From an uncultured Bacteroidales bacterium (GTDB lineage Bacteria > Bacteroidota > Bacteroidia > Bacteroidales > Muribaculaceae), in NCBI GenBank assembly GCA_902784675.1, contig CACZVR010000011.1, forward strand, positions 1 to 39,791: a stretch of DNA of 39,791 nucleotides, read 5' to 3'. The position numbers and the translations under genes are program-made. Shown in pieces: positions 1-39,791 of this stretch. Numbering within the stretch: the stretch's first letter is position 1; each line of letters starts with the position of its first letter. The notes beneath the pieces were generated by a model. It was not told where the DNA came from. It saw nothing but the letters and a program-made list of their open reading frames with translations, and made no database searches.

Positions 1-93
1 GTAGTCGTCGAGTTGCGTGTTCTCGTTGAAGATGCAGTCCTTCCAGGGTTCGTTTTCACCGAGATTGGGGGTGCGGTAACTGTAGATGTTCAT
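1..93 (-). CDS. 5' end of an unidentified leftward gene (partial)
   Basis: The complement reads an open frame from ATG at 93 to the window edge, giving 31 residues beginning MNIYSYRTPNLGENEPW with no stop. There is no signal peptide, so the product is probably cytoplasmic. I do not recognise the family from so short a piece. An AT-rich leader lies just upstream, and a -7 box (TACCTTTG, complement of 217-224) would give a leader of about 115 nt that contains two hairpins. The start is chosen as the first ATG after that leader. It is divergent from the amylase gene. Confidence 0.55.
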   Translation of the reverse strand, partial: MNIYSYRTPNLGENEPWKDCIFNENTQLDDY

Positions 94-216
94 GGTAATC
101 AAATTTTATTTTAGTTGTTAATAATGAGGGCCGTGACAAGTCACGGCACGGGGGACCGGGCGGGCGTGGGGCTGCGAGGCAGAGCCTCGCAATACCCCGA
201 CGGAACGGCCGTGTGG

Positions 217-224
217 CAAAGGTA
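217..224 (-). promoter_or_regulatory. Candidate -7 box for the partial leftward gene
   Basis: The complement reads TACCTTTG, a perfect TAnnTTTG Bacteroidetes -7 element. No -33 TTTG is seen at the usual 19-21 nt spacing, so this is a weaker call than the two-box promoters elsewhere in the window. Confidence 0.4.
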
Positions 225-340
225 ATGGACGCAAAGAGTGTTGTCCATGTCAAAAAGTTTTTTTTTGAGATGTGCAATCGTTTGCGTTGTTTTTTTGAGG
301 ATGAGGTGGTGACATTATTAATCATGTGGGTGGGAATGAG

Positions 341-348
341 TAATTTTG
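341..348 (+). promoter_or_regulatory. Candidate -7 box for the amylase gene
   Basis: TAATTTTG matches TAnnTTTG about 90 nt before the amylase start. No clear -33 TTTG at proper spacing. The implied leader contains the hairpin at 366-382. Confidence 0.35.
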
Positions 349-435
349 GGACAGCAAAAGAACCTCAGGGCCTGGTGCCCTGCACCCATCGGAATAACCA
401 AATCATTCAAACCATAACTTTAAGAACTGCAGATT

Positions 436-3400
436 ATGAGAAAGACGTTTACATTATTATTGTCGCTTGTGGTGTCGTTGCTGACGCTGCAAGCGGGCGC
501 CCAGATGTATATCGTGGGTGATGGGCCGTTTGGTGGCTGGAACCCGGCCGGTGGCGTGAGAATGGATATCAACGGCACCGCAGACGGGACGTACAAATTG
601 ACGACGACCATCAGCGGCGACGTGTATTTTGTGTTTGCCGACGGGCTGGCCGCATCGGATGATGATTGGGCCACGTTCAACAGCCAGTATCGTTATGGTC
701 CTGCCAATGGCGACCAGCCGGTTCCTGTAGATGGTACCTGGACGAGCACGAGCAAGGCCGGTGACCATGGCGCCTATACCTTCACGGGCGATGGCTCGCA
801 GTATGAGTTCACGTTCGACACCATCAACAAGCGTTTCAAGATCAGCACTGGTGGCGGAACTCCCGTCGTTCCTTTCACGGGCGAAGTTTACATGCTTGGA
901 GAGGTGGAAGGCCACAGCTGGGCTCCCAATGTGGGCGTGCCGATGAGTTCTACCGACGGCAACACGTTCACCGCCACGGTGACCTTTAACGGCGAACACA
1001 GCGAGGAAGACGCCGACGTGAGCTATTTCTCGTTCACGACCAAGCTGGGTGCTGACGGAGAGGACTGGGCTAGCATCCATGATTATCGTCTCTCGCCCAT
1101 TGCTGACGAGGGTACGGATTTCTGGGTGACCTCGTCGATGCTGGGTCATCCCATCCAACTGAATGAGATGGGTGTGAACGTGGATGTGGCTTTCCGCATT
1201 CCCGCAGGCACCTATACCGTCACTGTTGACGTGAGCGGTCGCACATGTGTCATCACGCGCCAGTCGGGCGGCGGTCCCGCTGCCGGCAAGGGTTGGCCCG
1301 CGATGTATGGCGGCGTGATGTTGCAGGGTTTCTACTGGGACAGCTACAGGGCCACACGCTGGAACACGCTGACCGAGAATGCTCAGGACTTGTGCCAATA
1401 CTTTGATGTGGTGTGGGTTCCCAACTCGGGCAGTGTTGACGCTAACGGCATGGCCGAGAGCATGGGTTACATGCCCGTGTATTGGCTGAAGCACAACACC
1501 TGTTTCGGCACCGAGTCGCAGCTGCGCGACATGATTTCGACCTTCCATGCACACAACACCAGCGTGCTCATGGACATGGTCATCAACCACAAGAGCGGCA
1601 AGACCGGCTGGGTGGATCTGGCCAATGAGACCGTTACAGGTCCAGTTACCGGCGAGACCTACAGCATGACGTGGTCGCTTGCCGACATCTGCCGTACCGA
1701 CGAGTGCACCGGCGCAGGCTATAATGCCACCGGCGCTGCCGACGAGGGCGAGGACTTTGACGGTAGCCGTGACCTGGACCACACCAGCGCCAACGTGCAG
1801 CAGAACGTGCGCACCTATCAGCAATACCTGATGAAGGAGCTGGGCTATGACGGTTTCCGCTATGACATGTGCAAGGGTTATTCGGGCTACTATGTGGGCT
1901 TGTATAATCAGGCCTCGGAGCCCACATTCTCGGTGGGTGAGTATTGGGACGGCAATGCCGAGACCCTGCGCTGGTGGCTGAACCAGACCAAGCAGGACGA
2001 TCGCATCCAGACGGCTGTGTTCGACTTTGCGTTGAAGTATCCGATGCAGAGCGCCTTCAGCAGCGGCAACTGGAGTGCCTTGAACGACAAGGGCTTGGCG
2101 GGTGATCCCGACTATCAGCGTTACTCGGTGACCTTTGTCGACAACCACGACACGGGCCAAAGCTCAAACTATGACTGCCTGAAGACCAACATCATGCCCG
2201 CCAACGCCTTCATCCTGACGATGCCCGGCACCCCGTGCGTCTTCTACAAGCACTATCTCGTTTATACCGACGAAATCAACAACTGCATCAAGGCTCGTCG
2301 CGCTGCCGGTGTCCACAACCAGAGTGCCATTCTCTCGCAACGCGAAGAGAACGGCGGTTACATCCTGGAGACCCAAGGCACACGCGGCAACATGTACCTG
2401 CAGTTGGGTGGTGCCACCGCCAACGGCTGCCCCTACGGCTACGCGCCGGTGCAGACGGGTGACGGCTACGCGCTGTACATCACCTACGGTATCGATTGGC
2501 AGCATGTGGGCAAGGACGGCAGCATCCTGGGTTATCCTGTGGTGAGCAAAGAGGCTGGCAACTATGTGGGCAACGTGAGCCTCACAGTCGCTCCCAGCAA
2601 GAGCGGCACGACGCTTGTGTATACCACCGACGGCAGCGAGCCCACTGTGACCAGCGCAACCATCAGCGCCACGACCCCGATGACCTTTACCGAGAACACC
2701 ACCCTGAAGGTGGGCGTGCTGAACGGTGACCAAGTCGAGAACGTGGAGAGCTATGTGTACACCATCACCGATGCCGCCACCAGTGGCATCAACGTGTATG
2801 TGAGGTCCTCGATGGCCAATGCTTACATCTGGGCTTGGACCAGCGAGGGCAGTGTGACGGGCAACAGCTGGCCTGGCAAGAAAATCAGCAGCCTGGACAA
2901 GGTTACTGTGAACGACATCGAGTGGTATTGCCTGCATGTGGACGCCGATGAGCTGTCGCTCATCTTCAACAACGGTGATGGCGGCTTCGAGAATCAGACC
3001 TCGACCATCAACCTGACGCGCGACGCCTTCTTCGTTTATCCTAACGAAGACTTGGTGACCTACTTGTACAAGGCCGCCGACACCTATGTCGACGTGACCG
3101 AGAAGTATGCCGGTGCCGGTGCAGCAAGCTATGAGACCGTCTATGTGCTGGGTAACGCCGTTGCGACCACCTGGTCGCCCAGCAACGGTTACCAGATGAC
3201 GACCACCAATGGCGAGAAGTATACCGCCACCATCAACTTTGTGGATCCCTATGGCGGCTACAGCTACTTCAGCTTCTCGAAGGCACTGGGCACGACGTGG
3301 GAAGAGATTGCTGGCGACCGCATGGGCGCGACGAGCAACAACTTCCCCATCACCGATGCCAACATGGGCACTAACCTGACTGTGATTGCGGGAGAGAACT

Positions 3401-3678
3401 CCTTCAAGATCGCTACGGGCAAGTACAACCTGACGTTGTATCTGTCACAGGGCATCCTTGTGGTGGAGAAGTGGACCGAACCGCAGCCCGTGGTGATTGG
3501 CGATATTGAGGGTGACAATGATGTCGACATGGATGACCTGTCGGCCATGATCAACTATCTGCTCACAAGCAACGCAACGGGAATCAATCTCGTGAATGCC
3601 GATTGTGATCCGAACGGCATTGTGAACATGGATGACTTGTCGGTTCTCATCAATTACCTGTTGACGGGCGCGTGGTGA
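436..3678 (+). CDS. Secreted multidomain GH13 alpha-amylase with dockerin-like C-terminus
   Basis: Extracellular endo-acting starch hydrolase, 1080 aa. Residues 1-22 are a signal peptide ending AGA-Q. Two beta-sandwich modules resembling SusE/SusF starch-binding folds follow (about 23-130 and 147-275). The GH13 barrel spans about 285-690 with its motifs intact: DMVINH (380-385), DGFRYDMCK with nucleophile D477, acid/base E502 in SVGEYW, and NHD with D572. After it come a chitobiase-C-like segment (YTTDGSEPT), a CBM26-like module (VYVRSSMANAYIWAW), a third SusF-like module (about 895-1013), and two dockerin-like EF-hand repeats (1023-1077, DxDxDxxxMDDL). Family and catalytic assignment are firm. 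Module names outside GH13 are inferred from residue pattern. Three other proteins in the window share the dockerin-like tail, while no cohesin is present. Confidence 0.95.
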   Translation: MRKTFTLLLSLVVSLLTLQAGAQMYIVGDGPFGGWNPAGGVRMDINGTADGTYKLTTTISGDVYFVFADGLAASDDDWATFNSQYRYGPANGDQPVPVDGTWTSTSKAGDHGAYTFTGDGSQYEFTFDTINKRFKISTGGGTPVVPFTGEVYMLGEVEGHSWAPNVGVPMSSTDGNTFTATVTFNGEHSEEDADVSYFSFTTKLGADGEDWASIHDYRLSPIADEGTDFWVTSSMLGHPIQLNEMGVNVDVAFRIPAGTYTVTVDVSGRTCVITRQSGGGPAAGKGWPAMYGGVMLQGFYWDSYRATRWNTLTENAQDLCQYFDVVWVPNSGSVDANGMAESMGYMPVYWLKHNTCFGTESQLRDMISTFHAHNTSVLMDMVINHKSGKTGWVDLANETVTGPVTGETYSMTWSLADICRTDECTGAGYNATGAADEGEDFDGSRDLDHTSANVQQNVRTYQQYLMKELGYDGFRYDMCKGYSGYYVGLYNQASEPTFSVGEYWDGNAETLRWWLNQTKQDDRIQTAVFDFALKYPMQSAFSSGNWSALNDKGLAGDPDYQRYSVTFVDNHDTGQSSNYDCLKTNIMPANAFILTMPGTPCVFYKHYLVYTDEINNCIKARRAAGVHNQSAILSQREENGGYILETQGTRGNMYLQLGGATANGCPYGYAPVQTGDGYALYITYGIDWQHVGKDGSILGYPVVSKEAGNYVGNVSLTVAPSKSGTTLVYTTDGSEPTVTSATISATTPMTFTENTTLKVGVLNGDQVENVESYVYTITDAATSGINVYVRSSMANAYIWAWTSEGSVTGNSWPGKKISSLDKVTVNDIEWYCLHVDADELSLIFNNGDGGFENQTSTINLTRDAFFVYPNEDLVTYLYKAADTYVDVTEKYAGAGAASYETVYVLGNAVATTWSPSNGYQMTTTNGEKYTATINFVDPYGGYSYFSFSKALGTTWEEIAGDRMGATSNNFPITDANMGTNLTVIAGENSFKIATGKYNLTLYLSQGILVVEKWTEPQPVVIGDIEGDNDVDMDDLSAMINYLLTSNATGINLVNADCDPNGIVNMDDLSVLINYLLTGAW

Positions 3679-3715
3679 TTGCGGGCAACAGTCCGAAACA
3701 ATGATTAAAGTGCGG

Positions 3716-3741
3716 TTTCCTGGCCATCGACGGTCAGGAAA
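3716..3741 (+). terminator. Possible terminator after the amylase gene
   Basis: TTTCCTGGCC and GGTCAGGAAA form a 10-bp stem with one G-U pair and a 6-nt loop. The following sequence TCGTCTTTAT is T-rich but has no clean T-run, so termination strength is uncertain. It starts 38 nt after the amylase stop and precedes the ruvC promoter. Confidence 0.4.
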
Positions 3742-3798
3742 TCGTCTTTATCGGGGCCGTTTTTGTGCCTGCAGATGTGTGGAGTGACGAAAAAGTGC

Positions 3799-3806
3799 TA
3801 CCTTTG
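3799..3806 (+). promoter_or_regulatory. -7 box of ruvC
   Basis: TACCTTTG is a perfect TAnnTTTG element lying only 11 nt before the ATG at 3818. Transcription would begin about 5-7 nt downstream, leaving a leader of only a few bases. No well-spaced -33 TTTG is seen. Confidence 0.55.
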
Positions 3807-3817
3807 TCCCGAAAGAG

Positions 3818-4387
3818 ATGCAGGACGAAAAGTTTGACAATATCATCATCGGCATCGACCCGGGTACCAATGTCATGGGTTATGCGCTGCTGGGTGTGAA
3901 CGGCAAGACGCCGCGGCTCATCGTCATGGGCGTGCTGCGGCTCAATCGCATGGAAGACCACTACATGAGGCTGCGGCACATCTATGAGCGCGTGAGCGGC
4001 GTCATCGCCGAATATCTGCCCGACGAGATGGCCATCGAGGCGCCATTCTACGGCAAAAATGTGCAGTCGATGCTCAAGCTGGGACGCGCCCAGGGTGTGG
4101 CGATGGTTGCCGCGCTGAACCGCGAGATTCCCATCACCGAGTATGAGCCGCGCAAGATCAAGATGGCGATCACGGGCAACGGTGCTGCCAGTAAGGAGCA
4201 GGTGGCGATGATGCTGCAGCGCACGTTGGGCATCGACGAGTCGCAGATGCCCGACCTGCTCGACGCGACCGACGCGCTGGCTGCCGCCCTGTGCCATTTT
4301 TATGAGCGCAACAAACCGTTCACGGGCAAGGGCACGAAGTCATGGAAATCGTTCATCGCACAGCACCCCGACCGCGTGAAGAAATAA
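3818..4387 (+). CDS. ruvC: Holliday junction resolvase RuvC
   Basis: Endonuclease that resolves Holliday junctions during recombinational repair, acting as a dimer with RuvAB. The 189-aa length is normal for the family. The acidic catalytic residues are visible: D14 in IGIDPGTN, E74 in [10 protein letters not shown], and D149/D152 in [11 protein letters not shown]. The Lys/Arg-rich tail fits DNA binding. ruvC stands alone here between the amylase and an AT-rich island, with no ruvA or ruvB beside it. The -7 box sits so close to the ATG that the mRNA may be nearly leaderless. Confidence 0.95.
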
Positions 4388-4821
4388 CGCGAAACTACGA
4401 ATTACACGAATTAAACGGATTATTGGCTGCCGCGGTCGATTTTTTGTCGGCGGATTGTGCGGATTATAGGGATTTTGGGCATCTGCGTTCGATTTCAGAC
4501 AACCGGGACAACATGACGACAACTTTAACTACTTTGTTTTTTGCATCCGCGTTCGGTGCTGACAATAACCATATTCTTGCCATGTTTCTATCTGTTGAAG
4601 TATAGAGATATTCCACAAAGAGGTAGATTTCGGTGTCCGTTGGTACGAATTGAAGTAATTCTTTTGCGTATATCAAGATTATTAACGAAATTTGCGTAAA
4701 AATTGAACATGCCATGTATTTGTTTGATATGTTTATTTCATTAACTTATTGTAATTCAACAGTATATATTGCTTTTTGAAACCTTTTTTATTGACTTTTT
4801 TTAGCTTTCAGGTAACTTGAA
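4388..4821. repeat. AT-rich intergenic region with interspersed repeat copies
   Basis: This 434-nt gap begins with degenerate copies of the interspersed family built on ACGAATTACACGAATTAAAC, GGATTGTGCGGATT and GGGCATCTGCGTTC (4392-4495), with a second core GCATCCGCGTTC at 4544-4555. From about 4560 to 4821 it is very AT-rich. I see no convincing gene and no exact TAnnTTTG promoter for the acyltransferase that follows. Confidence 0.5.
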
Positions 4822-5835
4822 ATGACTTTAACAAGAGAACAGTGTCTGAATATTAAAGGAATCGGAATGATTCTTATCATGATTCACAATTTTGTAGATC
4901 ATATTCAAAGTGTAGAGTGTAATGAGATGTATTATTCTCAAGCAGCAACTGATTTCTTTTTGGAACATATATTTAGTTCATCATCTATATGGTACTTTTT
5001 TGCTTTTGCTGGATGGATAGGTGTTTCGTTGTTCTTTTTTATGAGCGGTTATAGTTTGAGTAAGAAGTATGGAAAACAAAAGATAGAGTATTTGCCTTAT
5101 ATTAAAAGACATGCGGTAAAGCTATGGAAATTATTATTACCAGTTTATTTTCTATATGTTTTAGTCTCTCATTTTTGTTTCGGACAAGAATACCAAATCA
5201 AAGGAATTATAGCTGTGGCATCTTTAAATGGAAATTTTTTCGCTGATTCATTTTTTGAACCTGGCGTTTATTGGTTTTTTGGTGCAATTTTTCAGTTCTA
5301 TATTCTTTTTTTATTCATACGGCATTTTGAAACACGATGGCTGGTTAATATATTGTTATTGTTTGTGTTAATGTATTACTACGTCCTGTATTTTGACAAT
5401 GAGTATACGAGTTTTTATTTTAGGTATACTTTTCGTGGGTGGATAGTCCCATTTATTATGGGCATGATATATGCAAGAAATGACCTCTCATTGTCTAAGA
5501 AACAGTATTCGGTGTTGTTCTTGATTTCTTCAGTAGCACTTGCATTCTGTTTAGTGGCAAAACCTTTGGCTCCCTTTGTCGATGTCATGATAATTGTTTC
5601 TGTCATTAGTTTAGTGCAATTGAAATCATATAGATTTATTTCATTCATAGGTCTCATCTCTGCAAGTATATTTGTAATACATCCATTTGTCAGGATGATC
5701 TTTCTGAATACAATTTGTTCGAATGAAAGTTATGGCAGTGCCCTTGGTATGGAAACGTTATTATATTTCATAATAACTATCCTTTTGAGTTGGTGCCACT
5801 TTCGTGCTTTAAGGTCTTTTGACAGGGTCCCGTGA
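4822..5835 (+). CDS. Acyltransferase family 3 membrane protein
   Basis: Integral membrane O-acyltransferase of the OafA/YrhL type (Acyl_transf_3), which moves acetyl or similar groups onto surface polysaccharides or small molecules. At 337 aa it is near the minimal size for the fold, with about ten hydrophobic segments. The N-terminal Lys-x9-His motif (K12 to H22, in MIHNF) stands in the usual Arg/Lys...His position. FFFMSGYSLSKKY (about 74-86) and a late FVIHPFVRM segment are also family-like. Codon use is strongly AT-rich, unlike ruvC before it and the TonB receptor after it, suggesting horizontal acquisition. The acceptor cannot be told, since no polysaccharide gene cluster adjoins. Confidence 0.85.
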   Translation: MTLTREQCLNIKGIGMILIMIHNFVDHIQSVECNEMYYSQAATDFFLEHIFSSSSIWYFFAFAGWIGVSLFFFMSGYSLSKKYGKQKIEYLPYIKRHAVKLWKLLLPVYFLYVLVSHFCFGQEYQIKGIIAVASLNGNFFADSFFEPGVYWFFGAIFQFYILFLFIRHFETRWLVNILLLFVLMYYYVLYFDNEYTSFYFRYTFRGWIVPFIMGMIYARNDLSLSKKQYSVLFLISSVALAFCLVAKPLAPFVDVMIIVSVISLVQLKSYRFISFIGLISASIFVIHPFVRMIFLNTICSNESYGSALGMETLLYFIITILLSWCHFRALRSFDRVP

Positions 5836-6257
5836 TGATTGACTGATTTATTGTCTAAGTTCTTGAACTGTTTATCAAACCTGCAGCATGCAAATTTTTG
5901 ACTGTGGCTCTAAATAGGTATTTGGGCCTGTGGCTTGAAGGTGATGATGAAATTGTTGATAAATTGTTCTGCAATCTTTGTTAGTAATTGGGGAAAAGTG
6001 AGTACCTTTGTCGTCGTATTTGATACGGATACAATGTTTATACATCCTTTTAGCATATCTTTCAGGATAACTTGTGGCGGAGAGCTGGCAAGCCAGTTTT
6101 ATAACCCGCTGCAAAAGAGTGTATCCAGCGATAAACGCGTCAGATTTGATGGGCATACTGCCCGAAATCTGGCGCGAAATCTTTTATATAGAAATTAATT
6201 TTTATACAATTATTATTAATTCCTAACTATTATTCATCATTAAAAACTGATTTTAGT
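5836..6257. other. AT-rich gap and probable structured leader of the TonB receptor
   Basis: This 422-nt region holds a TACCTTTG -7-like box (6003-6010) with TTTG 22 nt upstream (5977-5980). If used, it would give a leader of about 240 nt for the TonB receptor. Inside that leader is a strong two-tier hairpin: CAGATTT (6141-6147) with AAATCTG (6165-6171), enclosing GGGCA-tac-TGCCC (6151-6163). The last 60 nt before the ATG are almost pure A/T. A possible small leftward gene overlaps (5875-6156). Confidence 0.4.
5875..6156 (-). CDS. Possible small hypothetical protein (uncertain)
   Basis: An ATG-started leftward frame of 93 codons ends just past the acyltransferase. The product is basic, begins MPIKSDAFIAGYTLLQRVIK and contains DDKGTHFSP and a His-rich stretch QFHHHLQATGP. 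The composition looks protein-like, but I do not recognise the family. No TAnnTTTG promoter lies upstream, and its start codon sits inside the hairpin at 6141-6171. It may instead be a chance frame across the TonB receptor leader, or a relic in the AT-rich island. Confidence 0.25.
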   Translation of the reverse strand: MPIKSDAFIAGYTLLQRVIKLACQLSATSYPERYAKRMYKHCIRIKYDDKGTHFSPITNKDCRTIYQQFHHHLQATGPNTYLEPQSKICMLQV

Positions 6258-9200
6258 ATGTTGAGAACAGTTAAGATTTTGGCATTGGTGGCAATGTTCT
6301 TTGTGGCATTGACCGCAAGTGCCCAGGTGACGACCTCGGCTCTGTCGGGTGTTGTGACCGATGAAAACCAACAGGCGATGATTGGCGCCACGATTACCGC
6401 GTTGCACACGCCCTCGGGCACGAAGTACAACGCCGTGACCAACATCGACGGCCGTTACACCATCCAGGGTATGCGTCCCGGTGGTCCCTACACGGTGAGC
6501 GTGAGCTATGTGGGTTATGAGACCCATGAGGTGAAGGGTGTTACCCTGCAGCTTGCGGAGACCTCGAATCTGGACTTTGACATGAGCGTTGACGCCAACG
6601 CGCTGGGCGAGGTAGTTGTCACTGCTGCCGCCACCAAGTTCCGTGCCGAGAAGACCGGTGCTGCCACCAACATCAACAGCACGCAGATCAGCAATCTGCC
6701 CACCGTTACCCGCAGCTTGACGGACATTACCCGTCTGTCGCCCTACGGTGGTAACGGCATGAGCTTTGCCGGTACCGATGGCCGTACTGCCAACTTCACC
6801 GTTGACGGTGCCAACTTCAACAACAACTTCGGTCTGAGCGACAACCTGCCCGGTGGTGGTAACCCCATCAGCATCGAGGCTATCGAGGAGTTGCAGGTTG
6901 TGATTTCGCCCTATGACGTTCGTCAGACCAACTTCATCGGTGGTGGTGTGAACGCTATCACCAAGAGCGGTACGAACAAGTTCCGTGGCAGTGCCTACAT
7001 CTTCCACCGCAACGAGAACCTGCGTGGTGACGTTGTTGACCATCAGCAACTGGGCGCTTCGGCTCGCGAGAAGGACCGCGTGACCACTTATGGCGCAACC
7101 ATCGGTGGCCCGATTATCAAGGACAAGCTGTTCTTCTTTGTGAACGGTGAGATGACCAAGAAGCCGACCGTCGTGAACACGATGGTTCCGTCGACCGATG
7201 GTGTTGCCGATCCTGATCGTGGCATCTCTCGTACGACATTTGCCGACCTGGAGCGTGTGAGCAACTTTGTGAAGAGCAAATATGGCTATGACACTGGCTC
7301 ATGGACCAAGTTCCCCGCCGACGAGAACAACTACAAGATTCTTGCCCGTCTGGACTGGAACATCACTCAGGACCACCATCTGGCCCTGCGCTACAACTAC
7401 ACCAAGAACCGCTACTGGAGCAATCCCAACGCTACCTCGATGGATGGTGGTACGCGCATGGCAAGTGCCCGTGTATCGAAGAACTCATTCTCGTTTGCCA
7501 ACTCGATGTATGGCATGGACAACCTGGTGCACTCATTCTCGTTTGACCTGAACAGCCGCCTGCGTGACAACCTGTCGAACCAGTTCCTGGCTACCCTGTC
7601 AAAGCTGGATGACATCCGCGCCAGCAACTCGAGCGAGTTCCCCTTCATCGACATCACGATGACCGATGCCGACGGTAACAAGGACAACTACATGGCTCTG
7701 GGTTATGAGTTGTTCACCTGGAACAACGCTGTTCACAACACCATTTGGAACCTGCGTGACGATGTGACCTGGTACTATGGTAACCACAAGATCATGGGTG
7801 GTCTGAGCTTTGAGCATCAGATGGCCGACAACCAGTACATGCGCAATGGTACGGGTTACTACCGCTATAATAGCGTTGACGACTTCATCAACGGTGCCGT
7901 TCCCGAGGTTGTTTGCTTGACCTACGGTTACGGTAACGAGACCAAGCCTGCTGCTCGCGTGCAGTTCAACAAGGCTGGTATCTATGCTCAGGACGAATGG
8001 AACATCACCAAGAACTTCAAGCTGACCTACGGTCTGCGTCTGGACGGTCTGTTCTTCAACAATGGAGACCTGATCACCAACAACGCTATCCTGGCACTCA
8101 ATTATTATGACAATGACGGTAACGTTCGTCACATCGACACCGGTAAGTGGCCGAGCAGCAACCTGATTGTTCAACCGCGCGTTGGTTTCAACTGGGATGT
8201 ATTCGGCAACAAGAGCTTGAAGGTGCGTGGTGGTACGGGTCTGTTCTCGGGCCGTCTGCCCCTGGTATTCTTCACCAACATGCCCACCAACGGTGGTCTG
8301 GTACAGTATCAGGCTCAGCTCAACAGCAAGAACACCGACATGAGCCAGTTTGCTGGCGGTCTGGTAACCGATGCCGAGGGTCATGCCACCATCGCTGCCC
8401 TGCGCAACAAGCTCATCGCGATGGGTTATCCCGAGAATGTGACTTCCGATATGGGTACCGTTCCCTCGGCAGTCAATGGCGTGGATCCCAAGTTCAAGAT
8501 GCCGATGGTATGGAAGACTTCGTTGGCTGTTGACTACAACATTCCCGTGAGCTTCCCCTTCAGCGTGACTGTTGAGGGCATCTTCAACAAGAACATCAAT
8601 GCTGCCAGCATCAGCGACTGGTCTATCCCCAGCGTGGGTGGTTTTGCCCGCTTCAATGGTGTTGACAACCGTCCCATCTATCCTGCCGGTTTCCGCACTG
8701 GTACCAAGGCATTCGTCCTGGAGAACACCAGCAAGGGTTATGGTTGGATTGGCAACATCACCTTGAATGCTGATCCCACCGACTGGTTGAGCCTGATGGC
8801 TGCTTATACCCACACCGTACAGAAGGAGGTTACCGGTATGCCCGGTAGCGCTGCCGAGAGTGCCTTCACCTATGTTCCCACCATCGAGGGTCCCAACAAC
8901 ATCAAGCTGCACAACTCGCAGTATGTTACTCCTGACCGTTTCATCGTTTCGGCAACCGGTCATGACAAGAGCGGTAACCACTATGGCCTGATCTATGAGG
9001 CATGGCGCGGCGGTTACAACTACTCCTACATGATGGCCAACGACATGAACGGTGACGGTTACAACTACGACGCTCTGTACATCCCCACCGACGAGCAGGT
9101 CGCTAACCGCGAATTCCGTTTCGTTTCCAAGGATGACGAGACCCGCTTCATGGACTATGTACACGCTAACAACTACCTGAAGAACAATCAGGGCAAGTAT

Positions 9201-9545
9201 GCCGAGCCTTACAGCCTGTACAACCCCTGGGTACATCGCATCGACTTCAGCTACAAGCATGACTTCTCGGTGAATGTGTGCGGTGCCAAGCACACCTTGC
9301 AGTTGCTCTTCGACATGAAGAACGTGCTGAACCTGTTCAACTCGAGCTGGGGTGTGAGCAAGTATTTCAACCCCGAGATTGGTAGCGATCCTCGCATCCT
9401 CAAGTATGAGGGCGTTGACGCTGACGGTTATGCCACCTTCTCGACTCCCAAGTCGGTTAACGGTGACGTCAAGACCTTTGTTCCCAACAAGAGCGTAGGT
9501 CAGTGCTGGAACGCATCTATCGGTATCAAGTACATCTTTAACTAA
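6258..9545 (+). CDS. Oar-like TonB-dependent outer membrane receptor
   Basis: Outer-membrane active transporter driven by TonB, 1095 aa. Signal peptide 1-22 (TASA-Q). A carboxypeptidase-regulatory-like beta-sandwich follows (about 27-112; SGVVTDENQQAMIGATI, NIDGRYTIQGM). The plug spans about 118-240 (EVVVTAAATKF, FTVDGANFNNNFG, GGGVNAITKSGTNKFRG), and the remainder is a 22-strand-type barrel ending GIKYIFN. The segment around VDGANFNNNFG and the undivided large barrel match the Oar/OmpA-related group rather than classical SusC. No SusD follows. The partner 23 nt downstream is a BACON lipoprotein, so the two probably act together at the surface. The substrate is unknown. A long structured leader is possible. 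Confidence 0.93.
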   Translation: MLRTVKILALVAMFFVALTASAQVTTSALSGVVTDENQQAMIGATITALHTPSGTKYNAVTNIDGRYTIQGMRPGGPYTVSVSYVGYETHEVKGVTLQLAETSNLDFDMSVDANALGEVVVTAAATKFRAEKTGAATNINSTQISNLPTVTRSLTDITRLSPYGGNGMSFAGTDGRTANFTVDGANFNNNFGLSDNLPGGGNPISIEAIEELQVVISPYDVRQTNFIGGGVNAITKSGTNKFRGSAYIFHRNENLRGDVVDHQQLGASAREKDRVTTYGATIGGPIIKDKLFFFVNGEMTKKPTVVNTMVPSTDGVADPDRGISRTTFADLERVSNFVKSKYGYDTGSWTKFPADENNYKILARLDWNITQDHHLALRYNYTKNRYWSNPNATSMDGGTRMASARVSKNSFSFANSMYGMDNLVHSFSFDLNSRLRDNLSNQFLATLSKLDDIRASNSSEFPFIDITMTDADGNKDNYMALGYELFTWNNAVHNTIWNLRDDVTWYYGNHKIMGGLSFEHQMADNQYMRNGTGYYRYNSVDDFINGAVPEVVCLTYGYGNETKPAARVQFNKAGIYAQDEWNITKNFKLTYGLRLDGLFFNNGDLITNNAILALNYYDNDGNVRHIDTGKWPSSNLIVQPRVGFNWDVFGNKSLKVRGGTGLFSGRLPLVFFTNMPTNGGLVQYQAQLNSKNTDMSQFAGGLVTDAEGHATIAALRNKLIAMGYPENVTSDMGTVPSAVNGVDPKFKMPMVWKTSLAVDYNIPVSFPFSVTVEGIFNKNINAASISDWSIPSVGGFARFNGVDNRPIYPAGFRTGTKAFVLENTSKGYGWIGNITLNADPTDWLSLMAAYTHTVQKEVTGMPGSAAESAFTYVPTIEGPNNIKLHNSQYVTPDRFIVSATGHDKSGNHYGLIYEAWRGGYNYSYMMANDMNGDGYNYDALYIPTDEQVANREFRFVSKDDETRFMDYVHANNYLKNNQGKYAEPYSLYNPWVHRIDFSYKHDFSVNVCGAKHTLQLLFDMKNVLNLFNSSWGVSKYFNPEIGSDPRILKYEGVDADGYATFSTPKSVNGDVKTFVPNKSVGQCWNASIGIKYIFN

Positions 9546-9568
9546 TTCCTAAAGACTAAGACAATATT

Positions 9569-11080
9569 ATGAAACTCAGATATTTTATTTCGTTTTTTGC
9601 ACTGGTCGCCCTGTTGTCGGCATGCTCTGATGACGATGCGATGACTCTGCTCGATGAGATTCAGGTTTCATCTTCGTATGTGGCTATTGATGAGGCCGGT
9701 GGCTCGAACACGATTACCCTCAACGCCAAGGAATCTTGGGCGTTTGACGCCGAGGAACTCCCTGAATGGTTGACGGTTAGCCCGATGAATGGTGGCGCTG
9801 GTGAGAACAAGGTGACCTTTAGCGCAGATGCTACTCCCGACGGTCGCACCGCTGTCCTGCACGTTTCTTGCGCTGGCAAGACTCAGACCATCAACGTGAT
9901 TCAAGGTCTTTCGGTAGTCAGCGAGGCCACTTGCGCCGAGGTCATTGCCGGCCCCGAGAGCAAGACCTACCGTGTGACCGGTACTGTCACCAGAATCGAG
10001 AACACAACCTACGGCAACTGGTGGCTGGTTGATGAGACCGGTGAAATCTACATCTATGGTACACTGGATGCTAAGGGCCAGACCAAGAACTTCTTGAGCC
10101 TGGGTCTTGAGGCAGGTGATATTGTTACCGTTGAAGGTCCCAAGACTGTCTACGGTGATAAGATTGAGCTGGTTGACGTAACTGTGATCAACATCCAGAA
10201 GTCGCTGGTGAAGGTTGAGGGTTATGATCCCGAGGATGCCACCATTCCTAAGGAGGGTGGCAACGTGACCGTGAACTTGACCTGCAAGACCAATAACGGC
10301 ATCTCAGTCGAGATTCCCGACGAGGCCAAGAACTGGCTGGGCATCGTGTCGATTGCCGGTGGCGCCGTGGTAACCTTCCATGCCAACGCCAACCCCGGTG
10401 GCGACCGCAACACAACTGTTGTGTTCAAGACCGTTGATGACAAGGGTAAGGAATATACTGCTCAAGCAACCATCAACCAGAAGGGTGCGATTGTTGCTGC
10501 AACGGTAGCCGAGTTCCTCGAGGCCGCCGAGGGCGATACCCAGTATCGCTTGACTGGTGTGCTCAAGGGTCTGTATATCTACAAGGAGCAGGTGCGTGGC
10601 TTCTACATTAAAGACTACTCTGGCGAGGTGCTGGTTTACAGCCCCGCAGGCTTCACGGGTACCGAAGCTAAGCCCGGTGATATCGTTACCGTGGTCGGTA
10701 AGCGTGGCTCTTACAATGGCAACGCTCAGATGACCTCATGCGTGTTTGAGGAACTGCTCCACGAGGTGATTCCCATCAGCATTGACGAGTTCCTGGACAA
10801 GGAGGATGATCCCAATACCTACTACATGATCACAGGTACCATTTTGGATATCGCTAATCCTGAGTATGGTAACGTGACGCTGGAGGATGATACCAACAGC
10901 GTGTATGTCTATGGCTGCTATCCCGGTTGGGGCGCAACTGGTGACAACCGCAAGGGTCTGTTTGAGCAACTTGGCATCGAGGTGGGTGACAAGATCAGTA
11001 TTATCGGTGTGCGCTACACCTTTAACGGTAACCCGCAAATGTCGAACGGTATCTACTTCTCACACGAGAAGGCTGAGTAA
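9569..11080 (+). CDS. Surface lipoprotein with BACON and OB-fold-like domains
   Basis: 503-aa lipoprotein translated 23 nt after the TonB receptor and probably cotranscribed with it. The lipobox LLSAC puts the lipid on C19. The next residues, SDDD, match the Bacteroides-type lipoprotein export signal, so it is likely displayed outside the cell. A BACON domain spans about 30-115 (GGSNTITLNAKESWAF, PEWLTVSPMNGGAG). It is followed by alternating OB-fold-like modules (about 118-212, 308-400, 405-500; each of the form YRVTGTVTRI...VDETGEIYIYG...GDIVTVEGP) and a second BACON-like module (about 213-305). No catalytic motif is seen. The role is inferred to be ligand binding or adhesion beside the receptor. 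Confidence 0.88.
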   Translation: MKLRYFISFFALVALLSACSDDDAMTLLDEIQVSSSYVAIDEAGGSNTITLNAKESWAFDAEELPEWLTVSPMNGGAGENKVTFSADATPDGRTAVLHVSCAGKTQTINVIQGLSVVSEATCAEVIAGPESKTYRVTGTVTRIENTTYGNWWLVDETGEIYIYGTLDAKGQTKNFLSLGLEAGDIVTVEGPKTVYGDKIELVDVTVINIQKSLVKVEGYDPEDATIPKEGGNVTVNLTCKTNNGISVEIPDEAKNWLGIVSIAGGAVVTFHANANPGGDRNTTVVFKTVDDKGKEYTAQATINQKGAIVAATVAEFLEAAEGDTQYRLTGVLKGLYIYKEQVRGFYIKDYSGEVLVYSPAGFTGTEAKPGDIVTVVGKRGSYNGNAQMTSCVFEELLHEVIPISIDEFLDKEDDPNTYYMITGTILDIANPEYGNVTLEDDTNSVYVYGCYPGWGATGDNRKGLFEQLGIEVGDKISIIGVRYTFNGNPQMSNGIYFSHEKAE

Positions 11081-11101
11081 ACCCTATCACTGAATTAAAT
11101 G

Positions 11102-11134
11102 GGGGGAGTATCGTCAATGGTATTCCCCCTTTTT
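11102..11134 (+). terminator. Intrinsic terminator of the TonB receptor-lipoprotein operon
   Basis: An 11-bp stem (11102-11112 with 11119-11129, two G-U pairs, GGGGG/CCCCC base) is followed directly by five Ts and then AATT. It lies 21 nt after the lipoprotein stop. Confidence 0.88.
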
Positions 11135-11137
11135 AAT

Positions 11138-11210
11138 TGTGGAGGATACCGCTATGCGTTGTCCTCCACAATGGTTTAACAACGTGTTTTGGTCTCCGAC
11201 CAAAAGAATG
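11138..11210. repeat. Left hairpin repeat unit of the Y1 transposase element
   Basis: The unit contains a 9-bp stem TGTGGAGGA/TCCTCCACA (11138-11146, 11162-11170), then CAATGGTTTAACAACGTG, then a perfect hairpin TTTTGGTC-tcc-GACCAAAA (11187-11205). The same unit recurs in direct orientation at 11912-11986, on the other side of the transposase gene. Confidence 0.8.
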
Positions 11211-11260
11211 CCGATGTTCTGTTTGCGAGATGGATGATGTCTTTCGGTTGTTGAGGTTGA

Positions 11261-11355
11261 CACCGCGTAGCGGTGGGGTAGTGGTTAACCCATTGTGAGG
11301 CTTGGCCTCACTGTGGGTGTGAGAAGCGTATCGTGTCGCACCTTGTAGAGGTGCG
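11261..11355. repeat. Cluster of short palindromes upstream of the Y1 transposase
   Basis: Three hairpins lie in 95 nt: CACCGC-gta-GCGGTG (11261-11275); an extended stem around GTGAGGC-ttg-GCCTCAC (11289-11317); and CGCACCT-tgtag-AGGTGCG (11337-11355). The segment GTTAACCCATTGTGAGG (11284-11300) is an inverted near-copy of CCTCCACAATGGGTTAAC from the flanking units, so one half-unit is present in the opposite orientation. Confidence 0.75.
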
Positions 11356-11359
11356 GTAG

Positions 11360-11391
11360 TTTGCTCATTTTGATTATTATTACTATCTTTG
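11360..11391 (+). promoter_or_regulatory. Promoter of the Y1 transposase gene
   Basis: TTTG (11360-11363), 20 nt, then TATCTTTG (11384-11391). The match is complete. It shows that the true start is ATG 11410, since upstream alternative starts fall inside the -7 box. Confidence 0.75.
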
Positions 11392-11409
11392 TGCAAAATA
11401 TCTGGCATC

Positions 11410-11853
11410 ATGAGCAAAACCGTCTCATTGCATCACATAGTCATCAACACAAAAAACCGGAACATGACCATCAACGCCGAACATGCTGAGGACATGTATC
11501 GTTTCATCACGAGCATTGTGAAGCGTAATGGCTGTTTCTTGTGCCGTATAGGCGGTATCGAGAATCATATTCACATGCTGATTGATTTGGCGCCGACGGT
11601 GGCTTTGTCTCATCTGGTTTGGGACATCAAGCGCTCGAGCAGTGACTGGGCCAAGAGGAGTGGACTATTTCCTGAATTTGTGGGATGGGGCAAGGAGTAT
11701 GGCGCTTTTTCGGTATCTGAATCGCATCGTGATGCGGTGATACAGTATATTATAGGTCAGCCTGAACATCACCAGCAGGTGGGTTTTGATGACGAGTACC
11801 GGAGATTGGCCGAACGTAATGGGGTGGAGTGGAACTACCATATGCTCACATGA
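11410..11853 (+). CDS. IS200/IS605-type Y1 transposase (REP-associated type)
   Basis: Single-strand DNA transposase, 147 aa from ATG 11410, normal length for TnpA of IS200. The HUH metal motif H53-I-H55 is present (in GGIENHIHML), and the nucleophile is probably Y113 in DAVIQYIIGQPEHH. No tnpB lies nearby. The gene is embedded in direct and inverted repeats rich in 3-nt-loop hairpins, the kind of subterminal structure these enzymes recognise, and this placement resembles RAYT genes, which serve chromosomal REP elements. The frame is intact and has its own promoter, so it may be active. Whether it moves itself or only the palindromes cannot be told from one copy. Confidence 0.88.
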   Translation: MSKTVSLHHIVINTKNRNMTINAEHAEDMYRFITSIVKRNGCFLCRIGGIENHIHMLIDLAPTVALSHLVWDIKRSSSDWAKRSGLFPEFVGWGKEYGAFSVSESHRDAVIQYIIGQPEHHQQVGFDDEYRRLAERNGVEWNYHMLT

Positions 11854-11856
11854 TGA

Positions 11857-11887
11857 AGTGGCCACTACTGCACGTCTCCGACGTGCA
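11857..11887. repeat. Palindromes just downstream of the Y1 transposase
   Basis: AGTGGCCACT (11857-11866) is a perfect 10-bp palindrome overlapping the gene's end region. It is followed by a perfect hairpin TGCACGTC-tcc-GACGTGCA (11869-11887). The tcc loop is the same as in the flanking TTTTGGTC hairpins, though the stem differs. Confidence 0.75.
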
Positions 11888-11911
11888 ACCCTGAGAGGGC
11901 GGTGTGCCCAC

Positions 11912-11986
11912 AGTGGAGTCCACCGCTTCGCGGGGTCCTCCACAATGGGTTAACAACACGTTTTGGTCTCCGACCAAAATGCTCCC
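11912..11986. repeat. Right hairpin repeat unit of the Y1 transposase element
   Basis: Direct repeat of the unit at 11138-11210. It contains GTGGAG...CTCCAC (11913-11918, 11938-11943), CAATGGGTTAACAACACG and the identical hairpin TTTTGGTC-tcc-GACCAAAA (11961-11979). The copies differ inside the first loop but share the stems. The two units bracket a segment of about 850 bp holding the transposase. Confidence 0.8.
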
Positions 11987-12039
11987 GTGCAGCGTGTCTG
12001 ACGGATTTAATGATACAATACTAAAACTGAATACAAATT

Positions 12040-13244
12040 ATGCGAAGACTTTTTACTATCTTGTTGTTGATGGTTGTGGTGCCCTTGCAGATGTGGGGGG
12101 CGGGACGAGAGAATTACACGGTGATCATCTCGCTTGACGGACTGCGTTGGGACTATTTGGACACCTATGACGTGCCGTTCATGAATCAGCTGGCGCATGA
12201 TGGAGTGAAGGCGGTGATGCAGCCGTCGTTCCCGAGCAAGACGTTCCCCAATCACTACACGTTGCGTTGGCGACGGGCCTCACGCCCGATCACCACGGCA
12301 TCATCACTAACACGTTTTGGGACCGTGAGCGCGGCGTGGAGTTCTCGCTGGGAAACAAGGACACGCGCAGCAAGGGTTATTACTACGGTGGTGACCCCGT
12401 GTGGCTCACAGCCAAACATCAGGGCGTGAAGACGGCTACGGTGTTTTGGGTGGGGAGCGATGTGGCTATCCAGGGCGAGCATCCGACCTACTGGCGCGAT
12501 TATCAGACCGAACAAATGGACTATCCGAGCCGTGTGGACGAGATCATCCGCCTGCTCAAACTGCCCGAAAAGGACCGTCCACACCTGGTGATGGCCTATT
12601 TTGAGGAACCTGACCGCAGTGGCCATAACTATGGCCCGATGCACCGTATGACGCGCCGCGCGGTGGAAGACATGGACTTGCTGTTGAGCGGTTTGTGGGC
12701 CCGCATCCAGTTGCTGCCCTTTGCCGACAAGGTGAATCTCATCGTCACTGGCGACCATGGCATGACCAGTGTGGACCCCAAGCGCTTTGTGGACATTGAT
12801 GACGTGCTGCCCAAGCACTGGTATGAGCGTTTCTGCAACGATTATCCCACGCTGATTTATGCCAGCGCACCGCAGTACATCGACAGCATTTGTGATGCCT
12901 TGCAGGGTGTGGATCACATCCGAGCCTGGAAGAAGGCCGATCTGCCTGCCTATCTGGGCTATGGCACTAACAAGAACATGGGTGATGTGGTCGTGCTGCC
13001 CGACGTGGGTTGGCTGTTTGCCGATAAACCCAGCAAGAAACAACGTGGCAGCCACGGATTTGACCACACGGCAGCCGACATGCAGGTGGGGTTCCGTGCC
13101 ATCGGTCCCGACTTCAAGGTGGGCTATGAGAAGGCCGACCGCTTCCGCAACGTGTGCATCTATCCGTTGTTGTGCTATCTGCTGGGTGTGCAGCCGTCGC
13201 CCAACGACGGCAACCTTGACGAGGTGCGCGACATGCTGCGATAA
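12040..13244 (+). pseudogene. ENPP-type nucleotide pyrophosphatase/phosphodiesterase, frameshifted
   Basis: Secreted alkaline-phosphatase-superfamily enzyme cleaving phosphodiester or pyrophosphate bonds in nucleotides or related compounds. The first frame (from ATG 12040) has a signal peptide, metal ligand D33 (IISLDGLRWDY) and nucleophile T68 (SFPSKTFPNHYTL). The second frame begins exactly where that motif should continue (ATGLTPDHHGI) and carries EEPDRSGHNYGP, TGDHGM and GSHGFDH, all the remaining metal ligands. The break is a tandem duplication CGTTG-CGTTG at 12260-12269. Without one copy the gene would be 399 codons plus stop, a full-length family member. The TTG at 12267 has no ribosome-binding context. 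As read, the first frame stops at 12429, so the product is inactive unless frameshifting or reversion occurs. The lesion is recent, as everything else is intact. Confidence 0.85.
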
Positions 13245-13273
13245 GATTCAAGGCTTGTTGTCAAGGGAAAATA

Positions 13274-13304
13274 TTTGTACTTTTCCCAAATTGGTGTATA
13301 TTTG
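13274..13304 (+). promoter_or_regulatory. Promoter of the ATP-grasp gene
   Basis: TTTG (13274-13277), 19 nt, TATATTTG (13297-13304). It lies within the gap after the phosphodiesterase gene and gives a leader of about 30 nt. Confidence 0.7.
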
Positions 13305-13339
13305 CGCAATCCAACGCGATTCTACGGGTGGGATGACAA

Positions 13340-14338
13340 ATGAGACAAGGCGCTATGATCAAGCTTATTATCAAGTATTTCAAGAGGATTTATCATGAGG
13401 TGACCGAACTGTCGCGACAGACGGGCCGTTGCAGATATTACCACTTGTGGGACTACCTGACGGCGTTTGTGCGCCACGGTGCACACATCGAGCAGTATAC
13501 CGGAGGCGGCTTTTGGCGCTACAGTAACGCCATGCGCAGCAAGTGCCTCACTCATTACCGCCGTCTTGCTCTTGAGAAGCGCTATAACAGTCCAGCCGAT
13601 GTCCACTACTTCAAAAATAAGCCCGAATTCAATCGGTTTTTCAAGGAATTTGTGCATCGTGGCTGGCTGTGGCTCAAGGAAGCCAGTTTTGCCGATTTCA
13701 AGGACTTCATGACGCGCTACGGGTCGGTCATCGTCAAGCCGATGGACGGCAAGCAGGGTGATGGTATCAGGCTGCTGGATTATACGGGCCAGAGCGATGA
13801 CGAACTGCAGCGCTTGTTTGATGCCTTGGTTCAAGAGGACGTATTGCTCGAGGAGGTGATTGTCCAGCATCCCGACATGGTGTTCGGCAACAAGTCGGTG
13901 AACACTATCAGGGTGCTCACTGCCTGCCGTCCCGATGGCAAGGCGCGCATCATGAAGGCCTTCCTGCGTTTGGGGGTAGGGGATGCTCTGGTAGATAACA
14001 CTGCCACGGGCGGCTACTACTATGAGGTGGATCAGGAAACGGGCGTCGTGTGCTCGGGCGGCACGTCCAAGGCCGGTGACCTTGTTTACGTCCACCCGCA
14101 GACCGACATTGTTGTGCTCGGCTTCAAAGTCCCCCGATGGGATGAGGTGAAGGCAACGTGCATCGCAGCCGCACAGCGCATGCCCAGCATGGCGCTGGTG
14201 GGATGGGATGCCGCCATCACCCAGGATGGTGTCCAACTCATTGAGGGCAACAACAGCGCCGACTACATCGGCTATGAGTTCGTGGGCAGCAACGGCTACT
14301 ACGAGAAAATCAAGAGCTTCATGGAAGGGAAGGAATGA
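13340..14338 (+). CDS. Sugar-transfer-associated ATP-grasp protein
   Basis: 332-aa ATP-grasp enzyme, expected to join a carboxylate to an amine or thiol using ATP, usually in surface-polymer or cofactor-like synthesis. Visible features are a basic N-terminus with KYFKRIYHEVTEL; the ATP-binding strand VIVKPMDGKQGDGIRLLD; LLEEVIVQHP; the NTIRVLTA segment; and the metal-binding end IEGNNSADYIGYE. The layout matches the ATPgrasp_ST family (often near glycosyltransferases), but no glycosyltransferase is adjacent, so the substrate is unknown. A second in-frame ATG at 13355 (MIKLIIKYF) is an equally plausible start. It has its own two-box promoter. Confidence 0.82.
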   Translation: MRQGAMIKLIIKYFKRIYHEVTELSRQTGRCRYYHLWDYLTAFVRHGAHIEQYTGGGFWRYSNAMRSKCLTHYRRLALEKRYNSPADVHYFKNKPEFNRFFKEFVHRGWLWLKEASFADFKDFMTRYGSVIVKPMDGKQGDGIRLLDYTGQSDDELQRLFDALVQEDVLLEEVIVQHPDMVFGNKSVNTIRVLTACRPDGKARIMKAFLRLGVGDALVDNTATGGYYYEVDQETGVVCSGGTSKAGDLVYVHPQTDIVVLGFKVPRWDEVKATCIAAAQRMPSMALVGWDAAITQDGVQLIEGNNSADYIGYEFVGSNGYYEKIKSFMEGKE

Positions 14339-14532
14339 ATCGCCTGCCTCCTTGAAAAACTACTCATTTCGCGAATTTAACTAATTGGCCTTCGCGTTCT
14401 TTTTCTCACGCTAAGACGCAAAGGGTATTTGTGGCATCCGCGTTTGAGTTTTTAAACACGGATTATGCGGATTTCGCGGATTACGCTGATTTGGCATCCG
14501 CGTTCTTTTTTAAAATGCTTGGGTAGGGGTAC
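14339..14532. repeat. Interspersed GCATCCGCG repeat copies
   Basis: The gap between the ATP-grasp stop and the SRP RNA end contains CGCGAATTTAACTAATT, GGCCTTCGCGTTC, CTCACGCTAAGACGCAAAG, GGCATCCGCGTTTG, GGATTATGCGGATTTCGC and a final GGCATCCGCGTTCTTTTTT. The CTCACGCTAAGACGCAAAG / GGCATCCGC pair recurs at 18443-18487. No gene is seen. Confidence 0.55.
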
Positions 14533-14638
14533 AAAAAAAAGGGCAAGTGAGCTACAGCGCGCCGCTACAACCTCGTTACCCTTGCTTCGGTCAAGACCTG
14601 GGGGATTGGGAGGGAGCTGGCCGTGTAGGACTTACCCG
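14533..14638 (-). ncRNA. ffs: Signal recognition particle RNA (small bacterial type)
   Basis: The complement carries the Bacteroidetes SRP RNA landmarks in order: GCCGGGTAAGTCCTACACGG, CCCAGGTCTTGACCGAAGC and GGGTAACGAGGTTGTAGCGG, then GCTCACTTGCCC and a run of eight Ts. CAGG and AGCA, the conserved strands of the domain IV internal loop, lie 10 nt apart as in the canonical RNA. The RNA binds Ffh and targets ribosomes making membrane proteins. Length is about 105 nt. The 5' end is estimated from the promoter and the 3' end from the T-run. The apical loop is UGAC rather than GGAA. Confidence 0.87.
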
Positions 14639-14642
14639 GCTG

Positions 14643-14672
14643 CAAAAGTACTGCTTTTTCCTGAACTGGCAA
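14643..14672 (-). promoter_or_regulatory. Promoter of the SRP RNA gene
   Basis: On the complement, TTG (14670-14672), 19 nt, then TACTTTTG (14643-14650). It places transcription start a few bases before the GCCGGGTAAG of the RNA. Confidence 0.75.
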
Positions 14673-14708
14673 GTCTTTTCCCGGAAATATTTCTCTTGAA
14701 GGTTAGAA

Positions 14709-14783
14709 AACAATAAATACAATAAATACAATAGTTTTATTATCAACCGATTAATTATAATTGTATTTCTTGTATTTATTGTT
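14709..14783. repeat. 24-bp AT-rich inverted repeat
   Basis: The arms 14709-14732 and 14760-14783 are reverse complements with one mismatch and a 27-nt spacer. Each arm is internally a tandem of AATAAATAC-like units. It lies between the SRP RNA promoter and the 3' end of the symporter gene, so it could end leftward transcription as a weak hairpin or be a small mobile relic. Confidence 0.6.
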
Positions 14784-14804
14784 GTTTAAATGAGAGTGAC
14801 AAGG

Positions 14805-16172
14805 TCAATCTTCTTCTTTTATGGGGGCGTGGTGGTCGAGGCGGTTCTCGTAAAGGTAGTGCTTGGTCTCGCGTGCGATGACACCACTGAGCAGCAACAG
14901 GGCGACAAGGTTGGGGATTGCCATGAGGGCGTTCATGCAGTCGGCGGCGTTCCAGACGACGTCAAGGCTGATGATGCTGCCCACGAAGACCATGGCAACG
15001 AACAGGATGCGGTACCCCAGCATCCAGCGTTTGCCCTTAAGGTATTCTACGGCGCGCTCACCATAGTAGCACCAACCCAGAATAGTGGTGAAGGCAAAGG
15101 TGAGCAGTCCGAAGGTGAGCAGCGGAGTGCCCACATAAGGGATTTTGGAGAAGGCGGCCTTGGTCAAGGCTGCGCCATCAGTGCTGCTGATGTCGGGGTA
15201 GGCGATGATGGAGCTGACGATGACCAGACCCGTGAAAGCGCAGATGACCACGGTGTCCCAGAAGGTGCCCGTCGATGAAACCAATGCCTGACGAACTGGG
15301 TTGCGCGTCTGGGCTGCTGCAGCGACGATGGGCGCAGAGCCGAGACCCGACTCGTTGCTGAACAGGCCTCGAGCGATACCCATGCGTGCGGCAAGGATGA
15401 CGGTGGTGCCGACAAAGCCGCCGCCGGCAGCCTGAGGCGTGAATGCCGACTCGCAGATGAGTTTGATGGCGGGCCAGACGTACTGCCCGTTAACAATCAG
15501 GATGTAGATGCAGCCCAGCACATAGAAGAAGGCCATGAAAGGCACCAACGCACCACACACGCGGGCAATGCTCCTGATGCCGCCCAACAGCACAAGCGCC
15601 GCCAACACGCAGACAACAGCACCTGTGGCCCATGTGGGGATGCCGTAGGAGTTTTGGGCGATGGTAGAGATGGCGTTGGCTTGCACCGTGTTGCCGATGC
15701 CGAAAGAAGCCAATGCGGTGAACAGTGCGAACAAGACGGCGAGCCACTTCCAGCCCAAGCCGCGCTCCAGCGCATACATGGGTCCACCCAGCATGCGTCC
15801 GTCAGGAGCTTTGACACGGTATTTGATGGCAAGCAGACCCTCGCTGTATTTTGTAGCCATGCCGAACACGCCCGAAAGCCAGCACCATAGCACGGCGCCC
15901 GGTCCGCCCAGTGCGACCGCGGTGGCAACACCCACGATGTTACCCGTGCCGATGGTGGCAGCCAGCGCAGTGGCGAGTGCGCCGAATTGCGACACATCAC
16001 CTGTTGAACCCTTGTCGCGGCTCACAGACAAGCGAATGGCCGTGAGAAGTTTGCGCTGCGGCACACCCAACCTGAATGTGAGATACACATGTGTTCCCAA
16101 CAATAATATAATCATGGGCCACCCCCACAGGTAGCCGCTCAAGGTTTCAAAAAAAGCGTTCAAGTTTTCCAT
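14805..16172 (-). CDS. Alanine/glycine:sodium symporter (AGCS family)
   Basis: Inner-membrane carrier importing small neutral amino acids with sodium, 455 aa, with about 10-11 hydrophobic segments. Family signatures are TALAATIGTGNIVGVA, then GGPGAVLWCWLSGVFGMATKYSEG, then GGPMYALERGLG and FSNESGLGSAPI near the middle. The start is ATG 16172 (MENLNAFF); the codon before it is TTG. It is monocistronic with a two-box promoter whose -33 region lies inside a perfect palindrome (16220-16244). The substrate (alanine, glycine or glutamine) cannot be told from sequence. Confidence 0.93.
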   Translation of the reverse strand: MENLNAFFETLSGYLWGWPMIILLLGTHVYLTFRLGVPQRKLLTAIRLSVSRDKGSTGDVSQFGALATALAATIGTGNIVGVATAVALGGPGAVLWCWLSGVFGMATKYSEGLLAIKYRVKAPDGRMLGGPMYALERGLGWKWLAVLFALFTALASFGIGNTVQANAISTIAQNSYGIPTWATGAVVCVLAALVLLGGIRSIARVCGALVPFMAFFYVLGCIYILIVNGQYVWPAIKLICESAFTPQAAGGGFVGTTVILAARMGIARGLFSNESGLGSAPIVAAAAQTRNPVRQALVSSTGTFWDTVVICAFTGLVIVSSIIAYPDISSTDGAALTKAAFSKIPYVGTPLLTFGLLTFAFTTILGWCYYGERAVEYLKGKRWMLGYRILFVAMVFVGSIISLDVVWNAADCMNALMAIPNLVALLLLSGVIARETKHYLYENRLDHHAPIKEED

Positions 16173-16202
16173 CAAAGTGTGATAGTATTAAGGTTGAAAA
16201 TG

Positions 16203-16233
16203 CAAAGATATGGTTTTGTGGTGAGAAAAGCAA
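16203..16233 (-). promoter_or_regulatory. Promoter of the AGCS symporter gene
   Basis: On the complement, TTG (16231-16233), 20 nt, TATCTTTG (16203-16210), giving a leader of about 25 nt. Confidence 0.7.
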
Positions 16234-16244
16234 GTTTTCTCACC
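16220..16244. promoter_or_regulatory. Perfect palindrome over the symporter -33 box (possible operator)
   Basis: GGTGAGAAAA and TTTTCTCACC form a perfect 10-bp inverted repeat with a 5-nt spacer GCAAG. The -33 TTG of the symporter promoter falls inside it, so a dimeric repressor bound here would block transcription. The alternative is a terminator for the LRR gene upstream, but no T-run follows. Confidence 0.45.
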
Positions 16245-16313
16245 ATTATCCGATAACGACCCTCGCCGAGGCATGAACGCATCGGTGATATTCCTGATGC
16301 AGGATGTTGTAGG

Positions 16314-16958
16314 CTACATTTCGACGATGTTGCCGAAGTATTCGCTCCAGTCAGAGTTCTTGTAGGCCGCTGCCGAGCCGGCAGGCACATGCAGGGTGCG
16401 TGACGAGTAGTTCTCGTCTTCAAGATAGAAGACATGGAAACCAAGCTCTAACTGTGCCGGGTCGGCGATGTAGCAATACACGTCGGTGAGGCTCGTGCAG
16501 TTCTGGAAGGCCCATATCTTGATCTCGGTGACGCCGGCAGGGATATTCACCCGGGTGATGGCAGTGCAGCCCTCAAAGGCGGCCGATCCAATCTCGGTGA
16601 GTTTGGCGGGGAGTTCCAGTGCCGACAAGGCTGTGCAGTTCTCAAAAGCGTGGTCGCCAATCTCGGTCACTGAGGCAGGGATGGTCACCTCGGTGAGTCC
16701 GTCACAGTTGCTGAACGCATAGGCGTTGATTTTGGTGACAGGATAGGTCGTGTCGCCGATGGTCACCGAAGCGGGAATCGTCACATTGCCGCTGTAATGG
16801 TCACCGTCCTCGCCCTGGTCGCAGACGATGGCAAAGTCGTCCCACAAGTCGGAGATGTAGTAAACACCATCGACTTCAAAATCATAGGCCATTGCAGTTG
16901 CGGGCAAGAGGACGGCCAGCAGCAGTAATGAGGTCTGAAGTAATCTTTTCATTTTCAT
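16314..16958 (-). CDS. Secreted BspA-like leucine-rich-repeat protein
   Basis: 214-aa exported protein. The signal peptide ends ATAMA-YDF (about residue 24). Three to four BspA-type LRR_5 repeats of about 23 residues occupy roughly 75-160, with the pattern (V/L)TEIGxxAFxNCTxLTxVxIPAxVTEIG. The C-terminal segment LHVPAGSAAAYKNSDWSEYFGNIVEM is the usual cap of this family. Such proteins mediate adhesion or binding at the surface, but nothing here identifies a ligand or an anchor. The ATG at 16952 (MKRLLQT) is an alternative start. It is transcribed divergently from the next gene. Confidence 0.88.
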   Translation of the reverse strand: MKMKRLLQTSLLLLAVLLPATAMAYDFEVDGVYYISDLWDDFAIVCDQGEDGDHYSGNVTIPASVTIGDTTYPVTKINAYAFSNCDGLTEVTIPASVTEIGDHAFENCTALSALELPAKLTEIGSAAFEGCTAITRVNIPAGVTEIKIWAFQNCTSLTDVYCYIADPAQLELGFHVFYLEDENYSSRTLHVPAGSAAAYKNSDWSEYFGNIVEM

Positions 16959-16997
16959 TTGGGTTGTTTAGTTAATACTTTTTGGCTATTTGGCATA

Positions 16998-17005
16998 CAA
17001 AGTTA
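16998..17005 (-). promoter_or_regulatory. -7 box of the LRR protein gene
   Basis: The complement reads TAACTTTG, a perfect TAnnTTTG, 40 nt before the start. No -33 TTG at proper spacing. Confidence 0.5.
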
Positions 17006-17049
17006 TAGTTTTTTTTCTTGACCATAGGACACTTTCGGTATTTTTTGTC

Positions 17050-17057
17050 TATATTTG
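17050..17057 (+). promoter_or_regulatory. -7 box of the secreted protein gene at 17112
   Basis: TATATTTG, a perfect TAnnTTTG, 54 nt before ATG 17112. No clear -33 TTTG at proper spacing. Confidence 0.5.
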
Positions 17058-17111
17058 CACTATAATCCACAAGATTAACCGATATCTATTAATATTTTAA
17101 CTAAAATGCTT

Positions 17112-18344
17112 ATGAAGAAATTATCATTACTTTTCTTGAGTGTTGCCATTGCCCTGGGTGCATCGGCAACGGCGAAGTTCCACGGTAACGCCTATCGTCC
17201 GCTGGGCAAGGCGACAACTGCCACCACAACGAAGGCTCCCTCGCGTGTTGACATCATCACCGAGCAGCCCGAGGGCACATTAGTGAAGTACACCCGTGGC
17301 GGTGAGTTTATCACGGTGAGCCTGTATGGCTACAGTGCCGAAGATCAGTTGGGTAGAGTGAAGGTGGTCTATGCTGATGACGGCAAGACTGTTTACATCA
17401 AGGATCCGTTGTGCTATGCCGAGGGCGTGGGCGCTTGGGTGTATGGTGAATTGAGTGATGACGGCTCGACCATCACCGTGCCGCTGGGACAGTATGTTTC
17501 CTATAACGAGGATTATGGTTATGGCTTGATTTTGTCATGGGGTTCGACCATGGCCATGGACTTGGGCGAAGGCTTCTATTGGGTAGAGTATTTTGCTGAC
17601 GAGACGGTGACCGAAGTGACCTATGCCGTTGATGCTGAAAACGGCACCATCACACTGCTGGGTGCCTCGGGCGATGCCAGCGCCGATGAGCCCTACTGTT
17701 ATGAGGCCACCGGTCTTGCTGGCGTGTGGGACGATGACGGCTCGATGGCCACCATCGAGTGGGGTTCCACCTGGGCTGAGTTGGGTGATATAGCGCCTGC
17801 CGTTCCCGCCAATCCCGACGTGCTTGAGTTCTTTGACTGTGGAGACGACAGCGGTTACACACGTTTTGACTTCAACATCAACCTGGATGACGTTGACGGC
17901 AAGCCGATGGATACCGACTGCTTGACCTACAGTATCTTTATGGATAACGACCAGCTGTACACCTTTGACTACAACACCTATGGTGCACAGAACGGCTTTG
18001 ACACCGACATGACTGAGATTCCCTACGGTTACAGTGGTGCGGACTTCTACCTGCGTCGCGTTTATTTCTACGCTACCAACATGGGTGACGAGCCGTTGTT
18101 CACCTGGCGCATCGGTATCCAGCTGAACTACACGATTAACGGTGTGACCAACAAGTCGGACATTGTTTACCTTGAGGTTTATCCGCAGCCCACGGCAGTC
18201 AACGAACTTGACGGTGCCAAGAGCATCACTGGCGTGCGCTACTTCAATGTTGCAGGCCAGGAGATGGCACAGCCCAACGGTTTGACCATCGAGGTGACGA
18301 CCTATAGCGACGGCACAACCAGCGCTGCGAAAGTGGTTTTTTAG
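17112..18344 (+). CDS. Secreted protein with T9SS-like C-terminal signal
   Basis: 410-aa exported protein of unknown function. The signal peptide MKKLSLLFLSVAIALGASA is followed by a beta-rich module (GTLVKYTRGG...KTVYIKDPL...ITVPLGQYV) that recurs twice in the protein at 34576-36888, so the two are distant relatives. The last 40 residues (ITGVRYFNVAGQEMAQPNG...VTTYSDGTTSAAKVVF) resemble short Por/T9SS type A C-terminal sorting domains of Prevotella-like bacteria, suggesting export and surface attachment by that route. ATG 17112 (MKKLS) is preferred to 17106 (MLMKK). The TAG stop is the first part of a heptamer repeat array. Confidence 0.75.
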   Translation: MKKLSLLFLSVAIALGASATAKFHGNAYRPLGKATTATTTKAPSRVDIITEQPEGTLVKYTRGGEFITVSLYGYSAEDQLGRVKVVYADDGKTVYIKDPLCYAEGVGAWVYGELSDDGSTITVPLGQYVSYNEDYGYGLILSWGSTMAMDLGEGFYWVEYFADETVTEVTYAVDAENGTITLLGASGDASADEPYCYEATGLAGVWDDDGSMATIEWGSTWAELGDIAPAVPANPDVLEFFDCGDDSGYTRFDFNINLDDVDGKPMDTDCLTYSIFMDNDQLYTFDYNTYGAQNGFDTDMTEIPYGYSGADFYLRRVYFYATNMGDEPLFTWRIGIQLNYTINGVTNKSDIVYLEVYPQPTAVNELDGAKSITGVRYFNVAGQEMAQPNGLTIEVTTYSDGTTSAAKVVF

Positions 18345-18424
18345 GCTTTAGGCATTAGGCTTTAGGTATTAGGTATTAGGCTTTAGGTATTAGGCTTTAG
18401 GTTTTAGGCTTTAGGCTTTAGGGG
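18341..18424 (+). repeat. TTAGGnn heptamer array 1 (12 units)
   Basis: Twelve consecutive 7-bp units TTAGGCT, TTAGGCA, TTAGGTA, TTAGGTT and TTAGGGG, with no break in phase. The gene's TAG stop (18342-18344) lies within the first unit. Only the last two positions vary. Confidence 0.95.
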
Positions 18425-18442
18425 TATCCACGTACCTTTTGC

Positions 18443-18488
18443 CTCACGCTAAGGCGCTAAGACGCAAAGATTATTTGTGGCATCCGCA
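18443..18488. repeat. Interspersed repeat copy (CTCACGCTAAG / GGCATCCGC)
   Basis: CTCACGCTAAGGCGCTAAGACGC...TTTGTGGCATCCGCATT is a second copy of the arrangement at 14406-14448. The GGCATCCGC end abuts the insertion-sequence relic at 18494. Confidence 0.6.
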
Positions 18489-18493
18489 TTCCG

Positions 18494-18541
18494 TGAACTG
18501 CACTCCAAAAGTTTTGTGTCTAACTTTTGGGGTGCAGTTCA
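18494..18541. mobile_element. 48-bp relic made of two insertion-sequence ends
   Basis: TGAACTGCACTCCAAAAGTT (18494-18513) and AACTTTTGGGGTGCAGTTCA (18522-18541) are 20-bp terminal inverted repeats with one mismatch and only 8 nt between. They are flanked by the direct repeat TTCCG (18489-18493 and 18542-18546), as expected for a target-site duplication. The repeat extends on one side to AGACACAA, a terminus I associate with IS3-family elements in this phylum. No transposase remains. As RNA it would also form a long hairpin. Confidence 0.65.
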
Positions 18542-18645
18542 TTCCGTGGTGACGGGGTGCGGATGTTTTTCTGATTAAGGAAATGAGGCGGGTGTTGCCC
18601 ATCGGAGGTGTTTGCCACATTGTTGCTTGTTGATGGACGGTTGGG

Positions 18646-18665
18646 GCCGCGACGGGAGTCGCGGC
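18646..18665 (+). repeat. Interspersed palindrome copy P2
   Basis: GCCGCGAC-GGGA-GTCGCGGC followed by ACAGGGAACCGGGCTGG. It is the stem variant in which a T/A pair is replaced by C/G on both sides. A short heptamer remnant (TTAGGTA) follows at 18707. Confidence 0.85.
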
Positions 18666-18747
18666 ACAGGGAACCGGGCTGGCGCGGTTTGGTGAGGTAT
18701 AAGGCTTTAGGTATTGGGAGCGTTTTTTCTTGGATAATCAGAATTCA

Positions 18748-18779
18748 TTTGGTTATTAGGGATATAAGATGTATTTTTG
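18748..18779 (+). promoter_or_regulatory. Promoter of the secreted dockerin protein gene at 18841
   Basis: TTTG (18748-18751), 20 nt, TATTTTTG (18772-18779), giving a leader of about 55 nt. Confidence 0.72.
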
Positions 18780-18840
18780 TGAGCGATAAATCTTTATATA
18801 ACCGAAAACTATTAATAACCATCTCTTTAATTTTAAGCTT

Positions 18841-20199
18841 ATGAAGAAAATATTATTTGTTTTGTCGGGAGCTATTGTTGTGCTTATGGCATCGGTCGGC
18901 GTCAATGCGACGACTGTTCCCACCGACATGTATGTTGAGCCGGGGACCCATTCCTGTTTAGTCACTTGGGAGGATGAAGACAACAGCGCGTGGAACCTGC
19001 GCTACAGGCTGTACTCGGAGGAGTCCGAAGATCCTGTCCTGCTCAACTCGCTGAATGGAACTTCTTATACCAACCAGAGTTATCAGGCTGTCACACTCTC
19101 GGCCCCATGGTCGGGCAACAACGTCTATGGCGGCTATGGAGCGATCTATTTCCGCAATGCTTCCCACCAGTCGGCGACCACCGATGGCTACATCAAGTTC
19201 ACTATTCCCGCAGGCTACCAGAACAAGACCTTCACCGTGAATATTACCACGGCGAGTGGTCAATATGGCAGCGGCAGGTTTGTCGTGGGCTCTACCCAAA
19301 CTGAGGCCGTCCAGTATAACATGAGTGCAACCGAGACTCACAGTTGGGTTGTAACTGGCAGCACAGGTGATGTGATTACCATCACCTCGCCCGAGGATCA
19401 GTACTCTCCTGATATCGCCTTGATTGCTGTTTATTATGTGCCGACGGCTATCGAGTGGACCTATGTGAACAACCTCACCAAGAAGGAATATACTATCGAG
19501 GACCTTGAAATCTCGACCGACTATGAGGTGCAGGTACAGGCTATCGACGATAATGGCACCCTGAGCGATTGGACCAGGGCTGATGTCTTTACCACGCTTG
19601 ACGAAGAGCCCATTGTCCCCACTGTTCACATCCTGGGTGATGTTGACGACCAAGTGTGGGCTTCGGATGCCGGCACCAAGATGGTGTATGATCCCGAAAC
19701 CGAGCTTTACACGGTAACGGTACACATTGAAGCTGATGCGACTTTTGGTTTCACTACCGAGATTGATCCGAACGACGAACTGGGTGGCTGGAATTACGTT
19801 AATCTCTATCGTTTCGGTCCCGAAATCGATGGTGAAGGTCCCTTTGAATTGACCAATGATCGCCTTGGTCAGGAGCTGCCTTTGAGCTGGGACTGGGACC
19901 ACTTCTCGGATATCCATGTGTTGAGTACTGGCGATTACGAGATAACCGTGAGTCTGGAACAGTCATACGTCATCATCGGTAAGGTGAGTGGCACGGAGAT
20001 TAAGCGTGGCGATGTGAACGGCAGTGGAGGCATTGACATGGATGACCTGACGGCCTTGATCAACTACCTGCTGGATGCCAGCTATTCCATCAACATGGCC
20101 AATGCTGCTGCCTGCAACAACGCCGACGATACCACTCTTGTGGACATGGATGACTTGACTGCGTTGATCAACTATCTGCTGACCAACAGTTGGGATTGA
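18841..20199 (+). CDS. Secreted FN3/SusF-like protein with dockerin-like tail
   Basis: 452-aa exported protein with no enzyme motif seen. Signal peptide 1-23 (MKKILFVLSGAIV...GVNA). A fibronectin type III domain appears split: its first strands (HSCLVTWEDEDNSAWNLRYRLYS, about 36-58) and its last (TAIEWTYV...EVQVQAIDDNG...VFTTL, about 202-253) enclose a beta-rich insert. A SusF-like module follows (about 259-385, VHILGDVDDQVW), related to those of the amylase. Two dockerin-like repeats end the protein (390-452; GDVNGSGGIDMDDL, then VDMDDL). It probably binds carbohydrate or helps display. It has its own two-box promoter. Confidence 0.8.
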   Translation: MKKILFVLSGAIVVLMASVGVNATTVPTDMYVEPGTHSCLVTWEDEDNSAWNLRYRLYSEESEDPVLLNSLNGTSYTNQSYQAVTLSAPWSGNNVYGGYGAIYFRNASHQSATTDGYIKFTIPAGYQNKTFTVNITTASGQYGSGRFVVGSTQTEAVQYNMSATETHSWVVTGSTGDVITITSPEDQYSPDIALIAVYYVPTAIEWTYVNNLTKKEYTIEDLEISTDYEVQVQAIDDNGTLSDWTRADVFTTLDEEPIVPTVHILGDVDDQVWASDAGTKMVYDPETELYTVTVHIEADATFGFTTEIDPNDELGGWNYVNLYRFGPEIDGEGPFELTNDRLGQELPLSWDWDHFSDIHVLSTGDYEITVSLEQSYVIIGKVSGTEIKRGDVNGSGGIDMDDLTALINYLLDASYSINMANAAACNNADDTTLVDMDDLTALINYLLTNSWD

Positions 20200-20234
20200 T
20201 AGCGATTCATTAGCTGTCGTAATCTCATGTGGGG

Positions 20235-20253
20235 GCCGCGACAGAGTCGCGGC
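20235..20253 (+). repeat. Interspersed palindrome copy P3
   Basis: GCCGCGAC-AGA-GTCGCGGC with a 3-nt loop, followed by ACAGGGAACTGGACTG. It lies 35 nt after the stop of the preceding dockerin protein gene. Confidence 0.85.
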
Positions 20254-20298
20254 ACAGGGAACTGGACTGAGATTTAGTGAGGGAATCGTTATAAAATG

Positions 20299-20334
20299 GA
20301 TCCCGCCTGGCCCAATCGCGGGTGAGGCGGGATC
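20299..20334 (-). terminator. Hairpin between convergent genes, likely end of the glp-porin transcript
   Basis: GATCCCGCCT (20299-20308) and AGGCGGGATC (20325-20334) form a perfect 10-bp stem with a 16-nt loop. Read leftward, the stem is followed by CATTTTATAA, a moderate T tract, and it lies 92 nt past the porin stop. It could also serve the rightward gene. Confidence 0.5.
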
Positions 20335-20425
20335 ACGGTGATTGATAGGAAAAAGTTCTAATAAAATATTTGGGTATATAGATGGTTGGATATTCTTAGA
20401 TTTTTTCCATTGATCCGTTCAACCA

Positions 20426-21766
20426 TTAGAAGGTGAACTGAACACGGGCTTGAGCCACGTGCATGTTCTTGTCATAGGGAAGGAAGTCCTTCTGCAGACG
20501 GTGGAAGGTGTAGTCAAACATGCACTGCACATAGCGGTTGAAGCTGTAGTTCAAGCCGATGGTGTAGCTGTTTGCCTTACCGCCGCCGACGCTTGAAGAA
20601 GCGTAGGGCCAATCCTCCATATAACCGTTGGGATAGTACTGGTTGCGGCCGATTGCGAAGTACTCACCGTCGTTGACGTCGTTGAGGCTGGTGTAGTTGT
20701 AGCGTGCTACAATCTCCAGTGCCTTGCCGTCGAGTCCACCGAGCAGACCTTCCTGCATGTTGTAGTGGTAGGGATTGCCGAAGATCATGAAACCAGCCTC
20801 GACATAACCACCGTGGAAGTTGTCGTTGCGCAGGGGGTTGGCAGCCAACCACCAGTCATAGGAGCCCCAAGTGTCGATGTTGTTGTTGCTGGCTTCCCAG
20901 AGGGTGTTGCTGTCGCGCTTCTTGGTGGTGTGCTTGTACATGTACTCACCACGCACGAAGAACTTCTCGTTGTGATAGAGCAACTCGGCGCCGGCATCAA
21001 ACACGTTGTTGATCCAGGGCAGGTCGCAGCTCACGAACTGGTCGTCATCGTCAACGTAGGTCTCGAGGGCCTGGCCCAGGTGGAGGGTCTTCTTGAGGAC
21101 GTTGTTGGTCACCTCGCCGCCACCCATGTGGGCAAAGCGAACGTTGGCACCGACATGCAGGGTCTGGTTCTCGTCAACAACGGGACGGAACAAATAGCGA
21201 CCGGCAACGGTCATGCCGTTGAAACCAGCGTCGATCTTGTTGTAGGCGTTCTCGGTGAACACACCCTGATAGGCCATGAAGTGGTTGCTGTTGAACTTGT
21301 AGCTGATACCGAGTTCGCGGCCCTCACCCAGCGCGTTGCTTGAACCGGGACGGCTGATGAAGTGGTAGCTGCCCAGCGAGGTGTTGCGTGCCATGGAACC
21401 GGCGGGGTCGTTGTAGTAACCCACCTTAACGGCATGGGTATTGTCGTTGTTGTCAAGATGGCTGTACTGCAGGAAGATGTTCTTCTGTGCAAACTTGCCA
21501 CCGCCGAAACCGAAGTCGGCATAGAAATACCAATTCTTATAGGTCATCGAGGTGCGGATGCGTGCGTCGGTGATCGAAGCGCCGCTCTGCAGTGGCGTGA
21601 AATCGCTGTTATAGTAAGCAGCGTCGGCCATCATGCGGGCACCCACGGTGAACTTCACTTCCTTCTCAGCGTTCTCGAGCTCCAGGGTGGGATCGGTGTC
21701 GAAATCCTGGGCAGCGGCTGTCAGGGCAAAGACTGCCAGAAGAGGCATCAAAATATATTTTTTCAT
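20426..21766 (-). CDS. Phosphate-selective porin O/P family outer membrane protein
   Basis: 446-aa outer-membrane barrel. Signal peptide 1-20 (MKKYILMPLLAVFALTAAA-Q), then a short acidic stretch, then alternating beta strands (KFTVGARMMADAAYYN, KNWYFYADFGFGGGKFAQKNIFLQY, NSYTIGLNYSFNRYVQCMFDYTFHR) ending in ARVQFTF with a C-terminal Phe. The pattern matches Porin_O_P (OprP/OprO), channels selective for phosphate-type anions. It is the last gene of the glp cluster, 50 nt after glpQ, which suggests it admits glycerophosphodiesters or glycerol-3-phosphate. The start is ATG 21766; the upstream in-frame TTG at 21772 is less likely. Confidence 0.88.
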   Translation of the reverse strand: MKKYILMPLLAVFALTAAAQDFDTDPTLELENAEKEVKFTVGARMMADAAYYNSDFTPLQSGASITDARIRTSMTYKNWYFYADFGFGGGKFAQKNIFLQYSHLDNNDNTHAVKVGYYNDPAGSMARNTSLGSYHFISRPGSSNALGEGRELGISYKFNSNHFMAYQGVFTENAYNKIDAGFNGMTVAGRYLFRPVVDENQTLHVGANVRFAHMGGGEVTNNVLKKTLHLGQALETYVDDDDQFVSCDLPWINNVFDAGAELLYHNEKFFVRGEYMYKHTTKKRDSNTLWEASNNNIDTWGSYDWWLAANPLRNDNFHGGYVEAGFMIFGNPYHYNMQEGLLGGLDGKALEIVARYNYTSLNDVNDGEYFAIGRNQYYPNGYMEDWPYASSSVGGGKANSYTIGLNYSFNRYVQCMFDYTFHRLQKDFLPYDKNMHVAQARVQFTF

Positions 21767-21816
21767 ATTCAAATGTTTCTATTAAATGTTGTTAATGTTA
21801 TTACACCAGTGGCGGA

Positions 21817-23499
21817 TTAGTAACCCAGACGATCGAGCAGAGCCTTGGGATCGGGCACAGTGCTGGGAGCCTGCGAGTTGTCGTAGGTCTTGCCGGGATG
21901 GAAGGGATCGGGCAGTGCGCTGTTGCAACGGAAACCGTTCTCGATCATGTACTGCAACGAGATCTCGCTGCGGTTGGTGAAGTAACCGTCCAGATAAACG
22001 GGAACACTGTTGGTGCCGGTGAAGTTGGTGAAGGGCGTTGCGGGGATGGTGAGACGCAGCAAGTCGTCGAACATCGTGGTGTTGCCCTGTCCGTAGTAGT
22101 CCACATAGTAACCCATGTACTTGGCCATCTGAGCCCAGCTGTCGAAGCTGTAGGGATGGTTCAGCATCTGGCTCTTGCGGATCATGTAGGCCTGCCAGGG
22201 CTGGTTCATCTCGGGATAGTTGTTGGGAGCACCGCTGATAGCCGGACCCATGATGTGGGCACCGTACTCCTGTCCGTAGCGGATGAAGTCGGCATAGCCG
22301 GTGGGGGTGTCGAACGCGATGTCGGTAGCATAGGGGGGCTCGCTGATCCAGAGCAGGAAGCACATGGGGATCTGACCCTTGAAGACGTCGTAGGCGCGAT
22401 GCAGAGCGTCGAACGAGAAGGTTTGCAGGATCACCTTACCGTTGGTGTTACCCACGTTCACCTTGCCGTTGGTGTAGAAACGGCTGTCGGTAGCGGGCTT
22501 GGTGATGATGTTCCAACCGCACTCGGCGAGGACGTTGTAAACGCGCACCTCCATGTCCTTGGGGTTGAGCCAGCTCTCCTTGAACTCGATGTAGATACCG
22601 GGACGGTTGCCGGTGTCCTGATCGTCAACAACATAGGCATTGTCGAAGTCGTACTCCACAAAGTCCATGTACTTGGCAGCGTAGCTGTAGGCCACGTTGG
22701 GATCGTCACACTTAACGGTCTTCTTCTCACTGTTGTAGATCTGCTCCAGGGTCATGCCTTTGTATTTGTCCTTGATGCGGTAGGGCAGCACGCGCACGCC
22801 ATTGGCATCGCGTTTCAGCTTCTTACCCTCGGCAAAGGCGATCTGGTCCTGCAGTGCGGACACATACAGACCGTCGCTGTAGACGAGCTTGCCATCCTGG
22901 AAATAGCCGTTGTGGCTGGCAGCGAAGCCGGGACGAGCCTCCTCGAGGCTGCTGTTATTGAACCAGGTGCCGGCGTCGAGCATCAGCAACTCGGCATAGT
23001 AGTAGGACAGGGTGTAGAACGTGCGGAAGTCGTTCACGTCGCGCTGATACTGAGCGTTGATGTCGTCCTCGGTGAAGATCTGGTTACCGTTCTCGTCCTT
23101 GAAGCTGCGGTAGAAGTCCTTGCGGGTGGTGGGAACGTAGTCGCTGAAGACGTACTGGATGTTGGTAGTGCGCTTCAGGTTCTCATCGTGGTTAGCGAGC
23201 ACGATACCGTCCTTGGTGGCCTGCATATCGCTCTCGAGGTAGTCGGCACCCATTTCACGGGCCCAACGCCACGATGCTTCGGTCTCCTCGGGGGTCCAGA
23301 AGATGGAGCCACGGTGAGCTGCCACTGCATACAGAGGCACATAGTCACGCACCTTTGCCAGATTGTCGGGCAGGACAGAAACCTCGATCCTGCGGGCATC
23401 GGTGTTCTCATTGGTGAACTGCTGTTCATCCTCACATGAGGTGAAGGTCGCGAGCATAACGGCACTCAACAGACCTACTCTAACGAGATTTTTAAGCAT
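21817..23499 (-). CDS. glpQ: Lipoprotein glycerophosphodiester phosphodiesterase
   Basis: Hydrolyses glycerophosphodiesters to glycerol-3-phosphate and an alcohol. 560 aa, longer than periplasmic E. coli GlpQ, with a substantial insertion after the first active-site strands. Lipobox FTSC makes C22 the lipid site, followed by acidic EDE, so it is probably surface-exposed or outer-membrane bound. Catalytic and metal residues of the GDPD family are visible: H62-R63 in AAHRG, E89 and D91 in LESDMQATKDG, and H104 in ANHDENLKRTT. It lies 47 nt after glpT and 50 nt before the porin gene, as one transcription unit. Confidence 0.92.
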   Translation of the reverse strand: MLKNLVRVGLLSAVMLATFTSCEDEQQFTNENTDARRIEVSVLPDNLAKVRDYVPLYAVAAHRGSIFWTPEETEASWRWAREMGADYLESDMQATKDGIVLANHDENLKRTTNIQYVFSDYVPTTRKDFYRSFKDENGNQIFTEDDINAQYQRDVNDFRTFYTLSYYYAELLMLDAGTWFNNSSLEEARPGFAASHNGYFQDGKLVYSDGLYVSALQDQIAFAEGKKLKRDANGVRVLPYRIKDKYKGMTLEQIYNSEKKTVKCDDPNVAYSYAAKYMDFVEYDFDNAYVVDDQDTGNRPGIYIEFKESWLNPKDMEVRVYNVLAECGWNIITKPATDSRFYTNGKVNVGNTNGKVILQTFSFDALHRAYDVFKGQIPMCFLLWISEPPYATDIAFDTPTGYADFIRYGQEYGAHIMGPAISGAPNNYPEMNQPWQAYMIRKSQMLNHPYSFDSWAQMAKYMGYYVDYYGQGNTTMFDDLLRLTIPATPFTNFTGTNSVPVYLDGYFTNRSEISLQYMIENGFRCNSALPDPFHPGKTYDNSQAPSTVPDPKALLDRLGY

Positions 23500-23546
23500 A
23501 AGTTAAATGGTTTTAATGAATAAAATATTGTGATAATTCTTGTGGA

Positions 23547-24974
23547 TTATTTCTTTTCTTCGACGTTGGTGCCCTTGCGGTCAGCGACAAGGTACTGTTC
23601 CTCCTTGTAGGTGAGGGCCATGAAGAAGATGGCGCCCACACAGCCCACGATGAGCAGGATGAACGGCATGTCCCAGCCGCCGGTGCTCTCGGCCACATAA
23701 CCCAGAACGGTGTTGGCCAAGATGGCGGTACCCAGCACGTAACCCATGAAGCCGGTGAGGCCTGCAGCGGTGCCGGCTGCATTCTTTGGTGCCAGGTCAA
23801 GCGCCTGCACGCCGATGAGCATCACGGGGCCGTAGATGAGGAAGCCGATGGCGATCAGACAGGCAATGACCACGTTGAGGTTGGTCATGTTCTGCCAGTA
23901 GATGAAGATGGCAACGATGATGAGCGCCATGAAAATGATGGTGGGCAACGCGCGACGTCCGTTGAAGACCTTGTCGCTGAGCCAACCGCAGAAGATGGTG
24001 CCGGGGATGGCAGCGATTTCATAGGCGAAGTAAGCCCAACCGGCGTTCTTGATGTCCACACCCTGTTCGCTGAGGATGGTAGGAGCCCAGTCCAGACAAC
24101 CATAGCGCACCATGTAGATGAAGGAGTTGGCCAATGCGATGTACCAGAGGAACTTGTTCGAGAGGACAGTGCGGAAGATTTCCTTCACGCTGAGCGACTG
24201 CTCGCTCTTCTTCTCGTCGTAGTTTTTGGAAGCGCTGCCGCTCCACTTCTCGATTGAGGGAAGACCACAGGACTGAGGAGTGTCACGGATGAGCACATAG
24301 GCAATAATCGCAATCAGGATAGCCACTGCAGCAGGGAAGGCGTAGGTGCCGATGAGGAAGTACATCTTGGTGTCGGCGCCATAGAACCATGAGCCGAACC
24401 ACATCGCGCCATAGGCTGCCATGGGGCCGACGAGGGCGCCACCCACGTTGTGGGCGCAGTTCCACACGCTCATCCAGGTGCCGCGCTCCTTGATGGAGAA
24501 CCAGCGGGTCATCACACGTCCGCACGGAGGCCAGCCCATACCCTGGAACCAACCCACGAGGAAGTTGAAGGCACCCATGAGGAAGACGGCGAGACCCTTG
24601 CGCTCGGGATGACCGATGGGGTCAAGCAGCGTGATGGGAACCATCATGAACAGCATGGCGATGGCCGACAGGATCAAGCCCAACGGCAGGAAGCGGCGCG
24701 CATTGCTGCGGTCGCTGATGCTGGCCATGACAAACTTGGAGAAGCCATAGGCGACAGCGTTCATCGCCAGAGCGGTACCCAACATGCCCTTGGTGAAGCC
24801 GAAGGGCTCGAGCATGGGAATCGCCATGGAGAAATTCTTTCTCACCAGGTAGAAGCCGGCATAGCCGATGAAGATGCCGATAAAGACTTGCCAACGCAGC
24901 CTCTTGTACTTGGCATCGGCCTCGGGGCCGGTCTGTTCCGGCTTATAGGCCGGGGGAGCTAAAAAACTTGCCAT
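23547..24974 (-). CDS. glpT: Glycerol-3-phosphate transporter, MFS
   Basis: Inner-membrane antiporter exchanging glycerol-3-phosphate for inorganic phosphate, 475 aa with 12 predicted helices. The organophosphate:phosphate antiporter signature is clear: GYAGFYLVRKNFSMAIP, with R45 at the same number as the substrate arginine of E. coli GlpT, and GWFQGMGWPPCGRVMTRWF then WNCAHNVGGAL. It lies between glpC and glpQ. Related sugar-phosphate carriers (UhpT, PgtP) share the fold, but the gene context supports GlpT. Confidence 0.93.
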   Translation of the reverse strand: MASFLAPPAYKPEQTGPEADAKYKRLRWQVFIGIFIGYAGFYLVRKNFSMAIPMLEPFGFTKGMLGTALAMNAVAYGFSKFVMASISDRSNARRFLPLGLILSAIAMLFMMVPITLLDPIGHPERKGLAVFLMGAFNFLVGWFQGMGWPPCGRVMTRWFSIKERGTWMSVWNCAHNVGGALVGPMAAYGAMWFGSWFYGADTKMYFLIGTYAFPAAVAILIAIIAYVLIRDTPQSCGLPSIEKWSGSASKNYDEKKSEQSLSVKEIFRTVLSNKFLWYIALANSFIYMVRYGCLDWAPTILSEQGVDIKNAGWAYFAYEIAAIPGTIFCGWLSDKVFNGRRALPTIIFMALIIVAIFIYWQNMTNLNVVIACLIAIGFLIYGPVMLIGVQALDLAPKNAAGTAAGLTGFMGYVLGTAILANTVLGYVAESTGGWDMPFILLIVGCVGAIFFMALTYKEEQYLVADRKGTNVEEKK

Positions 24975-25017
24975 AATTTTCTTTAGTTTTTTGTAAGATT
25001 ATGAATGATGTGAGTAT

Positions 25018-26280
25018 TTAGTTGATATTGTTGGCTTGGCGTGTGGCCTCGACGTCAAGGGCATCGGCCAGTACGCTGATGGGATTTTCCACTGGCAGTC
25101 CGGTTGACATCTCGATTTGCCATTTGCAGGTCTCGCAGTCGGTGGTGACGGCCTGGACCTGTGCGTCGGCGATGTGCTTGAAGAGCACGGAGCCAATCTC
25201 TTGTGAACGCTCGTAGTTCTCCTTCTTGAAGCCGTAGGTGCCCGAGATGCCGCAGCAGTCCTGTTCCAACACGACGAGGTCCAACCCGGGAATCATGCGC
25301 AGCAGTTCGATGCTGTAGAGCTGCCAGCCCATGCGCTGCATGTGGCAGGCGGTGTGATAGGCCATGCGACGCTTGTAGTCCTGCTTGAAAATCAGCTTGA
25401 TTTTCTCTTCATCCACAAGGTTGTAGATGAAACGCGTTGCGAGCATGATGCTGTCGCGCACGTCGCTCGTGTCCACATCGAGCACTGCGGGATACTCGTC
25501 GCGCAGGTTGAAAGTGCAGCTCGAGCTGGTGGTGAGCACCGTGCGATGGTCGGTGTTCACCGACTTGCGTATCGAGTCGGCGTTGACGCGTGCCTGGCGC
25601 TTGGCCTGCTTGTAGAGGCCGTTGGCGATGAGGGCGACGCCGCAGCACTGCTCCTTGTCGAGCAGATGCACGCCGTAGCCCACCGCGTTGAGCAATTTGA
25701 CCAGGTCTTGTCCCAACTTGGGAAAATTGTAGTTGACGTAGCAGCCATGGAAATAGCTCACATGCTGGCCGAAGTCATCTTGTTGCTTGGCAGCGTGACG
25801 CTTGAACCAGGTGGTGAACTTTTGGCGGCTGTAGGCGGGGAAGGTGCGGTGCTTGTCGATGGCCATGACGCTGTCCATCACCAGCTTGGTGGGCGCAAGC
25901 CCCAAGGTCGCGTTGGCGACAGGTGCCACCAGGTTGGCGACGGTTCCCAGCAGATCGGTGTTGGCGAGCATCGTGTCGCGCAGGCTGGCACGGTGTCCCT
26001 CGCTCGAGCGCATGCGCGCCTTTTGGATGATGTCGGCGATGTGCACGCCGCTGGGGCACGCCACCTCGCAGCGCTTGCAGTTCAAGCATAGTTTGAGCGC
26101 CTTGTCGTAGTAGGCGGGATCCTTCAAGCGGTATCGCTCACCGTCGGGTCCAGCCTGTTTGGGACCGGGATAATCGGTCGTTACAGCGGCAACCGGGCAC
26201 ACCGTGGTGCAGATGCTACACTTGGTGCATTGCTCGAAATTGCTCTCGCTGATGTTGCAAAGTTGCATTTGATCAGCCAT
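25018..26280 (-). CDS. glpC: Anaerobic glycerol-3-phosphate dehydrogenase subunit C
   Basis: Membrane-associated iron-sulfur subunit passing electrons from GlpAB to menaquinone, 420 aa. Two [4Fe-4S] motifs are seen: C18, C21, C24, C28 and C65, C68, C71, C75. Two CCG (cysteine-rich) domains follow, with GCYVNYNFP...EQCCGVALIANG and YHTACHMQR...QDCCGISGTYGFKKE. It sits 102 nt after glpB and 43 nt before glpT. Similar CCG proteins occur in other oxidoreductases (GlcF, LutA), but adjacency to glpAB settles the identity. Confidence 0.94.
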   Translation of the reverse strand: MADQMQLCNISESNFEQCTKCSICTTVCPVAAVTTDYPGPKQAGPDGERYRLKDPAYYDKALKLCLNCKRCEVACPSGVHIADIIQKARMRSSEGHRASLRDTMLANTDLLGTVANLVAPVANATLGLAPTKLVMDSVMAIDKHRTFPAYSRQKFTTWFKRHAAKQQDDFGQHVSYFHGCYVNYNFPKLGQDLVKLLNAVGYGVHLLDKEQCCGVALIANGLYKQAKRQARVNADSIRKSVNTDHRTVLTTSSSCTFNLRDEYPAVLDVDTSDVRDSIMLATRFIYNLVDEEKIKLIFKQDYKRRMAYHTACHMQRMGWQLYSIELLRMIPGLDLVVLEQDCCGISGTYGFKKENYERSQEIGSVLFKHIADAQVQAVTTDCETCKWQIEMSTGLPVENPISVLADALDVEATRQANNIN

Positions 26281-26382
26281 AATATCCCATTAAAAAATCA
26301 TCAATCAAATCGTTATCTATCTCTTTTCTATGAGCCTTCACCGGGAAATCCCAACGTGGGAATGAAGGCACACTTGTTTTGG

Positions 26383-27630
26383 TTATTTGTCGCTGAGGAT
26401 GCCGTGGGCTGCAGCGAGTGCCGTCAGCAGTGACACTCCGGTGCCGTCGCCCATCTTGACCGTGTCGTGTCCGCTCAGCACTGAGCCGATGGCACGCAGG
26501 TTGGCGATGGTCTTGCCTTGCTTGGCGCAGCGCAGGGTGGCGTCGGTGGTGACACCGTAGCGCGAATAGGCCTGCGGCTCCAGCACGCCGAAGCGGGTCC
26601 ATTGCTCGCGGTCCTTGTCGGCGTCCACGTCGAGTCCCATGACGGGCTCATAGACGCGCTCGTAGTCGGCAACCAGGCCGCGGCTGATGAACGAGCCGGT
26701 GGCAAGCACAAAGTTGTCGGCACGCAACGGCATGTCGCCCAACTTGGCGGTGGTGATTGTCGTCAATCGGTCGCCTTCCAGGGTACCTTTCACAGCGCTG
26801 TCGCCCATCAGGTAGTTGCCGCCGAGCATCATGAAGTAGTGTCGCAACATTGCCTGCATGCGGCTGCCTGCTACCGAGGGCGGCAGGGTGGCCACGAGTC
26901 GCAGCGGCTTGTTCACCATGTTCTTGAGGATGTCGTAGCTGTCGTTGTCGCTCATGCCGAACACGCTGGGCAGCAGCACCATGTCGGCGTCACCTGCCAG
27001 GCTGTTGACCTGGTCGGCGATGCGCTGCAGAGCGTTGTTGCTGGAAAGGCGTTTGGCCAGCGATGCGGCGCGCATCTCGCTGGGGCTGCGGCGCAGTTTG
27101 GTGATCTCGTCGGTGGTGAATTCGTGTTTGTCCACCTCAAAACCCAGTTCTTTCAAGCCGTTAGCGAGCATACTGTTGGGCTCGTCAAAGAAGCCACGGA
27201 TGCACATCAGCGCCAAGCGACGTGCTGGCAGTTGTTTGAGGTCGTCGATGCGCAGGTTCTCGCTCAGGGTGAGCCATGCGTGCTTGGCGACACCCATCGG
27301 TGTCACGCGCCAGTGGTTAGCGGCAGCGTCGCCCTCCACGTTGATGCCCGCGTCGAGCAACAGTTGCTTGGCCTCGTCGGCAAGCGATGCGATGCGGTCG
27401 GCACCGATCTTGCGATAGGGGTGTCCCTCGGGCAGTGAGGCGATGGTTTCCAGCGGGTAGGTGACGGGTGTGCCGTCGATGTTGCCCAGCAGCTCCATCG
27501 AGCCGCCGTTGAACAGCAGTGTGCTCTGTCCGCTGGCCACGATGGTGACGCGTTGGCCGCGCTTGGCTAGCGCGATGCCGCAGGTGAGGCCGCTCAGGCC
27601 TCCGCCCATGATGACGGTGTCGGTTCTCAT
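26383..27630 (-). CDS. glpB: Anaerobic glycerol-3-phosphate dehydrogenase subunit B
   Basis: Flavin-binding partner of GlpA, 415 aa. The N-terminal Rossmann motif VIMGGGLSGLTCGIALAKRG binds a dinucleotide, with further family segments STLLFNGGSMELLG and a C-terminal GSVLSGHDTVKMGDGTGVSLLTALAA. Its ATG overlaps the glpA stop by 4 nt (ATGA). A strong ribosome-binding site, AAGGAGG, lies inside the end of glpA, so the two are translationally coupled and likely made in equal amounts. Confidence 0.93.
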   Translation of the reverse strand: MRTDTVIMGGGLSGLTCGIALAKRGQRVTIVASGQSTLLFNGGSMELLGNIDGTPVTYPLETIASLPEGHPYRKIGADRIASLADEAKQLLLDAGINVEGDAAANHWRVTPMGVAKHAWLTLSENLRIDDLKQLPARRLALMCIRGFFDEPNSMLANGLKELGFEVDKHEFTTDEITKLRRSPSEMRAASLAKRLSSNNALQRIADQVNSLAGDADMVLLPSVFGMSDNDSYDILKNMVNKPLRLVATLPPSVAGSRMQAMLRHYFMMLGGNYLMGDSAVKGTLEGDRLTTITTAKLGDMPLRADNFVLATGSFISRGLVADYERVYEPVMGLDVDADKDREQWTRFGVLEPQAYSRYGVTTDATLRCAKQGKTIANLRAIGSVLSGHDTVKMGDGTGVSLLTALAAAHGILSDK

Positions 27631-29270
27631 TGCTTGTCCTCCTTTCCTTGGTTGCTGACTGCCATGTCAAGTCCGCACAGGCCCTCGTAGATGGCTGCGG
27701 TGAGCTGTGCCTCGCGCAGGGTGTCGCCCCATGCGACAGGCCTCATGCCCTTCCAGCGCTCGTCCAGGAAGTCGGCAAGGTCTTTTTGAGCGCGTCTCAC
27801 GTCGTGGTGAAGCTCACCCAGCAGCGACGCGGCGCGGCAGGAACACAGTTTGCCTTGGCAGGTGCCCATGCCCACGCGGGTGCGTCGACGCAGGTTCACC
27901 AGGTTGTGGACGTGCAGCTGGTGCACGGCATATTTGATTTCGCCCACGGTGACGCCTTCGCACTCGCACACCAGGGCGTTGTCGATATCGTTGTCTTTCT
28001 CGATGCGGGCTGCCAATGAGCCATGGCGGCCGATGGCGGCACGCTCGCCGAAGCTGTAGCGCTTGGTCATGTCGCTCTGGTTGGGGGCGCCTTCCTCGGA
28101 GCCGGGGAGCGGCTGGTTGGCGGTGACGCAGGGGGCTGTGTTGCCCAACTTGGCGCACACCGCGTTGGTGGCGATCTCGGCCATCAGGCGGTAGGTCATC
28201 ATCTTGCCACCGGTGATGGTGATGAAGCCCTCCACACCGTCGCGTTTAGCGTGATCCAGGCAGACGATGCCGCGGCTGATGCTGCGGCCGCTGGGATCGT
28301 CGTCGCTGGCGACCAGCGGGCGCACACCGGCATAGGCACGGATGACCCTCGTGGTGGCCAGTGACGGAGCGAGCTTGATGCCCTCGTTGAGCAGGACGTC
28401 CACCTCCTCGCGTGTGACGCGCATGTCGTCCACCGTCTCGATGGGGATGCGGTCGCTGGTGGTGCCGATGACGCACACCGTGTCGTCGGGGACGAGGATG
28501 TCGGCGTTGGCCGGCTTGCGGCAGCGGTTGATGACCATCTTGTTCACGCGGTGGCCGAAGATGAGCAACGCGCCGCGGGCAGGGAACATCGAGATGTTGG
28601 CTCCCGCCATCTGCGCGATGCGCTGTCCCCAGATGCCTGCTGCGTTGACCACAACGCGGCCGCGCACCTCGATGTGCTCGCCACTGAGTTTGTTGAACAG
28701 TTTCACGCCCTCGACGCGGTTCTGGTTCATCACCAGACCTTCCACCTCGTGATAGTTGAGTGTGTCGGCGCCATGCAGGCGTGCGTCAAGCAGGTTGGCG
28801 ACGGTGAGGCGGAACGGGTCGATGGCAGCATCGGGGATGCGGACGGCACCGATGAGGTCGGGGTTCACCGACGGCTCGATGCTGCGTGCCTCGGCCGGGT
28901 CAATGATATCGGCACGGATGCCGGCGCGCTGGCAAGCCTCGACGAAGGTCTTCTGGTAGTCCAGGTCATCCTCGGGAAGGGTAATGAACAGTCCGTCGGT
29001 CTCTTCGACGCAATGGCGCGCGATGCGTCGCAGCGTCATGTTCTCGCTGATGCACTCACTGGCGCTCTCGCTGTCGGTGACGGCATAGCGTGCGCCGCTG
29101 TGCATCAGGCCGTGGTTGCGGCCCGTTGCGCCCGTGCTGTAGTCGTTGCGTTCAACGAGCAACGTCTTGAGCCCGCGCAATGCGCAATCCCTCGCCGTGC
29201 CGGCGCCCGTTGCGCCACCGCCGACGATGATCACGTCATATTCGTTTTTATAAATGTCACTTGTTACCAT
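27627..29270 (-). CDS. glpA: Anaerobic glycerol-3-phosphate dehydrogenase subunit A
   Basis: Catalytic FAD subunit oxidising glycerol-3-phosphate to dihydroxyacetone phosphate under anaerobic conditions, 547 aa. The FAD motif VIIVGGGATGAGTARD lies at residues 14-29 and the family segment TGATGRNHGLMHSGARYAV follows. The C-terminal BFD-like [2Fe-2S] domain has C435-x-C437 and C471-x4-C476 (GTCQGKLCSC), which distinguishes GlpA from aerobic GlpD. First gene of the cluster, behind a two-box promoter and divergent from a DeoR regulator. Confidence 0.95.
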   Translation of the reverse strand: MVTSDIYKNEYDVIIVGGGATGAGTARDCALRGLKTLLVERNDYSTGATGRNHGLMHSGARYAVTDSESASECISENMTLRRIARHCVEETDGLFITLPEDDLDYQKTFVEACQRAGIRADIIDPAEARSIEPSVNPDLIGAVRIPDAAIDPFRLTVANLLDARLHGADTLNYHEVEGLVMNQNRVEGVKLFNKLSGEHIEVRGRVVVNAAGIWGQRIAQMAGANISMFPARGALLIFGHRVNKMVINRCRKPANADILVPDDTVCVIGTTSDRIPIETVDDMRVTREEVDVLLNEGIKLAPSLATTRVIRAYAGVRPLVASDDDPSGRSISRGIVCLDHAKRDGVEGFITITGGKMMTYRLMAEIATNAVCAKLGNTAPCVTANQPLPGSEEGAPNQSDMTKRYSFGERAAIGRHGSLAARIEKDNDIDNALVCECEGVTVGEIKYAVHQLHVHNLVNLRRRTRVGMGTCQGKLCSCRAASLLGELHHDVRRAQKDLADFLDERWKGMRPVAWGDTLREAQLTAAIYEGLCGLDMAVSNQGKEDKQ

Positions 29271-29317
29271 AAATTCAGTTTTTAGGGTAGCAAAACTTTT
29301 ATTTCTTGGTTTCGCTG

Positions 29318-29348
29318 CAAAGATATATCAACTTTCTGAAACGGCAAA
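29318..29348 (-). promoter_or_regulatory. Promoter of the glpABCTQ-porin cluster
   Basis: On the complement, TTTG (29345-29348), 19 nt, TATCTTTG (29318-29325), with a leader of about 40 nt. A TTTCGTT motif (29352-29358) lies just upstream of the -33 box. Confidence 0.78.
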
Positions 29349-29351
29349 ATA

Positions 29352-29536
29352 TTTCGTTGATTATTTGTATGATTTTTGAATTTGGTTTTGTAAAATGCTA
29401 TAAAACAAATAAATAAAATATGCAAAGAACAGTAATTTGCCGAAAATGGGTGTTTTGTTTTTCGGGTTTATATATTTCGTTATGAAAGCAAAATAAACCA
29501 TTATTTAGTCAAAAATGACCTTGTTTGGGTTTCGTT
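29352..29536. promoter_or_regulatory. Candidate operator region between glpA and its DeoR-family regulator
   Basis: The AT-rich 358-nt divergent region contains three same-strand copies of TTTCGTT (29352-29358, 29475-29481, 29530-29536), the last two followed by ATGA or TTGA. It also has an inverted repeat CCGAAAA/TTTTCGG (29440-29446, 29459-29465). DeoR-family repressors often bind such spaced repeats. Nothing else is seen in the region. Confidence 0.4.
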
Positions 29537-29569
29537 TTGATGAATTTTGAAAGATTTTTGTGTTTTTTC

Positions 29570-29600
29570 TTGGTGGGTAATCTTCTTTTCTCTATTTTTG
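29570..29600 (+). promoter_or_regulatory. Promoter of the DeoR-family regulator gene
   Basis: TTG (29570-29572), 20 nt, TATTTTTG (29593-29600), giving a leader of about 24 nt to ATG 29629. Confidence 0.65.
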
Positions 29601-29628
29601 CCGCATCATTTGAAAATTGACCGCTGTC

Positions 29629-30393
29629 ATGACGAAAGAACAACGACACGAAATGATCATGGAAGAGCTCATCAAGCACGGCTCGGTGCTCGTTACCGAC
29701 CTGGTGCGCATGCTTGATGTGTCGGCAGTGACGGTGCGCAAGGACCTCACCGAGCTCGAGAAAAGCGACAAGCTCTACCGCAACCACGGCAAGGCCGTGC
29801 TCATCAACCCTTATATCAATAATAGGCCGGTTAACGAGAAGGAAAAGCTCGCCACCGACGAGAAACACGCCATCGGGCGCGAGGCAGCGCGACTCATCGA
29901 GCGCAATGACAGCATCTGCATCGCGTCGGGCACGACGGTTCATGCGTTGGCTCGCAACATTGTGCCCATCCACAAGTTGACCGTTGTGTCGGCATCGTTG
30001 CCCGTGAGCAACATTTTGTCGCAACACCAGAATGTGGACATCATTCAGTTGGGCGGCATGTTGCGTCACAGCAGCTTGTCGGTGGTGGGCGAGTACAGCA
30101 CGCGCATCCTTGAGCAATGCTCGTTCAGCAAACTGTACATGGGTGTTGATGGCATTGACTTTGACTTCGGCATCACGACGACCGAGATGCGTGAGGCCAT
30201 GCTCAACCAGAAGATGATGGCAGCGGCACAGAAGACCATCGTCCTTGCCGACAGCAGCAAGTTCGGGCGTCGAGGCTTCGCTAAGATCGCCGACATCAGC
30301 GCAGTGGACATCATCATCACCGACGCCGGCATCTCGCCCAAAATCGTCAAGCAGGTGGAAGACCTGGGCATCGAGCTCATCATCGCCCAATAA
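29629..30393 (+). CDS. glpR: DeoR-family transcriptional regulator, probable GlpR
   Basis: 254-aa repressor-type protein. The N-terminal helix-turn-helix (about 20-43; VLVTDLVRMLDVSAVTVRKDL) is the DeoR signature. The C-terminal sugar-phosphate sensor domain follows, with DSICIASGTTVHALA, LGGMLRHSSLSVVG and VLADSSKFGRRGFAKIA. Divergent placement next to glpA makes glycerol-3-phosphate the expected inducer and the glp cluster the expected target; this is inferred from context and from E. coli GlpR. ATG 29629 is chosen over an upstream TTG (29617) because it is a standard start and fits the promoter. Confidence 0.85.
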   Translation: MTKEQRHEMIMEELIKHGSVLVTDLVRMLDVSAVTVRKDLTELEKSDKLYRNHGKAVLINPYINNRPVNEKEKLATDEKHAIGREAARLIERNDSICIASGTTVHALARNIVPIHKLTVVSASLPVSNILSQHQNVDIIQLGGMLRHSSLSVVGEYSTRILEQCSFSKLYMGVDGIDFDFGITTTEMREAMLNQKMMAAAQKTIVLADSSKFGRRGFAKIADISAVDIIITDAGISPKIVKQVEDLGIELIIAQ

Positions 30394-30688
30394 GTTTTAA
30401 ACTTCAAACCTTTAGCTCGGTGAAGCCAATTACGCGAATTAAACTGATTGGCATCCGCGTTCTTTTTGTTGAAAACAACTGGAACAACTAAGACAATTGG
30501 GCTGCCGCGTTTTGATTTTAAACGGCGAATTTAGCGGATTAAACGAATGGCATCCGCCTTCACACTTCGTTCTTGTTGTGAGGGGGGGCAATAGTTTTGT
30601 GCAAACCTATCTGGTTTGTAGCTGTTGTTTTTTTTGTTGCTGCTTTCGGGATAGAGTAATAATTGTTGTAATTGTTGTCTTCCTTTTT
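30394..30688. repeat. Convergent gap with interspersed repeat copies
   Basis: This 295-nt region holds two copies of the repeat family: TTAGCTCGGTGAAGCCAATT with ACGCGAATTAAACTGATTGG and CATCCGCGTTCTTTTT (30411-30470), and GGATTAAACGAATGGCATCC (30536-30555). The stretch 30600-30690 is T-rich. No clear intrinsic terminator or gene is visible. Confidence 0.5.
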
Positions 30689-31696
30689 TTACTTGGATGG
30701 GATGTGGGAGGCGAAGGTGAGGTTACTCCAGACGACGAGGGCGCCGCTCACGGTGTCGGCGCTGATGGTCATCACGCCCAGGTCGTCGCGTTTCTGCATC
30801 ATGTTTTTCACGTTTTCATCACCCATCACCATGCAGGCAGTGGCCCATGCGTCGGCTGTCATGCAGTCGGGTGCGATGACGGTGACGCTGAGCAGTGTGC
30901 CGGCGCGGCTGTCACCCGTGTGCGGGTCGATGATGTGTGAGATTTTGTTGCCGCCCTGTTCGCGCCACTTGCGGTAGTTGCCGCTGGTGGCGACAGCACC
31001 GCTGTCGAGGGATAGTGTGAGCGCGCTCTCGTGGCTCACTTCGCCCTGCTCGTCGCTGGGCATGTCCACCGACACTTGCCACGGCATGCCACGGCTGTTC
31101 ACGCCGCTGGCTGCCACCTCGCCACCGATCTCGACGAGCCAGTTGCGGGCGCCGTTGCGCGCGAGCATGCGTCCGATCTCGTCACAGGCGAGGCCCTTGG
31201 CGATGGAGCTGAAGTCGAGCATCAGTCGCGGGTCCTGCTTGACGAGGGTGTCGCCGTGCAGGGTGACCTTGTCGAGGCCGACGAAGGTGAGGATGCTGTC
31301 CAACTGGGAGCGGGTGGGCATGGTGCCGTTCTTGTAGCCGAAGCCCCACGCGTTGACCAGCGGCATCACTGTCGGGTCGAAGGCGCCGCCGCTCTCGCGG
31401 TGGACGGTGAGTGAGGCGTCGAGCAGGCGCTTGATGTAGGCGTCCACGCGGTTGAGGTTGTTCTCGTTCAAGGCAGTGATGAGCGATGCTTTGTTGTAGG
31501 GCGACACGCTCATGTCCATGTTGTTGAGGATGAGCTGGATGCTGTCGTTCAGGTCGCGGTGGGCTTCATAGGTGATGTGGTAGTCGGTGGTCCATACCAC
31601 GCCCTCGTTGCTGAAAAACCGCATGCGCTGCCGTGAACACAGCATCGCGATGATTGTGACGGCCAGGACCGCTAGAACAGCAAGGTATCTTTTCAT
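30689..31696 (-). CDS. apbE: FAD:protein FMN transferase, ApbE family
   Basis: Attaches FMN covalently to Thr/Ser of target flavoproteins such as Na+-NQR or Rnf subunits, outside the cytoplasmic membrane. 335 aa with an N-terminal membrane segment. The Cys at position 20 (AMLC) is not a good lipobox, so anchoring rather than lipidation is likely. Family motifs are complete: GGAFDPTVMPL (103-113), LDFSSIAKG (160-168), EIGGE (189-193), HIIDPHTG (254-261) and TADAWATA (280-287) with the metal-binding Asp. No target flavoprotein gene is adjacent. No TAnnTTTG promoter was found; the upstream gap contains a large inverted repeat. Confidence 0.93.
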   Translation of the reverse strand: MKRYLAVLAVLAVTIIAMLCSRQRMRFFSNEGVVWTTDYHITYEAHRDLNDSIQLILNNMDMSVSPYNKASLITALNENNLNRVDAYIKRLLDASLTVHRESGGAFDPTVMPLVNAWGFGYKNGTMPTRSQLDSILTFVGLDKVTLHGDTLVKQDPRLMLDFSSIAKGLACDEIGRMLARNGARNWLVEIGGEVAASGVNSRGMPWQVSVDMPSDEQGEVSHESALTLSLDSGAVATSGNYRKWREQGGNKISHIIDPHTGDSRAGTLLSVTVIAPDCMTADAWATACMVMGDENVKNMMQKRDDLGVMTISADTVSGALVVWSNLTFASHIPSK

Positions 31697-31739
31697 GTGA
31701 TATTGTTATAAAACTACGAACCATTAGCTCGGCGAAGCC

Positions 31740-31799
31740 AATTACGCGAATCAAACGAATTGTATCTTGATGGATGATGCTTGTTTGATTCGCGTAATT
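31740..31799. repeat. 17-bp perfect inverted repeat between apbE and an OMP gene
   Basis: AATTACGCGAATCAAAC (31740-31756) and its exact reverse complement (31783-31799) flank a 26-nt spacer. The left arm belongs to the interspersed GCGAATTAAACG family, so this may be two copies in opposite orientation. It could act as a weak terminator for the OMP gene pair upstream. Confidence 0.7.
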
Positions 31800-31823
31800 T
31801 GTGCTGTTGTGGCAGGGTGGGGA

Positions 31824-32453
31824 TCACTTGAGGAACCAGGTGAGGTTGACGTACCAGGTGCGGTTCTTGGCGACGTTATCGTCGAGCAGCTTGGTGTGCA
31901 GTGTCTGACCTACCGAGAAGTTGAAGCCGGCGCGCAGCTGCCAGCGTTCGAACAGTTCAAATCCAGCGCCCATGTCGAGGTAGACGTTCACCGGGGGATA
32001 GGTGTTGAGTTCGCTGTGGTTGCCGTGCAACAGGAACGAGAACTGCGGTCCTGCGTACACCAGCGGCATGAAGGTCGTTTCCATGCCGCCCAGACGGCGG
32101 TACTTGAACTTGAGGTGCAGGGGCACGTCAAGGTAGTGCATCGACACTGTCTCGTTGCCGGCGCCCACTGATGACCAGACGGTGCGGCTGCCATAGTCCA
32201 CCTTGCCCTGTTTGAGCGTGTAGAGCGCTGCGCCCTCGACGCCAAAGCCAAGGCTGCCGAAGTTCATCTCGCCTGTCACACCCAGCTGCGGTCCCCACGC
32301 CCTGGTGGAGGGCACGATATCTTGCTGCTTGAAGTGCAACTCGTTGTAGTTGGCTCCGGCTGTGATGCCCCAGCGCGAAGTGGTCTGGGCCATTGCGGCA
32401 GTGGCTGCAAGGAGCGTCGCCGCGATCAGTAAAGTGATTCTTCTCATTGTCAT
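31824..32453 (-). CDS. Outer membrane beta-barrel protein (PorT-like), copy 2
   Basis: 209 aa from ATG 32453. Signal peptide MTMRRITLLIAATLLAATAAMA, then an eight-stranded-type barrel pattern (RWGITAGANYNELHF, PLHLKFKYRR, AGPQFSFLLHG, WQLRAGFNFSVG, WYVNLTWFLK) with LDVPLHLKFKYR characteristic of the OMP_b-brl/PorT-like family. It is a paralog of the gene 78 nt upstream in the same direction; both share the (Y/H)x(D/V)(I/V)P(V/L)xxKxK and GP(S/Q)FS(V/F)L segments. An interspersed palindrome (P4) lies in the gap between them. The function is unknown. Confidence 0.8.
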   Translation of the reverse strand: MTMRRITLLIAATLLAATAAMAQTTSRWGITAGANYNELHFKQQDIVPSTRAWGPQLGVTGEMNFGSLGFGVEGAALYTLKQGKVDYGSRTVWSSVGAGNETVSMHYLDVPLHLKFKYRRLGGMETTFMPLVYAGPQFSFLLHGNHSELNTYPPVNVYLDMGAGFELFERWQLRAGFNFSVGQTLHTKLLDDNVAKNRTWYVNLTWFLK

Positions 32454-32487
32454 GTTATCGTTTTTTTCTTTTTTCTTGTTGCATGGG

Positions 32488-32507
32488 GCCGTGACGGGAG
32501 TCACGGC
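32488..32507 (+). repeat. Interspersed palindrome copy P4
   Basis: GCCGTGACGGGAGTCACGGC, the consensus form, followed by ACAGGTGGACCGGGCTGG. It sits between two leftward OMP genes, so a transcript covering both would carry this hairpin in its intergenic part. Confidence 0.88.
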
Positions 32508-32531
32508 ACAGGTGGACCGGGCTGGCGGTTG

Positions 32532-33122
32532 CTAGAAGAGCCAGGCGGCGCTGATTGTCCAGTAGCTGTCCTTGCCGTTCACCTTGTCGCCCGTGTACTC
32601 GCTGTCGATGTACTTGAGGGCGCGGGAGATGCCCAGACCGTAAGTCCCAGTGAGTCGCAGGTGCCTGAACAGGTCGGCACCGAGGCCGACGTCCCATGAG
32701 AGGTAGGTCTTGCGGTTCTTCAAGTTGCTGGGTGCATTCTCGCTGAACAGCACCGAAAAACTGGGTCCCGTGAACACCAACGGCTCAAAGAACTTGTTGA
32801 TGGTGGGTAGCGAAAGTTTGTAGCGTGCATACACCGGAATGTCGATGTAGTGGCGCTTGAAAACGAGATTGTTGTCGGTGAGGCGGTTGTTGCGGTGGGT
32901 GTACATTGCTGATACCTCCACGCCCAGGCCGATGACCGGGATGTTCATGTCGAGCAGCAGGCCCCCGGTGTAGCCCACGCGGTTGTCGCTGTTGATGATG
33001 TTGCGGTCGAAGCGCAACTCGCCCAATGTGATGCCTCCGCGGAGACCCACACGCACCTGTGCGGCAGCAGGCAGCGCCAACAGCACAATCATTGTCAATA
33101 TCATCTTTCTCATTGTCGTCAT
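32532..33122 (-). CDS. Outer membrane beta-barrel protein (PorT-like), copy 1
   Basis: 196-aa exported small barrel. Signal peptide MTTMRKMILTMIVLLALPAAA-Q, then VRVGLRGGITLGEL, HYIDIPVYARYKLSL, FTGPSFSVLFSE and a terminal SYWTISAAWLF. The length and the strand pattern match the same PorT-like family as its downstream paralog, with limited identity between the two. It has a candidate promoter (TAGCTTTG, 33138-33145 complement). A second in-frame ATG (33113, MRKM) is also possible. Confidence 0.8.
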   Translation of the reverse strand: MTTMRKMILTMIVLLALPAAAQVRVGLRGGITLGELRFDRNIINSDNRVGYTGGLLLDMNIPVIGLGVEVSAMYTHRNNRLTDNNLVFKRHYIDIPVYARYKLSLPTINKFFEPLVFTGPSFSVLFSENAPSNLKNRKTYLSWDVGLGADLFRHLRLTGTYGLGISRALKYIDSEYTGDKVNGKDSYWTISAAWLF

Positions 33123-33137
33123 AGTTTAACAAAGGGT

Positions 33138-33170
33138 CAAAGCTACAAACAATTTTCCATTCTCGCGCAA
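33138..33170 (-). promoter_or_regulatory. Candidate promoter of the OMP gene pair
   Basis: On the complement, TTG (33168-33170), 22 nt, TAGCTTTG (33138-33145). The spacing is slightly long. Confidence 0.45.
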
Positions 33171-33203
33171 TAATCGTTAAGGAATAACACTAATTTAACA
33201 TGG

Positions 33204-33280
33204 TTAGGCATTAGGCTTTAGGTTTTAGGCATTAGGCATTATGTGTTAGGTTTTAGGCATTAGGTGTTAGGCTTTAGTGG
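33204..33280 (+). repeat. TTAGGnn heptamer array 2 (11 units)
   Basis: Eleven 7-bp units in unbroken phase; nine are TTAGGnn (CA, CT, TT, TG), and two are degenerate (TTATGTG, TTAGTGG). It lies between the OMP pair promoter and the tRNA terminator. Confidence 0.93.
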
Positions 33281-33282
33281 AG

Positions 33283-33319
33283 AGAAAAGAAAAATCCCGC
33301 ACCGGAAACCGATGCGGGA
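33283..33319 (-). terminator. Intrinsic terminator of tRNA-Val
   Basis: On the complement, TCCCGCA and TGCGGGA pair (33295-33301, 33313-33319) with inner CGG/CCG, followed by TTTTTCTTTTC. Confidence 0.85.
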
Positions 33320-33328
33320 CCCTTCGTG

Positions 33329-33403
33329 TGGGCAGTGAGGGATTCGAACCCCCGACCCTCTGCTTGTAAGGCAGATGCTCTGAACCAACTGCGCTAACTG
33401 CCC
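33329..33403 (-). tRNA. tRNA-Val (anticodon TAC)
   Basis: The complement folds as a complete cloverleaf: acceptor GGGCAGT/ACTGCCC with discriminator A, D-arm AGCGCAGTTGGTTCAGAGC, anticodon stem TCTGC/GCAGA with loop CTTACAA (anticodon TAC, reading GUA), and T-arm with GGTTCGAATCC. No CCA is encoded, so CCA is added after transcription. It has its own two-box promoter and terminator. No integrated element is seen at its 3' end. Confidence 0.96.
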
Positions 33404-33424
33404 GAGTTGCCGTCAAAAGCGATG

Positions 33425-33455
33425 CAAAGGTACTGCTATTTTTGAAACCACCAAA
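33425..33455 (-). promoter_or_regulatory. Promoter of tRNA-Val
   Basis: On the complement, TTTG (33452-33455), 19 nt, TACCTTTG (33425-33432), about 20 nt before the tRNA. Confidence 0.78.
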
Positions 33456-33547
33456 GAAAAATGAGATTTTTTTTCAAAAAAAGTGATTTTTTCTCTTCAA
33501 GAGGCGGTTTTTAGCGGAGAAAAGGGTAATTTTACTCGCTGTTTCCT

Positions 33548-33700
33548 GGTTGGACTGGCTGGAATGACTGGACGCGGCTGGAGTGGCTGGATGGGCTGGA
33601 GTGACTGGACTGGCTGGACTGCCTGGACGGGCCGTGACAGGAGTCACGGCATAGTGGACCGGGCTGGATTGGCTGGACGGGATGGAGTGGATTGATTGGA
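33548..33700 (+). repeat. GGCTGGAnn nonamer array 1 enclosing palindrome copy P5
   Basis: Nine nonamers of form G(G/A)CTGGAnn occupy 33548-33629, with one extra base at 33575. They run into the palindrome GCCGTGAC-AGGA-GTCACGGC (33631-33650). After its tail GGACCGGGCTGG, further degenerate units (ATTGGCTGGACGGGATGGAG) continue to about 33700. Confidence 0.85.
33631..33650 (+). repeat. Interspersed palindrome copy P5
   Basis: GCCGTGAC-AGGA-GTCACGGC with tail ATAGTGGACCGGGCTGG, embedded in nonamer array 1. Confidence 0.88.
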
Positions 33701-33730
33701 GGAATTGTTGAATTTTAATTTATATATTTC

Positions 33731-34279
33731 ATGGAGATGACTTTTATTTTTCTTGCTGATGGCTTTGAGGAAGTCGAGGCCATGACGAGTATTGACGTGA
33801 TGCGTCGTGCGGGAATGCCCGTGACGACGGTGTCGATTAATCTCACGCGTGAAGTGACTGGTGCGCATGGCGTGACGGTGCTGGCCGACAGCCTGTTTGC
33901 CGACAATGACTATAGTGGTGCTGAGTGGCTGGTACTGCCCGGCGGTATTCCTGGCGCGCCCAACTTGGCTGCTCACGAAGGCTTGCGTGACCTGCTGCTG
34001 TCACAGGACGAGCGCGAGGGACACATCGGCGCGATCTGCGCCTCGCCGGCAGTGGTGCTGGGACCGCTGGGGTTGCTCATGGACCGCAAGGCGGTGTGCT
34101 ACCCGGGACTTGAGGATACAGTCGAGGGCGTGAACTGGCAACAGGGGCCTGTCGCCATCGACGGTCACATCGTCACCGGAAACGGACCTGCAGCGGCTGC
34201 TGCCTTCGCCCTGGCAATGGTGGCCGAGAGCGCTGGTGCCGACAAGGCCAGCGAAGTGGCTGCGGGAATGCTGTTTTAG
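33731..34279 (+). CDS. DJ-1/PfpI family protein (YajL-like)
   Basis: 182-aa cytoplasmic protein of the DJ-1 superfamily, implicated in protein or nucleotide deglycation and oxidative stress defence. Family landmarks are FLADGFEEVEA with E16, LVLPGGIPGAPNLAAH, and the nucleophile elbow AICASPAVVL with C103, then IVTGNGPAAAAAFAL. The length is normal for YajL/DJ-1. ATG 33737 (MTFIFLADG) is a possible alternative start. No clear promoter is visible. The TAG stop coincides with the start of a heptamer array. Confidence 0.92.
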   Translation: MEMTFIFLADGFEEVEAMTSIDVMRRAGMPVTTVSINLTREVTGAHGVTVLADSLFADNDYSGAEWLVLPGGIPGAPNLAAHEGLRDLLLSQDEREGHIGAICASPAVVLGPLGLLMDRKAVCYPGLEDTVEGVNWQQGPVAIDGHIVTGNGPAAAAAFALAMVAESAGADKASEVAAGMLF

Positions 34280-34324
34280 GCATTAGGTATTAGGCTTTAG
34301 GCATTAGGTTTTAGGCTTTAGGGT
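34276..34324 (+). repeat. TTAGGnn heptamer array 3 (7 units)
   Basis: Seven phase-locked units, TTAGGCA, TTAGGTA, TTAGGCT, TTAGGCA, TTAGGTT, TTAGGCT and TTAGGGT. The TAG stop of the DJ-1 gene (34277-34279) is inside the first unit, as in array 1. Confidence 0.94.
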
Positions 34325-34404
34325 CGCCTCTTGTTGGTGTTTTGCTTTTTGTTGGAGGAAGTGGCGTTCTTATATATTATAATGTGAAAAAAACGTCTGA
34401 AAAG

Positions 34405-34435
34405 TTGCAGATGTCAAACAAAAGGTCTAAATTTG
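34405..34435 (+). promoter_or_regulatory. Promoter of the secreted adhesin-like gene
   Basis: TTG (34405-34407), 20 nt, TAAATTTG (34428-34435). The leader is about 135 nt, with a small hairpin TCTTGC-ggcgt-GCAAGA and a long AT-rich end. Confidence 0.68.
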
Positions 34436-34575
34436 TGGCATTAATTTTGGCTTGTGTGCCCTCTTGCGGCGTGCAAGAAGTTGAAAATAAGCCTTATTAA
34501 TGCATTTATTTGAGAAACCAAACATCTTTTTTTATTAACTTTTATATTATTAACTCCTAAATCTTTATTACATTT

Positions 34576-36888
34576 ATGAAGAAGATTTTATTCTTAATGT
34601 TGAGTTTGGCCGTGACCACCAGCGCTTTTGCCGGTGTCAAGGTTAACAGTGTGCAGAAGGTGCTGCCGCAGACCAGCAAGTCTGCGAAGGTGTCTCATGC
34701 TAACGGTATGACTGCTGCTAAAGATGTTCAGACAATGAACATCAATGCTCCCAAGGTTACTCCCAAGCAGCATCAGCTGATGCCTATTGAGGGCATGCGC
34801 GTGTTAGAGGCCAAGACAAACATGACCTTCAATGCTCCCCACAAGGCTGATCCCGCAGGTACTGTAGTGAACTACAAGAGGTCTGCAGGTCAGTTCCTGG
34901 CTCCTAATGAAGGGCTGACGGCTCTGTCATTTGGCCAGCAGGCAGGTACTATCAAAGCTGTCGAGAATGGCAACAAGATTTATTTCAAGAACCTGCTTTA
35001 TGATCCCAATAACTACCTTTTGACCAACTTTGTACAGTATGGCGCTTCGGGTGCAGACTACTGGATTGAGGGTACCAAGAGTGGTAACACCATCACCATC
35101 CAATTGGGTCAGACGATCGTTGATCTTTCGGCTCAAGGTCTGAACGTTGTCCTGAAACGTGGTACTACCCGCTCCGGTTCAAATGGTGTTCAGTTTACTG
35201 TGAACAGTTCTTCTACTGCCACCTTCACCGTTAACGGTGATGTGCTCACGCTGAACAACTCGGCACAGTCGACCACTGGTTATGGCAATGGTCTTGCAGC
35301 TGTTTGGGACGATGACAACACCTGGGTAAACGTAATCAACTATGGCACCCAGCTGACCGCTATCGGCGAAATTCCCGATGCACCCGTAATCTACACCGAT
35401 GCTGACATCGATGCACTGACTGGTGATTTCGTAAGGTATAACCGTACCGGTTACGCATGGAATCGCACTGCTGATAACTACTTGGATATCATGGAGCAGA
35501 CAGGTTATGGCTACATCTTCTACGATGAGGACGGCACCACTGTTTACATGCGCGATCCCGTTTCGGGTTGGAATAACGGTAACTGGGTAAAGGGTACGAA
35601 AAACGGCGACCAGCTGAGCTTCCCCTTGAACCAGTACTTCTACTGGGATGATGAGTTCTTTGGAATTAGGACTACCTATGGTCTCCTTGAGTTGGATACC
35701 ATCACAAACAAACTCACCTATACCATTGATCCTGATAAGACCGATATCACTTACACCATCGAAGGCAATACCATCACGATGGACGATTGCGGCTATGTTG
35801 ACGACGCAATGACCCAGTTCTATGGCTTGGCTGCCTATGTTGACTCGGCTTACATCGATCGTAACTTCTACTGCATGGACTGGTTCACCCAGTACTATAT
35901 GATTCCCGGCACCCCGACCATCGAGAGCGTTCAGCCCGTGACTGCAACTACTGCAACTGTTAACTGGACCGACGCTGATGCCAATACCGACACTTGGAAT
36001 GTGCGCTATCGTGAGTGGGTAGATCCCGCAACTGTTGAGTACTTCTTCGATGACTTCGAGGGTGAAGTCAACTGGACCGGTTGGAATATGGACGGTGATG
36101 ACTACTGGTGGGAGCTTGGAGAAGATGAAGATGGCAACACCATGCTTTCTTCGGCAAGCTACGTGAACAATGTTGGTCCACTTGAGCCCGACAACTGGGT
36201 AATGTCGCCAGAGCTCAAGCTTGACGGTGTTATCAGGTTCAAAGCTTGGGGCCAGGATCCCAAGTATGCTGCCGAGAACATTGCCGTTTATGTCTTCGTT
36301 GGCGACACCGCTACTATCGAGGATCCCGCTACTGCGTTTGTAAAGGTTGGTGATGACATCGTCACCACTGGTGATGTGACCGAGTACACCTTCGTAATTC
36401 CCGAGGAGTATCAGGGTCAGATGGGTTATATCGCAATCCGTCACTACAATGTAACCGATATGTTCCGCGTGAACATCGATGACGTTTATGTTGGAAGTCC
36501 CGATGGTGGTAACCCCTGGATCTATGTAAATGGCGTTCAGGCTATGCAGCTGCTTCTCGAGGGTCTGACTCCTTCGACCACCTATGAGGTACAGGTACAA
36601 GGTACCAACTATGGTGGCGTAGGCGTTTGGAGCGACGCTGTTCAGTTCACTACTCTGGCCGACCAGCCTCAGCCCACTGTTAAGCGTGGTGATGTTGACG
36701 GCAACGGTGACGTGAACATGGACGACTTGACCTTGCTGATCAACTACCTGCTCAATCAGGCTGCCTATATCGATCAAATCAATTTTGATAACGCAGCTAT
36801 CTGCGACTCGCTCGATAGCGATGATGTAGGTATGGACGACTTGACTGCCTTGATTAGCTTCCTGCTGTCTAAGCAATGGGACGATTGA
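34576..36888 (+). CDS. Secreted adhesin-like protein with dockerin-like tail
   Basis: 770-aa exported protein. Signal peptide MKKILFLMLSLAVTTSAFA. Two copies of a beta module (about 93-268 and 283-445; pattern YxR...GxxVYxxDP...G..(I/L)..PLxQY), also present in the protein at 17112-18344. An FN3 domain whose first half (about 446-480, TATVNWTDADANTDTWNVRY) and second half (about 646-694, TTYEVQVQGTNYGGVGVWSD) enclose a cleaved-adhesin/choice-of-anchor-J type domain (about 487-642; FDDFEGEVNWTGWNMDGD, WVMSPELKL, NIDDVYVG). Two dockerin-like repeats close it (705-770). No catalytic motif is apparent. Probably a surface or matrix-attached binding protein. Confidence 0.82.
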   Translation: MKKILFLMLSLAVTTSAFAGVKVNSVQKVLPQTSKSAKVSHANGMTAAKDVQTMNINAPKVTPKQHQLMPIEGMRVLEAKTNMTFNAPHKADPAGTVVNYKRSAGQFLAPNEGLTALSFGQQAGTIKAVENGNKIYFKNLLYDPNNYLLTNFVQYGASGADYWIEGTKSGNTITIQLGQTIVDLSAQGLNVVLKRGTTRSGSNGVQFTVNSSSTATFTVNGDVLTLNNSAQSTTGYGNGLAAVWDDDNTWVNVINYGTQLTAIGEIPDAPVIYTDADIDALTGDFVRYNRTGYAWNRTADNYLDIMEQTGYGYIFYDEDGTTVYMRDPVSGWNNGNWVKGTKNGDQLSFPLNQYFYWDDEFFGIRTTYGLLELDTITNKLTYTIDPDKTDITYTIEGNTITMDDCGYVDDAMTQFYGLAAYVDSAYIDRNFYCMDWFTQYYMIPGTPTIESVQPVTATTATVNWTDADANTDTWNVRYREWVDPATVEYFFDDFEGEVNWTGWNMDGDDYWWELGEDEDGNTMLSSASYVNNVGPLEPDNWVMSPELKLDGVIRFKAWGQDPKYAAENIAVYVFVGDTATIEDPATAFVKVGDDIVTTGDVTEYTFVIPEEYQGQMGYIAIRHYNVTDMFRVNIDDVYVGSPDGGNPWIYVNGVQAMQLLLEGLTPSTTYEVQVQGTNYGGVGVWSDAVQFTTLADQPQPTVKRGDVDGNGDVNMDDLTLLINYLLNQAAYIDQINFDNAAICDSLDSDDVGMDDLTALISFLLSKQWDD

Positions 36889-36927
36889 TTGAATTGTCGG
36901 CGATTCATTCGCTGCAATAACTTGAAT

Positions 36928-36962
36928 AAAAGAGGGATCCGCATGCTGCGGGTCCCTCTTTT
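36928..36962 (+). terminator. Strong intrinsic terminator after the adhesin-like gene
   Basis: A 16-bp stem (36928-36943 with 36947-36962; one G-U pair, loop TGC) with an A-rich 5' side and TTTT 3' side. The symmetrical A/T ends would let it work in both directions. Confidence 0.92.
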
Positions 36963-37019
36963 GCATCTTTAAACAACTGAATTGTCTGATTTTTCTGAGG
37001 GCATCCGCGAGTGTGGATT

Positions 37020-37200
37020 GGCTGGAGTGACTGGATTGGCTGGATTGGCTGGAGTGACTGGATTGGCTGGATTGACTGGATGGGCTGGAGTGACTGGATG
37101 GGCTGGACGGGTCGTGACGGGAGTCACTGCATAGATGGACTGGCTAGCTGGAGTGGCTGGTGTGACGGACTGACTGGGCAGGATGAATTGGCTGGATGGG
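37020..37200 (+). repeat. GGCTGGAnn nonamer array 2 enclosing palindrome copy P6
   Basis: Ten perfect-phase nonamers (37020-37109) alternate GGCTGGAnn and GACTGGAnn, ending GGCTGGACG next to a decayed palindrome. Degenerate units follow it to about 37200. An interspersed core GGCATCCGCG lies just before (37000-37009). This fills most of the gap before the next gene. Confidence 0.9.
37111..37130 (+). repeat. Interspersed palindrome copy P6 (decayed)
   Basis: GTCGTGAC-GGGA-GTCACTGC, with changes that break the outer stem, followed by ATAGATGGACTGGCT. It has the same nonamer junction (CTGGACGGG) as copy P5. Confidence 0.75.
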
Positions 37201-37250
37201 GATGTGTGAGGGTTGGTTGGTTTTTGTTTTGGGTTTTTCTTGGGTTAAAA

Positions 37251-37282
37251 TTGTTGTTATTGCGCTGAAAGATGTATCTTTG
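37251..37282 (+). promoter_or_regulatory. Promoter of the dockerin protein gene at 37329
   Basis: TTG (37251-37253 or 37254-37256), 18-21 nt, TATCTTTG (37275-37282). It shows that the start is ATG 37329; an upstream in-frame ATG at 37272 overlaps the promoter. Confidence 0.7.
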
Positions 37283-37328
37283 CAGGTTGAAACATCTGGA
37301 ACAATTAAAACTATTCAAAATATTGAAC

Positions 37329-38591
37329 ATGAGAAGACTTTTTGTACTGTTGTGTGTCTGTGCCGGCATGACCATGCTGGCGGGTGTGCCTGTTGACCGC
37401 TCTCGCGTTGTCAAGTCGTCACAAATCGAGCGTACGTCCATTCAGCGTGCCCCCGTGTTGGCTGCGGGCAATGTGGCTGGCGCTCGCATCTGCCTGATGC
37501 ATCTGTGGGACTGGAGTGAGGACGCGATGGGTCACGTGAGCGTGAGTGCCAACGATCCTTTCTATGGCGGAGGCTGGACGACCACCGTTGTTGCCGGTGC
37601 CGGCGCGGGCGAGATGGTGTTTGCCGGTGGGCTGGCGATGTGTGATGTTGATGTGCCTTTCACTGTCAACGGAACGACTGTCACCCTGAAGGTCGGCGAC
37701 GAGCCTTTTGCCACGGTGAGCGGCAGCAAGACGACGACTGCAGGCGGAGTGACCACGACAGTTGACAGCACGCTTTATTACTATGTGGTGAACGAGGATT
37801 GGCTGGTGAACTATGGCGACCTGGCCGATGTTCACGGCACTGTACTTGATGATGGCACGATTGTGTTTAACGAGGGCTTTGCCTATTATATCGAGCATGA
37901 GGTGACTACCACTGTGACTGCCGGAGGCAAGACGCAGACGTTCAACGACTCGTCGTTTGAGATCTCGTTGCTCATTCGCGACTTGCAGCTGCTGGTTCCC
38001 AACGGCGTGCATGAGTTCACCGACCAGAACGGTCAGATTCACAGTGTTGATGTGGTGCTGCGTCAATCGAATGACACGGTGTATGTCACCAACCTGTGGG
38101 GCATGGGCTGGCAGGAAGATTACATGTTGCTTGCCGAGGGCGGCGTGATGACCTTCCCGGGACAGGCCTTTGCCGACATCAGCGATGCCGAGAATCCCGG
38201 TGGCGCCGGCCTGTGGTACAATGGCGATGGCAACGGCAGCCTGGGTAATGCAGGTGCAGCTACTCCTGAGATGATCACCTGGGACCTGACTGTTCCCACC
38301 GACAATGCCACGACATGGCCTGCATGGACAGCCAACAAGCTCTACTTCACCAATGGCTCAACGTTTGTCGTTCCTGCATCTCAACATGCGATGCGTGGTG
38401 ACGTGGATGGCAATGAAGACGTGAACATGGATGACTTGACTGTGTTGATCAACTATCTGTTGACCGGCGACGCGAGCCAGGTTGTTTTAGAGAATGCGGC
38501 CGTTTGCGACAGCCTTGACAGCACCGAGGTTAGCATGGACGACTTGACAGCGTTGATTAACTACCTGCTGACAGGTCAGTGGCCCGATTGA
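37329..38591 (+). CDS. Secreted protein with dockerin-like tail, function unknown
   Basis: 420 aa from ATG 37329. Signal peptide MRRLFVLLCVCAGMTMLAG. The body (about 50-350) is beta-rich, with strands such as GEMVFAGGLAMCDVDVPFTVNGTTVTLKVGDEPFATVSG and DGTIVFNEGFAYYIEHEVTTTVTAGGKTQTF. It has loose similarity of layout to the module shared by the 17112 and 34576 proteins, but I do not recognise a named family. The C-terminus (357-420) has two dockerin-like repeats, the second with CDSLDSTEVSMDDL, as in the 34576 protein (CDSLDSDDVGMDDL). It follows that gene in the same direction but has its own promoter. Confidence 0.8.
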   Translation: MRRLFVLLCVCAGMTMLAGVPVDRSRVVKSSQIERTSIQRAPVLAAGNVAGARICLMHLWDWSEDAMGHVSVSANDPFYGGGWTTTVVAGAGAGEMVFAGGLAMCDVDVPFTVNGTTVTLKVGDEPFATVSGSKTTTAGGVTTTVDSTLYYYVVNEDWLVNYGDLADVHGTVLDDGTIVFNEGFAYYIEHEVTTTVTAGGKTQTFNDSSFEISLLIRDLQLLVPNGVHEFTDQNGQIHSVDVVLRQSNDTVYVTNLWGMGWQEDYMLLAEGGVMTFPGQAFADISDAENPGGAGLWYNGDGNGSLGNAGAATPEMITWDLTVPTDNATTWPAWTANKLYFTNGSTFVVPASQHAMRGDVDGNEDVNMDDLTVLINYLLTGDASQVVLENAAVCDSLDSTEVSMDDLTALINYLLTGQWPD

Positions 38592-38618
38592 TGAGTTGAA
38601 CTCATCACAACCATAATG

Positions 38619-38656
38619 GCGGGGTGCCCAACGAGGGCGCTCCGCTGTGTTTTTTG
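38619..38656 (+). terminator. Intrinsic terminator after the 37329 gene
   Basis: GCGGGGTGCC (38619-38628) pairs with GGCGCTCCGC (38636-38645) with two G-U pairs, followed by TGTGTTTTTTGT. A smaller hairpin GATGAGT-tga-ACTCATC (38590-38606) overlaps the stop codon. Confidence 0.82.
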
Positions 38657-38676
38657 TACCATTGTGCTTTTTGTGC

Positions 38677-38708
38677 TTGTGAGGCAGCGGGTGGCCGTGG
38701 TAATTTTG
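38677..38708 (+). promoter_or_regulatory. Promoter of the last gene
   Basis: TTG (38677-38679), 21 nt, TAATTTTG (38701-38708). An inverted repeat GCTATAG/CTATAGC (38723-38729, 38742-38748) lies in the leader, possibly an operator. Confidence 0.6.
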
Positions 38709-38777
38709 CGGGGACGATAGATGCTATAGAGATTATAGAAGCTATAGCGTTTTTTATTATTCTAAAATTGCATTACC

Positions 38778-39791
38778 ATGAAGAAACATCATTTTAAAGA
38801 GACCCTGGTTGTGCCCAGGGCGATGGTGCCGCTCGAGAATGCCGAGGCAGCGCAGAACGGACAGGCCGCGATGGCGGTGAATGTGCGCGAGCGGGAGAAG
38901 TCCCTGCAAGTGACGGGTGTGCCGACAGCTGTCGGGACGGTCGCTGCCGGTGACCGCCTGTTGCTGCTCACGGGTGACCATTGCGTGAGTTGCCGCGGCA
39001 ATCGTGTGATGATCGATAACGTGGCGGTGGCGAGTGTGACTGGCGCGCTCATCGGCGCCTATGCCCTGGGTGGCGTCATCGTCATCGCAACTACCAACGG
39101 CTTCACCTATCTGGCTGAGCGCGACGGAGTGTGGCGGGTGCTAGACCCAAGTGATGCTGTGCCGCGCCTCTCGTTCACCGAGCATCAGACCACGGCGAGC
39201 GCCACCCTTGACGCTTATACCTTTGCGGACCCTTATGCCCAGTGGCAAGCCCCGCTGGCTAATGCCGACATCAGCGCGTTGACCGCCATGGTGCGTGGCA
39301 CATGGAATGCCCTCGTCAGCGATGCTGCTGCCGACGGATGCCACATCGCGCCCATGCTGGTGCGTTGGGCAGTGCGCCTGCAGGATGACAGTTACCTGTG
39401 GATGAGTGAGCCGGTGAGGGTGGGAGATGTCGCGCTTGCCAATGCCGATCGTGTTATCGCCACTGTGGACCACGGCGGCAGCGGTTTCACAGGCATCCAA
39501 TCCAGCGTGATGACGATGCTTCGCTACACCGTGGGCATCACGGTGAATCAAGGCATTGCTGCCGACTGGTTGCCGTTGATCAAGAGCATCGACGTGCTCG
39601 CCACCGACGAGGCGACGCTGCTCTCGTCGACCCGCACACTGGAATACCGCTGCATCACGCACACGACGGCCCCGCGCGAGTACCTGTTGGAGATGGGGTT
39701 GGCGCGACGCAGTGCCGCCGCCATTGCACGCCAGCTCGAGGCATCGTCCTGGCGCATGGTTGCCTCGGCACCCGCGACAGCGACACTCACG
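38778..39791 (+). CDS. Unidentified large protein, 3' end beyond window
   Basis: An uninterrupted frame of 338 codons runs from ATG 38778 to the window end. No signal peptide: it begins MKKHHFKETLVVPRAMVPLE and goes on ENAEAAQNGQAAMAVNVRER. The middle has repeated beta-strand-like segments (GDRLLLLTGDHCVSCRGNRVMIDN, GGVIVIATTNGFTYLAERDGVW) and a segment MLVRWAVRLQDDSYLWMSEPV. Codon use is normal for the neighbourhood and a two-box promoter precedes it, so it is very likely real. I do not recognise a family. Confidence 0.8.
   Translation, partial: MKKHHFKETLVVPRAMVPLENAEAAQNGQAAMAVNVREREKSLQVTGVPTAVGTVAAGDRLLLLTGDHCVSCRGNRVMIDNVAVASVTGALIGAYALGGVIVIATTNGFTYLAERDGVWRVLDPSDAVPRLSFTEHQTTASATLDAYTFADPYAQWQAPLANADISALTAMVRGTWNALVSDAAADGCHIAPMLVRWAVRLQDDSYLWMSEPVRVGDVALANADRVIATVDHGGSGFTGIQSSVMTMLRYTVGITVNQGIAADWLPLIKSIDVLATDEATLLSSTRTLEYRCITHTTAPREYLLEMGLARRSAAAIARQLEASSWRMVASAPATATLT

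Follow-up and report, generated by a model that had tools for sequence, protein, structure and literature searches.

The repeats analysed here most closely resemble the REP and REPIN elements that accompany RAYT genes. As described in excerpts of three reports (PMC8266576, PMC3116915, PMC3733652), those elements are short intergenic palindromes present in several to many copies, each with an unpaired tetranucleotide at its foot, and they form inverted pairs around the gene for an HUH/Y1 RAYT protein. The present family has such palindromes with such a foot, and beside RAYT genes some copies form inverted pairs. Excerpts of the same literature also provide a precedent for arrays that point in one direction, since tandem REP arrays on opposite sides of the P. 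fluorescens SBW25 genome are forward at one place and reverse at the other (PMC3116915). In Bacteroidetes, CGTC repeats were described by Di Nocera et al. 2013 (PMC3733652, in excerpt), and the portion of Quentin et al. 2018 consulted here describes RAYT-like genes that have atypical secondary structures on their flanks, further copies of which occur at other places in the genome (PMC6006769). The same portion states that IS200/IS605 elements target the lagging-strand template. The way in which REPs spread is described as little understood (PMC8266576, in excerpt).

Our analysis began with a set of interspersed palindromes in a contig of an uncultured Bacteroidales bacterium. The window, meaning the whole stretch of DNA analysed, is the entire contig C11 (39,791 bp) of a genome of 2.70 Mb in 131 contigs that is 86% complete. 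We conclude, with a probability of about 0.8, that the palindromes are non-autonomous REP/REPIN-type elements of this Bacteroidales genus that owe their spread, in the form of single-stranded DNA, to a cognate HUH/Y1 RAYT. The family differs from the REP/REPIN systems described above in its tag (CYRT/AYRG rather than GTAG/CGTC), in the absence of mixed-orientation clusters away from RAYT genes (0 of 36), and in its association with a two-domain RAYT of about 326 aa. As far as our searches show, novelty lies in the elements themselves, in their tag and in the RAYT fusion.

The six copies in the window are given below with their E values from a covariance model; all six were among the nine own-genome copies from which that model was built.

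128..165, + strand: copy P1, hairpin at 130-147 with loop AA, plus tail (E=1.3e-8)
18644..18683, + strand: copy P2, hairpin at 18646-18665 with the GCCGCGAC stem, plus tail (E=1.4e-9)
20233..20271, + strand: copy P3, hairpin at 20235-20253 with loop AGA, plus tail (E=7.0e-8)
32486..32526, + strand: copy P4, hairpin at 32488-32507, plus tail (E=2.6e-9)
33629..33668, + strand: copy P5, hairpin at 33631-33650, plus tail, flanked by CTGGCTGGA arrays (E=9.2e-10)
37109..37148, + strand: copy P6, degenerate, hairpin at 37111-37130, adjoining a 9-mer array (E=5.9e-7)

The preliminary description of this DNA had placed six copies at these positions, between genes and with every tail on the + strand, and our inspection bears this out. 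All six are intergenic, with P4 overlapping only a GTG-started extension of one ORF whose start under a codon model is at 32393. The stem consists of perfect 8-bp arms in five of the six copies, while P6 contains one G/T pair and one mismatch. The loop is 2 nt long in P1, 3 nt in P3 and 4 nt in the remaining window copies. A pattern with the 4-nt loop and an AYAG tail, allowing up to three mismatches, gave seven matches at four sites where 0.02 were expected; the four sites are on the + strand and the other three matches are the same palindromes read from the opposite strand. Across the whole own genome, the stem pattern occurs at eight sites, compared with none for the reversed control. Folded as single-stranded DNA, either strand of P2 and of P4 outperforms 200 of 200 shuffles each. 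The element also matched nothing familiar to the preliminary description, which fits our scan of the window with Rfam: only SRP RNA (Bacteroidales small SRP RNA) and tRNA reached the gathering score, and no family did so for the hairpin. A Rho-independent terminator was considered and rejected, as no T-run lies beside the six hairpins on either strand and the only A/T-rich flanks are at least 17 bases away from P1 and P4.

It had been suggested that a covariance model be used to search the host genome and its relatives and that the stem be tested for covariation. The search recovered further copies: at least 16 in the own genome at E<1e-3 and at least 18 at E<=0.1, counting the nine used to build the model. 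Counting the own genome, we compared 41 genomes of the genus, and 25 of them contain a match at E<=1. Copy numbers per genome are lower bounds, since up to 150 candidates were scored in each and the genus-wide search applied stricter filters, and the richest genome has at least 67 among the matches listed. The relatives are Bacteroidales MAGs whose isolate names we read as mostly rumen; together with the small SRP RNA they place the window in this order. A pattern scan of the genome contig collection returned 85 stretches, of which 80 are from Bacteroidales-type MAGs and five from unrelated bacteria; the latter, one match each, are probably due to chance. A strict stem-plus-tail pattern found a single site among 61 genomes, in the own genome, and is uninformative on distribution. 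Location between genes is likewise a property of the family, with only three of 126 clusters lying inside predicted genes.

Stem sequences in the relatives vary in a coordinated manner (GCCGCGGC/GCCGCGGC, GCCGTGGC/GCCACGGC, GCCGCCAC/GTGGCGGC, GTCGAGGC/GCCTCGAC and others). In the window, P2 and P3 do carry C/G on both arms where the other four copies carry T/A, the observation from which selection on pairing had been proposed; among these six copies alone, one single change could suffice to explain it. The claim is valid at the level of the family. In an alignment of 63 distinct copies, which was fitted to the structure and so favours pairing, and whose rows are related, 97.6% of cells are paired and six of the eight stem pairs show changes on both sides. 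Cells altered on both sides number 75, compared with 22.2 (sd 8.1) in shuffles, and sliding the partner by one to three columns lowers pairing to 19-61%.

The tail proved less uniform than its initial portrayal as a near-constant oriented sequence. An oriented tail is present, and only two features of it stand out: a tag AYRG beside the hairpin (A in 61/63 and G in 61/63 distinct copies) and one C farther along that is conserved in 56 of 61. Read on the other strand, the tag becomes CYRT on the 5' side of the hairpin, forming an unpaired tetranucleotide at one foot. The conserved tag is neither of the classical REP tags GTAG and CGTC, so the elements cannot be filed as classical REPs; we class them instead as REP-type, with a tag of an unusual kind and a RAYT of two domains.

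Among the possibilities raised for the palindrome was a REP-like sequence of a Y1 transposase, and physical association, rather than activity, supports it. Of the 26 Y1 transposase loci in six genomes, 15 are IS200-like and score strongly with Pfam, which leaves 11. Elements adjoin four of these 11 loci, compared with none of the 15 small IS200-like Y1 genes. They flank long proteins on both sides in G061:C5, G036:C2 and G006:C96, and they lie beside a remnant in G061:C3. Matches to the long RAYT occur in 32 of the 41 genus genomes. We scanned the flanks of the best locus in 30 of these 32, and separately those of the own-genome copy; further copies, among them G006:C55 and G008:C210 (the latter partial), did not enter the scan. 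One RAYT clade comprises the loci whose product is about 55% or more identical to the G061 protein, and 12 of its 14 loci have an element no farther than 90 bp from the gene, compared with one of 16 more distant loci (p=1.7e-5), where the sole adjoining element has E=0.02. Ten of the 12 clade loci have an element on both sides, and several copies adjoin RAYT genes as inverted, REPIN-like pairs. Elements are carried by 14 of 15 genomes with a clade RAYT (one of them partial), compared with 11 of 26 without. Two clade RAYTs, L218 and L223, lack a neighbouring element, and one of these sits in G035, the genome richest in copies.

These counts also bear on a different explanation, in which the element serves chiefly as a functional site, either a hairpin in the 3' regions of RNA or a DNA site bound by a nucleoid protein or one that organises the chromosome, and lies near RAYT genes only incidentally. 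Such a site would account for the intergenic location, for pairing kept through compensatory changes, for the single direction over long contigs and for the concentration of elements within about 100 kb of G061 and G036. However, it leaves unexplained the adjacency to RAYT at 12/14 clade loci but 1/16 others, and copy number ranges from 0 to at least 67 among congeners. In addition, a loop of 2 to 4 nt is awkward for a dimeric protein site, and a T-run after the hairpin is missing from the six copies. We regard this explanation as very improbable. The data can be explained without an RNA-processing hairpin or nucleoid-protein site, but the element may have a secondary role of that kind.

The RAYT itself appears to be unusual. 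Five residues (H96, H98, Y164, N168 and P169) are invariant in all 28 aligned members, corresponding to the HxH motif and to the catalytic Tyr and NP of the Y..NP motif, and most members have the sequence MPDHxH. The Pfam Y1_Tnp and NCBIfam REP_Tyr_transpos models cover about the first half only, and the latter (NF047646) scores three members at 46.9, 41.4 and 51.9 bits, which is below its curated cut-off of 80. The second half has no Pfam match at E values up to 10, and a sequence search of solved structures with the long RAYT gave no relevant match. Foldseek was used to compare known structures with an AlphaFold model whose mean pLDDT is 88.9 and in which residues 1-3 and 5-20 are unreliable. 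The model matches the ISDra2 and IS608 transposases, ShosA at rank 18 and the RAYT-REP complex 4er8_A at rank 26 (E 3.1e-5, rmsd 2.7). The same search returned DprA of H. pylori (E 6.6e-4, probability 1.00) and of S. pneumoniae (E 5.3e-3). The Foldseek output carries no residue ranges, and the DprA match presumably falls on the second half, consistent with a weak profile alignment of that domain with DprA by hhalign (probability 7.5%, E 0.0047; control 1.0%). Sequence support for the likeness is only suggestive. The predicted protein thus seems to consist of a domain like that of IS608 and RAYTs followed by a second one that resembles DprA. A separate, good DprA match is present in nine other host genomes searched, and a tenth has a weak match.

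The fusion looks lineage-restricted, as matches to both halves occur in just three genomes of an order-wide sample of 80 (the own genome, G095, and G054 as two pieces), with seven others matching the first part only. Our literature search, which covered open-licence PubMed Central papers, found none on a RAYT/REP or Y1/HUH transposase fused to DprA and no relevant paper on REPs in Prevotella. A close described protein class is TnpA-REP subclass 2.6, which shares a Bacteroidetes host and flanking structures that recur at other places in the genome. However, its source (PMC6006769) gives 179 aa and the motif NH[LIV]H, whereas the present RAYT has about 326 aa, MPDHxH in most members and a conserved second domain. 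The catalytic fold of the RAYT model is in common with IS608 and ISDra2 of the IS200/IS605 family, and by analogy the protein might recognize hairpins on single-stranded DNA. Unlike the multi-copy transposases of that family, the clade RAYT is present as one full-length gene per genome, with two in G006.

Under the REP-type reading, the RAYT would bind one strand of the element in its folded form, guided by CYRT, cut it, and join it into single-stranded DNA. More tentatively, the second, DprA-like domain may help the protein reach or hold single-stranded DNA, suggesting a route for REP spread. Tandem arrays in relatives might have arisen by local duplication. In the own genome, whose assembly is incomplete, we found no intact cognate RAYT, so the copies of the window species may be old or mobilised in trans. 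What is present there is a distant paralogue, about 50% identical and interrupted by one in-frame stop, and no element lies beside it. The hairpin of P4 does not occur in the orthologous interval of G061 or G036, which are close relatives of each other. Recent movement was not seen, because the clusters of these two genomes are mostly at shared positions. With its different tag and two-domain RAYT, the family makes the spread of REPs testable outside the Proteobacteria models.

The single direction of the window copies extends over long contigs in 12 genomes, for which we analysed 271 hits at E<=0.1 grouped into 176 clusters at 1 kb, after removal of 14 hits near RAYT genes. All 36 multi-copy clusters keep to one orientation, and 52 of 57 pairs of neighbouring clusters agree (38/43 beyond 3 kb and 20/25 beyond 10 kb), although not all pairs are independent, owing to shared ancestry. 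Without G061 and G036, the corresponding values are 28/29, 24/25 and 17/18. The further claim that direction is independent of the genes does not hold in general. In ten genomes with 126 clusters, the tail strand is antisense to both flanking genes in 54 and sense to both in 19 (p=5e-5), with 22 convergent and 12 divergent contexts; 16 clusters at contig edges and the three within genes have no gene-context class.

This bias raises the possibility that transcription, not replication, sets orientation, with copies kept or inserted antisense because, for example, of a hairpin in mRNA 3' regions or an exposed coding strand. Regional coding bias opposes the element in 78/126 clusters, as this explanation would have it. 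However, the window copies that could be classified (two sense to both neighbours, one antisense to both, one convergent and one divergent) all point one way, neighbouring pairs between opposite-direction genes agree in 3/3 cases, and pairs of other mixed kinds, some with a member at a contig edge or inside a gene, agree in 39/44. Furthermore, two orthologous places have elements of different orientation in different species while the shared genes are unturned. On balance we consider a transcriptional cause rather unlikely, while allowing it a real chance.

A link to replication direction, as first proposed, is plausible, and the direction that the repeats share over part of a chromosome may reflect which way that DNA is replicated. 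Genome-wide skew tests of this link are weak. The G-rich strand by codon-corrected skew is the tail strand in 44 of the 69 regions (of 88) where this value could be computed (p=0.029). The agreement is strongest in G061 and declines to 39/64 (p=0.1) without this genome. Raw GC skew was not supportive, agreeing in 11/20 regions for 20-kb flanks and in 51/88 overall, nor was intergenic skew (52/88). The same association would be expected if strand-asymmetric mutation caused copies with the G-rich tail on the C-rich strand to decay and escape recognition, leaving one-way orientation as a by-product. Yet orientation is coherent in 28/29 pairs without G061 and G036, against a skew agreement of 39/64 without G061, and we judge this explanation improbable.

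Besides the weak skew test, the replication link rests on one good collinear comparison. The window is collinear, in reverse, with 111.5-145 kb of G061:C3, with a usable orthologue for 20 of its 23 predicted genes. Relative to shared genes, elements of G061 have the opposite orientation upstream of the orthologue of the first window gene and in the P2/P3 interval; only one flank is orthologous in the comparison for P1, and the P2/P3 interval of the window holds one extra gene. Between 128.6 and 145.1 kb of G061, skew at four-fold sites is shifted towards G on the + strand in eight of eight orthologous genes (+0.09 to +0.58), and on the other side of the switch, it is up in four of 12 genes and down in eight. 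Orientation and a strand-asymmetric mutational process switch together, with the genes staying in place. Replication direction is the simplest common cause, and the switch point would be origin-like or terminus-like.

Less surely, then, the fork may expose single-stranded DNA on one strand, so that copies would land one way along a replichore. We offer only tentatively, and with some doubt, the fuller proposal that a RAYT with a DprA-like domain for handling single-stranded DNA puts REPs on one strand at forks, that the elements record fork direction, and that about 16 kb in the RUG14590/RUG12435 lineage are replicated opposite to the window species while the genes remain collinear. If orientation does follow the fork, the repeats would reveal replication direction and its past changes from contigs of uncultured bacteria.

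The switch in G061:C3 may be an origin or a terminus. Transcription of the surrounding genes suits a terminus, whereas skew of the usual sign suits an origin; dnaA and parS-like pairs are on other contigs, and the parS-like pairs are weak evidence, with a control pattern equally frequent in count. A scan with a dif consensus gave nothing convincing. Codon-corrected skew has no switch within 1-100 kb of G061:C8, a contig on which element orientation switches in the opposite sense. This switch and the one in G036:C4 are a single orthologous event.

The window's own genome contains only one detected member of the long RAYT family, the two-domain HUH/Y1 REP-associated transposases (L343, G000:C8:21312-22370). 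It shares approximately 50% identity with the long RAYT of the close relative G061, and its reading frame is interrupted by one internal stop codon. Two further Y1 transposase genes are as follows.

Window 11389-11853, + strand: short IS200-like Y1 transposase gene, 52.9 bits to NCBIfam transpos_IS200 (slightly below the cut-off of 55)
L191, G036:C40:34519-37875: Y1 protein of 266 aa in a second close relative, with inverted GGGACAAAAGAACCGTCCC-type repeats on both flanks

The L191 protein and its repeats probably constitute a separate insertion-sequence or REP-like system. No copy of the REP-like element was found alongside the window gene. Short GC-rich inverted repeats are present upstream of this gene.

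In the relatives, strong local strand skew, which includes four-fold sites, is evident at 80-160 kb of G061:C3 (loci L062-L066) and in G036:C21 (L068-L071). The sign of the skew flips near 120-130 kb, and the remainder of the contig is only weakly skewed. Elements are dense in this skewed region, and the switch in the strand they occupy coincides with the change in skew sign.

The window also carries tandem arrays and other interspersed motifs.

18340-18422, 33203-33277 and 34275-34322, + strand: TTAGGC-type heptamer arrays
33546-33632 (adjoining P5) and 37014-37107 (adjoining P6): CTGGCTGGA-like 9-mer arrays
Approximately 4400-4500, 14390-14500, 18440-18500 and 30410-30570: GGCATCCGCGTTC- and ACGAATTAAACGGATT-kind motifs

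Because the CTGGCTGGA-like 9-mer unit is similar in sequence to the tail of the REP-like element, the tail and these arrays may be related. The GGCATCCGCGTTC- and ACGAATTAAACGGATT-kind motifs, which were spotted by eye, are repeated, interspersed and intergenic. Finally, the left contig end surrounding P1 (window 1-230) is near-identical to that of another contig of the same genome (L006, G000:C16, 1-250), which points to either a duplicated stretch or a repeat at which the assembly broke.
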